NCBI GenBank assembly: GCA_945903545.1
Contig: CAMDOO010000020.1
Span: forward strand, 1 to 43,493
Reading direction: 5' to 3'
Origin: Opitutus sp. GAS368
GTDB taxonomy: Bacteria > Verrucomicrobiota > Verrucomicrobiia > Opitutales > Opitutaceae
Length of the DNA stretch: 43,493 nucleotides
The first letter of the stretch is position 1. The number at the start of each line of letters is the position of its first letter. Below the pieces are notes generated by a model that had not been told where the DNA came from, searched no databases, and was given only the letters and a program-made list of their open reading frames with translations. The position numbers and the translations under genes are program-made. This document shows, one piece after another, positions 1 through 43,493 of this stretch.

Positions 1-22
1 GGGGTCAACGACCCCGGCTACA
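1..22 (-). repeat. REP-like hairpin, half unit at window edge
   Basis: On the minus strand this reads TGTAG followed by a GC-rich stem, CCGGGGTC-gtt-GACCCC. The same 23 bases recur at 43459-43481, where they form the right half of a complete paired element. Any left half lies outside the window. A separate perfect 14-bp palindrome (TGACGGATCCGTCA, 51-64) covers the stop codon of the next gene. Confidence 0.55.
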
Positions 23-61
23 GAAATCCCTAAATGATCCTGATAATAGTTGACGGATCCG

Positions 62-961
62 TCACCCGACAGTCGCTCCACGGGCCACGAGATACGGGAA
101 TTCGCAGCCGACCTCCGGGTTGATGATGCGGCGGAGGAACTTCGCGCCCTCCCGCGCGATCACGTCGCGGGCGGGTTCGGGGCGGCGTCCGACCGGGACG
201 GCCTGGGCGATGATCTCATCATCCGCGAAGAAGGACCTCAGCACGACATCTCCCTGATAGTTCACGAACCGGAGCGCGGAACTGATGCTCCGCCAGTTGG
301 TATGATCCGTCCCGGGTGTGCCGCGATCGCAGCCCGAGGCATGGACATGACCCAGCAACGAGCCGGCGTTCCGGATGGCCTGGCCCAGGTCCTTTTCCTC
401 GATGTTCATGTGGAAGGTATCGAGATGGATCTTCAGTGCGGGATGATCCACATCGCCGACCAGGTCGATGGCCTGCTCACAGGTGTTGAGGAAGTCCGTC
501 TCGAAGCGGTTCAGCGGCTCGACGCAGAGCGTGCAGCCGTGGTCGGCGGCGCAGGCGGCCAGCTCGCCAAGGTGCCGCTTCACGAGCAGCCACTGCTCGC
601 GCTTCGCCGCCCGGGTCTCGGGGTTGACCCGCCCCACCGTGCTGTACATCGGCCCGGCGAGCACGGAGCAACCGAGGACCGGCATCTGGCCCAGCAGGTC
701 CTGGATATACTGCCGCGCCGCCGCCTGCTCCGCCGGCGGGCCGCGCAGGTCGCGGCCGGGACCGAATACGCCGTAGAGGCTCCCCGCGACGAGACCGCAT
801 TTGTCCAGCTGCTCGCGCACATGGATCGGGTTGAAGTCGGCCGGCGAGGCGATCGCCAGTTCGACTGTGTCATAGCCCCACTTGCGGAACCGGGGAAAGA
901 GCCGCGTGTGCTGGTCGCCAAAGGGGCTGGCGAAGAGAGACGTGTTGATGCCGAGGCGCAT
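62..961 (-). CDS. Ketose 3-epimerase-like TIM-barrel protein, copy 1, altered active site
   Basis: This 299-residue protein is a sugar-phosphate isomerase/epimerase (AP-endonuclease-2 fold) closest in pattern to D-tagatose/D-psicose 3-epimerases: 'EPLNRFETDFLNT', 'LDTFHMNIEEKD' and 'GHVHASG' are all present. The start at 961 was chosen because it gives the MRLGINT opening shared with the two paralogues at 18827 and 19856; a longer frame to 1015 exists. The family uses four metal/catalytic residues. Here Glu148, Asp181 and His207 are present, but the second catalytic Glu (E242 in both paralogues) is Arg242 (VVLRSF against VVIESF). The C-terminus runs 17-18 residues past the paralogues' ends, and the stop lies inside a 14-bp palindrome. 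It is the last gene of the minus-strand arm. It may be a non-catalytic or repurposed copy. There is no signal peptide, so it is probably cytoplasmic. The fold is certain; the substrate is not. Confidence 0.9.
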   Translation of the reverse strand: MRLGINTSLFASPFGDQHTRLFPRFRKWGYDTVELAIASPADFNPIHVREQLDKCGLVAGSLYGVFGPGRDLRGPPAEQAAARQYIQDLLGQMPVLGCSVLAGPMYSTVGRVNPETRAAKREQWLLVKRHLGELAACAADHGCTLCVEPLNRFETDFLNTCEQAIDLVGDVDHPALKIHLDTFHMNIEEKDLGQAIRNAGSLLGHVHASGCDRGTPGTDHTNWRSISSALRFVNYQGDVVLRSFFADDEIIAQAVPVGRRPEPARDVIAREGAKFLRRIINPEVGCEFPYLVARGATVG

Positions 962-1053
962 GATTGGAGGGCTCAAGGACCGCGCTTCGCCGGCGTTCAT
1001 TGCATCACCGCGCACCTGCCCGGACCGGCAGATTCCGAGAAACTGACGATGTG

Positions 1054-1974
1054 TCAGTCAGCGAGGGCGAGACTCGAGCCGCAGCCGCAACCCTCGGCTT
1101 CCGCGGCGTGGTCGGCGTCGGGCACGGCCAGCGTCACCTTCTTGACCGCCGACGGTTCAACCTTCGGAGCCGGCTTCAGGTAGGTGTCGTTCAGCTTGTC
1201 CGCGGCCCAGAGCAGGCCGCGCGTGACGAGATCCTGATAGCGGGCGTCGAGGACGGTTTCGTCGTTGTGACCGAGCGTCGTGGCGAAGGTCCGGCCCTTC
1301 CCCTTGTAGATGTTGGTCCAGGCAATGACGGAGGTCTCCGTGCCGATCCGGCCCAGGGCCACCGCGTGCGCCGTGGGCAGGATGCCGCCCATGGGGTTGT
1401 TGTAGAGCTCCTCGTTGCCGGTGACCCAGTCCTGCAGTCCCTTGGTGATGGGATTATTCTTGTCGAAGTAGGTCATCGTGATCGGCGCCTGGGCGGTGTG
1501 CCCGGTGGTCTGCAGGCCGGTCAGCTCGAACCAGGGCGTCATGTTCCCGGGGACAATGTAGCCCTCGGTGCGAAAGCTGTGCATGGCGCAATGCAGGAAA
1601 ACCGCCGGCAAGCCCTGGGCGTGAGGGGCCATGATCCGCTGGATGTACGCGGCGTCGGTGACATCGGCCGAGCATTCATCGTGGAGGATCAGGTCGTAGC
1701 CCTTGGCCCAATCCGGGTTTGCGTACTCGGCGAACACGGTCCGGGTCCCTCCCGACCCGGCGTTGTAGATGACGTCCACCTGGACGAAGGCGCGCTCCTC
1801 GAGGCCCTTTTTCAGGGCGTCGGACTGCAGTTTGTAATTATGGCAGCAACCGCCGGCCACGAGCAGGACGCGGAGCGGCTTCGGGCCGGCAGCGGCCCCG
1901 GCGAAGGCCGGGGCGGAGACGCCGGACAAAACGGCGAGGAACACGGCGAGCGGGAACAGCGGTTTGATTTTCAT
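1054..1974 (-). CDS. Secreted ThuA-like protein, short form, copy 1
   Basis: This 306-residue protein has a signal peptide (about residues 1-26, 'SAPAFAG' cleavage region) and a ThuA-like domain with a class I glutamine-amidotransferase-like fold. The 'VAGGCCHNY' motif at about residues 40-48, 'DLILHDEC' and 'AVFLHCAMHSFR' mark the family. ThuA of rhizobia is needed for trehalose use through 3-keto sugars, but most ThuA-like proteins have no assigned reaction. The C-terminus carries an unusual 'GCGCGSSLALAD' tail. Its partner at 12594-13517 has the same layout with 'ECGCKDADLTLALAN'. The start is preceded by CCCCC and no Shine-Dalgarno. It lies 51 bases downstream of the long ThuA gene and 92 bases upstream of the epimerase gene, all on the minus strand, so one operon is likely. 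Confidence 0.88.
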   Translation of the reverse strand: MKIKPLFPLAVFLAVLSGVSAPAFAGAAAGPKPLRVLLVAGGCCHNYKLQSDALKKGLEERAFVQVDVIYNAGSGGTRTVFAEYANPDWAKGYDLILHDECSADVTDAAYIQRIMAPHAQGLPAVFLHCAMHSFRTEGYIVPGNMTPWFELTGLQTTGHTAQAPITMTYFDKNNPITKGLQDWVTGNEELYNNPMGGILPTAHAVALGRIGTETSVIAWTNIYKGKGRTFATTLGHNDETVLDARYQDLVTRGLLWAADKLNDTYLKPAPKVEPSAVKKVTLAVPDADHAAEAEGCGCGSSLALAD

Positions 1975-2025
1975 GGGGGTAACGAGGTGAGGCCGATTTT
2001 TAGATTGGGACGGTGGGGGTGAATC

Positions 2026-3306
2026 CTACTTGGCGTTGCCGAGCGAGGTGTTGCCGTTGACGAGACCGAGCGCCCAGCGGATGCCCTGCAATAAATGCGC
2101 CTGGTAGGCGGCGGAGACGGCGTCGGGATTGAGCTTCGTGTTGCCCTCGGTGGCCGGGATGCCGGGCAGCAGCACATCATCGCGGTGCCCCAGGGACGTA
2201 TAAAACACGCGGCCGCGGCCGTGCATCTTCGTCCAAGCCACCGCGAGGCGCTGGCCTTCATAGTCCACATCGAGCAGCGAGTGCACCTTGGTCCGGTCCA
2301 TTCCGGGGATGCTCACATTGCCGTCCCGCGGGCTCGCGCGATTGAATTGCGCGAACTCGTCGACGACCGCCAGCCCATCGGGCCAGTCCTTGGTCGTCGG
2401 ATGGGTGGCGTCCACCTTGTAGATCTTGCGCGCGGTGGCGCTGCCGCCGGGCGAGCTGGCATAGCGGGTGCCGCCGGAAAGCATGGCCATGTGGGCATCC
2501 GGGGTTTCGTACCCGGTGTTCATGGCGGCGTGGATCGCCACCACGGCATGGCCGTCTGACACCCATTTGAGGAACCCATCGCGGTCGGGGAAAGGCAGGG
2601 CCCCCGTGGAGCTCAGAAAGATGACACCGTCATAGTTCTTCAGCGCGGCGGGGCTAAAGTATTCTTGGAACAGCTTCGCCACCACGGGCGCAGGATCGGG
2701 AGCGGCCGGCGCCGCCGGGGTAGCAGCGCCACGCCCGCCGGCGGGAACGCCACCTCGTCCCCCGGCCGGGCCCTGGGCCGATCCGGCCAAGGCTTGGATC
2801 TGTTCGGGCGAGAGCCGGTGGGCCGAAGCCTGGACCTGCGCCAAGGTATTGGCCCGCGCGAGGGCGAGGTTCAATTCGGCAGCCGCGAGGGCGGAGACCT
2901 TGGCCGGAATCTCCGCCGGTTTGGAAAACGAGGTGGCCGTGAGCTCGGTATGCGCCGCGGTCGCCGCCGCCAGGAGCGGTCCGTTGGCCGCGCTGGCGAT
3001 GAAGAGCGCATCCTGCTGGGTCATGCGCGCCGTCAGGATCTGGCCCGCAAAGCCCGGGATCGTTCCGCGTCCTCCGCCGGGCACGCGGGAGAATGGATAG
3101 TCGGCCGCGTCCGACATGACGGTGACCGTGAACTGGCCGTTAGATTTCGCCGCGAGCTCGCGGAGCAGCTTCTCGCCATTCGGAATCGAGACGTCGCGCG
3201 TGCCGAGCGTCGCGCCAACCACGAGCAGTTTTTTCGGTTCCGCAGCACCCAGGGCCGCGGACAGTGAGAACACGATAGTGCAGGTGGTGAGGGCGAATCG
3301 ATTCAT
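2026..3306 (-). CDS. Secreted ThuA-like protein, long form with inserted helical module, copy 1
   Basis: This 426-residue protein has a signal peptide (residues 1-21, 'SLSAALGAAEPKK') followed by a ThuA-like domain: 'LLVVGATLGTRD' near the start, then 'YDGVIFLSSTG', 'GHAVVAIHAAM' and 'VFYTSLGHRDD'. The domain is split by an insertion at about residues 73-207. The insertion holds Ala-rich helices ('AAAELNLALARANTL'), an LTxxQ-like motif ('RLSPEQIQAL') and Gly-Arg-rich linkers. Related segments occur in the paralogue at 13635 and in both cytochromes at 8887 and 14998. The start at 3306 gives a clean signal peptide and follows CCCCC; the frame itself extends to 3366. It sits between the TonB receptor and the short ThuA gene. 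The substrate is unknown; a periplasmic sugar-processing role is inferred. Confidence 0.88.
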   Translation of the reverse strand: MNRFALTTCTIVFSLSAALGAAEPKKLLVVGATLGTRDVSIPNGEKLLRELAAKSNGQFTVTVMSDAADYPFSRVPGGGRGTIPGFAGQILTARMTQQDALFIASAANGPLLAAATAAHTELTATSFSKPAEIPAKVSALAAAELNLALARANTLAQVQASAHRLSPEQIQALAGSAQGPAGGRGGVPAGGRGAATPAAPAAPDPAPVVAKLFQEYFSPAALKNYDGVIFLSSTGALPFPDRDGFLKWVSDGHAVVAIHAAMNTGYETPDAHMAMLSGGTRYASSPGGSATARKIYKVDATHPTTKDWPDGLAVVDEFAQFNRASPRDGNVSIPGMDRTKVHSLLDVDYEGQRLAVAWTKMHGRGRVFYTSLGHRDDVLLPGIPATEGNTKLNPDAVSAAYQAHLLQGIRWALGLVNGNTSLGNAK

Positions 3307-3349
3307 GGGGGAAAAGAGGGTGACAGTCCGAAAGCGGCAGGAAGGGCAA

Positions 3350-3379
3350 GGCGGCTGGCACCCCATGGCACCAGCCGCC
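3350..3379 (-). terminator. Intercistronic GC-rich hairpin downstream of the TonB receptor
   Basis: A perfect 9-bp stem (GGCGGCTGG / CCAGCCGCC) with a 12-base loop lies between the receptor stop (3409) and the long ThuA start (3306). No T-run follows it on the minus strand, so it is not a classic intrinsic terminator. It could stabilise the receptor mRNA or partly attenuate the distal genes. Confidence 0.4.
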
Positions 3380-3408
3380 GCACCCCGTGGATAACTTTCA
3401 GGCAGGCG

Positions 3409-6400
3409 TTAACGACGGCCGGCGGCACCGCCAAAGCTGTAGGTGGCGGTAAGTCGGGCATTCATGGGTTCGTTGATCGACGAGGGGTTCCCCGCGCCCA
3501 TCAGCACACGATTGGGCTTCGTCAGGTCGCCCTGCGGCTGGCGAGTGGCGGAGCTGAACTGCAGGACGGTCACGCCGATGTTGTTTACCCGCAGGGCCAG
3601 CGCCAAAGTCCGGTTTTCTTTCAGCCGGAAGGTGTAGCTGAAGTTGGCTTGGGTTTTCATAAGCCCCGATTTCCAGAAGATGTCGGTGTTGTTGACCGAC
3701 GGATCGTCGACCGCCACCACCCCGAGAACCGGATCGGTGGCTAGCACCGTGTTGTTGGCCTTGTTGCCGATGTTCCTGACTCCCTGCCACTGCACGCCCG
3801 CGCCGATGCGCAGCCCTTTCAGGAAGGTGGAGGGGACGACGTAATCGGCGAAGAAATTTGCCGTCGGCGAGTTCCGGGTGCGCGTGGCGTTCGTCCCGAG
3901 TTGGTCGAATTGGATCCAGAGGTTATTGTAGGCATTAACCGCGTTGGTGGTGTCCAGACCGATACCCCTGCCCGGCAGGGGCGTCAGCAGGGCGAGGCCC
4001 GGGGCGGCGGCGACGGCCCGGCCGTTGCTGATCGGTTTTTGGCTGGTGTCCAGACTGGCACCCGCGTCCTCCAGCAACGCCTTCAAATCGGCCAGCTTCT
4101 GCGGATCCGCCATGTACCTTTTGGTCGTGGGGTAGAAGGTGGAGTTGTCGGTCGACTGGCTGCTGGCCCCGCCGTTGAGGGTCAGGCGGACACCCTTCAC
4201 CTGGGCGCTCAGCTCAAACTCATAGCCAAAGTTGCCCCGCGTGTTGAAATCCCCGTTGGGATTCAGGGGGTCAATTCCGAGTTGATTGATGGCGGTGGAT
4301 GCACCGCTCGTAAGTTCGACATCACTCCAGCGGTTGGCGTTGATCAGGGTGTTGATATTGGTGATCACGCCGTTGCCCGCAGGGTTATTGTAACGGGTGG
4401 TATTAAAATAGTTGTACCGGCCCGTGAGCTTGCCGTTCAGGAAACTGAACTTGAAACCGAAATCGGTGCCCTTCGCCAGGATGTCCTTCTGCTGTTGCCC
4501 GTACAGGTCGATGTTGCCCTGCGTGCCTGTTCCGCTCGTAAACGGAGTGGGCAGGATCTGGTCGCTCTTGTTGATATAGGGGGCAAACCAGGGCAGCACG
4601 TTGAGCGTCAGGCCGTAGGTCTTGGTGCTGCCGTACGACGCCACTTTGGGATAACTGTAATCGTTCCTGAACTGATCGGTGGCGTAACGCGGATCGATGA
4701 CCGTGAAGATGCCGTTCAGATTACCGCCGTCCGCGCCGCCGGGCAACGTGGTCGTTGGGCGCGTGATGGCCTGCCGCGCGCTGCCCACTTGGTTGCCGTT
4801 GGTGTCGCGCGGTTTGTAGGTCAGCGCATTGTACTGCAGGATGGTGCCCGGGAAGTTGGGCTTGTAGTAGCGGGTTTGCCCGTCCCAGAGGCCGGCAGGG
4901 ACGACGAAACCGCCCGGCCGGGTGATCGGGTCGATCGTCGGATAATAGGCGGTGGCCTGCCCCTGCTTCATAATGGTGCTATTGTAGTCCCGACGGTAGC
5001 CGCCCAGGAACACGACCTTGTCATCCCACCATTTGGCGGTCGTCTGGAGAGCGAGATTCGCCGTATGGAAAGTCTGGTAGGTCGAGGGAGCCGACCGGGT
5101 GCTTTGCGGGTGGTTTACCCATTCCGTCGTAACCTTGGTGGTCGTCACCGCTGGCGTAAACGCATTGGCATCCCCCTCGGTCCCGGTCCCGGTCCAATTT
5201 GAATTGATCAGATTGAATTCCCGGGGGGTTTTGGGTTCCCCGATGCCCTTGTCGGAGGACTGGTAGATGATCATGTTAACCCTTCCGCGGTCCGACCAAG
5301 TCCTTGGATCTTTGAGGAGAGTGGACAGTCTGGGGTCATTGGGGGCGCTGGTCATGGCGAGCTCCATGAAGTAGTAATCCGAGGTGCGCGTGTTAATGTT
5401 CCCGTTCAAATTGAACACGTAATTCCCCCACCGGCCGGCGTTCAGCGTGTTTTGGACATTCGCGCGGAGGGCCTGATCCACGGTGATCGAAAACTGGTCG
5501 GAGACACCGTCGATCGGGTCGAAAGAAAACATTTCCAGGAAATGGGGATTGGGACTGCCGTCCGGCAACAGTTGATTGAGATCCAAGTTTATCGAATTGA
5601 GGGCCCGATCCATCGTCCGGCCATTCATCTGGGTGCGGTTCCAGTCGCCGCCCAAGCCGACGGCCCAGTTGTTCCCGAGGCGTTGCGAAAAGGAGAATTG
5701 CAGGTCGCGCGTCCGGGTGTCGTTGCCCGGCCCTTCCCAAGAGAGGTTTTCCCGGACCCCCAGGGTCTTGGCTTTGGAATTGGCCACCACGCGGGCGTAC
5801 ATGTCCAAGGGCAGGCCTTCCAGATTCAGCCAGGAACGGTTCGAGACGCCGAAGCCGACATCGGTCTGGACGTTGACCCCGTTGCTGACGGTATTCGGCC
5901 GCGTACCCCGCACGAAGAAGGCCCCGTTCGGCGCCGTCGCCGTCCACAACGGAACGCGACTGGTCGAGTCCGCCCGGCGGGCCATGAGCATCCCCCGCAT
6001 GTTGATGATGGTGGGACTCCCCGCTTCCCAGAAGTAATTGTCGGCCGCGTTTCCATTGGCTCGCTGGACGCCGTTGGGTTCACCACCCCAGGAGATCGGC
6101 GTGCTGGTCCCGATGATCGACCCGTACGCCTTGCTCAGGCTCGCGGTGTTATTGTTGACGGTATTGGGCATCATCGTCGTATCGATGAGGCCGCGCGCGA
6201 CGGTGCGGCCATCCCAGCCGGAGAAATTTTCGTTCGGGGTGTTGACGGGGTGAGTGTTCGTCTTGTCGTAGGACACCTCGATCGAGAGATCAGCCGTGTT
6301 GGAGAGCCGGAAGGACGTGGTGATGGAGAGTCCGCGCTTCTGGGTTTCAGCATGGTCGATGAATCCGTGGCTGTCCGAATCGACGGCATTGACCCGCACT

Positions 6401-7134
6401 CCGATGCGATCGGAAAGCGGCCGGTTGTGATCGAGGGTGAACCTCCGGTAGTTGAAGGCCCCGACTTCAGCCGTGAGGGTGGTCCGGGTCGCATCAAAGC
6501 GGGCCTTCTTGGTCTGGGTGCTCGATACTCCAGTCAAACCGGCAGAGGCCGCGGAGGCTTGGAACTGACCGGTGGACTGAGCTCCACCAAAAAGGATGCC
6601 ATTGGGGCCCTGGCCGAAGTCGAAGGTCTCGACCGCGTAGGAATCCTGATTACCCGCGGCGACATTCTGGTAGAAGTTGCGCTGCACTCCACTCGAGGAG
6701 CCGGAGATGCTGGCGGTGTTCGATGAGTTGATCGAAGTCAGGCCGCGCACCTGAAACCGGACATTCTGGCCGTCGATATTGCCGAGATTGTTGCCACTAT
6801 CGAACGACTGTCCCGGCGCCCAGGAAGCCGCCTCGTTGATGTCGGTGATGCCGAGGGCGTCGATAAATGCGCGGTTGATGACGGAATATTGGGCCGGCAC
6901 ATCCTTGAGCTCAAGCACCAGGCGGCCCCCGGTGCCGATCGATTGGGTAGTGAAGCTGTCGTCCGTTTGCTCACTGACCTCAAACGGATTCAGCCGGACA
7001 ACTTCGGCGGCAGCCGGTGCGGCAGCCGCGGTCGAAGGCGACGGGGCGACTTGGGCGGAGGAGATGACGGGGACGGCGAGCAGGGCGACCAACGCCCCGA
7101 CCAGCGGGCGTGGGATATTCTTGGGGGGATTCAT
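3409..7134 (-). CDS. TonB-dependent outer-membrane receptor (Opitutaceae type)
   Basis: This 1241-residue outer-membrane receptor has a signal peptide (about residues 1-27), an Ala/Pro linker, then 'VVRLNPFEVSEQTDDSF', the segment that in Opitutaceae receptors stands at the TonB-box position. A plug domain follows (about 70-190, with 'FQVRGLTS' and 'GPNGILFGG'), then a long beta-barrel rich in alternating aromatic strands. The barrel's last strand is 'RLTATYSFGG', after which a short tail (AAGRR) follows instead of the usual terminal Phe. Such receptors import oligosaccharides or other large ligands using TonB energy. It is the first gene of the minus arm, so it probably supplies the substrate of the locus. 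No TonB/ExbBD or SusD-like partner is in the window, which is usual for this group. The 5' gap (7135-7708) is long and holds the promoter and operator candidates. The ligand cannot be told from sequence. Confidence 0.95.
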   Translation of the reverse strand: MNPPKNIPRPLVGALVALLAVPVISSAQVAPSPSTAAAAPAAAEVVRLNPFEVSEQTDDSFTTQSIGTGGRLVLELKDVPAQYSVINRAFIDALGITDINEAASWAPGQSFDSGNNLGNIDGQNVRFQVRGLTSINSSNTASISGSSSGVQRNFYQNVAAGNQDSYAVETFDFGQGPNGILFGGAQSTGQFQASAASAGLTGVSSTQTKKARFDATRTTLTAEVGAFNYRRFTLDHNRPLSDRIGVRVNAVDSDSHGFIDHAETQKRGLSITTSFRLSNTADLSIEVSYDKTNTHPVNTPNENFSGWDGRTVARGLIDTTMMPNTVNNNTASLSKAYGSIIGTSTPISWGGEPNGVQRANGNAADNYFWEAGSPTIINMRGMLMARRADSTSRVPLWTATAPNGAFFVRGTRPNTVSNGVNVQTDVGFGVSNRSWLNLEGLPLDMYARVVANSKAKTLGVRENLSWEGPGNDTRTRDLQFSFSQRLGNNWAVGLGGDWNRTQMNGRTMDRALNSINLDLNQLLPDGSPNPHFLEMFSFDPIDGVSDQFSITVDQALRANVQNTLNAGRWGNYVFNLNGNINTRTSDYYFMELAMTSAPNDPRLSTLLKDPRTWSDRGRVNMIIYQSSDKGIGEPKTPREFNLINSNWTGTGTEGDANAFTPAVTTTKVTTEWVNHPQSTRSAPSTYQTFHTANLALQTTAKWWDDKVVFLGGYRRDYNSTIMKQGQATAYYPTIDPITRPGGFVVPAGLWDGQTRYYKPNFPGTILQYNALTYKPRDTNGNQVGSARQAITRPTTTLPGGADGGNLNGIFTVIDPRYATDQFRNDYSYPKVASYGSTKTYGLTLNVLPWFAPYINKSDQILPTPFTSGTGTQGNIDLYGQQQKDILAKGTDFGFKFSFLNGKLTGRYNYFNTTRYNNPAGNGVITNINTLINANRWSDVELTSGASTAINQLGIDPLNPNGDFNTRGNFGYEFELSAQVKGVRLTLNGGASSQSTDNSTFYPTTKRYMADPQKLADLKALLEDAGASLDTSQKPISNGRAVAAAPGLALLTPLPGRGIGLDTTNAVNAYNNLWIQFDQLGTNATRTRNSPTANFFADYVVPSTFLKGLRIGAGVQWQGVRNIGNKANNTVLATDPVLGVVAVDDPSVNNTDIFWKSGLMKTQANFSYTFRLKENRTLALALRVNNIGVTVLQFSSATRQPQGDLTKPNRVLMGAGNPSSINEPMNARLTATYSFGGAAGRR

Positions 7135-7472
7135 GTTTGCGATGTTGGGTTGTCATCGCCCGAAATGGCGGGCGGCTTCGTTGCAGTTTCTTTCGGCTTG
7201 GTTTCTCGGGCGCTGAGCTTGGAAATTGCCAAGGCTTCGCCCTGCTTGTTCTGTCCGGTCAGACGGGATCGACCGTTCAATGGCGGCGGACCCGGAAAAG
7301 ATCTTCAAATCCTGCGGGTAGAGCTCATAACTATAAAGATTCGATTATGGTGGGCCCGCGGCGGAGAGTCTGAGCACATGCAGCAATAACATGTACCCAT
7401 TGCATAACTCGGCGCGCGGAACTTGGGGTTGGGGTTGAAAAGGCCGCGAATGAGCAAGGGGATCGCCGCCTG

Positions 7473-7478
7473 TCTATA
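7473..7478 (-). promoter_or_regulatory. Candidate -10 box for the TonB receptor arm
   Basis: On the minus strand TATAGA follows TGTG, with no good -35 hexamer at the right distance. The upstream operator candidate (7506-7528) ends about 28 bases before it, so it would cover the -35 region near position -40. That is the geometry expected of an AraC-activated promoter. It would give a leader of about 330 bases before the ATG at 7134. I saw no gene or convincing riboswitch in that leader. Confidence 0.3.
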
Positions 7479-7505
7479 CACAGAGTAGCAAATCACTACC
7501 GCTCC

Positions 7506-7528
7506 GTATTGCAGAATTCGCGCAATTC
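7506..7528 (-). promoter_or_regulatory. Candidate AraC operator upstream of the TonB receptor arm
   Basis: The 15-base sequence GTATTGCAGAATTCG at 7506-7520 recurs exactly, as its reverse complement, at 8719-8733 upstream of the opposite arm. Read toward the receptor gene, two adjacent half-sites GAATTGCGC and GAATTCTGC stand at 9-bp spacing. This fits a direct-repeat AraC-family site next to the regulator gene. Confidence 0.5.
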
Positions 7529-7708
7529 TTATTTGCGACGGCGCATCCCGGAAATCCTATCAATCGTCGCGACCTTCCATGCAGTCGCGGGCCCACTCCC
7601 CGGGAAAAATCTCTTTGGCGCAAAGAGCGGGAGAATCACCCCATCCGCAAGCACATGGACACCGCGCCCCGCTCCGCTTCCAGCCTCGGGGACCTGGCGA
7701 AGAGCTTC

Positions 7709-8503
7709 TCAGCTCCGCTGGGGACGCGCCCCACCCGTGCCCTTGTCCGTGAAGCGCAGCCGGTAGGCACCCGGAGCCTCGCCCATCAGGCGGTGGAACT
7801 CGTTCGTGAAATGGCTCTGGTCCGCAAAACCGAAGTCCATCGCGATCTCGGACAGCCGCTTGTGCGAGAAGACGAGGGGCTGACAGCTCAGCCGCACCCG
7901 GATGTTACGGATGTAATTGTGCGGCGTGATCCCGTAGGACTCCGTGAACTTTCGCTCGAAATCGCTCGTGGACATGTGGCACGCCTTGGCGAGCTCCGCA
8001 TTATTCAGCGGCTCGGCGTAACGCTGCATGATCAGGCCGACGGCGGCACTCACCGGCGAAGCCTCAAGGGCCTCCGGCAACTTGCCCGGGAGGGGCATGC
8101 AGGTGCCGGCGGTCCCCACGATCTCCCCCTTGCGGTCGCGCAGGGGAATCTTGGTGGTCACGAACCAGCGGGCGGTGTGGTCAAAGCGCCCGATGAGCTC
8201 GATGCGCGAGATAATGCGTTCCCCCCGCAGGACACGCTCGTCGTCCAGGCGGTACTGGACCACGAGCATGGGATAGAAGAGTTCGTTGTCCGTGCACCCG
8301 ATGATTTCCTCCCGCGACTGACTCTGGCCCAGCGTCACGAGCCAGGGAACATTGACCCAGGTGAAGCGCCCGGCCCGGTCCTTCATCCAGAACGCCACCT
8401 CCGCCACGTGGTCCAGCACCTCGAGCACCTCGGGCACGGCCATCCCGATCGACTTCATGCTGTCCAGGAGCTGCGCGGTGTTCGGTGGGCGGTTTTTCTT
8501 CAT
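7709..8503 (-). CDS. PAS-domain AraC-family transcriptional regulator
   Basis: This 264-residue regulator has an N-terminal PAS domain (about residues 25-130: 'VAFWMKDRAGRFTWVN', 'IGCTDNELF', 'RDRKGEIVGTAGTC') and a C-terminal AraC-type double helix-turn-helix (about 150-255: 'LNNAELAKACHMSTSDFERK', 'RLSEIAMDFGFADQSHF', 'GEAPGAYR'). It has no signal or membrane segment, so it is cytoplasmic. The PAS domain presumably senses a small molecule. It sits at the centre of the locus between the two divergent arms. A shared 15-bp sequence on both sides makes it the likely activator of both. The start at 8503 is preceded by CCCC. The ligand is unknown. Confidence 0.92.
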   Translation of the reverse strand: MKKNRPPNTAQLLDSMKSIGMAVPEVLEVLDHVAEVAFWMKDRAGRFTWVNVPWLVTLGQSQSREEIIGCTDNELFYPMLVVQYRLDDERVLRGERIISRIELIGRFDHTARWFVTTKIPLRDRKGEIVGTAGTCMPLPGKLPEALEASPVSAAVGLIMQRYAEPLNNAELAKACHMSTSDFERKFTESYGITPHNYIRNIRVRLSCQPLVFSHKRLSEIAMDFGFADQSHFTNEFHRLMGEAPGAYRLRFTDKGTGGARPQRS

Positions 8504-8710
8504 GGGGTAATGGCTCTATCGCACCGTCCGCACTCGCGACCAAGGCAGAAAGGGGCGGGCCGCCATGCCCCCAAGGGACACGAAGGCATGGGGGCAAAGG
8601 GCGCAGACAGCGACCCTAGCAGTTGCCCGCGTACTCTTATTGCATGATTCCGCCAAAAAATTCGCATCGTCTCCTCGTCCGGACTGGTAGAATTCCGCCA
8701 TTTCCTAAAA

Positions 8711-8733
8711 GAATGACCCGAATTCTGCAATAC
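8711..8733 (+). promoter_or_regulatory. Candidate AraC operator upstream of the cytochrome/ThuA arm
   Basis: CGAATTCTGCAATAC (8719-8733) is the exact reverse complement of the site at 7506-7520, so both copies face their downstream genes in the same direction. GAATGACCC precedes it at 9-bp spacing. Two further related words, ATTCCGCCA, occur at 8647-8655 and 8692-8700. The rest of the 8504-8886 gap shows no gene and no good sigma-70 pair. Confidence 0.5.
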
Positions 8734-8886
8734 TCGGTCCCGGTGAGCTGCTAGTCTCGAATCCCCTGCTCCGTGATACCCGACCGTGGGCTCACCGCTG
8801 CTCCAGAAACCCCAAGCCAGCCCACCCGCGACCACCGCAGAGCCGGACGCGTATTTTTTCGATTTCTCCCGATCCACTTCCTCAAC

Positions 8887-11800
8887 ATGGCCACCCTCAC
8901 CCGCCATCTTTTCCTCTCCTGCGCCGGTTTCGCCGGACTGATTCTTCCCCTCGCCGTCTCCGGACAACTGGCGGTGCCGCCCTACGTGCCGCCGCCGGCG
9001 GGTTATGTCGGAAACGGTGGCAACAATGGCAATCCCGGCACCCCGAATCCCCCGCAGACCCGCCCGGAGGACTTCGCCCGGCTCGGAGCGGTCAACGCCG
9101 AGCAGGCCGCCGCCGCGCTGGCCGCCATTACGGTGCCCGAGGAATTCGAGGTGAAGGTCTTCGCCACGCCGCCGGTCGTCAATTATCCCGTCGCCGTGGG
9201 CGCCGCCCCCGACGGGACGCTCTACGTGGCCGTGGACGGCAACGGCTCGCTGAGCGCGATGGAGCACATGGGCCGCATCCTGCGCGTGCGCGACACCAAT
9301 GGCGATGGCGTCGCCGACGAGGTGAAGAACTTCGTGCCCGACATCAACTCGCCCCGCGGCGTCCTCTGGAACCACGACCACCTGATCGTCCTCGCGCCCC
9401 CGAATGTCACCGCCTTCTACGATCGTGACGGCGACGGCGTGGCCGAATCCTCGAGGATCCTTGTCACGGGCGTCGGCTTCACCCTGAAGGAAGTCCATGT
9501 CGACCACGGCCAGAACGGCATCGAGGCCGGCATCGACGGCTGGATCTATTTTGCCTGCGGCGACCAAGGCATGCTCGACGCCATCGGGTCCGATGGCCGC
9601 CGCCTCCAGCTCCACGGCGGCGGGGTCGTCCGTTTCCGCCCCGACGGCAGCGGCCTTGAGCTCTGGGCCAATCGCACCCGCAACATCGTTGGCGTGGCCG
9701 TCGGACCGCAGCTCGACGCGTTTGCCCGCGACAACACCAACGATGGCGGCGGTTGGGACGTCCGCTTCCACTATTTCAGCGGCATGACCGACCATGGCTA
9801 TCCGCAGCTCTTCCTCAATTTCCCGGACGAGATCATCAAGCCCATCGACGAGTTCATCGGCGGCTCCGGCGTCGGTGCCACTTGGGTCGACGAGCCTGGC
9901 ATCCCCGCGAAATACAACAACGCCCCCTACACCGCGGACTGGGGCCGCGCCAATGTCTACCGGCATGCGATCACTCCGGACGGCGCGACCTTCAAGGTGA
10001 CCAATGATCCCCTGTTCTCCGTCGTTAAGCCCATGGATCTCGACGGCGATGCGAACAGCAACCTCTACCTCTCCACCTGGGGCCCGGCGCAGTTCAACTG
10101 GATCGGGCCGATGAGCGGCATGGTCTACCGGATTTCACCCAAGGGCTACAAGGCGCCCCCGCTGCCCAATTACGAAACCCTGACCGCCGCCGAGCTGGTC
10201 CAGGAACTGCAGGGCCCGAGCGCGCACCGCCGGCTCGAAGCGCAGCGCGCCCTCCTCCGCCGGCCTGCGGCGCAGGCCGCGGCCGCCCCTCTGCTCGAGG
10301 CGCTCATGGCGGACAAGACCAAGGACACCAGCCTGCGTGTCGCCGGCATCTTCACCTACCGCCAGATGCGCGGCGCCGCCTCGACGCCCGCCCTCAGCCG
10401 ACTGATCGCCGATCCCACCATCGTCGCCTGGGCGCTGCGCGCCCTCGGCGATGACCGGGCCCAGGCCAAGGGCATTCCCGTCGAACTCGTGCAGAGCGCC
10501 CTGAAGTCGAATGATCCCCGCGTCCGCAAGGAGGCGATCATCACCCTCACCCGCGCGGAATCCGCCCAATCGATCCCCGCGATCGCCCCGCTGATGGCCG
10601 ATGCCGATCCGATCGTGTGGCATACCGCGGTCGAGTCGCTCAAGACCTTGAAGGCCGTCGATGTCCCTCTGGCGATCCTCGATTCCCCCGCCTCCTCACT
10701 CGAACTGCGCCGCGGCGCCCTGCAGGTCCTCCAGGTCCAGCACGACCCCAAGGTCGTGTCCGCCCTAGGTACCCGCCTCAACCGGGAAACCAATCCGGAC
10801 AACCGGCTCGCCCTGACCAGCGCCTTGAGCCGCCTCGCCAATGTCGAGGCCCCTTGGAATGGCACGTGGTGGACGCCGCGCCCGACCACCGGCGGACCCT
10901 ACTATCAGTCCGCCCCCTGGGCCCAAACGGCCAGCGTGGTCGCCGCCGTCAATTCTCTCGTCGAAAAGGCCAGCCCCGAGGAAACCGTCAAACTCGGCCT
11001 CGTGCTCCAGCGGCAGGGCGTTCCCGCCGGGGCCGCCGCGGCCAAGTTCGTGGCCTTCGCCGACACGGAGCCCAAGCTGCTGCCCGCCATCGCGAGCTAC
11101 TACGCGACGGCAGATTCCGTTCCGGCCAACGCAATCCCGGTGCTGGTCAAGATGGCGAAGGCCACGACCACGACCGCCGCTGATCGCGGACTGGTGCTCA
11201 ACGCGCTCGTCAAGACCGATAGCAGGGACGCGTGGGACGCCGTGATCCCGGCCCTGCAATCCCTGCAGGCCGCCCCGGCGGCCGGCGGCGGTCGCGGTGG
11301 ACGCGGCGGTGCGGCCGCTGCTCCGGTGGTCGCCCCCGGTGCCGCTCTCAACGCCGCCCAGACGATTGTGGCCACGGCCCTGATCGAAACTCCCAGCGCC
11401 GCCCTGCTGCAGAATGTGGCCACCGCCCGCACAGCCGTCCTGGCCGCGGCCCTGACCCTTCCGGCCAATCAAACCGAGATCAACGCCCAGGTGACAGCCT
11501 TGGCCTCCGCGGAACAGACGCTGGCCAACGCCCGGGCGACCGGCTTTGCGACGATCCAGACGTCCGCCGTGAAACTCACCCCGCTCCAAGTCGCAGCCTA
11601 CACCGCCACCCAGGCGGCCGCCACTCCTCCGGCCGCCGCGGCGGGCGGACGAGGCGGTGGCCGGGGCGGCGCCGGTGGCGCCGCGGCCGCAACTCCCGCG
11701 GACATGGCCCGGGCCGCCGTCCTGAACTCCGCCAAGCTTGATGCCAACTTTCAGGTTTTCGTGGACCAAGCCGCCAAGCTGGACGGCGCCGCCTCCCAGA

Positions 11801-12546
11801 TCGCGGACTCGGTGCTGCTGAACCTGGCCTCCCGGAAGGTCGGGGCGGCCGAGCCCACCACCGCCGCTGCCCGCTCACTCGACGCCGGCTGGAGCGATCC
11901 CCGCCGCCGGGTGCAGATCATGATGGCCGCGGTCAGCGCCCGCGACACGAGCCGCGCCCTCCAATTCGCGCAGGCGACCACCGATGCGGACCCAGGCGTC
12001 TCCCAGATTGCCAAGTATGCATTGCAGCAGCTGAACCTGAACGCGGACACGATTCGCGCCGAGGCGATGCAGCCGAAACTCTCGACCATGGACGTGACTG
12101 CCATCCTCGACGCCGTCGTCACGGCCAAGGGCACCGTCGCCCGCGGCCAGCAGATCGCCAACCAGGTGGGCTGCGCTGCCTGCCATGCCTTCACCACCAG
12201 CGAGGTACCCAAGGGCCCGTTCCTCGGCGCCATTGGCGGCGTCCAGCGTCGCCGCGACATCGCCGAGAACATCCTCCTGCCGAACAAAACCATCGCCCAG
12301 GGCTTTGCCACCAACATCATTGAGCTGAAGAACGGCACGTCATTCACCGGCTTCGTGGTCAATGATGCCGCCGACGCGATCACCGTGAGGAATATCGCCG
12401 CCCAACAGGAACGCATCAACCGGGCGGACATCGCCAAGCGCACGTCCATGGAAACGTCCCTCATGCCCGCCGGCCTCGTCAACGACCTCACGATGACCGA
12501 GTTCGCCTGCCTCCTCGATTATCTCGAAAGTCTCTCCGCGCACTAA
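8887..12546 (+). CDS. Periplasmic propeller-HEAT-cytochrome c oxidoreductase, copy 1
   Basis: This 1219-residue protein has a signal peptide (residues 1-26) and then an N-terminal domain of the Pirellula/Verrucomicrobium 'membrane-bound dehydrogenase' type (about 80-425). That domain resembles sorbosone/glucose-dehydrogenase propellers, with Asp-rich loops 'DTNGDGVADE', 'DRDGDGVAE' and 'DLDGDANSN' that may bind calcium. HEAT-like helices follow (about 430-790), then the Gly-Arg-bounded helical module (about 797-937), more helices, and a C-terminal haem-c domain with CAACH (1096-1100). Met1193 in 'SLMPAGL' is the likely second haem ligand. The start at 8887 gives the signal peptide; the frame itself opens at 8773. 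Substrate oxidation by the propeller with electron transfer to the haem is inferred. It is the first gene of the plus arm, with 47 bases to the next. Confidence 0.9.
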   Translation: MATLTRHLFLSCAGFAGLILPLAVSGQLAVPPYVPPPAGYVGNGGNNGNPGTPNPPQTRPEDFARLGAVNAEQAAAALAAITVPEEFEVKVFATPPVVNYPVAVGAAPDGTLYVAVDGNGSLSAMEHMGRILRVRDTNGDGVADEVKNFVPDINSPRGVLWNHDHLIVLAPPNVTAFYDRDGDGVAESSRILVTGVGFTLKEVHVDHGQNGIEAGIDGWIYFACGDQGMLDAIGSDGRRLQLHGGGVVRFRPDGSGLELWANRTRNIVGVAVGPQLDAFARDNTNDGGGWDVRFHYFSGMTDHGYPQLFLNFPDEIIKPIDEFIGGSGVGATWVDEPGIPAKYNNAPYTADWGRANVYRHAITPDGATFKVTNDPLFSVVKPMDLDGDANSNLYLSTWGPAQFNWIGPMSGMVYRISPKGYKAPPLPNYETLTAAELVQELQGPSAHRRLEAQRALLRRPAAQAAAAPLLEALMADKTKDTSLRVAGIFTYRQMRGAASTPALSRLIADPTIVAWALRALGDDRAQAKGIPVELVQSALKSNDPRVRKEAIITLTRAESAQSIPAIAPLMADADPIVWHTAVESLKTLKAVDVPLAILDSPASSLELRRGALQVLQVQHDPKVVSALGTRLNRETNPDNRLALTSALSRLANVEAPWNGTWWTPRPTTGGPYYQSAPWAQTASVVAAVNSLVEKASPEETVKLGLVLQRQGVPAGAAAAKFVAFADTEPKLLPAIASYYATADSVPANAIPVLVKMAKATTTTAADRGLVLNALVKTDSRDAWDAVIPALQSLQAAPAAGGGRGGRGGAAAAPVVAPGAALNAAQTIVATALIETPSAALLQNVATARTAVLAAALTLPANQTEINAQVTALASAEQTLANARATGFATIQTSAVKLTPLQVAAYTATQAAATPPAAAAGGRGGGRGGAGGAAAATPADMARAAVLNSAKLDANFQVFVDQAAKLDGAASQIADSVLLNLASRKVGAAEPTTAAARSLDAGWSDPRRRVQIMMAAVSARDTSRALQFAQATTDADPGVSQIAKYALQQLNLNADTIRAEAMQPKLSTMDVTAILDAVVTAKGTVARGQQIANQVGCAACHAFTTSEVPKGPFLGAIGGVQRRRDIAENILLPNKTIAQGFATNIIELKNGTSFTGFVVNDAADAITVRNIAAQQERINRADIAKRTSMETSLMPAGLVNDLTMTEFACLLDYLESLSAH

Positions 12547-12593
12547 TCCACCGGGAACCCCTCAGCACCCCAAGCTTCATCGCCCTGTTACCC

Positions 12594-13517
12594 ATGAAAA
12601 CAAAACCGTTGTTCGCCTTCGCCCTGCTCGTCGCCGTCTTGTCCGGCGTCTCCGCCCCGGCCTTCGCCGGCGCCGCCCCAGCTCCTGCCCCGCTCCGCAT
12701 CCTCTTTGTCGCGGGCGGTTGCTGTCATGACTACATCAACCAGCCGGCCATCCTGAAGAAGGCCTTGGAGGAGCGGGCGAACGTGAAGATGGACATCTTC
12801 ACCAGCGCGAACGGCACCAGCCTCACGCACGACATCTTCAACACTGCCGACTGGGCTAAAAACTACGATCTCGTGATCCACGACGAGTGCTCCGCCGGCA
12901 TCACGGACATGACGATCATCGGGAACATCCTCAAGCCCCACATCGATGGATTACCCGCGGTTTTCCTCCACTGCGCCATGCACAGCTATCGCACCGAAGG
13001 CTGGAACACCGGGGGTATGACGCCTTGGTTTGAGCTGACCGGCATGCAATCGACCGGCCACGGCGCCCAGCTCCCCATCGCCCTCAACTTCGTCGATCAG
13101 GAAAGTCCCATCACGAAGGGAATGACGAATTGGACCACGATCGGCGAAGAGCTCTACAACAACTACGCCGGTGGCATTCTGCCCACCGCGCATCCCTTGG
13201 TATACGGCAAGCAGGGAGCCGATGAAACCGTCGTCGCCTGGACCAACATCTACAAGCAGAAGACCCGCGTGTTCGGCACCACCATCGGCCACAACAACGC
13301 GACCGTGGAGGATACCCGCATGCTCGACCTCGTGACCCGCGGCGTGCTCTGGGCCGCCAACAAGCTGAACAGCGATTACCTCAAGCCGGCCCCGGCGGCC
13401 GCGGCCCAGAAAATGTCCCTGATGTCGGCCCCGCCCGCGGCCAGTGAAGCCGTCGAGGTCGAGACCCAGGAGTGCGGCTGCAAGGACGCCGACCTCACGC
13501 TCGCGCTCGCCAACTGA
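12594..13517 (+). CDS. Secreted ThuA-like protein, short form, copy 2
   Basis: This 307-residue paralogue of the protein at 1054-1974 has the same signal peptide, 'VAGGCCHDY', 'DLVIHDECSAG' and 'AVFLHCAMHSYRTEG'. A 32-base stretch of the signal-peptide coding DNA (12639-12670) is identical to 1898-1929 in the other copy, although the mature domains have diverged, which suggests recent duplication or gene conversion. The C-terminus again has a cysteine tail, 'ECGCKDADLTLALAN'. The start follows TTACCC without a Shine-Dalgarno. It lies between cytochrome 1 and the long ThuA gene. It is probably periplasmic; the reaction is unknown. Confidence 0.88.
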   Translation: MKTKPLFAFALLVAVLSGVSAPAFAGAAPAPAPLRILFVAGGCCHDYINQPAILKKALEERANVKMDIFTSANGTSLTHDIFNTADWAKNYDLVIHDECSAGITDMTIIGNILKPHIDGLPAVFLHCAMHSYRTEGWNTGGMTPWFELTGMQSTGHGAQLPIALNFVDQESPITKGMTNWTTIGEELYNNYAGGILPTAHPLVYGKQGADETVVAWTNIYKQKTRVFGTTIGHNNATVEDTRMLDLVTRGVLWAANKLNSDYLKPAPAAAAQKMSLMSAPPAASEAVEVETQECGCKDADLTLALAN

Positions 13518-13536
13518 ACCGCTGAAACGACGGGGA

Positions 13537-13605
13537 ACGAGTGACAGGTGACCAGTGCCCGGACTGCCACTTTCACCGCCTCGTCACTCGTCACCTGTCA
13601 CCCGT
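13537..13605. repeat. Intercistronic inverted repeat made of GTCAC-type words
   Basis: The arm at 13537-13552 (ACGAGTGACAGGTGAC) is complementary to 13590-13605 at 15 of 16 positions. The right side also holds direct repeats of CGTCACTCGTCAC running to 13619. It separates the short and long ThuA genes of the plus arm and has no equivalent in the minus arm. It could act in mRNA processing, or it may be an inserted repeat. Confidence 0.5.
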
Positions 13606-13634
13606 CACTCGTCACTCGTACCCCCTCATTCCCC

Positions 13635-14879
13635 ATGAACCGACTTACCCTCTCTGCCAGCATTGCCCTCCTCGGTCTCTCCAGTGCCCTCACCGCCGCC
13701 GAGCCCAAAAAACTTCTCGTCGTCAGTGCCACGGTCGGCGCCCGCCATGCCTCAATCCCCCATGGGGAGAAAATGCTCCGTGAGCTCGCCGCGAAATCCA
13801 ATGGACAGTTCACCGTGACGATGATGTCGGACGCGGCCGACTATCCCTTTTCCCGCGTCCCGGGCGGTGGCCGCGGAGCCATCCCGGGCTTTGCCGGCCA
13901 GATCCCGACAGCGCGCATGGCGCAGCAGGATGCCCTCTACACCGCGAGCACGTCGATTGCTCCGCTCATGGCGGCAGTGACCACGGCCCGCACCGAGCTT
14001 GCCTCCTCCTCGCTCGCCCGACCTGCCGACATTCAAACCAAGGCTGATACCCTGGCCGCCGCCGAGCTCAGTCTCGCGCTCGCGCGGGCCACTGCTCTGG
14101 TCCAGATCCAAGGCTCGGCCAACCGGCTTTCCCCCGATCAGGTTCAAGGCTTGGCCGTGGCGGCGCCGGCAGCCGGCGGGCGCGGTGCGGCCGCTCCGGC
14201 CGCTCCAGACAACAGCCAGACGCTGGCGAAACTGTTCCAAGAACACCTGAGCACCGCCGCCCTCGCCAAATACGACGGCGTCATCCTCCTCAGTTCCACC
14301 GGGGCGCTGCCCTTTCCAGACCGCGAGGCATTCCTGAAATGGGTCTCCGCCGGTCACGCCGTGGTGGGCATCCACGCGGCGATGGACACCAGCTATAATA
14401 CCCCTGACTCCTACATGGACATGCTCTCGGGCGGGTCACGCTATGCCACCTCCATTGGCGGCAACACCACCGCACGCAAGGTCTACAAGGTGGATGCCAC
14501 CCATCCTGCGACGAAGGACTGGCCCGATGGCCTTGCCGTGACGGATGAGTTTTTCCAATTCACCCGCCGGAACCCGGCCGACCCCAGCACCAACCTCCCC
14601 GGCATCGACCGGAGCAAGGTCCACTCCCTACTCGACGCGGACATTGACGGCCAGCGTCAGCCGGTCGCCTGGACCAAGCTGCAGGGCCGCGGCCGCGTGT
14701 TCTACACCTCCCTGGGTCATCGCGACGACGTGCTGCTGGCCGGCACCCCGGCCATGGATGGCAACGCGAAGATCAATTCCGACGAAGTCTCCACCGCTTA
14801 CCAGCGGCACGTCCTCAACGGGATTCTTTGGTCGCTCGGCCTCGCCCAGGGCAACACCTCGACCGGCAACGCCAAGTGA
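13635..14879 (+). CDS. Secreted ThuA-like protein, long form with inserted helical module, copy 2
   Basis: This 414-residue close paralogue of the protein at 2026-3306 has a signal peptide (residues 1-21), 'EPKKLLVVSATVG', 'TVTMMSDAADYPFSRVPGG', then the inserted module (about residues 73-195: 'AAAELSLALARATAL', 'RLSPDQVQGL', 'AAGGRGAAAP'), then the rest of the ThuA domain ('YDGVILLSSTG', 'GHAVVGIHAAMD', 'FYTSLGHRDD'). The start at 13635 follows CCCC; the frame extends upstream into the GTCAC repeat and that part is rejected. The insertion falls between the first beta strands and the strand carrying 'YDGVI', so it would project from the ThuA core. The operon continues 118 bases on with cytochrome 2. 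The substrate is unknown. Confidence 0.88.
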   Translation: MNRLTLSASIALLGLSSALTAAEPKKLLVVSATVGARHASIPHGEKMLRELAAKSNGQFTVTMMSDAADYPFSRVPGGGRGAIPGFAGQIPTARMAQQDALYTASTSIAPLMAAVTTARTELASSSLARPADIQTKADTLAAAELSLALARATALVQIQGSANRLSPDQVQGLAVAAPAAGGRGAAAPAAPDNSQTLAKLFQEHLSTAALAKYDGVILLSSTGALPFPDREAFLKWVSAGHAVVGIHAAMDTSYNTPDSYMDMLSGGSRYATSIGGNTTARKVYKVDATHPATKDWPDGLAVTDEFFQFTRRNPADPSTNLPGIDRSKVHSLLDADIDGQRQPVAWTKLQGRGRVFYTSLGHRDDVLLAGTPAMDGNAKINSDEVSTAYQRHVLNGILWSLGLAQGNTSTGNAK

Positions 14880-14997
14880 CCTGCTAGGGTCCGATCCTTT
14901 CCTTTCCTTCAATCGCGCCCCGGCGCGATCGGTTCCTTTTTCTGCCGGCGTTACGGCCGGCGCTAGCCTGCTCCATTCAGAAGCTCATCCCCACCCC

Positions 14998-17900
14998 ATG
15001 CACTCAAAACGATTCAACCTCGCGGCCGCCACCCTCCTGCTGACCGCCTCCCTGGGCCAGGCCCAAATCACCGTCACGAGCAAGGATGTCATTTACCTCA
15101 ACGGCGCGGCCACGCCGTCGACCGAGGTACCGCTCGGCACCTATGCCTGGACTCGCACGGCTTCCTTTGAAGGCCAGTACGACCAGATTCCAGAGGCCGG
15201 CCCGCAACCCTCCATCGCCAGTTATGCCACCACGCCCGTGATCACGCCGGCGTACGCCGAGATCGCGATGAACGAACTGACGGTCCCGGATGGGTTCGAA
15301 GCCAAACCGTGGGGCACGCCACCCTTGGTGAATCATCCGACTGCGGTCACCGCCGCGCCGGACGGCACGATCTACGTGGCGGTCGACGGCTCCGGCTCCC
15401 TCGGCGCCAACGCCCATCTCGGACGGATTGTCCGGCTCCGGGACACCAACAAGGACGGTGTGGTCGACGAGGCAAAGCCCTTTGTGCCCGACATCGATTC
15501 GCCGCGCGGAGTGATCTGGGATCACGATCATCTGATCGTCATGGCCCCGCCGAATGTGACCGCGTTCTACGACCGGGACGGCGACGGCATCGCGGAGGAA
15601 AAGAAGGTCCTGATCAGCGGTATGGGCTGGCCCCTGACCATGGCGCTCGCCGACCACTCCATCCAGAACATTGAGGTCGGCATCGACGGCTGGATTTACC
15701 TGGCTGTGGGAGATATCGGCATCTTCAAGGCCACGGGGTCCGACGGCCGCACGCTCCAGATGCGCAGTGGCGGCATCGTCCGCTTCCGCTCCGACGGCAG
15801 CGGCATGGAGATTTTCGCCGGCGCCACGCGCAACAACTACGGCGTGGCCATCAGCCCGTTGCTCGACGTCTTTTCCCGCGACAACACCAATGACGGCGGC
15901 GGCTGGGATGTGCGTCTCCACCACTTTACCGGCATGACCGACCACGGTTATCCGTCGCTCTTCGTCAATTTTTCCGACGAAGTGATCGCGCCGCTGGCCC
16001 AATTCGGCGGCGGTTCGGGCGTCGGTGCGATGTGGCTCGACGAGCCGGGCATCCCGGCGAAGTGGAACGGCCTCACCACGGCGGATTACGGCCAACGGGC
16101 GCTTTTCCACCATGCCTTGGTCCCCAAGGGCGCGACCTTCTCGCTGCCGGGCTATTCGGGTGGCACCACCTCGGCCAATCCCCCGCTCCTCACGCCCGGC
16201 CAGGAAGGTCCTCCGGCCGGCAATGAACCGTTCCTCGAGGCGGTCAATCCGATGGACGCGGACGTCGACGCGAACAGCAACATCTACCTGGTGGCCTGGC
16301 GTGGCGGCGGCTTCCGCTGGACCGGACCCATGTTCGGAATGGTCTACAAGGTTTCGCCGAAGAACTTCACCCCGGCGCCACTGCCGGATTTCAACCGGAT
16401 TTCCGCGGCCGCTCTGATCGAGGTGCTGAACGGACCCAGCCACGTGCGTCGTATCGAGGCGCAACGGGCCATCCTCCGGCGCAAGGCCGAGCTCGGCACC
16501 CAGATCGTCCCGATGCTCCAGGCGCTTGCGGCCGACCGTTCCAAGCCCCTCGCCAACCGCGTCGCGGCCCTGTACACCGACAAGCAGCTCCGCGGTGCCC
16601 AGGCGACCGCGCAAATCGCCCAGCTGGCCAGCGACCCGACGATTGCCGCCCTCGCCATCAAGGCGCTCGGCGACGATCTGACCCAAGCCCGCTCGATTCC
16701 GATTCCCGTCGTCACGGCCGCCCTCCGCTCGAGCGATCCGCGCACCCGCAAGGAGGCGCTGATCACCCTCGCGCGCGCCGATTCGCTCGCCTCGGCCCCG
16801 GCCATCACCGCCTTGCTCGCCGATCCGGATCCCGTCGTCGCCCACACCGCCGTGCAGGCCCTGCGCAGCCTCCGGGCCGTCGACGCCTCGCTCGCGGTCG
16901 TCGATTCCACGACCGCCGTGCCTGCGCTCCGCAAGGGCTCGCTGCAGGTTCTCCAATCAATCCATGAAGCCCGCGTGACGAATGCGCTCATCCAGCGACT
17001 GACGAGCGACCAGACGGTCGAGCGCCAGAATGATCTCGTGGGCACGCTCGCCCGCCTCGCCAACACCGAGGCCCAATGGAACGGCAGCTGGTGGAATACG
17101 CGCCCGAGCACGGTCGGACCGTACTATGCGCCCGCTCCCTGGCCCGAGACCGGCAAGATTCTGACCGCCCTGAATACCGTGCTCAATCGCGCCGGCCCCG
17201 AGCAGACCCTCGCGATTGCCCGCCATTACATCAAACAGGGCGTTTCGCCGGGTGCCGCCGTGACCAAGTTCCTCGCATTTGCGGACGCCGAACCGGCGCT
17301 CCTGCCGCAGATCACCTCTTATTTCGCAGCTGCGGATGAAATCCCGGCCAATGCCATCCCAGTCCTGACCAAGGCGGCAGCCAACGTCACCGTCCCGGCG
17401 AATGTCCGCGCCGACGCCGTGGCGGCACTGGCCAAGACCTCGGATCGCGCCAACTGGGCCGCTCTCATACCCGCCGTGGCCACCATCGGCCAGGCCGGAG
17501 CGCCCGCGGGTGGTCGCGGCGCGGCCGCCGCGGCCGCCCCGGCGGGCATTCCCGGCGCGACACCGATTCAGCAATTGCTGGTGACCGCACTCGAAACCGC
17601 GAGCACGGCCCAGCTCCAGGCTCTCACTGCGGCGCGCACCGCACTTACCCAGGCCTCGTTGACAGCCGACCAAGCCACCGTGGCCGCTCGCGCGGCCAGC
17701 GTGGCCCAAGCGGAGGAAGCGCTGGCCCTCGCCCGCTCCGCCGCCTTCGTCAAGATCCAGACTTCTGTGGCCAAGCTAAACCCGGCCCAAGTCGCGGCAC
17801 TCACCGCGCAGTCTGTGGCCGTGCCCGCACCTGCCGTAGCCGCCGGGCGCGGTGGTGGTGGCCGCGGCGGCGCGGCGGGAGTGCCCCCCGCCGAGCAAGC

Positions 17901-18735
17901 CCGGCTCGCGATCCTCAATTCGCCCAAGCTGGACGAAGTTTATCCAGTGCTCATCGACGAAGCAGCCAAACTGAATGGCGACAGCTCCCAGCTGGCCGAC
18001 GCCGCCCTGCTCACGATTTCCGCCCGGAAGTTCGGGGCCACGGCTCCCCGTGATGCCGCCTCCCGCGCCCTCGACGCCGGCTGGAGCAACCCGGGCCGCC
18101 GCTTGCAGATCATCATGGCGGCCGTCACCGCCAAAGACACCACCCGCGCACCGCAGATCATCGCTGCGGCCAACGATGCGGATGCCGCCGTCGCCCGCGC
18201 CGCCACCTACGCGATGCAGCAGCTCACCATCGACCCGGCCGTGCTGGCCGCGGCCGCCGCCGGCCCCAAGATCGGGTTGATGGCCACTCCGGCCATCCTC
18301 GACGCGGTGGTGCCCGCCAAGGGCACGGTCGCCCGCGGCGCCCAGCTCGTGCGGGAACTCGGATGCGTCTCCTGCCACTCCGTCGCCGCCGGCGAAACCC
18401 CCAAGGGGCCGCCGCTGAACCTCGTTTCCAAGATCCTCCCGCGGCGCGAGCTGGCCGAGGCCATCCTGCTCCCCAATAAATCGATGGCCCAGGGCTTCCC
18501 CACGAACCAGATCACGCGGCGCTCCGGCGGCACCATCGTCGGATTCATCGTCCAGGAGACGCCCAGCGCGGTCACGATCCAGGACATCACGACGCAACAG
18601 ACCCGGATCGCGGTGTCGGATATCGCCAACCGCACCTCGGTCGAGGCCTCGATCATGCCCCAGGGCCTTGCCGGCAACCTCACGATCACCGAGTTCGCCT
18701 CGCTCCTCGACTACATCGAGAGCCTCGCGCGCTGA
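14998..18735 (+). CDS. Periplasmic propeller-HEAT-cytochrome c oxidoreductase, copy 2
   Basis: This 1245-residue paralogue of the protein at 8887-12546 has a signal peptide (residues 1-22, 'LLLTASLGQAQ'), an extra N-terminal segment (about 25-90) with no obvious match in copy 1, the propeller-type domain (about 95-455, with 'DTNKDGVVDE', 'DRDGDGIAEE', 'RDNTNDGGGWD'), HEAT-like helices (about 465-830), the Gly-Arg-bounded helical module (about 834-964), and a haem-c domain with CVSCH (1123-1127) and a probable Met ligand at 1220 ('SIMPQGL'). Compared with copy 1 the propeller has an insertion at about residues 383-412. The start at 14998 gives the signal peptide and follows CCCC. Two different copies in one operon suggest two substrates, or two steps sharing one electron acceptor. 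Confidence 0.9.
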   Translation: MHSKRFNLAAATLLLTASLGQAQITVTSKDVIYLNGAATPSTEVPLGTYAWTRTASFEGQYDQIPEAGPQPSIASYATTPVITPAYAEIAMNELTVPDGFEAKPWGTPPLVNHPTAVTAAPDGTIYVAVDGSGSLGANAHLGRIVRLRDTNKDGVVDEAKPFVPDIDSPRGVIWDHDHLIVMAPPNVTAFYDRDGDGIAEEKKVLISGMGWPLTMALADHSIQNIEVGIDGWIYLAVGDIGIFKATGSDGRTLQMRSGGIVRFRSDGSGMEIFAGATRNNYGVAISPLLDVFSRDNTNDGGGWDVRLHHFTGMTDHGYPSLFVNFSDEVIAPLAQFGGGSGVGAMWLDEPGIPAKWNGLTTADYGQRALFHHALVPKGATFSLPGYSGGTTSANPPLLTPGQEGPPAGNEPFLEAVNPMDADVDANSNIYLVAWRGGGFRWTGPMFGMVYKVSPKNFTPAPLPDFNRISAAALIEVLNGPSHVRRIEAQRAILRRKAELGTQIVPMLQALAADRSKPLANRVAALYTDKQLRGAQATAQIAQLASDPTIAALAIKALGDDLTQARSIPIPVVTAALRSSDPRTRKEALITLARADSLASAPAITALLADPDPVVAHTAVQALRSLRAVDASLAVVDSTTAVPALRKGSLQVLQSIHEARVTNALIQRLTSDQTVERQNDLVGTLARLANTEAQWNGSWWNTRPSTVGPYYAPAPWPETGKILTALNTVLNRAGPEQTLAIARHYIKQGVSPGAAVTKFLAFADAEPALLPQITSYFAAADEIPANAIPVLTKAAANVTVPANVRADAVAALAKTSDRANWAALIPAVATIGQAGAPAGGRGAAAAAAPAGIPGATPIQQLLVTALETASTAQLQALTAARTALTQASLTADQATVAARAASVAQAEEALALARSAAFVKIQTSVAKLNPAQVAALTAQSVAVPAPAVAAGRGGGGRGGAAGVPPAEQARLAILNSPKLDEVYPVLIDEAAKLNGDSSQLADAALLTISARKFGATAPRDAASRALDAGWSNPGRRLQIIMAAVTAKDTTRAPQIIAAANDADAAVARAATYAMQQLTIDPAVLAAAAAGPKIGLMATPAILDAVVPAKGTVARGAQLVRELGCVSCHSVAAGETPKGPPLNLVSKILPRRELAEAILLPNKSMAQGFPTNQITRRSGGTIVGFIVQETPSAVTIQDITTQQTRIAVSDIANRTSVEASIMPQGLAGNLTITEFASLLDYIESLAR

Positions 18736-18826
18736 TCCCTCGCGCCCGCTGGTCCAACCCGGCGGGTTCGTACCTCGCGCGGCCGCGGGTGCTTCCCGCC
18801 GGCCGCCAGTCTTTCCCGTCTTCAAA

Positions 18827-19672
18827 ATGCGACTCGGCATCAACACCTTCCTCTTCGCCTGCCCGTTCCACGACCAGCACACGAAGCTCTTCCCAAAATT
18901 CCGGAGATGGGGTTTTGAGACGGTTGAGTTCGCGATCGCCGCGCCGGACGACATGGACTGGGCCCACGTGAAGCGCCAGCTGGACAAGTCCGGGCTGGTC
19001 GCGGGCTCGGTCGCCGCCGCCATGGGACCCGGCCGCGACCTGCGCGGGAATCCCCGGGCACAGCAGGCCGGCCTCGCCTATGTCAGGGAACTGATCGACC
19101 GGATGCCCGCTCTGGACTGCCACACCCTGATCGGTCCATTCTACAGCGAAGTCGGCCGGGCCGGGGCCGAGACCCCGGCCGCGCAGCGCACGCAACGGCA
19201 ACTCGTGGTGAAGCACCTCAAGGCGTTGGCCAGGTATGCCGGGGACCGGGGCGTGACGCTCTGCGTGGAGCCGCTCAACCGTTTCGAGACCGACTTCCTC
19301 AACACCTGCGACCAGGCAATCCAGCTCGTCCACGAGGTGAACCATCCGGCCTTCAAGATCATGCTCGATACGTTTCACATGAACATCGAGGAGAAGGACT
19401 CCGCCCAGGCCATCCGCCGCTGCGGCCAGCTGCTCGGGCATTTCCACGCCTCGGGCAGCGACCGCGGCACGCCCGGCTCCGACCACACGGACTGGAAGGG
19501 CATCGCCGCCGCCCTCAAGGCCATCAACTTCCAGGGCGACGTCGTCATCGAGTCGTTCACCCAAGACGTGAAGATCATCGCCCGCGCCGCCGCGATCTGG
19601 CGCCGCATCGAGCCGACCCGGGACGAGATCGCCGAGAAGGGCGTGCTCTTTCTGCGCCGGTTGCTGGCCTAG
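18827..19672 (+). CDS. Ketose 3-epimerase-like TIM-barrel protein, copy 2
   Basis: This 281-residue protein is in the D-tagatose/D-psicose 3-epimerase family by pattern, with the full set of metal/catalytic residues: Glu148 ('CVEPLNRFE'), Asp181 ('LDTFHMNIEE'), His207 ('HFHASG') and Glu242 ('VVIESF'). These enzymes move a proton at C3 of keto sugars using a divalent metal. Related TIM barrels act on 3-keto sugars in known pathways, so the exact reaction is open. It has no signal peptide and is presumably cytoplasmic. The start at 18827 gives the shared MRLGINT opening; an upstream frame overlaps the end of cytochrome 2 and is rejected. It lies 91 bases after cytochrome 2 in the same direction. 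Confidence 0.92.
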   Translation: MRLGINTFLFACPFHDQHTKLFPKFRRWGFETVEFAIAAPDDMDWAHVKRQLDKSGLVAGSVAAAMGPGRDLRGNPRAQQAGLAYVRELIDRMPALDCHTLIGPFYSEVGRAGAETPAAQRTQRQLVVKHLKALARYAGDRGVTLCVEPLNRFETDFLNTCDQAIQLVHEVNHPAFKIMLDTFHMNIEEKDSAQAIRRCGQLLGHFHASGSDRGTPGSDHTDWKGIAAALKAINFQGDVVIESFTQDVKIIARAAAIWRRIEPTRDEIAEKGVLFLRRLLA

Positions 19673-19855
19673 GTCCTCCGGGCTCGGAACCTTCGTTCCC
19701 GCGAGTCCCCGGCCTCGCCCGCGATGCGAGACGGCTCGCGGCCAGCCGGGAGCGGGATTTCGCCGTCGGCCGGCGCTGCACCCGGAAATATGGGATCGAA
19801 AACGCCGTTCGGCCCCTCCATTTTTCAACAGGGTCCCACCCCAACCTCCATTATC

Positions 19856-20704
19856 ATGCGTCTTGGAATCAACACCTTTCTCTTCGCCTGCCCCTTTCAC
19901 GACCGGCACACCCGGTTCTTTCCGAAATTCCGGAAGTGGGGCTACGATTCGGTCGAACTCGCGGTCGCCGCGCCGTCCGACATGGACCCCGCTTACGTCC
20001 GCGAGCAGCTGGACAAAAACGGCCTGGTCGCGGGCACGGTCTGCGGGGCCTTCGGGCCGGGCCGCGACCTCCGGGGCACGCCGGCGGAGCAGCAGGCGTC
20101 GATCGCCTACGTCAAGGCGTTGATCGGCCAGATGAAGCTCCTGGGTTCCTCCGTGCTCGCCGGCCCGATCTACAGCACCGTCGGCCGGGCCGACGCCGAG
20201 ACCGCCGCGGCGAAGCGCCAGCAATGGAAGCTCGTGAAGCTCCACCTCCGCGACCTTGCCGCCTACGCGGGTGACCGCGGCGTGACTCTGTGCCTCGAGC
20301 CGCTGAATCGCTTCGAGACCGATTTCATCAACACCTGTGACCAAGCCCTCGACATGGTCGCCGACGTGGGGCACCCGGCGCTGAAGATCCACCTCGATAC
20401 GTTCCACATGAACATCGAGGAAAAGGACCTGGGCCAGGCCATCCGGCGCTGCGGGAAACACCTCGGGCATTTCCACGCCTCCGGCAGCGACCGCGGCACG
20501 CCCGGCAACGATCACACCGATTGGGCGGGCATCGCCGCCGCACTCAAGGCCGTGAAGTACCAGGGCGACGTTGTGGTCGAGTCGTTCACCTCCGACGTCG
20601 AGATCATCGCCCGCGCCGCCGCCATCTGGCGCCGCATCGAGCCGACCCAGGACGAGATCGCCGCCAAGGGCGCCAAGTTCCTGCGCCGGGCGCTGAAGAT
20701 TTGA
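19856..20704 (+). CDS. Ketose 3-epimerase-like TIM-barrel protein, copy 3
   Basis: This 282-residue tandem paralogue of the preceding gene keeps Glu148, Asp181, His207 and Glu242. By eye it is closer to copy 1 (62-961) over the first two thirds: 'RKWGYD', 'REQLDK', 'GPGRDLRG' and 'SVLAGP.YSTVGR' are shared. Copy 1 therefore probably derives from this type and then lost the second catalytic Glu. It is the last gene of the plus arm. A REP-like pair follows 16 bases after the stop. A cytoplasmic ketose or keto-sugar isomerase role is inferred. Confidence 0.92.
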   Translation: MRLGINTFLFACPFHDRHTRFFPKFRKWGYDSVELAVAAPSDMDPAYVREQLDKNGLVAGTVCGAFGPGRDLRGTPAEQQASIAYVKALIGQMKLLGSSVLAGPIYSTVGRADAETAAAKRQQWKLVKLHLRDLAAYAGDRGVTLCLEPLNRFETDFINTCDQALDMVADVGHPALKIHLDTFHMNIEEKDLGQAIRRCGKHLGHFHASGSDRGTPGNDHTDWAGIAAALKAVKYQGDVVVESFTSDVEIIARAAAIWRRIEPTQDEIAAKGAKFLRRALKI

Positions 20705-20720
20705 GGGACCGGGGCCGCGG

Positions 20721-20789
20721 GTAGGGCGAACATGTCATGTCCGCCGGGCTCGGGATCGGGGTCGCGGCGGAGATGACATCTCCGTCCTG
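20721..20789. repeat. REP-like paired hairpin after the epimerase operon
   Basis: The left unit GTAGGGCGAACATGTCATGT and following bases (20721-20745) forms a stem. The right unit (about 20767-20789) is an inverted relative ending in CCGTCCTGC. It lies between the convergent epimerase and b562-like genes and may help end transcription. Confidence 0.5.
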
Positions 20790-20831
20790 CCGATCAGCCA
20801 GCAGACGAAGTTCATCGGGGCGGCCGGGCAC

Positions 20832-20864
20832 AAAAAAAACGCCGCCGGAGAACCGGCGGCGTTT
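20832..20864 (-). terminator. Intrinsic terminator of the b562-like gene
   Basis: A perfect 12-bp stem (AAACGCCGCCGG / CCGGCGGCGTTT) with loop AGAA is followed on the minus strand by a run of eight T. It begins 18 bases past the stop codon of the minus-strand gene at 20883. This is the clearest intrinsic terminator in the window. Confidence 0.9.
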
Positions 20865-20882
20865 GCGGAGAATGCCTAAAGC

Positions 20883-21476
20883 TTAGTTGCCACGGGGCGC
20901 ACCGCCGCCGGGACCACCGGGACCGCCGCCACCGGGAGCGCCACCGCCGCCGGGGCCACCGGGACCGCCACGACCACCGCGGGGAGCGCGGAAAGTGTTA
21001 TGGCCTTCCTGGCTCTGGATCATGCCAAGGGCGGCATAGAGGGGAGCAATCTCCTCCGGCGTCTTGCCCGCCTTCAGCGCGGTCTCGAGGGTCTCAACCG
21101 CCGCGATGAACTTCTTCATCGTGATCTGATAATCGGAGACGTACTTCGCCTTGTCGGCCTCGGTCACAACCGCGGCCGGAGCCCACTTCGGAGCAAGTTT
21201 CACGGCCTCGTTGGCGGCGGCCTTGATGATCGCGACCTGCTTGATGGCCTCAGCCTGCTTGGAGGCGTCCGACACGTCGGCCGCACCACCGCGACCGGAG
21301 CGCAGCGCCATGTTGGCGGTGTTGATCTTGCCCATCTGCTCCTCGAGGGGAGTCTTCGGGGCGGCGTTGGCCGGGGCGCCACCGGGACCGGGGCCGCCGG
21401 GGGCGGGCTGGGCGAAAGCAACCGACCCGAGGGTCAGCGCGAGTACGGACGATGTGAACAAGGTGCGGATCTTCAT
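20883..21476 (-). CDS. Secreted cytochrome b562-like four-helix protein with Gly-Pro-rich ends
   Basis: This 197-residue protein has a signal peptide (residues 1-22, 'LGSVAFAQ') and a Pro/Gly linker (23-43). A helical core follows (44-165), then a Gly/Pro/Arg-rich tail (166-197). The core resembles soluble cytochrome b562: 'LEEQMGKIN' matches the family's first helix, whose Met (here Met48) is a haem ligand, and 'SQEGHNTFR' matches the last helix, whose His (here His159) is the other. The spacing (111 residues) is longer than in E. coli b562 (95) because of extra residues between helices 2 and 3. Non-covalent haem binding in the periplasm is therefore inferred. The tail recalls the Gly-Arg linkers of the neighbouring cytochromes. 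It is monocistronic, with a strong terminator, and divergent from the hydrolase gene at 21670. It could be an electron carrier for the neighbouring locus. Confidence 0.75.
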   Translation of the reverse strand: MKIRTLFTSSVLALTLGSVAFAQPAPGGPGPGGAPANAAPKTPLEEQMGKINTANMALRSGRGGAADVSDASKQAEAIKQVAIIKAAANEAVKLAPKWAPAAVVTEADKAKYVSDYQITMKKFIAAVETLETALKAGKTPEEIAPLYAALGMIQSQEGHNTFRAPRGGRGGPGGPGGGGAPGGGGPGGPGGGAPRGN

Positions 21477-21669
21477 AGGAAGGTGTTGGTTTCGGGAGAC
21501 GCTAAACGGCCGCGATGCAAATCACGGCGACTGACTTTGCAATGGGTTTTTGGTTCCAGATCCGTAACGTACAACTTTCGGTGTTTTCTTGGAATATTCC
21601 CTTGGGCCGCTACTCGTTACCGCAGTATCCCCATTCGCCCCGGATGGTCGAAACCCGATGCCCCTACCC

Positions 21670-22488
21670 ATGAAGCTCTCCTCCCTGTTTCTCGCCGCCT
21701 TCGCGGTGTCTCTCATCCCCGCCACCCACGCCCAGCCCCAGCCGTGGGCCCTGGGCCGCCTGGAGGGCAAGTCCCCCCGCCATCAGGAATGGCAGAAGAT
21801 TACCTCCGCGACCCGGCCGCTCCAGGTCTTTGTCACCTACCCCGAGGTCAGCACCAAGGCCACTGTCGTCATCGTTCTCCACGAGAACATGGGCCTGACC
21901 GACTGGGCCCGCAATTTCGCCGACCAGCTCGCCGAGGCCGGCTACATCGCCATCGCGCCGGACATGCTCACGCAGGCGGATGGCAAGACCACCCGGGAAC
22001 TCATGGCCACGACCGGGGAGGTCAGTCGCGCCCACCAGGCGCTCACGCCCGATGGCATCACCGCCGATCTCACCGCGGTCGTCGAGTACGCGAAGAAAAT
22101 CCCGGCGGCCAACGACAAGGTCGTCATCGCCGGCTTCTGCTGGGGTGGCGCCCAGTCGTTCCGTTTCGGAACCAACAACAAGGACATCAAGGGTGTGTTC
22201 TCCTTCTACGGCGCCCAGCCTACGGTCCCCGCCGACATCGCCCGCATCAACGCCCCCATCTACGGTTTCTATGCCGCCAACGACATGCGGGTGAATGCCA
22301 CCATTCCCCAGACGGTCGAATTGATGAAGGCCGCCGGCAAGGTGTACGAGCCCGTCACCTTCGCCGAGGGCTCCGGCCACGGTTTCATGCGCGCCGGCGA
22401 TCCGGCCAATCCCGACATCACGCCGCCAAACAAGGCCGCCCGTGACGCTGCCTGGGCCCGCTTGACCGAGCTGCTGAAGAAGATCTGA
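21670..22488 (+). CDS. Secreted dienelactone hydrolase-family protein
   Basis: This 272-residue alpha/beta hydrolase has a signal peptide (residues 1-22, 'LIPATHAQ'). The dienelactone-hydrolase nucleophile motif 'GFCWGG' places Cys157, with Asp205 ('AANDMRV') and His237 ('GSGHGFM') completing the triad. Glu72 in 'HENMGL' matches the conserved Glu near the active site. The usual members open cyclic dienelactones in the cytoplasm; this exported member probably acts on another ester or lactone. Lactones are products of sugar dehydrogenases, so a link to the oxidative locus is possible but only inferred. The start at 21670 gives the signal peptide and follows CCC; in-frame ATGs lie upstream at 21658 and 21589. 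A hairpin follows the stop. Confidence 0.88.
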   Translation: MKLSSLFLAAFAVSLIPATHAQPQPWALGRLEGKSPRHQEWQKITSATRPLQVFVTYPEVSTKATVVIVLHENMGLTDWARNFADQLAEAGYIAIAPDMLTQADGKTTRELMATTGEVSRAHQALTPDGITADLTAVVEYAKKIPAANDKVVIAGFCWGGAQSFRFGTNNKDIKGVFSFYGAQPTVPADIARINAPIYGFYAANDMRVNATIPQTVELMKAAGKVYEPVTFAEGSGHGFMRAGDPANPDITPPNKAARDAAWARLTELLKKI

Positions 22489-22490
22489 GC

Positions 22491-22513
22491 GTGAAGGGCC
22501 TGCGGCCCCTCAC
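22491..22513 (+). terminator. Hairpin directly after the dienelactone hydrolase gene
   Basis: GTGAAGGGCC-tgc-GGCCCCTCAC forms a 10-bp stem with one mismatch starting two bases after the stop codon. It is followed by CTGTTGTTGGG, only weakly T-rich. It is a probable but imperfect terminator. Confidence 0.45.
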
Positions 22514-22564
22514 CTGTTGTTGGGTCGTTGAAGACGACCGAGGGCGCACCGCCCATGGCACGGG

Positions 22565-22625
22565 TGTAGGAGCGGGTTTACCCCGCGAGATCTGACCGCA
22601 TTCGCGGCATAAAGCCGCTCCTCCA
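22565..22625. repeat. REP-like paired element
   Basis: The left half is TGTAGGAGCGGG...CCCCGCGA and the right half is TCGCGGC...GCCGCTCCTCCA. The two ends are inverted copies with one change (CTCCA for CTACA). It fills the gap between the convergent hydrolase and tatC genes. Confidence 0.6.
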
Positions 22626-22669
22626 GCCCACGGATCCGACCCGGCGCGTTAGGGATAACGCGCCCTGCC

Positions 22670-23488
22670 TTACACCCCGGCCGCCAGCCGCGCCGCGCGC
22701 TTCTTCTCGATCCGGCTGCCCGCGATGATCGCCAGCTCAAAGAGCACGTACAGCGGCAGCGCCATCAGGCCCTGGGTCAGCGGATCCGGGGTCGGGGTGA
22801 CAATGGCGGCGATGATGAAGATCACAATGATCGCGTGCTTCCGGTACTTGCGCAGGAATGCGGTCGTCATGAGCCTGAAGTGCACCAGCAGCACGATCAC
22901 GAGCGGGAATTCAAACGAGAGTCCCACGCCGAGGACCAACCACGTCATCAGGCTGAAATAATTCGCGGGCGTCCAATTGAAGCCCCAGCCAAACAGCAGG
23001 TTCAGGTCGATCGACACCCGCAGCGCACTCGTCACGAGCAGGAAGAAGCTGAACGCGGAGCCGGACAGGAACAGGAGCAGGCCCACCCCGACAAAGGGCA
23101 GCACCGTCCGGCGCTCGTGGTCGGTCAGTGCCGGGGCGATGAATTGGCCAATAAAGAACAGGATGAACGGCGAGCTCATGATCAGTCCCCCAACGAGGCA
23201 GAGCTGAATGATCACGTTGAATCCCTCCATCGGGGAATTCGTGACAAACCGGAACGTGAGATCCGGGTATTCGGACAGCACATGGTTCAACGGCCAGGAA
23301 AGTGCGTCGAAGAAATCCTTGAAGTAAATGCCCACCACCACGGCCGCCGCGATAAAGGCCAAGGCGCTGCGGAACAGCACCCCGCGCAGCTCGTTCAGGT
23401 GGTCCCAGAACCCCATCGCCTTGCCCGGCGGACGGACGGCTTCGAGCGGAGTGATCTCTGCGTCTGGTTTCTGGGTGGGTTCGCTCAC
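22670..23488 (-). CDS. tatC: Sec-independent protein translocase subunit TatC
   Basis: This is the core membrane subunit of the twin-arginine translocase, which exports folded, often cofactor-bearing, proteins. It has about 272 residues with six predicted membrane helices. Signature motifs are 'HLNELRGVLFR' at the cytoplasmic N-terminus, 'FIAPALTDHERR' in the first periplasmic/TM2-3 region, and 'GLSFEFPLV' with the conserved Glu. The start was set at a GTG (23488) preceded by CCC. An ATG-initiated frame runs to 23533, but its extra residues overlap poorly conserved intergenic sequence. No tatA/tatB is nearby in the window. Confidence 0.93.
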   Translation of the reverse strand: MSEPTQKPDAEITPLEAVRPPGKAMGFWDHLNELRGVLFRSALAFIAAAVVVGIYFKDFFDALSWPLNHVLSEYPDLTFRFVTNSPMEGFNVIIQLCLVGGLIMSSPFILFFIGQFIAPALTDHERRTVLPFVGVGLLLFLSGSAFSFFLLVTSALRVSIDLNLLFGWGFNWTPANYFSLMTWLVLGVGLSFEFPLVIVLLVHFRLMTTAFLRKYRKHAIIVIFIIAAIVTPTPDPLTQGLMALPLYVLFELAIIAGSRIEKKRAARLAAGV

Positions 23489-23556
23489 GGGATTAAAGCC
23501 GGAGCATGGAGGCCCCATCTCCCGCGTGGCCATGAAATTTCGCGCTGCCTCGTGTG

Positions 23557-23624
23557 GCAGGGCGGAGATGCCATCTCCGCCGCGATGACGTCCGATCCGG
23601 CGGACATTCCCATGTCCGCCCTAT
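23557..23624. repeat. REP-like paired element
   Basis: A hairpin GGCGGAGATG-cc-CATCTCCGCC (from GCAG at 23557) is followed by GGCGGACAT...ATGTCCGCC ending CCCTAT (23624). It is the same kind of unit as at 20721 and 33458. It lies upstream of tatC. Confidence 0.55.
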
Positions 23625-24024
23625 CTTGAATGCCAATCATCACGGTCGCCCGTTTCGACACACCCAGGCCCTCAGCTGAGCCGAAGGGCAACCAAGGGAC
23701 CCAAAACTTTCCCGCGGATTTCACGGATCGACGCGGATATTCAATCGCAATCCGGTTTGGACATCCGCGTTCATCCGCGAAATCCGTGGGAAGGGTCGGC
23801 CTAACGCCCGGAAATCCCTCCCGGCACACGAGGATCCTGCAGTAGAGTAGCGCAGAGCACGGAATGGTTTGGGGTTCCCGAACCAAACCACCCAAAGACC
23901 AAGCTCTGTGTCCTCCGTGTCTCTGTGTGCCAAAAGGTTTGCTGGATCGATCGCGGTCGCCTCGTCGGCAGCCCTACCCATCTCCCATCTGCCATCCACG
24001 ATCTCCCACCGGCCCTGGGCCGGA
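23625..24024. other. Gene-poor intergenic stretch with several degenerate repeats
   Basis: No credible gene was found here. It contains a large imperfect inverted repeat (23711-23738 against 23763-23790, 24 of 28 positions), an 8-bp hairpin TGGTTTGG/CCAAACCA (23865-23890), and a word of the 'CTCTGTGTCCTCCGTGTCTC' kind (about 23904-23925). These are dispersed-repeat debris by appearance. Confidence 0.6.
23711..23790. repeat. Imperfect inverted repeat, 28-bp arms
   Basis: The arms read CGCGGATTTCACGGAT... and the near complement ...ATCCGCGAAATCCGTGG. Four mismatches in 28 leave a plausible long hairpin or a decayed mobile palindrome. A weaker relative (ACCGCAGATT / AATCTGCGGA) occurs in the 24862-25058 gap. 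Confidence 0.6.
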
Positions 24025-24252
24025 TCAGCCTCCTGCCGGATAGAGGCAGTTGACCTCGATCTTCTCCCCGCAGGAGCACGTCACCACCAGGCGCACGATC
24101 TTGTCGCCGTCCTTGATCACCTCGATGGCGGCCGACGATTCCGCCGCGGAGTCGTCGTGCCTGTGCCCGCGCACCGGCCGCACCGGCGGCGCCGCGGCCA
24201 GGCGCAGCGGGGCGGAATCGAGGGACTTTCGGCCGAGCAGGAAGGGTTTCAT
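24025..24252 (-). CDS. Small uncharacterised protein with C-terminal Cys cluster
   Basis: This 75-residue protein is not recognised. The N-terminal half is Arg/Ala/Pro-rich and probably disordered. The C-terminal half looks folded: 'AIEVIKDGDKIVRLVVTC' followed by 'SCGEKIEVNCLY', giving a C-x-C-(8)-C pattern that could be half of a zinc-ribbon-like site. The start at 24252 (ATG after CCCC) was chosen over the longer frame to 24363, whose extra part is of poor quality. It is divergent from the gene at 24385. Coding status rests on the conserved-looking C-terminal segment and start context. Confidence 0.6.
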   Translation of the reverse strand: MKPFLLGRKSLDSAPLRLAAAPPVRPVRGHRHDDSAAESSAAIEVIKDGDKIVRLVVTCSCGEKIEVNCLYPAGG

Positions 24253-24343
24253 GGGGCGGGCGCTGCCGCGCCCGCCCTGCGCTGGGCGTCGCGGGTCTTG
24301 GAGGAGAGCGTGAGGCTGATCGCAATGCGCTGATTGTTCAAGA

Positions 24344-24367
24344 TGTAGACGGGGTGCCCTCACCCCG
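24344..24367 (+). repeat. REP-like half unit
   Basis: TGTAGACGGGGTGCCCTCAC followed by CCCG. It closely matches the left half of the element at 40910 and the reversed unit at 33315-33338. It lies just upstream of the start at 24385. Confidence 0.5.
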
Positions 24368-24384
24368 CATAAACCTCCTCACCC

Positions 24385-24861
24385 ATGCTCACCTCCCGCC
24401 GCGACTACATCCTGCGGATCATTGACGAGGTAGGCCGGCTGCTCGCCCGGCTGGTGCTCCAGCGCCGCAAGGGCCAGCCCGAGGACGCGCTGCAGTCGCT
24501 CGCCGATGCCTTCGCGCGCCTCTTCGGCCGGGAGTTTCACGAGGTCTTCCAGTTCACGCCCGAGCAGCACTACCTGATGCTGGCCGAGGACGAGCCCGGC
24601 GCAATCGCGCGCGACAAACGCCTGCTCTACGCCGCGCTCAGCGCCGAGGCCGGCCGGATCTACGCCGACCTCGGGCGCACCGAGTTCGCCCGCGCCTCGC
24701 GATTAAACGCCCTGCGCTTCACCCTGCGCGCCCAGCAGGACTGCCCCGGCGGCGATCTGCCGGCCTTCGCGCCCGACCCCACCGGGCTGGTCGCGGAGCT
24801 GGGCGCCGCGAACCTCGATCCGGAGACGACCGAACTGCTGCGGACCACCGGGAGGAATTGA
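24385..24861 (+). CDS. Uncharacterised helical protein, DUF6483-like
   Basis: This 158-residue protein has an all-helical prediction. It opens with 'RRDYILRIIDEVGRLLARLV', which resembles the N-terminus of DUF6483 proteins (recognition only, not verified). A TPR-like stretch follows ('YAALSAEAGRIYADLG', 'FARASRLNALRFTLRA'). It has no signal peptide and no membrane segment. The start follows CACCC. It stands alone, divergent from the small Cys protein; about 200 bases without a gene separate it from the glycosyltransferase. The function is unknown. Confidence 0.75.
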   Translation: MLTSRRDYILRIIDEVGRLLARLVLQRRKGQPEDALQSLADAFARLFGREFHEVFQFTPEQHYLMLAEDEPGAIARDKRLLYAALSAEAGRIYADLGRTEFARASRLNALRFTLRAQQDCPGGDLPAFAPDPTGLVAELGAANLDPETTELLRTTGRN

Positions 24862-25058
24862 GCACCCGGATTTTGACCGCAGATTTGCCGATGAATACCG
24901 GATTCGGATTGGGATCTGCGCCCTCCGAGTAATCTGCGGAACAATCCTCAGGTGTTTTGATTGCGGCGGCCCGAAGCTGCGCCGCTCGCATAAACCTATG
25001 GGGCCCGCGATTTGATTCGGACCGGCCCGGGTTTTCTGCCTTTTTCACCGGCCAGCGC

Positions 25059-26009
25059 ATGTCGGTCTCGTTCGTCATCCCCCTCTACAACTGCCTGCCG
25101 CTCACGCAGGCGATGCTGGTGAGCCTGCAGGCGACCCTCCCGGCCTGCCTCGAGCACGAGATCATTCTCGTCGACGACGGCAGCACCGACGGCACCCGGG
25201 AGTGGCTCGCAACCCTCGGGCCCGGGTTTCGTGTCGTTCTCAACGAGCGCAACCTCGGCTATGCCGGCGCGAACAACCGCGGGGTCGCCGCCGCCACGAA
25301 GGAACTCGTCGCCCTGCTCAACAACGACCTCGTCCTTACCCCGCGCTGGCTCGAGCCGATGCTCGCGGTGCACCGCCGCTCCGGTCCGCGCGCGGGCCTG
25401 ACCGGCAATGTCCAGATCGACGCCCGCACCGGCCAGGTCGACCACTCGGGCATTTTCATCAATCTCAAGGGCAAGCCCGAGCATGAACGCCGCGAGGCCC
25501 AGGGCTGGAGCACCCTGCTCCATGGCTTCCATGTCGCCGACGCCGTGACCGGCGCCTGCGTGCTGCTGGCCCGCGCCACCTGGGACAAGCTCGGCGGGTT
25601 CGACGAGGGCTTCCGCAACGGCGGCGAAGATGTGGATCTCTGCTTCCGCGCCCAGCAGTCCGGACTCCTCAACGCCGTGGCGGATCGGAGCGTGATCCGC
25701 CACCACGTCAGTTCCTCCCCGGGCCGCGCCCTGCGTAACGAGGAGAACAGCCGCCGGCTCACCCTGCGTTGGCGGCGCGAGCTGGTGGACTGCGCCGCGC
25801 GGCATTGGTGCCGGCACTACTACGAGCTAAGTCCGCTTGAGCCCGGCACGCACGGGCACGGTTTCCAATTCGGAGTCTGGCTCCACACGATCGGCCTGCG
25901 CCGCGATCCTCCGCCCGCCACCCTCGCCGCCATGCGGCGGATCATCGATGCCGCGGTGGACGTCGAGCTGGCGCGGTGGACCGAGCTGCTGGGGCCGGTT
26001 ATTTCCTGA
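25059..26009 (+). CDS. Family 2 glycosyltransferase (rhamnosyltransferase-like)
   Basis: This 316-residue GT-A glycosyltransferase begins 'MSVSFVIPLYN'. It has the nucleotide-binding 'LVDDGSTDGT' (about residues 32-42), a second acidic site 'LLNNDLVL', and the acceptor-side motif 'GFDEGFRNGGEDVDLCFR' (about 187-204) typical of rhamnosyltransferase-like enzymes that build cell-surface glycans. A C-terminal extension of about 70 residues has no obvious motif. The start at 25059 was chosen because the GT2 fold begins directly there; the upstream frame is not conserved-looking. Its 3' end overlaps the end of the opposite-strand glycosyltransferase by 11 bases. Confidence 0.88.
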   Translation: MSVSFVIPLYNCLPLTQAMLVSLQATLPACLEHEIILVDDGSTDGTREWLATLGPGFRVVLNERNLGYAGANNRGVAAATKELVALLNNDLVLTPRWLEPMLAVHRRSGPRAGLTGNVQIDARTGQVDHSGIFINLKGKPEHERREAQGWSTLLHGFHVADAVTGACVLLARATWDKLGGFDEGFRNGGEDVDLCFRAQQSGLLNAVADRSVIRHHVSSSPGRALRNEENSRRLTLRWRRELVDCAARHWCRHYYELSPLEPGTHGHGFQFGVWLHTIGLRRDPPPATLAAMRRIIDAAVDVELARWTELLGPVIS

Positions 26010-26928
26010 CCACTTCGCGCACCACCGCCTGCGGGCGCTGGTTCACGCTGAGGAACATCCGGCCGATGTACTCGCCGATCAAGCCGAGCATCACGAGCTG
26101 CGCGCCGGAAAAGATCAGCATGGCCGACATCAGCCAGCCGAAGCCGTTGGGCGGACCGCGGTCCACATACCAGAAACCGACGACGACGAGCAGTGCGATC
26201 AAGCCGGCGAAGGCCGTCCCGAGTCCGAGGACCGTCGCGACCCGCAGCGGCAGCACCGAGAAGTTGATCCACGCACTCAGCCATAGCCGCAGCAGGCGCC
26301 GCAGGGTGTAGCCGCTCTGCCCAGCCTGCCGCTCATGGTGCTCCACGTTGATAGAGCCGATGCGCTGCGTCACCTGCAGGAGCAGGCCGTCGATGTACGG
26401 ATGCGGCCCGGCGTAGGCCGTGACCTGCTGCGCCGTGAAGGCCGACACGCAGCGAAAGCTCGAGAGGTAGAAGCCGGGCGGCTTGTCCAGCGCCCAGTCG
26501 GTCATGCGGTTCGTGAACCAGCTGCCCGCGTTGCGCCACGCCGAGTGCTGCTTCACGTGATAGTGCCCAAAAACCACGTCGAGCCCGGTCTGCGTCGCGT
26601 GCTCCCAGAGGTGCTTGGCCTCGGCCGGCGGATTCTGCCCGTCGTCGTCGAGGTTCACGAGGAACGCACCACGCGCATGGCGCCAGCCGGTCAGGACGGC
26701 GTTGTGCTCGCCGAAGTTCCGCGCGTGCTCGACGTACACGATTGGCACCTTCGCGTCGCGGACCAGCCCCCGGCAGACCTCCGCCGTGCCGTCCGCGCTG
26801 CCGTCGTTCACGAGGACGATCTCGTGGCCGCCCGGAATCTCGAGCACCTCGATGTCCCGCACCACCGCTGCGATCGTCGCGGCGCTGTTGTAGAGAGGAA
26901 TGATGAAGCTGAGGGCGGGATTGGCCAT
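25999..26928 (-). CDS. Polyprenyl-phosphate glycosyltransferase (DPM1/GtrB-like, family 2)
   Basis: This 309-residue protein has a cytoplasmic GT-A domain (residues 1-215): 'LSFIIPLYNSA', 'LVNDGSADGT', and the metal/nucleotide motif 'NLDDDGQNPP'. Two C-terminal membrane helices follow (about 230-255 and 265-290), the layout of dolichyl/undecaprenyl-phosphate sugar transferases that charge a lipid carrier for later use by GT-C enzymes. Such acceptors may be the TPR membrane proteins at 29146-33242, which have a GT-C-like appearance (inference). It is downstream of the ClC gene on the same strand, with 62 bases between them. Confidence 0.9.
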   Translation of the reverse strand: MANPALSFIIPLYNSAATIAAVVRDIEVLEIPGGHEIVLVNDGSADGTAEVCRGLVRDAKVPIVYVEHARNFGEHNAVLTGWRHARGAFLVNLDDDGQNPPAEAKHLWEHATQTGLDVVFGHYHVKQHSAWRNAGSWFTNRMTDWALDKPPGFYLSSFRCVSAFTAQQVTAYAGPHPYIDGLLLQVTQRIGSINVEHHERQAGQSGYTLRRLLRLWLSAWINFSVLPLRVATVLGLGTAFAGLIALLVVVGFWYVDRGPPNGFGWLMSAMLIFSGAQLVMLGLIGEYIGRMFLSVNQRPQAVVREVVRK

Positions 26929-26990
26929 GGCGGGGTGCGGCGATTTGCGGCGAAAGCCCCCCCGGGCGCAAAGGAAAATGCAGGCGCCGC

Positions 26991-28763
26991 TCAGGCCGCC
27001 GGCTTCTTCCTCTGCTCCACCATCGCCAGCAGCAGATCACTCTTCGAGATGCTGCCGAGGAGGAGGCCGTCCCCGGACACCACCGGCAGGCGCTCGGCGG
27101 TGAGGCCGACAAAGGCCGCGAGGGCATCGCCCAGCGTGTGGTCGGGCCGGACGCGGGGAAAATCCTCCAGCACGATGTCGCGCGCCAGCACGAGCTCCGC
27201 GAGCGCGGCGTCGGCGAGGTAGGGCTTGATGTCGTGCAGAGCGATCGCCCCGCGGAAACGCCCATGGGCATCGGTCACGTAGAGGTTGTTCACCCGCACC
27301 CCGAGGAAGGTCCGCGCGATCTCTGCGAAGCGGGCATCGATCGGCGCGGACGGCGGGTTCAGCCGCATCAGCTCGTCGACCCGCCCGGCCGGCAGGCCCG
27401 CGGCCGGCTGGTCGGCCGATTTGCGCCGGAGGAATTCACTGTAGAGCGAATGGGATTCGATTCCCTTGGCGGTGTAGTACGCGATCACGCTGCAGAGCAG
27501 CAGCGGCACGACGATATCGTAGCTCAGGGTCATCTCGAAAAGCAGGATCACCGCCATGACGGGTGCCCGCGTCGCCGCGGCGAGGAACGCGCCCATGCCC
27601 ACCAGCGCAAAGGCCACCGGGTCGACCGTGCCCACGGGGAACAGCGCCCGGATCCCGGTGCCGTAGAGCAGGCCCGCGCTGGCGCCCATGAAGAGCGCCG
27701 GCGTGAAGACGCCGCCGGGCGCGCCGGAGCCGAACGAGGCCGCGGTCGCGAGCCACTTGCACACCAGCACCAGCGCCACGATCCGCCAGGCGTAGCCGCC
27801 GTTCAGGATCGCCAGCACCACGCTGTAGCCGTTGCCACAGACCTCGGGCACCGCGACCGCCACCGCCCCGACGATCAGGCCGCCGAGCCCCAGCCGCACC
27901 GCCAGCGGCAGCCGCGGCACGAGGAAGGCCTTCTCCGCCAGGCGCAGCGACTGCAGGAAGATCGGAGCCCCCATGCCCGCGAGCAGCCCGAGCAGCAGGA
28001 AGGGCGGGATCTCCCACGGGGAGTTGAGCACGAACCGCGGCACCTCGTAGAGCTGGTGCGCATTGCTCAGGAACTTCACCGTGAGCGCGGCCGTGACCGA
28101 CGCCGCGACCAGCGGCCCGAGGCTCTCCATCGCGATGGTGCCGAGGATGATCTCCGCGACGAAGAACGAGCCCGCCAGCGGCGCGAAGTACGCCGAGGCG
28201 ATGCCCGCGGCCGCACCGCAGGCCACGAGCAGCCGGAGCTGCGGCGGCGAGAACCGGCGCCAGCGCCCGATGAACGAGGCCAACATCGCCGAGAGCTGCA
28301 CCATCGGTCCCTCGCGCCCGATCGACCCGCCGGAACCGATCGAGAACAACGCCGCTGTGCTCTTCACCAGGCTGGCACGGATCGGCACGTGCCCCGTGCC
28401 GATCACGATCGCCTCCATGTAGTCGGTGGAGCTCTGCGTCCGCGTCAGCCGCCCGCCCCAGAGTAGCACGAGGCCTGCCATCAACCCGCCCGCCGTGGGC
28501 ACCGCCAGCCGCCCCCACCACGGGAGCAGGCGGAACGACTCGACCACGCCCGCATCGGACCCCGTGAGCAGCCGGTGGATGTCCTCCGCCAGCGCGCGGA
28601 ATACCAGCGACGAGATCGCCCCGGCAAACCCCGCCAGCGCGGCCCAGAGCAGCGTCGCCTGCCACTCCGTCGGCTGCAGCCGCTCGGCGATCCACACCCG
28701 CCAGCGCAGCAGCCGGAGCAGGCGCGCCATCAGCAGCTGGGTGGGCTCGTGGGCACCCTTCAT
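26991..28763 (-). CDS. ClC-family chloride channel/antiporter with CBS domains
   Basis: This 590-residue protein has a ClC membrane domain (about residues 30-440). Signature motifs are 'GSGGSIGREGP' with the gating Glu in GREGP, and 'GSGAPGGVFTPALFMG' for the second anion-binding loop. Two CBS domains follow (about 455-515 and 525-580: 'NNLYVTDAHGRFRGAI', 'ERLPVVSGDGLLLGSI'), which in the family bind adenine nucleotides and regulate gating. Length fits bacterial ClC-CBS proteins. It moves Cl- (or exchanges it for H+) across the inner membrane. It is followed on the same strand by the DPM1-like gene. Confidence 0.95.
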   Translation of the reverse strand: MKGAHEPTQLLMARLLRLLRWRVWIAERLQPTEWQATLLWAALAGFAGAISSLVFRALAEDIHRLLTGSDAGVVESFRLLPWWGRLAVPTAGGLMAGLVLLWGGRLTRTQSSTDYMEAIVIGTGHVPIRASLVKSTAALFSIGSGGSIGREGPMVQLSAMLASFIGRWRRFSPPQLRLLVACGAAAGIASAYFAPLAGSFFVAEIILGTIAMESLGPLVAASVTAALTVKFLSNAHQLYEVPRFVLNSPWEIPPFLLLGLLAGMGAPIFLQSLRLAEKAFLVPRLPLAVRLGLGGLIVGAVAVAVPEVCGNGYSVVLAILNGGYAWRIVALVLVCKWLATAASFGSGAPGGVFTPALFMGASAGLLYGTGIRALFPVGTVDPVAFALVGMGAFLAAATRAPVMAVILLFEMTLSYDIVVPLLLCSVIAYYTAKGIESHSLYSEFLRRKSADQPAAGLPAGRVDELMRLNPPSAPIDARFAEIARTFLGVRVNNLYVTDAHGRFRGAIALHDIKPYLADAALAELVLARDIVLEDFPRVRPDHTLGDALAAFVGLTAERLPVVSGDGLLLGSISKSDLLLAMVEQRKKPAA

Positions 28764-28923
28764 CTCAGCCGCGGAAAAAACTCGGGTTCGTCGGCGTCAC
28801 GCGCAGCACGCTACAAGACCGGCCCCGGGAAACAAGCACGGGCCGGACATGTGCCCGCTTGTCCGATCCATCTGTCGGATCTCCGGGTGCGGGCACCCGG
28901 AGATCCCGCCGGTCTCCTTCCCG

Positions 28924-29056
28924 GTAGGGCGGCGACTCCGTCACCGCCGGGTTTGCGTAGGGTCGCCGCTTGCGGCGGACCTGCCGGCTAACGATCCGGC
29001 CTTGTGTGAGCGCAGGCCCCCATGGAATCACGGCGCCCACGGAGTGGTCGCCCTAC
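28924..29056. repeat. Cluster of three GTAGGG-anchored hairpins
   Basis: GTAGGGCGGCGACTCCGTCA... (28924-28948) is followed by a direct neighbour GTAGGGTCGCCGCTTGCGGC... (28957-28979). An inverted unit ends CGCCCTAC at 29032-29056. They fill most of the 382-base gap between the divergent ClC and TPR-protein genes. No gene was seen in that gap. Confidence 0.5.
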
Positions 29057-29145
29057 CGGGGCCTGTTCGAATTTTGATTCGACCGCCCGCAATTTCCGCC
29101 AAAAGCCAGTTGCCGAGATCCCGCGCCGCGCGTCACATCACTGCG

Positions 29146-31152
29146 ATGCGCGACCCCCACGCACGCCCGACCTCCCGCGGCTGGCCCCTGGCCGTCCTCG
29201 GCGGACTGTGCGTTGCGGTCATCGCCGTCTACGCCGTCCTCGGCTGGACCCGGGTCTCCGAGATGGGCAACCGGACTCCCCGCGAGGCCTACTACAACCT
29301 GCTCGTGGACGGCTTCCGCGCCGGCCAGCTCAACCTGCCGCGCGAGGTGCCGGCCGGACTCGCCGCCCTGCCGGATCCGTACGACCCCGAGGCCAATGGC
29401 GATTTCCGGGGCGCCATTTTCGTCGACACCGACCGGCTGCACGACCTGACCTACTACCGCGGCAAGCTCTACCTGTATTTCGGCGTCACACCCGCGCTGG
29501 TGCTGTTCTGGCCGTACGCGGCGCTGACTGGGAACTACCTTGAGCATGCCCAGGCGGTGACGATTTTCGTCTCCGTCGGATTTCTCGCCGGAGCCTGGCT
29601 GCTCTGGTCGGCCGGGCGGCGCTTTTTTCCAGAGGCCCCGGCCCTCGCGGTCATCGCGGTCACGGCAGGCTTCGGTCTGGCCTCGGGCATCCCCGCGATG
29701 CTCAGCCGGCCGGACGTCTGGGAGGTGCCCATCACCTGCGGCTTCGCCCTGATCATGCTGTCGCTCGTCGCGCTCTGGCGGGCCCTGCACGAATCGCGTC
29801 ACCGCACCTGGGCCCTGGCCGCGGCCAGCCTCGCCTACGGCCTCGCCGTCGGGGCGCGTCCGTCCCTGCTTTTCGGCGCCGTCATCCTGCTCGTGCCAGT
29901 CGGCCTCGCCTGGGCCCGCCGCCGCGATCCGGCCAGCCCGGCCGGCGACTGGCGGCGGCTGCTCCCGGCCGCCGTGATCCCGATCGGCGGTATCGGCCTC
30001 GGACTCGCGTACTATAATTACCTGCGCTTCGGCAGTCCGACCGAGTTCGGCCAGACCTTCCAGCTGGCCGGCGAGCGGCAGGACATCAATCACTTCGGGC
30101 TCGGCCACCTGGGGTTCAACCTCCGCGCCTACTTTTTTGCCTGGGGCGACTGGACCACGGCCTTCCCTTACTTCCAGCAACCGGAACTGCCCCCGATGCC
30201 GCCGGGACACGGCGGCGTGGAGCGACCGTTCGCCCTGCTCACGAACTCGCCGCTGGCGTGGCTGGCCCTCGCCGTGCCGCTGGCGTGGCGGGCGCGCGCC
30301 GACGACGACCGGCGGAATCTCCGCGCCTTCCTCGCCGCCGTCGCGGTGATGTTTCTCTCCGCCACGCTGGTGATGGGACTTTTCTACGGCACCTGCCAGC
30401 GCTACGAAATCGAGTTCGCCCCCGCCCTCTTCCTGCTCGCGGCCTTCGGGGCGCTGGCCCTCGACCGCGCCCTCTCCGGACGGCCCGGCCTGCGCCGGTT
30501 TTCCCGCGCCGGGTCCGCCGTGCTGCTCGTCGCCTCGCTCGCCGGCAACCTCCTGACCGCCGTCGCCTACCGCGGCCTCCTCGACCACGCCCGCGGCTTC
30601 AACCTCCTCGCCAACAAACAGACCGCCGCATCGGTCCCCGTGCTGGAGTCTGCCGTCCGTCTGCAGCCCTCGCGTCCCAAGGCCCGCCTCGATCTCGCCT
30701 CGGCCTATTTGATCTCCGGCCAGGTCGCCACCGCCTCGGCGCAACTGGCGGAGGCGCTCCGGCGCGCCCCCGCCCTCGCGTCCGAAATCTACGAGGGCTA
30801 CGGCCCCGTGTTCCTGGCCTACCAGCGCGAGGAAGACGTGCTGGTCATGCTCCAGGCCTCCCTCACGGCCCAACCGAGCTCGGCGCGTTTCCTCCACGAC
30901 ACCGGCGTGATCCTCGCCCGGCTGGGACGGGACGAGGAGGCCACCCGGCACCTGCAGGAGGCGCTCCGGCTTGAGCCGAATATCCCGAGCCCGCTCATCA
31001 CGCTCGGCCTCCTCGCGCAAAAGGCCCGGCGCCTGACCGAGGCGCGCGCCTACTTCGAGCGCGCGCTCCGCGCCGACCCGAACAACGCCACCGTCCGCGA
31101 GCTGCTCCAGCGCCTCGAGTCCACCGCGCCACCGCTTTTTCTCCAGCGGTGA
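29146..31152 (+). CDS. Polytopic membrane protein with C-terminal TPRs, copy 1 (GT-C-like)
   Basis: This 668-residue protein has a first membrane helix at about residues 12-32. A large extracytoplasmic loop follows with acidic motif 'LPDPYDPEAN' and 'YYRGKLYLYFGVTPAL', then about nine further helices to residue 480, then a C-terminal TPR region (about 490-660: 'PVLESAVRLQPSRPKARLDL', 'TRHLQEALRLEP', 'YFERALRADPNNATV'). The layout resembles GT-C polyprenol-dependent glycosyltransferases fused to TPRs, but no family was confidently recognised. The start at 29146 is the first Met before the first helix; the open frame runs much further upstream without likeness to the paralogue. A very similar gene follows in tandem after 95 bases. 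Confidence 0.8.
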   Translation: MRDPHARPTSRGWPLAVLGGLCVAVIAVYAVLGWTRVSEMGNRTPREAYYNLLVDGFRAGQLNLPREVPAGLAALPDPYDPEANGDFRGAIFVDTDRLHDLTYYRGKLYLYFGVTPALVLFWPYAALTGNYLEHAQAVTIFVSVGFLAGAWLLWSAGRRFFPEAPALAVIAVTAGFGLASGIPAMLSRPDVWEVPITCGFALIMLSLVALWRALHESRHRTWALAAASLAYGLAVGARPSLLFGAVILLVPVGLAWARRRDPASPAGDWRRLLPAAVIPIGGIGLGLAYYNYLRFGSPTEFGQTFQLAGERQDINHFGLGHLGFNLRAYFFAWGDWTTAFPYFQQPELPPMPPGHGGVERPFALLTNSPLAWLALAVPLAWRARADDDRRNLRAFLAAVAVMFLSATLVMGLFYGTCQRYEIEFAPALFLLAAFGALALDRALSGRPGLRRFSRAGSAVLLVASLAGNLLTAVAYRGLLDHARGFNLLANKQTAASVPVLESAVRLQPSRPKARLDLASAYLISGQVATASAQLAEALRRAPALASEIYEGYGPVFLAYQREEDVLVMLQASLTAQPSSARFLHDTGVILARLGRDEEATRHLQEALRLEPNIPSPLITLGLLAQKARRLTEARAYFERALRADPNNATVRELLQRLESTAPPLFLQR

Positions 31153-31247
31153 TGCCGGCGATCCGCCCGGGCCCATCCCGTCCTGCGCGGCGGCCGCCGG
31201 CGCAAAAGCCTGTTGCGCGGGGTTGTCCGAGAACCTAGCAAAACCCC

Positions 31248-33242
31248 ATGGGTAAACCCGGCACCTCTTCGTCACCCGGTTGGTGGCAGACGGCCGTCCT
31301 CGCCGCCCTGTGCTCCGGCGTGATCGCGCTCTACGCCCTGCTGGCCGGGTCGCGCGTTTCCGAGTTGGGCAACCCGACCGCCAAGGAGGCCTACTACAAT
31401 CTGCTCGTGGACGGGCTGCGGAGCGGTCAGCTGAACCTGGCGCGCGCGGCACCGGACGGGCTGACGGCCCTCGCGGATCCCTATGACCCCCAGGCCAACC
31501 TCGCCTTTCGCGGCTACATTTACGAGGGCGGCAACCGGCTGCACGACCTCACATATTACCGCGGCAAGCTCTACCTGTATTTCGGGATCACGCCCGCGCT
31601 GCTGCTATTCTGGCCTTATGCGGCGGTGACGGGACACTATCTCGAACACAGCCAGGCGGTGACAATTTTTGTGTCCGTCGGATTTCTCGCCGGGGCCTGG
31701 CTGCTCTGGTCGATCCGGCGGCGCTACTTTCCGCAGATCCCGGTGCTCGCCGTCGCCGCGGCCGCGGCCGCCCTCGGGCTGGCCTCGGGCATCCCCGTGA
31801 TGCTCAGCCGGCCGGACGTGTGGGAAGTCCCCATCTCCTGCGGCTACGCCCTCGTCATGCTGACGCTGGCCGCGCTCTGGCGGGTGCTGCACGAAGCGCG
31901 TCACCGCACCTGGACGCTGGCCGGCGCCAGCCTCGCGTACGGCCTCGCCGTCGGCGCCCGGCCGTCGCTGCTCTTTGGGAGCGTGATCCTGCTGGTGCCC
32001 GTCTGGCTGGCCTGGAGCCAACGCCGGGAGACAGGAGACTGGCGTCGCCTGCTGTCCGCGGCCGTGCTGCCGCTCGGGGCCGTCGGGCTCGGTCTCGCCA
32101 CCTACAATTACCTGCGCTTCGGCTCCCCGGGCGAATTCGGCCAGACGTTCCAGCTGGCCGGCGACCGGCAGGACATCAACCACTTCGGGCTCGGCTATCT
32201 TTGGTTCAATCTGCGCGCCTACTTTTTTGCCCTGCCCCGGTGGAGCGGAAGTTTCCCGTTTCTGCTCCCGCCGGACCCGGCCGCGCTGCCGCCCGGACAT
32301 GGCGAGGTGGATCACCCCTTCGCCCTGCTGACGCATGCCCCGATCGCGCTGTTCGCGCTGGCCGCACCGCTGGCCTGGCGAAGCCGGTCCGAACCGGCCG
32401 GCCACGGGCTGCGCGCCTTCCTGGTCGCGGCCGGCGGATTGTTCCTGTCGTCTGCCCTGGTCATCGGCCTGTTCTACTGCGCGAGCGCCCGCTACGAAAT
32501 CGAGTTCACCCCCGTGCTCTTCCTCCTCGCGGCGGCCGGCGGATTCGCCCTCGACCACGCGCTCGCCGGCCGGCCGGCGGGTCGAGTGGTTTTCCGGGCC
32601 GCGGCCGCGATCCTGCTGCTGGCCTCGTTCGCCGGCAATTTCCTGGCCGCCGCCGAATACCGTGGCACCACAGATTACCGCCGCGGCCAGGCCCTGCTCT
32701 ACTACCAGCGCCTGGATGAAGCCGTGCCGGTCCTCGAGGCGGCGCTCAAGCTCCAGCCGGCGAATACCCCGCTGCGAATGGACCTCACGGCCGCCCTGGT
32801 CCTTTCCGGTCGCTCCGACGCCGCCTCGACCCAATTGGCCGAGGCGCTGCGACGCGATCCGGCCAAGGCGCCCTGGATCCACGAGAACTACGGCGCGGTG
32901 TTCCTCCAAAACCGGCGCGACCGCGATCTTGAGGTCCTGCTCCAGGCCGCGGTGGCCGCCCGGCCCCTTTCCCCGCAATTGCACTACGAGTACGGCGTGG
33001 TCCTCGGCCGGCTCGGCCGGGAGCAAGACGCAACCATGCACCTCCTGGAGGCCCTCCGTCTCCAGCCGGAAAATCCCAGCATCCTCACCGCGCTCGGCCT
33101 GCTGGCCCAAAGGTTCCAGCACCCGGCCGCGGCGCGCTCCTACCTCGAGCGCGCCCTCCGCGCCGAGCCCGGGAACGCCACGATCCGCGATCTCTTGCAG
33201 CGTCTGGACGCCACCTCGCCGCCGCCTTTCCTCCAGCGGTAG
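31248..33242 (+). CDS. Polytopic membrane protein with C-terminal TPRs, copy 2 (GT-C-like)
   Basis: This 664-residue tandem paralogue of the preceding gene matches almost end to end: 'EAYYNLLVDGLRSGQLNL', 'ADPYDPQANL', 'YYRGKLYLYFGITPALLLF', 'LSRPDVWEVPISCGYAL', 'FGQTFQLAGDRQDINHFGL', and a TPR tail ending 'FLQR' as in copy 1. The most divergent parts are the first 25 residues, the loop near 325-345, and the first TPR. The start at 31248 follows CCCC. Likely inner-membrane; a cell-surface glycan role is inferred from the fold and nearby glycosyltransferases. The two genes are probably co-transcribed. Confidence 0.82.
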   Translation: MGKPGTSSSPGWWQTAVLAALCSGVIALYALLAGSRVSELGNPTAKEAYYNLLVDGLRSGQLNLARAAPDGLTALADPYDPQANLAFRGYIYEGGNRLHDLTYYRGKLYLYFGITPALLLFWPYAAVTGHYLEHSQAVTIFVSVGFLAGAWLLWSIRRRYFPQIPVLAVAAAAAALGLASGIPVMLSRPDVWEVPISCGYALVMLTLAALWRVLHEARHRTWTLAGASLAYGLAVGARPSLLFGSVILLVPVWLAWSQRRETGDWRRLLSAAVLPLGAVGLGLATYNYLRFGSPGEFGQTFQLAGDRQDINHFGLGYLWFNLRAYFFALPRWSGSFPFLLPPDPAALPPGHGEVDHPFALLTHAPIALFALAAPLAWRSRSEPAGHGLRAFLVAAGGLFLSSALVIGLFYCASARYEIEFTPVLFLLAAAGGFALDHALAGRPAGRVVFRAAAAILLLASFAGNFLAAAEYRGTTDYRRGQALLYYQRLDEAVPVLEAALKLQPANTPLRMDLTAALVLSGRSDAASTQLAEALRRDPAKAPWIHENYGAVFLQNRRDRDLEVLLQAAVAARPLSPQLHYEYGVVLGRLGREQDATMHLLEALRLQPENPSILTALGLLAQRFQHPAAARSYLERALRAEPGNATIRDLLQRLDATSPPPFLQR

Positions 33243-33314
33243 GGGCGCCGTCCCCGGCGGACCGGGATCGATCCCCATCGAATCTTTCTCGTTCTCTTAC
33301 TCTTTCTCGGAAAA

Positions 33315-33338
33315 CCGGGTGAGGGCACCCGGACTACA
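33315..33338 (-). repeat. REP-like half unit
   Basis: The minus strand reads TGTAGTCCGGGTGCCCTCAC then CCGG, nearly the same as the units at 24344 and 40910. It lies in the 305-base gap between the convergent TPR and helicase genes. Confidence 0.55.
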
Positions 33339-33457
33339 TCCGAATCATCAGCGTAGATTAGCCCCCCCCCGGATCGGCTTCAATCGCGGCTGGCTCGCCA
33401 GCCTTCGCCGAGCCTACGGCTGACCAGTCGAGGCAGCCCTGCCTTTCGATCCATCGG

Positions 33458-33482
33458 GGCGGAGATGACATCTCCGCCCTAC
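33458..33482 (-). repeat. REP-like half unit
   Basis: GGCGGAGATG-acat-CTCCGCCCTAC forms a near-perfect hairpin anchored by GTAGGG on the minus strand. It matches units at 20767 and 23557. The rest of the 33243-33547 gap shows no gene. Confidence 0.55.
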
Positions 33483-33547
33483 CTCCGAATCCACCCTCCG
33501 CCGTCTGCCCTCCGCCCTCGCGGACGACCCGTCCGCCACCATCGACG

Positions 33548-36205
33548 CTAGTCGATGGTGTACGGCTCCGGCTCCTGTTCCTGCTCCGAGGGCGACGTGA
33601 GCTGCACGAGGCTGTGCAGCGAGGTGAAGTGCTGGCTCAGGTCGAAGTCGCCGCCGAGGTTGCCGATCAGCTTGTCGAAGAGGTCTTTCTTCGCGGCCTT
33701 CAGCGCCTGGATCCGCTCCTCGATCGTGCCGGCCGTCACCATGCGGTAGACAAAGACGGTGTTGGTCTGGCCGATGCGGTGCACGCGGTCCACCGCCTGT
33801 GCCTCGACTGCCGGGTTCCACCAGGGGTCGAGCAGGAAGACGTAGTCGGCGGCGTGCAGCGTGATGCCCGTGCCGGCGGCCTTGAGCGAGACCAGCATCA
33901 CCGCCGCGCCGGGCGCGGTCTGGAACGCCTCCACCGGCTTCTGCCGGTCGAGCGTCATGCCGGTCAGCTCGTGCCGCGCGAGGTCGGGGAACTTCTGCGC
34001 CAGCGCCTCACGCACGCGGTCGAGCAGCATCACGAACTGCGAAAAGATCACCACCTTGTGCCCGCTGCCGACGATCTCGGCCAGTTTCTCCAGCAGGAGG
34101 GTGATCTTGCCGGAATCGGAGAGCGGCGACTTCAGCCACGGCAGCATGTCGGGATCGCAGCAGGTCTGCCGGAGGCGCGTGAGCAACGCGAGGAAGCCGA
34201 AGGATTTCTCGCGCATCGCCGTGCCGACGTCGTCGCCCAACCGCGCCAGGCCCTCGCTGCAGATGCGGGCGTACTCGGCGCGCTGCACGTCGGTCAGCGG
34301 GCAGATCAGGTCCATCTCCACCTTCTGCGGGAGTTCCTTCGCCACCTCGTTCTTGGTGCGGCGCAGGACGAACGGCGCGAGCTGCGCCCGCAGCCGGTGC
34401 AGCGTGCCGTCGCGGTCCGCCGTGAGCGCGGCCTCGAAACCGGCGCGCGAGCCGAGCAGGCCGGGGAGCAGGAAGCGGAAGATGCTCCAGAGATCGAGCT
34501 GGCGGTTCTCCAGCGGCGTGCCGGTCAGGACCAGCCGGTGCCGCGCGCGGACGGCGAAGCAGGTCTGCGTGACCTTCGCGTCGGGGTTTTTGATGAACTG
34601 GCCCTCGTCGAGCACCGCGTAGCCGAACTCGTGCGCGGGCAGCAGCTCGCGGTGCTTGCGGAGCTGGGTGTAGCTCGCGAGCCAGATGACCTGGCCCGTG
34701 CGGGCGGAGAAGTCGTTGCCCGACTTCAGCACGTCGACCGCGAGCTCCGGGAAATACTTCTGGATCTCCTGCCGCCACACCGGCACCACGCTGGCCGGGC
34801 AGACCACGAGCGACGGGCGGTCCGCCACCGGGCGCGACGCAAGGAGCGAGAGGACCTGCAGTGTCTTGCCCAGGCCCATCTCGTCGGCCAGCAGGCCGTG
34901 GCAGCCGACCTCGACGAGGTGGTGCATCCATTCGACGCCGCGGCGCTGGTAGGGCCGGAGCAACTCGGGCAGCGTCGGCGAGATCTCGGGGGGCGTCAGC
35001 ACCAGCCGGCGCCAGGCCTCGACCTCCGGCGAAAGCGTGAGCTTCAGCTTCGCATCGCTGAAGAGCGAGAAGACGAGGTACGGCGAGAGCGCGCCCTCCC
35101 CGTGGGTCTCGGCGACGTTCTTCTGCCACGAGTTAAAGACCTCCCAGCGCGCGGCCTCGAGCGTGACGATGCCGATGTTGGGCAGGATGACGGGCCCGCC
35201 GTGCTTGCGCAGGAGCGCGTTCACCTCGGTGTCCGTGAGCATCCGCTCGCCCGCGCGGAAGATCCAGCGGAGGTTCAGGCCGTCTTCCGAAGGCGTCGCG
35301 CCCGGTCCGCCGGCGCCCGGCGCCGCCTTTTCCGCCACCGCCTCGATCTCGATCGTGCGCGTGCCCTTCTGCAGCAACGTCGCGCGGTCATCGAGCTCAA
35401 CGGCAAAATGCCGGCGCCAGGCCGGCAGCACGGTCTTCAGGAAATTCGGGATCTCCACCAGCGACTCCATCAGGTACTGGCCGTTCTCCTGATGATAGTG
35501 GAAGTGCGCCCGGCGGGCATAGGCCGCGAGGTTGATCAGCTTGGCGCGCTCGGAGGAGCTGACATGCGCGTGGCCGTTGGCGTGCGCCGCGCTGCCGAGC
35601 GCCGGCTGGCGCGAGCGGCCGTTCGCATCGAGCCAGTACGCCTGAAAAAGCAGGCCGGCCGTGCGGACCTTGAAAACGAGCAACAGGGGCCGGACCTCGC
35701 CGGAAGGAACCGGAGGTTTCGCCGCGCCATGTCCCGCGCCGGATCCATTACTCCCATTGGTCCCATTACTCCCATTCGTCCCCTGGGAGCCATTGGTTCC
35801 CGCCTTGGCCGAAGATGACTTCGGCCCGTGACCATTGCCGTTCGTCGCCGGATCGCCCGGCAGCACCGGGATCTCGTCGGCCACCAATTCCTCGATCTCG
35901 TGGATGCCCGCGACGGCCAATGCCCGCGCCATATCGGGATCCGTGGACGAGGAGCGGACGGCCAGGCTGCCTTCGGCGGCGTCCCATTCCAGCACGGCGT
36001 ACTCGTCACGTTTATCCACCCGGCGATGCACAATCGCATCATGATCGGTGAGTTCCAATTCCCGGACCTCACCGTCCCGGTAAATCCGGCGGCCTTCCTC
36101 GAGTTGAGCCACTTGAAAATGACTCTCCCATTCGGAATCGAGCTTCTCGAACCAAAACTCCAGCGACTGAGGGGTATATACTCGCTTCGGCCCGTGCGAT
36201 TGCAT
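33548..36205 (-). CDS. SNF2-family DEAD/DEAH-box helicase
   Basis: This 885-residue Swi2/Snf2-type ATPase has an N-terminal region of about 400 residues that includes a segment resembling the SWIM-associated part of bacterial SNF2 proteins but without a visible Cys/His zinc cluster. A Gly-Asn-Ser-Thr repeat linker follows at residues 136-160. The helicase core has motif I 'DEMGLGKT' (441-448), motif II 'DEGQ' (533-536), 'TGTPLENRQLDLW' (from 561), and the C-terminal lobe with 'LLDPWWNPAVEAQAVDRVHR' and 'RIGQT'. It probably remodels protein-DNA complexes or RNA polymerase, as bacterial relatives do. The start at 36205 was chosen; an ATG at 36247 is also in frame. It is a single-gene unit. Confidence 0.93.
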   Translation of the reverse strand: MQSHGPKRVYTPQSLEFWFEKLDSEWESHFQVAQLEEGRRIYRDGEVRELELTDHDAIVHRRVDKRDEYAVLEWDAAEGSLAVRSSSTDPDMARALAVAGIHEIEELVADEIPVLPGDPATNGNGHGPKSSSAKAGTNGSQGTNGSNGTNGSNGSGAGHGAAKPPVPSGEVRPLLLVFKVRTAGLLFQAYWLDANGRSRQPALGSAAHANGHAHVSSSERAKLINLAAYARRAHFHYHQENGQYLMESLVEIPNFLKTVLPAWRRHFAVELDDRATLLQKGTRTIEIEAVAEKAAPGAGGPGATPSEDGLNLRWIFRAGERMLTDTEVNALLRKHGGPVILPNIGIVTLEAARWEVFNSWQKNVAETHGEGALSPYLVFSLFSDAKLKLTLSPEVEAWRRLVLTPPEISPTLPELLRPYQRRGVEWMHHLVEVGCHGLLADEMGLGKTLQVLSLLASRPVADRPSLVVCPASVVPVWRQEIQKYFPELAVDVLKSGNDFSARTGQVIWLASYTQLRKHRELLPAHEFGYAVLDEGQFIKNPDAKVTQTCFAVRARHRLVLTGTPLENRQLDLWSIFRFLLPGLLGSRAGFEAALTADRDGTLHRLRAQLAPFVLRRTKNEVAKELPQKVEMDLICPLTDVQRAEYARICSEGLARLGDDVGTAMREKSFGFLALLTRLRQTCCDPDMLPWLKSPLSDSGKITLLLEKLAEIVGSGHKVVIFSQFVMLLDRVREALAQKFPDLARHELTGMTLDRQKPVEAFQTAPGAAVMLVSLKAAGTGITLHAADYVFLLDPWWNPAVEAQAVDRVHRIGQTNTVFVYRMVTAGTIEERIQALKAAKKDLFDKLIGNLGGDFDLSQHFTSLHSLVQLTSPSEQEQEPEPYTID

Positions 36206-36270
36206 TCGCGGAAAAGCAAAACCTAGAAACCGGCCCGCCCGGTGCAATCCCGAATTACAAGTCTGTTACA

Positions 36271-36299
36271 GCCTGCCGTGCCACACCCGGCAGACTACA
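36271..36299 (-). repeat. Possible REP-like half unit
   Basis: The minus strand reads TGTAGTCTGCCGGGTGTGGC then ACGGCAGGC, a TGTAG-anchored hairpin with a TGCCG/CGGCA stem. It lies upstream of the helicase gene and is weaker than the other units. Confidence 0.35.
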
Positions 36300-36399
36300 C
36301 AACCACCTTCCGGCCGAAAGGGCGCCGCCATTTCGGATCCTAGCCGCACGAGGGCGAAGCCCGACCTCTGCTAGCCCCGGCCAAGTCGGCCCGACCGGG

Positions 36400-36433
36400 C
36401 GAACATTTCGCACGTCTGAGTGCGAAATGTTCG
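36400..36433 (-). terminator. Strong hairpin directly after waaA
   Basis: A perfect 14-bp stem (CGAACATTTCGCAC / GTGCGAAATGTTCG) with a six-base loop begins two bases past the waaA stop on the minus strand. There is no T-run, so it may act as a barrier or mRNA stabiliser rather than a classic terminator. Confidence 0.55.
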
Positions 36434-36435
36434 GG

Positions 36436-37704
36436 CTAGAGCTGTTCGCGGATCACCGCGAGTGTGCGCTGGATCGCTCCTTGGTTGGCCTGCTGCCAGG
36501 CGCGTGCCGCGGCGGACTGCTGCTCACGGCGGCTGGGATCGGTCAGCAAGCTCGACACCGCCGCCGTCAGCGTCGCCGGATCGGCCACGACCGACGCCGC
36601 CCCGTTACCGACCAGCTCCCGCGCGATCACGCGAAAGTTGGTCATGCCCGGACCGAAGAGCAGCGCCTTGCCCAGCGCCGCCGCCTCGACCGGGGTCTGC
36701 CCCTCCGTGTGCGGAGGGAGACTCTTGCCCACAAAGACGAGGTCAGCGAGCTGCGCCAGCTTGCGCAATTCGCCCGTGGTGTCGGCGACCGACACCTCGA
36801 CCAGGCCCGCGGCCGCGCCGCGCGAGCGGAAATGATGCGTGAGCCCCTCCCCGCGGAGCAGCGCCTCGATCTCCGTCCTGCGTTCCGCGTGCCGCGGCAC
36901 GAGCAGCAGCCCCACCGCCTGCCCGCCCGCCCGTGCCGCGCGCCAGGCCGCGACGAGCGCGGCCTCCTCGCCGGGCCAGGTCGAGCTGCCCAGCAGCACC
37001 GGGCCGTCCGGCAGGCCGAGCTCCCGCCGCAGCTGCGCGCGTTGCGCCGCGTCCAGCGGCGGGATCGCGACATCCAGCTTGATGTTGCCGGTGACCGTGA
37101 TCTCCGCCGGCGCAAAACCCAGCGCCCGGAAGCGCTCCGCATCCTGCTCCGACGCGGCCAGCACCCGGGTCAGCCCGGTGAGCAGCGGGCGCACCACGGA
37201 ACGCACCGCCATCATGCGGCGGTAACCGCGGTCGGAGACGCGCGCATTCACGGCCAGCACCGGCACGCCGCGCATGTGCGCCTGGTGCAGGAACTCCGGC
37301 CAGCGCTCGCCCTCGGTCAGGATCGCCAGGTCCGGTTCGACGCGCCGCCACGCGCGCCGCGCAAAGAACCACCAGTCCAAAGGAAAATAGCCGATGGCCG
37401 CCACGAGGTCGGCATACTTGTCGCACGCCACGCGGTAGCCCGTGCTGGTCGTCGTGGTGAGGTAAACCTCGACCCCGTCCGCCCGCAGCCCCTGCAGCAG
37501 CGGGCCGATCGCGAGCATCTCACCGACGCTCACCGCCTGCACCCAAACCCGCTTCACGCCCGTCCGCCGCGGACCAATGCCCACCGCACCAAACCGGTCG
37601 CCAAAACGGCCCCGGTAGCCGCCCCGCCGCCACATCCGCCGCAGGTAGACCGGCGCCAGCACGAGGCAAACCGGGGCGAACAGGAGTCGGTAAAGCCAGA
37701 GCAT
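36436..37704 (-). CDS. waaA: 3-deoxy-D-manno-octulosonic acid (Kdo) transferase
   Basis: This 422-residue inner-membrane-anchored GT-B enzyme transfers Kdo from CMP-Kdo to the lipid A precursor in lipopolysaccharide synthesis. It has an N-terminal membrane anchor (residues 1-22, 'MLWLYRLLFAPVCLV') followed by the conserved 'GGYRGRFGDRFG'. Then come 'VWVQAVSVGEMLAI' (substrate loop), 'LAILTEGERWPEFL' (the ETE-x-WPN region, here modified), 'VTGNIKLDV', 'LLGSSTWPGEE' and 'EAAALGKALLFGPGMTNF'. In 'FGDRFG' an Asp stands where E. coli WaaA has Glu. The start at 37704 places the anchor at the N-terminus; the frame extends to 37791. Perfect 14-bp hairpins lie on both sides of the gene. Confidence 0.93.
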   Translation of the reverse strand: MLWLYRLLFAPVCLVLAPVYLRRMWRRGGYRGRFGDRFGAVGIGPRRTGVKRVWVQAVSVGEMLAIGPLLQGLRADGVEVYLTTTTSTGYRVACDKYADLVAAIGYFPLDWWFFARRAWRRVEPDLAILTEGERWPEFLHQAHMRGVPVLAVNARVSDRGYRRMMAVRSVVRPLLTGLTRVLAASEQDAERFRALGFAPAEITVTGNIKLDVAIPPLDAAQRAQLRRELGLPDGPVLLGSSTWPGEEAALVAAWRAARAGGQAVGLLLVPRHAERRTEIEALLRGEGLTHHFRSRGAAAGLVEVSVADTTGELRKLAQLADLVFVGKSLPPHTEGQTPVEAAALGKALLFGPGMTNFRVIARELVGNGAASVVADPATLTAAVSSLLTDPSRREQQSAAARAWQQANQGAIQRTLAVIREQL

Positions 37705-37779
37705 GGATTGCCATGATTGGCCGGGAAAGCCCCGCACCGCGCAACGGGAAACTTCTGCCGTCCACCCCTCTTCGGGGCC

Positions 37780-37810
37780 GGGGAGTGTCATCTATGAGAT
37801 GACACTCCCC
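37780..37810. repeat. Perfect 14-bp hairpin in the waaA/peptidase gap, with a partial second copy
   Basis: GGGGAGTGTCATCT-atg-AGATGACACTCCCC is a perfect stem with a three-base loop. Part of the same sequence recurs at 37850-37875 (TGTCATTTAATAGATGACAC then TCCCC). It lies between the divergent waaA and M16 peptidase genes, so it could be an operator, an RNA element or a small mobile palindrome. Confidence 0.65.
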
Positions 37811-37966
37811 GCATGCTGCCGCTCGCATCCCACGCGCCGAACCCGGCCACTGTCATTTAATAGATGACACTCCCCCTAGGGCGGACATCGCTCCGGCCAA
37901 CCCCCGGCCCGGCCAAAATCTCATGGCCGCGCGAAATATTCCGGCCATCCTCCGCTTCCCACCCCC

Positions 37967-40819
37967 ATGCACCGCCGCCTCCTCGCCGCCTTCGCCCTGT
38001 GCCTCGCCGTCGCCTCTCCCGCGTTTTCCGCTGCACCGCCCTTCCCGCACGAGGCCAGCGACCTCAAGCCCGATCCCGCCGTGCGCTTCGGCACGCTGCC
38101 CAACGGCGTGCGCACCGTCATCCGCGCCAACCAGGAGCCGCGCGAGCGCGCCTCGCTCCGGCTGCTCGTCGACGTCGGCGCCCTGCAGGAGACCGAGGGC
38201 CAGCGCGGCGTCGCCCACTTCCTTGAGCACCTCGCCTTCAACGGCAGCACGCACTACGCGCCGGGCACGCTCGTCGAGTTCTTCCAGCGCATGGGCATGA
38301 ACTTCGGCGGCGACACCAACGCCAGCACCGGCTTCGATCGCACGCTCTATCTCCTCGAACTGCCCAACACCCGCCCCGCCACCCTCGCCGAGGGACTGCA
38401 GGTGCTGTCCGACTACGCCGGCGGGCTGTTCCTGCAAGGCAAGGAGATCGACAGCGAGCGCGGCGTCATTCTCAGCGAGATGCGCACCCGCGACTCCGTC
38501 GACTACCGCATCGGCGTCGCCGGCTACGAGTTCGAGCTCGCCGGCACCCAGTTTCCCCGCCGCCTGCCGATCGGGGTCAAGGAGGTCATTGAGCAAGCCG
38601 ACCGCACCGCCTTCACCGACTTCTACAACACCTGGTACCGGCCCGAGTTGATCACCGTGCTTGTGGTCGGCGACATCGACCCGGCCGCCGTCGAGGCCCA
38701 GGTCCGCACCGCTTTCAGCGGCCTCACCGCCCGCGCCCCCGCCAGACCCAAACCCGACCTCGGCCGCATCAACCCCGCCCCCGGCGTGCGCGTGAAATTC
38801 CACCCCGAGGCCGAGGCCCCGGCCACCTTGGTCGGCATTTCGCTGATGGAGTCGTACACCGGCGAAGCCGACACCGCCGCGCGCCGGATCCGCGACCTGC
38901 CGCGCAGCCTCGCCATCTCCATGCTCAACCACCGCCTGGAGATGCTGGCAAAGCTGGAGAACGCCCCTTTCACCACGGCCACCAACTACGTCGGCGAGAA
39001 CTACGATTTCTTCCGCTCCGTCGGCATCGAGCTCAGCTGCGAGCCGGCCCGCTGGCGCGACGCCCTCGCGCTGGGCGAGAAGGAGGTCCGCCGCGTCCTC
39101 GAGCACGGCTTTCAGGCCGGCGAGCTCCAGGAGGTCGTGGCCAACTACCGCAACCGGCTTGAGCAGGCCGTCAAGACCGCCGCCACCCGCCGCTCCAGCT
39201 CCCTCGTCGGCGCCCTCGCCTCATCGCTCACCAACAAGGATGTCTTTACCTCACCGGAAGACGACCTCGCCCTGCTCGGGCCCGTGCTCGCCCGCCTCAC
39301 ACCGGAGCAATGCACCGCCGCCTTCCGCACCGCGTGGAGCGCCAACCACCGCAATCTCATGGTCGCCGGCCGCGCCCCGCTGCCCAACAACCCCGCGCCC
39401 GACACCGCCACGGCCGAGGCCGAGATGCTCTCGGTCTATAACAACTCCCGCTCGGTCGAGGTCGCCGCACCGATCGCCCGTACCGAACAGGCGTGGGGCT
39501 ACACCGACTTCGGTCCCGCCGGCACCGTCGCCAAGCGCGAGCCGGTCGCCGACCTCGGCATCACCCTCGTCACCTTCGCCAACGGCGTCCGCCTCAACCT
39601 CAAGCCGACCGACTTCGAGGCCGGCCGCATCCAGGTCAGCGTTCGCACCGGTTCCGGCCTGCTTACCGAGCCGAAGGACCAGCCTGGCCTCGCCTATTTC
39701 GCGGGCAGCATCTTCTCCGCCGGCGGCCTCGGCAAACACAGCGCCGACGACCTCGACCGCATCCTCGCCGGCCGCAATGTCGGCCTCGGCTTCCGGGTCG
39801 CGTCCGACGCCCTGACCCTCTCCGCCACCACCAATCGCGACGACCTAGCGCTGCAATTCCAGTATATGGGAGCGTACCTTACCGATCCCGGCTATCGTCC
39901 CGAAGCCGTGCGCCAGGCGGTCAAGACGCAGGAGGAAACCTACGCCAGCCTCGAGCATACGCCCAGCGGCCCGATCCAGCTCGAGGTCACGCGCCGCCTC
40001 GCGAGCGGCGACCCGCGCTTCGGCATGCCCGCCAAGGCCGAGCTGCAGAAGCGCACCGTCGCCGAGGTGAAGACGTGGCTCACGCCGCAGCTCACCGGCG
40101 GCCCGATGGAGATCGCCCTCGTCGGCGACATCGACGTGGAGGCCGCCATCGCCGCCGTCGCCAGGACCCTTGGCGCCCTGCCCGCGCGCCCCGCCCGGCC
40201 GGACTTCGCCGCCGAGCGCCGCGTCTCGTTCCCAGCCCAGGGCGCGCGCTGGAGCTTCACCGTGCCGACGGAGATCCCGAAGGGCGTGGTCGCCCTCTAC
40301 TGGCCCACGACCGACGCCAACGACGTCAGCCGCACCCGCCGCCTGACCATCCTCGGCACGATCTTCACTGACCGCCTTCGCGTGAAGGTGCGCGAGGAGA
40401 TCGGCGGCGCCTACAGTCCCGCCGCCGGCAGCTCGTCGAGCGACACCTTCACCGGTTACGGCTACCTGCTCGCCAACGTGATCGTGGACCCGCCGGCCGC
40501 CACCGCCATCGCCGACGCCGTGCGCGCCATCGCCGAGGATCTGCGGACCAAAGGTGTGACCGAGGACGAACTCAACCGCGCCAAGCAGCCCGTGCTCACC
40601 AACGTGCGCGAGAGCGCCCGGACCAACTCATACTGGATCGGCAGCGTCCTGCACAAGGCGCAGGAAAAACCCGAGGTCCTGGCCTGGAGCCGCTCCCGCA
40701 CCGCCGACTTCGAGTCGATCACCAAGGCCGACATCGACGCCCTCGCCCGCCAGTACCTCCTGCCCGAGCGGACCTTCCAAGTGATCGTGCTGCCCGACGC
40801 CAAGCCGGCCGCGAAGTAG
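37967..40819 (+). CDS. Secreted M16-family zinc metallopeptidase (pitrilysin/insulinase type)
   Basis: This 950-residue protein has a signal peptide (residues 1-22, 'VASPAFSAAPPF') and an N-terminal M16 domain with the inverted zinc motif 'HFLEH' (His84, Glu87, His88). The third ligand is Glu164, exactly 76 residues after His88. Inactive M16-like domains follow: 'FYNTWYRPELITVLVVGDID' (about 214-233), a second half starting at about 520 ('NGVRLNLKPTDFEAGRIQVS'), and 'REEIGGAYSP' near residue 810. Full length fits two-repeat M16B/C peptidases that degrade peptides in a clamshell chamber. It is periplasmic. The start follows CCCCC. A GC hairpin (40827-40847) sits eight bases after the stop. Confidence 0.95.
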   Translation: MHRRLLAAFALCLAVASPAFSAAPPFPHEASDLKPDPAVRFGTLPNGVRTVIRANQEPRERASLRLLVDVGALQETEGQRGVAHFLEHLAFNGSTHYAPGTLVEFFQRMGMNFGGDTNASTGFDRTLYLLELPNTRPATLAEGLQVLSDYAGGLFLQGKEIDSERGVILSEMRTRDSVDYRIGVAGYEFELAGTQFPRRLPIGVKEVIEQADRTAFTDFYNTWYRPELITVLVVGDIDPAAVEAQVRTAFSGLTARAPARPKPDLGRINPAPGVRVKFHPEAEAPATLVGISLMESYTGEADTAARRIRDLPRSLAISMLNHRLEMLAKLENAPFTTATNYVGENYDFFRSVGIELSCEPARWRDALALGEKEVRRVLEHGFQAGELQEVVANYRNRLEQAVKTAATRRSSSLVGALASSLTNKDVFTSPEDDLALLGPVLARLTPEQCTAAFRTAWSANHRNLMVAGRAPLPNNPAPDTATAEAEMLSVYNNSRSVEVAAPIARTEQAWGYTDFGPAGTVAKREPVADLGITLVTFANGVRLNLKPTDFEAGRIQVSVRTGSGLLTEPKDQPGLAYFAGSIFSAGGLGKHSADDLDRILAGRNVGLGFRVASDALTLSATTNRDDLALQFQYMGAYLTDPGYRPEAVRQAVKTQEETYASLEHTPSGPIQLEVTRRLASGDPRFGMPAKAELQKRTVAEVKTWLTPQLTGGPMEIALVGDIDVEAAIAAVARTLGALPARPARPDFAAERRVSFPAQGARWSFTVPTEIPKGVVALYWPTTDANDVSRTRRLTILGTIFTDRLRVKVREEIGGAYSPAAGSSSSDTFTGYGYLLANVIVDPPAATAIADAVRAIAEDLRTKGVTEDELNRAKQPVLTNVRESARTNSYWIGSVLHKAQEKPEVLAWSRSRTADFESITKADIDALARQYLLPERTFQVIVLPDAKPAAK

Positions 40820-40826
40820 CCACCAA

Positions 40827-40847
40827 GGCGGTCACTCCGTGGCCGCC
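40827..40847 (+). terminator. Hairpin after the M16 peptidase gene
   Basis: GGCGGTCAC-tcc-GTGGCCGCC is a 9-bp stem with one G-T pair just past the stop at 40819. No T-run follows. It is a possible terminator or 3' stabiliser. Confidence 0.4.
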
Positions 40848-40864
40848 GCTGCGTTGGCTTGCGG

Positions 40865-40889
40865 GTAGGGCTGGCCCGCCGGGCCGGCC
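40865..40889 (+). repeat. REP-like half unit
   Basis: GTAGGGCTGGCCCGCCGGGC then CGGCC forms a GC-rich hairpin anchored by GTAGGG. It stands immediately before the full element at 40910. Confidence 0.4.
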
Positions 40890-40909
40890 GCGATTTTGTC
40901 GAGATCGGA

Positions 40910-40968
40910 TGTAGGCCGGGTGCCCTCACCCGGCACGATTGATTCGGGGGGTGGGCACCCCGACTACA
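40910..40968. repeat. Complete REP/BIME-like paired element
   Basis: This 59-bp element begins TGTAG and ends CTACA. The left hairpin is CCGGGTG-ccct-CACCCGG and the right hairpin is CGGGG-tgggca-CCCCG, with about 14 bases between. It is the cleanest example of the paired layout, together with the one at 43423. Confidence 0.7.
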
Positions 40969-40986
40969 AATCGCTTCGCCCCATCC

Positions 40987-41601
40987 TCAATCCGCCTTGC
41001 TAGCGACCCCCGCCATCGAGCGGTCGTGCACCTTGGCCAGCGCGAGCAGCGCCACCACCGCCCCGATCAGCGCCAGGAACATGTCGCTCTGGGTGTCCCA
41101 GACGTACCCCTGCGTTCCGAGGAAATCTTCGGCCGCGCCCCCGCCGGCGGCGGCGGCGAACCACTCGATGAGCTCGTAGAACGCCGAGAACGCCAGGCAG
41201 ACGCAGACGACGAGGAAACCGAGCCAGCGGCTGCCCCGGAGCGGCGAGGTGCGGACCAGCAGCTCGCGCGTGAGGATCGCCGGCACGAAGCCCTGCGCGA
41301 AGTGGCCGAGCTTGTCGTAGTTGTTCCGCGGCCAGCCGAACCAGTCCCGCGCCCACTCGCCAAGCGGCACCCGGGCGTAGGTGTAGTGTCCGCCGACCAC
41401 CAGGATCACGCAGTGCAGCCAGTGCAGCACGAGCAGCAGCGTCGAAAGCGGAAAGCGCTTCCGGAAAAACCAGATCAGCGGTACGCCGAGCACGACCGGA
41501 CCCGACTCAAGCCACCACGTCAGCCGGTCGTGCGGGTCGATCCAGGACAGCCCCACGATCGGCAGGAGCAGCGCAACAAACCAGATGAGCCGGCGGTCCA
41601 T
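40987..41601 (-). CDS. Inner-membrane protein, DUF2238/YjdF-like
   Basis: This 204-residue protein has about five to six membrane helices. The sequence resembles the DUF2238 family that includes E. coli YjdF: 'YTYARVPLGEWARDWFGWPR' followed by 'NNYDKLGHFAQGF', then 'AFSAFYELIEWFAA' and 'YVWDTQSDMFLALIGA'. The conserved His, Asp and Glu in these loops suggest a metal or proton site, but no function is established. The start at 41601 gives a first helix directly after the Met. It is a single-gene unit flanked on both sides by repeat-rich gaps. Confidence 0.88.
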   Translation of the reverse strand: MDRRLIWFVALLLPIVGLSWIDPHDRLTWWLESGPVVLGVPLIWFFRKRFPLSTLLLVLHWLHCVILVVGGHYTYARVPLGEWARDWFGWPRNNYDKLGHFAQGFVPAILTRELLVRTSPLRGSRWLGFLVVCVCLAFSAFYELIEWFAAAAGGGAAEDFLGTQGYVWDTQSDMFLALIGAVVALLALAKVHDRSMAGVASKAD

Positions 41602-41669
41602 GGTGATGATCAGTCCAGAGTCGATAGCGGTGAGTCAAGTGCCGGGCTTTCAGAGATCCGAACCTTTGG

Positions 41670-41785
41670 CACGCAGAGACGCAGAGAACGCGGAGGCCAG
41701 AAGGGTTTTGGTTTAGGAATCCGAATATTCAGTTCAGATCTCTGCGTCCTTTGCCTTGGCGCATATCGCGCCTTCTCTGCGTGAC
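41670..41785. repeat. Dispersed 'CGCAGAGACGCAGAGA'-type repeat with inverted copies
   Basis: ACGCAGAGACGCAGAGA (41671-41687) is matched in inverse orientation by ATCTCTGCGT (41738-41747) and TTCTCTGCGTGAC (about 41773-41785). Such words recur between genes in many high-GC environmental genomes. No gene was seen in 41602-41866. Confidence 0.5.
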
Positions 41786-41836
41786 ACCCATCCGGAATTA
41801 TCGCGGCCAGCTCGACCCAGCCCTACCCGCGACCCA

Positions 41837-41861
41837 GGGCACGTGTGACACGTGCCCCTAC
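41837..41861 (-). repeat. GTAGGGGCACGTGTCACACG hairpin after fabF
   Basis: GGGCACGTGT-g-ACACGTGCCC is a perfect palindrome anchored by CCTAC (GTAGG on the minus strand), six bases past the fabF stop. It fits the GTAG-anchored repeat set and may also act as a terminator. Confidence 0.5.
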
Positions 41862-41866
41862 CTCAC

Positions 41867-43189
41867 TTAAATCTTTGCCACCACGAGCGACGCGTTCGTG
41901 CCGCCGAAGCCGAAGCTGTTGGCGAGTGCGGCGCGGACGGTCTTCTTCACGGCGGTGTTCGGCGTGAAGTTGAGCCCGGTGGCGGCGCAGGCGGGATCGA
42001 TGTTGGCCAGGTTGATCGTCGGGGGGACGATGCCGTGGTGCACCGCGAGCACGGCGGCGAACGCGCCCATCGCGCCGGCGCCGCCGAGGAGGTGGCCGGT
42101 CATGGACTTCACGCCGCTGACGTGGAGCGAGGCCTTGTTCTCGGCGAACACGCCGGCGATCGCGGCGGCTTCCTCGCCGTCGCCGCCCGGAGTCGAGGTG
42201 GCATGGGCGGAAACGTAGTCGACCTCGGACGGCGCGAGGCCGGCACGGGAGAGCGCCGCGCGCATCGCGCGGGCCGAGCCCTCGGCACCGGGGGCGAGCG
42301 AGGAAAGATGGTGGGCGTCGGCCGAGGCGCCGTAGCCGCGAAGCTCGGCGTAGATGCGGGCACCGCGCTTTTTCGCGATTTCCAACTCCTCGAGCACGAA
42401 GACCACACCGCCCTCGCCGAGGACGAAGCCGTCGCGATCCTGGTCGTACGGACGCGAGGCCTGCTCCGGCGCGTCGTTGCGGGTCGAGAGGGCGCGCATC
42501 TGGGCAAAGGCGCCGATCGCGAGCGGGGTCACGGTGGACTCCGCGCCGCCCGCGATCATCACGTCGGCATCGCCGCGGATGATCGCCGCGGCGGCCTCGC
42601 CCATGGCATGGCCGCTGGTGGCGCAGGCGGAGGCGACGCTCATGTTGGGACCGCGGAAGTCGAGGAGCAGCGAGACCTGACCCGCGAGCAGGTTGGGCGC
42701 GATCTGGATGATGAAGAACGGGGAGATCTTGCGGAAGCCGCCAGCCTTCCACGTGTCGTGCATCGCCTCCATCTCGGGCAGGCCGCCGAGGCCGACGCCG
42801 AGGTTCACGCCCATGCGGTTGGCGTCGAGGCCGGCGCGGTGGGCATCGAGCCCGGAGTCCGCGTAGGCCTCGACCGCCGCGACGGTGCCGAGGTGGGTGA
42901 AGCGGCCGAATTTCTTGAGATCCTTGCCGTTGAAGGCCGCCGTCACGGGCTCTCCGCCGGGACCGCGGGGATGCAACGGAGTCGCCAGCGCCTTGGTGGG
43001 CTCGAAGTTCTTCACCTCGCCCGCGATCTGGGCGGTGCAGCCGGTCGCGTCGAACCGGGTGATGCGGCCGATGCCGCTCCGGCCCGCGATCAGGGCGGCC
43101 CAAGTGTCGGCCGCGTTGTTACCAACCGGAGTGACAGCACCGATGCCGGTAATCACCACGCGGCGGGGGGAGGATGACGTTTGGCTCAT
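41867..43189 (-). CDS. fabF: Beta-ketoacyl-[acyl-carrier-protein] synthase II
   Basis: This 440-residue condensing enzyme elongates acyl-ACP with malonyl-ACP in fatty-acid synthesis. The thiolase-fold active site is intact: Cys189 in 'SVASACATSGHA', His329 in 'VSAHATSTPGGD', Lys361 and His366 in 'VKSMTGHLLGGAG', and the C-terminal 'NSFGFGGTNASLV'. These sit at a constant +26 offset from E. coli FabF (Cys163, His303, His340). About 18 of the 26 extra residues are in a loop at about residues 66-90 (Gly/Pro-rich 'HPRGPGGEPV'). It starts at 43189, six bases after CCACTCTTTC. The usual acpP neighbour would lie beyond the window edge or elsewhere; the 43190-43493 gap holds only a REP-like element. 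Confidence 0.96.
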   Translation of the reverse strand: MSQTSSSPRRVVITGIGAVTPVGNNAADTWAALIAGRSGIGRITRFDATGCTAQIAGEVKNFEPTKALATPLHPRGPGGEPVTAAFNGKDLKKFGRFTHLGTVAAVEAYADSGLDAHRAGLDANRMGVNLGVGLGGLPEMEAMHDTWKAGGFRKISPFFIIQIAPNLLAGQVSLLLDFRGPNMSVASACATSGHAMGEAAAAIIRGDADVMIAGGAESTVTPLAIGAFAQMRALSTRNDAPEQASRPYDQDRDGFVLGEGGVVFVLEELEIAKKRGARIYAELRGYGASADAHHLSSLAPGAEGSARAMRAALSRAGLAPSEVDYVSAHATSTPGGDGEEAAAIAGVFAENKASLHVSGVKSMTGHLLGGAGAMGAFAAVLAVHHGIVPPTINLANIDPACAATGLNFTPNTAVKKTVRAALANSFGFGGTNASLVVAKI

Positions 43190-43422
43190 GGTATGAAAGA
43201 GTGGTTAAGCGCCCGGCGGAAGTTGTCCAGCAGGCCCTCAGGGGTCGCTAACGCCATTATCGGGCATCTGTTCAGGGCCTGTCCCGTAAAATACCGTCGG
43301 CCATGGGGTGCGCCATCCCACCTGGAAAGCTTCGTTTTACACTCATCGCTTTGATGCAAGTAGCATGACGAAAGATGCTTGCGGGTTGAATCTCCCGAAG
43401 CGGGCTGGCTTGATTTGATTTC

Positions 43423-43480
43423 TGTAGCTGGCCTCGTTGAGGCCGGCGGATCGGATCCGGGGTCAACGACCCCGGCTACA
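43423..43480. repeat. Complete REP/BIME-like paired element upstream of fabF
   Basis: This 58-bp element begins TGTAGC and ends GCTACA. The left hairpin is GGCCTC-gtt-GAGGCC and the right hairpin is CCGGGGTC-aac-GACCCCGG. The right half is identical to bases 1-23 of the window. No gene was found in the 43190-43493 gap. Confidence 0.7.
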
Positions 43481-43493
43481 GTTGCTTCAAGCA

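Follow-up and report, generated by a model that had tools for sequence, protein, structure and literature searches.

A predicted helical module of about 85 residues, expanded within one little-known genus into dozens of unrelated exported proteins

To our knowledge, bacteria rarely show one folded module dispersed, within a single genus, into dozens of unrelated proteins. The best-known precedent, the Rickettsia palindromic elements (RPEs), is regarded as selfish DNA. In the available text of PMC2229807, these genus-limited elements are described in frame in 19 protein reading frames, those of unrelated proteins; they are also described as forming long stem-loops that have terminal inverted repeats, and as lying in intergenic regions and RNA genes as well. 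The PARCEL elements, as far as the available text of PMC2996958 describes them, consist of 25-residue units repeated in tandem; they show dyad symmetry and are spread over distant taxa. The module described here resembles RPEs, as they are portrayed there, in being restricted to a genus and lying in frame within many unrelated proteins, but no such repeats were found for it, its hosts are exported and it is under purifying selection. With PARCEL, in the account just given, it shares being a dispersed protein-coding module linked to membrane-targeted proteins, while it differs in being a single predicted hairpin of 85 residues and, among the searched genomes, in being confined to one genus.

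Dockerins have a separate binding partner, cohesin, on the scaffold protein of cellulosomes. The module is, as dockerins are, a small unit on many exported enzymes with one metabolic purpose; however, no cohesin-type partner is known for it, and some copies sit within folds.

Spy, CpxP and CnrX are dimers, and within the Spy/CpxP/ZraP/CnrX group (Pfam PF13801, Metal_resist, and PF07813, LTXXQ) metal ligands are a feature of the metal-sensing branch only. We take CnrX and ZraP to be members of PF13801/PF07813. ZraP is a decamer, going by the title of 3lay. Spy and CpxP are described as periplasmic chaperones in the available text of PMC6737893, where ZraP is called one in the title of a reference.

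Four module copies in the window

The window (the whole stretch of 43,493 nucleotides of Opitutus sp. GAS368 DNA that was analysed) had been read, from its letters only, as carrying one shared segment in two ThuA proteins and two cytochromes. We observed the four segments at these places (Table 1). The ThuA 1 gene keeps its position (2026-3306), its strand being corrected to minus, and the cytochrome 1 and 2 starts were corrected, most likely to ~8887 and ~14998, from the earlier residue numbers and the signal peptides.

Table 1. Module copies and insert-free ThuA proteins in the window
Feature	Position	Strand	Remark
Module core, ThuA 1	2785..3045	-	Inside ThuA domain; profile match E 3.0e-33 (profile trained with the ThuA 1 copy included)
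Module with Gly-Arg/Ala-Pro linkers, ThuA 1 (residues 73-207)	2686..3090	-	From sequence
Module core, ThuA 2 (gene 13635-14879)	13896..14156	+	Inside ThuA domain
Module with linkers, ThuA 2 (residues 73-195)	13851..14219	+	From sequence
Module core, cytochrome 1 (gene ~8887-12546)	11338..11604	+	Between HEAT repeats / haem domain
Module with GGRG-rich linkers, cytochrome 1	11263..11688	+	From sequence
Module core, cytochrome 2 (gene ~14998-18735)	17554..17805	+	Between HEAT repeats / haem domain
Module with GGRG-rich linkers, cytochrome 2	17488..17877	+	From sequence
Insert-free ThuA protein between module carriers (in-locus negative control)	12594..13517	+	Pfam ThuA 1-209 uninterrupted
Insert-free ThuA protein (in-locus negative control)	1054..1974	-	Pfam ThuA 1-209 uninterrupted

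In both cytochromes, HEAT and CxxCH domain matches flank the module. The best Pfam ThuA stretch of ThuA 2 starts at profile position 40, past the insert, and the ThuA 1 insert is found neither in the ThuA paralog G000:C9 nor in either insert-free ThuA protein of the window.

A profile of the 33 copies outside the window scored ThuA 2 at 76.6, cytochrome 2 at 72.0, ThuA 1 at 68.0 and cytochrome 1 at 63.7 bits; these training copies had originally been found via a window-copy profile, so the leave-out test is not wholly independent. With the same profile, 2000 shuffles of the four stretches reached at most 11.4 bits, and the highest-scoring other reading frame of the window had 5.5 bits. The between-genera contrast in copy number (see below) is a separate control. 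Pairwise BLAST of ThuA against cytochrome segments (four-sequence set) gave a best E of 4.2e-8 unmasked; under SEG masking this weakened to 0.009, and the pairwise evidence is thus by itself insufficient for homology. On the profile comparisons, we consider the four window segments homologous. The claim of one module in unrelated protein families was borne out by leave-out scores far above the shuffles.

Contrary to the disorder that would have counted against the sequence-only reading, prediction gives an ordered helical hairpin for the module (mean pLDDT 87.8). AlphaFold of full-length ThuA 2 with its insert gave a mean pLDDT of 42.7 (two sequences), which is too poor; the helices were in the same place.

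A genome-wide family of one genus

In this 3.1-Mb genome we detected 37 module copies on 27 contigs, all in open frames without stops, and two congeners had 26 and 24 copies. G024, from another genus, had two, both in one ORF. A translated profile search of 33 other genomes of the same family and 20 of the same order gave no copy. By translated profile search, no copy was seen outside open frames either, although degraded copies could be missed. In 387 genomes of the wider phylum, where at most 13 candidates per genome were scored and single weak copies could be missed, hits were limited to the genome studied here and an LTXXQ protein (G340). A scan of named genomes, with five module copies as queries, gave two loci, both from one MAG. 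Among viruses, a single peptide pattern (which would miss distant copies) matched 89 times, none of the matches being a relative, and tblastn of one copy against plasmids gave no match. NCBIfam has no name for the module. In the open-licence literature we found no description of such a module in Verrucomicrobiota, which falls short of showing that none has been printed.

In a tree of 86 copies (C76:2-184, C42, G001:C182 and the G340 protein omitted), the ThuA copies of the window grouped with ThuA copies elsewhere and its cytochrome copies with cytochrome copies elsewhere, the backbone being poorly resolved. The window copies thus cluster by host family, and the locus represents four of the 37 members of a genome-wide family. 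Spread within the locus, as first proposed, was not supported: copies are genome-wide, and the ThuA and cytochrome copies of the window do not group together. From these sequence comparisons we conclude that a predicted helical module of ~85 residues has expanded within one little-known genus, into dozens of unrelated exported proteins.

The hosts belong to at least 11 Pfam-named families, including ThuA, DUF7133 cytochromes, DUF1080, exported TIM barrels, GDSL and a sugar dehydrogenase, among others. Many of them presumably belong to one metabolic toolkit, periplasmic sugar oxidation. Export signals were predicted in 34 of the 37 hosts with a lenient heuristic; C117 and C42 were assigned one by eye, and C94 has a Tat match just below the Pfam cut-off. 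Such signal-peptide and Tat predictions do not distinguish the compartment beyond the inner membrane. The module follows the signal peptide in some hosts, and in others it stands between domains, at the C-terminal end or within a fold (in loops of TIM-barrel, propeller, GDSL and ThuA folds). Precise insertion was seen against insert-free relatives in ThuA and in a sugar dehydrogenase. An esterase has a congener ortholog without the module at 85% identity; its insert lies at the N-terminus, with no sharp junction. Stand-alone exported module proteins were found in all three congeners. The module is absent from 5 of 11 ThuA, 6 of 10 DUF1080 and 10 of 18 DUF7133 ORFs (above cut-off). With so many paralogs lacking it, the module is not obligatory for these enzymes.

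Using ortholog pairs picked by hand, we estimated a median dN/dS of 0.25 in the modules against 0.16 in their hosts (16 of 29 pairs). Fourfold-site identity between paralogous copies was 0.446, against an expected 0.39-0.45, i.e. saturated. Saturated synonymous sites together with this dN/dS indicate that the module is old and selected as protein. Mean ortholog identity, from the same hand-picked pairs, was 70% for modules vs 83% for hosts, the module being lower in 27 of 29 pairs; with this faster evolution, a loosely constrained spacer fits as well as a docking surface. Residues A35, A60, L64, A65, R68 and Q76 are invariant or nearly so (33 copies); alignment A2 omits four of the 37 copies (C72, C32:32454, C42 and C76:2-184).

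At the DNA level (35 of the 37 copies), the longest exact inverted arms on the two flanks of one copy had a mean of 8.03 (maximum 12) vs 8.32 (maximum 15) when the flanks of different copies were compared, and direct repeats a mean of 8.66 (maximum 25) vs 8.70 (maximum 20) in the control. On average, then, neither terminal inverted nor flanking direct repeats exceeded the control in these 35 copies. The strongest DNA similarity between modules of unrelated hosts was 83 bp at 83% (C5 and C76), a possible local conversion.

Relation to the Spy/CpxP/ZraP/CnrX group

We aligned the module (87 copies, with the two G024 copies included and C76:2-184 and G001:C182 omitted) with LTxxQ relatives using hhalign. 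One of the 28 relatives (L112) has a stop in frame and was omitted, which left 27, or 28 with G340; only 8 of the 28 are themselves above the Pfam cut-off. The score was 29.7 over 83 columns (E 1.1e-4 for one comparison), with a probability of 56%, a value not decisive by itself. The probability was 84% with G340, and 42% (score 27.4) with seven of the eight relatives above the cut-off. Reversed controls scored at most 11.4, and 100 column permutations at most 13.5. The resemblance to the LTxxQ motif of Spy/CpxP, pointed out in the sequence-only reading, was thus borne out by an end-to-end profile alignment above controls.

G340 is a true PF13801/PF07813 protein and was picked by the module profile at E 3.9e-5 for one genome (~0.015 for 387 genomes). 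In hmmsearch, the 87-copy profile gave E 1.5e-9 for G340 and 2.2e-4 for L106, the other 26 of the 28 LTxxQ relatives being not below 0.01 and the best reversed control at 0.075. In the opposite direction, the Pfam cut-off for PF13801 was reached by none of 33 copies; four had E <= 1, with 0.0087 as the lowest, and for one copy DUF2564 was the stronger match (8.7e-4). The stand-alone C35 protein scored 20.0 bits vs a cut-off of 29.2, and none of the three congeners had a match to PF13801 with an E of 0.001 or less.

Both LTxxQ-type words (loose form) are kept in 24 of the 37 copies of this genome and in 26 of the 50 of its congeners, with a modal spacing of 75 and mostly of 72-76 where both are kept. 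Two words are seen in 16 of the 28 LTxxQ relatives; five are spaced at 76 (G340, L104, L105, L106 and L123), five at 45 and the rest at other values, so the spacing is not very distinctive. The module has no Cys, 0.2% His and 1.3% Met, a Cys and His content that disfavours metal binding.

Foldseek with the predicted hairpin placed CnrX, ZraP and CpxP in eight of the ten top rows, at a best E of 0.59, which is not significant. Structure comparison gave Z 8.3 with ZraP (3lay_J; 80 residues, 2.4 A) and, practically level with it, 7.9 with unrelated helical chains; helical bundles can attain a Z of this size by chance. A PDB sequence search with the module profile gave nothing significant (best E 0.14, SlyX).

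The module is like the Spy/CpxP/ZraP/CnrX group in export and in end-to-end profile alignment, and may share with it an LTxxQ-type word pair (75-76 residues apart, in five relatives) and the predicted hairpin. It is unlike the group in staying below Pfam cut-offs, lacking His/Cys ligands, being very Ala-rich and being mostly inserted in, or appended to, enzymes instead of standing free. We regard a Spy-group-like, selected and genus-expanded module as probable.

Possible co-assembly of hosts and the alternatives

Our best explanation as a whole, a selected Spy-like module with homotypic co-assembly of its hosts, is a tentative one. According to it, a divergent relative of the group would have been copied in frame, early in genus history, into ~30 exported proteins. 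Its places there would be N- and C-terminal ends, junctions between domains and loops at the surface, mostly with Gly-Arg/Ala-Pro linkers on its flanks, and selection on the protein would maintain it. The hairpins may associate homotypically and with stand-alone module proteins, which would bring periplasmic sugar-oxidation enzymes and cytochromes into shared assemblies. Homotypic docking, an idea of the sequence-only reading, is plausible by analogy with the fold group. The assembly mechanism itself, where we infer self-association, co-assembly and any catalytic gain, is put forward with still more caution. A scaffold-free 'velcro', in which a self-associating Spy/ZraP-derived hairpin in ~30 exported enzymes and cytochromes, along with stand-alone copies, would build a cellulosome-like periplasmic sugar-oxidation assembly, is doubtful.

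The hairpin could also act in cis, as a chaperone or solubility element that shields its carrier, or other proteins of the periplasm, or guides their folding, without cross-enzyme assembly. Of the Spy/CpxP/ZraP group, to which it is related at the profile level, Spy and CpxP are described as periplasmic chaperones in the available text of PMC6737893, and ZraP in a reference title there. Exported hosts and the presence of stand-alone copies agree with such a role. We consider it unlikely, as it leaves unexplained that about half of the same-family paralogs lack the module and that many hosts share what we take to be one metabolic toolkit.

A passive spacer or envelope tether would lengthen loops, or bind a common envelope component (outer membrane, peptidoglycan or a polymer), setting location with no mutual docking. 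N-terminal, interdomain, loop and C-terminal placements all occur, the module evolves faster than its hosts, and a dN/dS of 0.25 is compatible with structural constraint only; however, the (nearly) invariant residues and the word spacing of mostly 72-76 exceed the needs of a mere spacer, and we judge this reading quite unlikely.

Selfish or neutral spread as an in-frame DNA element, the explanation proposed for RPEs, is very improbable. In-frame dispersal and genus-limited amplification do resemble RPEs as presented in the available text of PMC2229807, but the hosts are exported, no copy was detected outside open frames (by translated profile, which degraded copies could escape), repeats are at control level on average, and synonymous saturation goes with protein conservation at a dN/dS of 0.25. 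That look-alike, unrelated Ala-rich helices produce the pattern has a negligible chance and was rejected: although the module is 30% Ala and most pairwise hits vanish under SEG masking, the profile relations exceed the composition controls (shuffles, and reversed or permuted columns), 33 of 34 other same-family genomes have no match, and orthologous copies mostly cluster in the tree.

In contrast to the Rickettsia elements, selection keeps the module here. Orthologs and paralogs with and without it provide a natural experiment in domain insertion. A Spy-like module would mean a use of the Spy fold outside stress response and metal sensing, and co-assembly of its hosts may be a new way of organising periplasmic metabolism.

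Similarity and range of the module

We observed that the four segments lie where the sequence-only reading had placed them, in ThuA 1 (on the minus strand), ThuA 2 and the two cytochromes. Single pairwise alignments of these segments were weak under SEG masking. With a profile built only from 33 copies outside the window, the window copies scored 76.6, 72.0, 68.0 and 63.7 bits. Shuffling the four stretches 2000 times gave nothing above 11.4 bits, and all other reading frames of the window stayed at or below 5.5 bits. The similarity is therefore more than Ala/Gly composition, and the claim of a shared module stands.

The module had also been taken to have spread within the locus, and this did not hold. 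With a single module as the query, the own genome (3.08 Mb in 122 contigs, 98.6% complete) gave 36 matches at E <= 10, of which 33 had E < 0.001. Searching with a profile of the four window copies yielded 37 copies on 27 contigs (weakest E 7.2e-7), all in open frames without stops. When the 33-copy profile was run against 57 genomes, the own genome had 37 copies and its two congeners had 26 (genome 92% complete; a contig end truncates one match) and 24 (genome 75% complete). The congeners include the MAG 'uncultured Opitutae bacterium isolate UppL6_bin-1600'. A genome of another genus in the family (G024) had 2 copies, both in one ORF, and none was found in the remaining 33 genomes of the family and 20 of the order. 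This is therefore an expansion limited to the genus among the genomes searched, and not a local event.

The G024 ORF (L102), the only relative in another genus of the family, has 370 residues, a signal peptide by eye and two tandem modules; no recognised domain, and no Pfam enzyme domain, was found in it. It is perhaps the ancestral state.

Host proteins and insertion sites

Host families were assigned by Pfam, and the module was placed by eye with Pfam ranges.

Hosts of the module and other features (C, contig of the own genome; C20, the window, to which bare coordinates refer)
Feature	Module	Location
DUF7133 propeller/HEAT/haem cytochromes	between HEAT and haem	C20 (two), C117, C22
DUF7133 propeller/HEAT/haem cytochromes	after signal peptide	C32, C13, C7, C41
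ThuA	inside fold	C20 (two), C97, C33
ThuA	N-terminal	C12
ThuA	C-terminal	C32
Exported TIM barrels, AP_endonuc_2 type	inside	C94 (just under Pfam cut-off), C2
GDSL hydrolases	just after first block	C28, C33, C109
GDSL hydrolase	between GDSL and LamG-like domain	C23
Glucose/sorbosone dehydrogenase with cytochrome	inside propeller	C33
YNCE-like propeller	inside	C9
Alpha/beta hydrolases and esterases	N-terminal	C13, C28
Alpha/beta hydrolases and esterases	inside	C4
DUF1080	N-terminal	C5, C77
SMP-30		C33
FGE-sulfatase type		C74
DUF6797		C6
Hosts without Pfam name		C76, C42
Small proteins, little beyond signal peptide, module and tail	stand-alone	C35, C10, C72, C18
Copy cut by contig end		C76:2-184
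TIM-barrel isomerase (by eye), no export signal	none	62-1015
TIM-barrel isomerase (by eye), no export signal	none	18668-19672
TIM-barrel isomerase (by eye), no export signal	none	19724-20704
Large TonB-dependent receptor-like protein (by eye), between ThuA and cytochrome genes		3409-7134 (-)
PAS/AraC-like regulator (by eye), between ThuA and cytochrome genes		7709-8503 (-)
L045, second cluster		C33:12000-25000
L102, ORF in G024	two, tandem	G024:C193:2263-2523, 2695-2961
L053, copy		C5:45027-45266
L054, copy		C76:2494-2733

Eleven host family names exceed the Pfam cut-off in at least one host. The 37 own copies are N-terminal (13), inside a fold (12), between domains (5), stand-alone (4), C-terminal (2) or cut (1), and DUF1080 also occurs upstream of the GDSL domains in C33 and C109. 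In 32/37 own and 42/50 congener copies the module is flanked on one or both sides, no more than 45 residues away, by Gly-Arg linker words. Signal peptides were found in 34/37 own and 43/45 congener hosts with intact N-termini, using a lenient heuristic whose false-positive rate is uncalibrated; it misses C117 and C42, which have signal peptides by eye, and C94, which has a Tat match just under the cut-off.

Three small exported module proteins (L060, L034 and L033, on C10, C18 and C72) carry 'LELTxITRAEE'-like or 'MEVTEITR' words on the N-terminal side of the module, and have counterparts in the congeners (L101, L081, L085, L096, L082). They are candidate adaptor or scaffold proteins. The L045 cluster (module-bearing ThuA, sugar dehydrogenase and SMP-30) parallels the window locus, and an insert-free ThuA adjoins its module-bearing genes.

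In ThuA, the module and its linkers lie between the end of the 'DYP' strand and the helix leading to 'YDGV/YDAI'; a C9 paralog and homologs in one congener (G002) and G024 are continuous there, with a short loop. In the sugar dehydrogenase the module occupies a propeller hairpin loop after 'NGWIYLAYS', where three relatives (G009, G006, G007) have a short turn. The other congener (G001) has a module in a pectinase-like protein (by eye); homologs in G039, G006, G015, G008 and G005 each align there as one match that runs through the junction uninterrupted. The C13 esterase has an N-terminal module, and in its G001 ortholog (85% identity) a short run of Ala and Gly takes that place; presence thus differs between species, by either a gain or a loss.

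The module is also absent from two ThuA proteins of the window. Among own-genome ORFs above the cut-off it is carried by 6/11 ThuA, 4/10 DUF1080 and 8/18 DUF7133 (matched by hand to the copy list, with several rows for the same ORF merged); two further DUF7133 rows below the cut-off have none. Six DUF1080-like carriers in G002 (two in L089, and L092, L097, L098 and L099; in L098 the module is inside the domain) have no close counterpart among module-bearing own-genome proteins (27-44% identity), and are possibly lineage-specific gains.

Relation to the Spy/ZraP group

Across 387 phylum genomes, the module profile found, besides the own genome, one LTXXQ/Metal_resist protein (G340; E 3.9e-5 for one genome), which matches PF13801 at 2.7e-14 and PF07813 at 2.5e-10. 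We gathered 28 Metal_resist relatives with Pfam's own model, 8 of them above its cut-off. Profile-profile alignment with 27 of these covered 83 columns, brought the two LTxxQ words of each side into register, and scored 28.5 with 37 copies and 29.7 with 87, against 11.2 and 11.4 for reversed controls and 13.5 for the best of 100 column permutations. The resemblance to Spy/CpxP, first read from the LTxxQ word, is supported. The hhalign probability was only 46-56% when the G340 protein was left out and 76-84% when it was included; taken singly, only 2/28 relatives fell below E 0.01. The modal spacing of the words is 75 in modules; it is 76 in five relatives and 45 in five others.

AlphaFold, run on six sequences, predicted a pair of long helices packed antiparallel, with a third, shorter helix (mean pLDDT 87.8, pTM 0.71). 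Foldseek matches to the PDB were not significant (best E 0.59); of 100 matches, the ten best included 8 CnrX/ZraP/CpxP chains and the best 50 included 20, several being entries of one protein. VIA-align ranked ZraP 3lay_J first (Z 8.3, 80 residues, 2.4 A), a score within the chance range for helical bundles; unrelated helical chains gave Z 7.9. The module is Spy/ZraP-like, but we do not assign it to the group, because it does not reach the Pfam cut-offs and lacks the metal ligands.

Age, selection and possible function

Paralogous copies share a median of 36% of residues, and their fourfold-site identity (0.446) is at the level that base composition predicts (0.39-0.45). The copies are therefore old, and constraint on the protein has kept them alike. 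In 16 of 29 ortholog pairs picked by hand, modules had a median dN/dS of 0.25 (0.12-0.37) and hosts one of 0.16 (0.06-0.24); the module diverged faster than its host in 27/29 pairs (mean identity 70% vs 83%). In a tree of 86 copies (36/83 inner branches well supported), orthologous copies mostly group by host, from which we infer that most insertions took place before the three species diverged. Inverted and direct repeats in the flanks did not, on average, exceed those of the control. The copies L053 and L054, whose hosts are unrelated, have an 83-bp stretch in common (83% DNA identity), more than other such pairs, possibly by local gene conversion.

Spy, CpxP and CnrX are dimers, and many module hosts belong to what we take to be a periplasmic sugar-oxidation and 3-keto-sugar toolkit. 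Stand-alone module proteins accompany the enzyme hosts. ZraP is a decamer, going by the title of 3lay. Since the fold group assembles through its hairpin, many hosts presumably share one toolkit and stand-alone modules are present, our tentative first choice is homotypic assembly, in which the hairpins would join module-bearing hosts to one another. The module may instead act in cis, as a chaperone or solubility element, or it may serve as a tether or spacer.

The Spy/ZraP fold group itself is already known. In-frame dispersed coding elements, to which the module can be likened, are known from Rickettsia (PMC2229807) and as PARCELs (PMC2996958). In the open-licence literature searched, we found no description of a Spy-like module that is folded, under selection and spread through at least 11 named exported families of one genus, as it is here.
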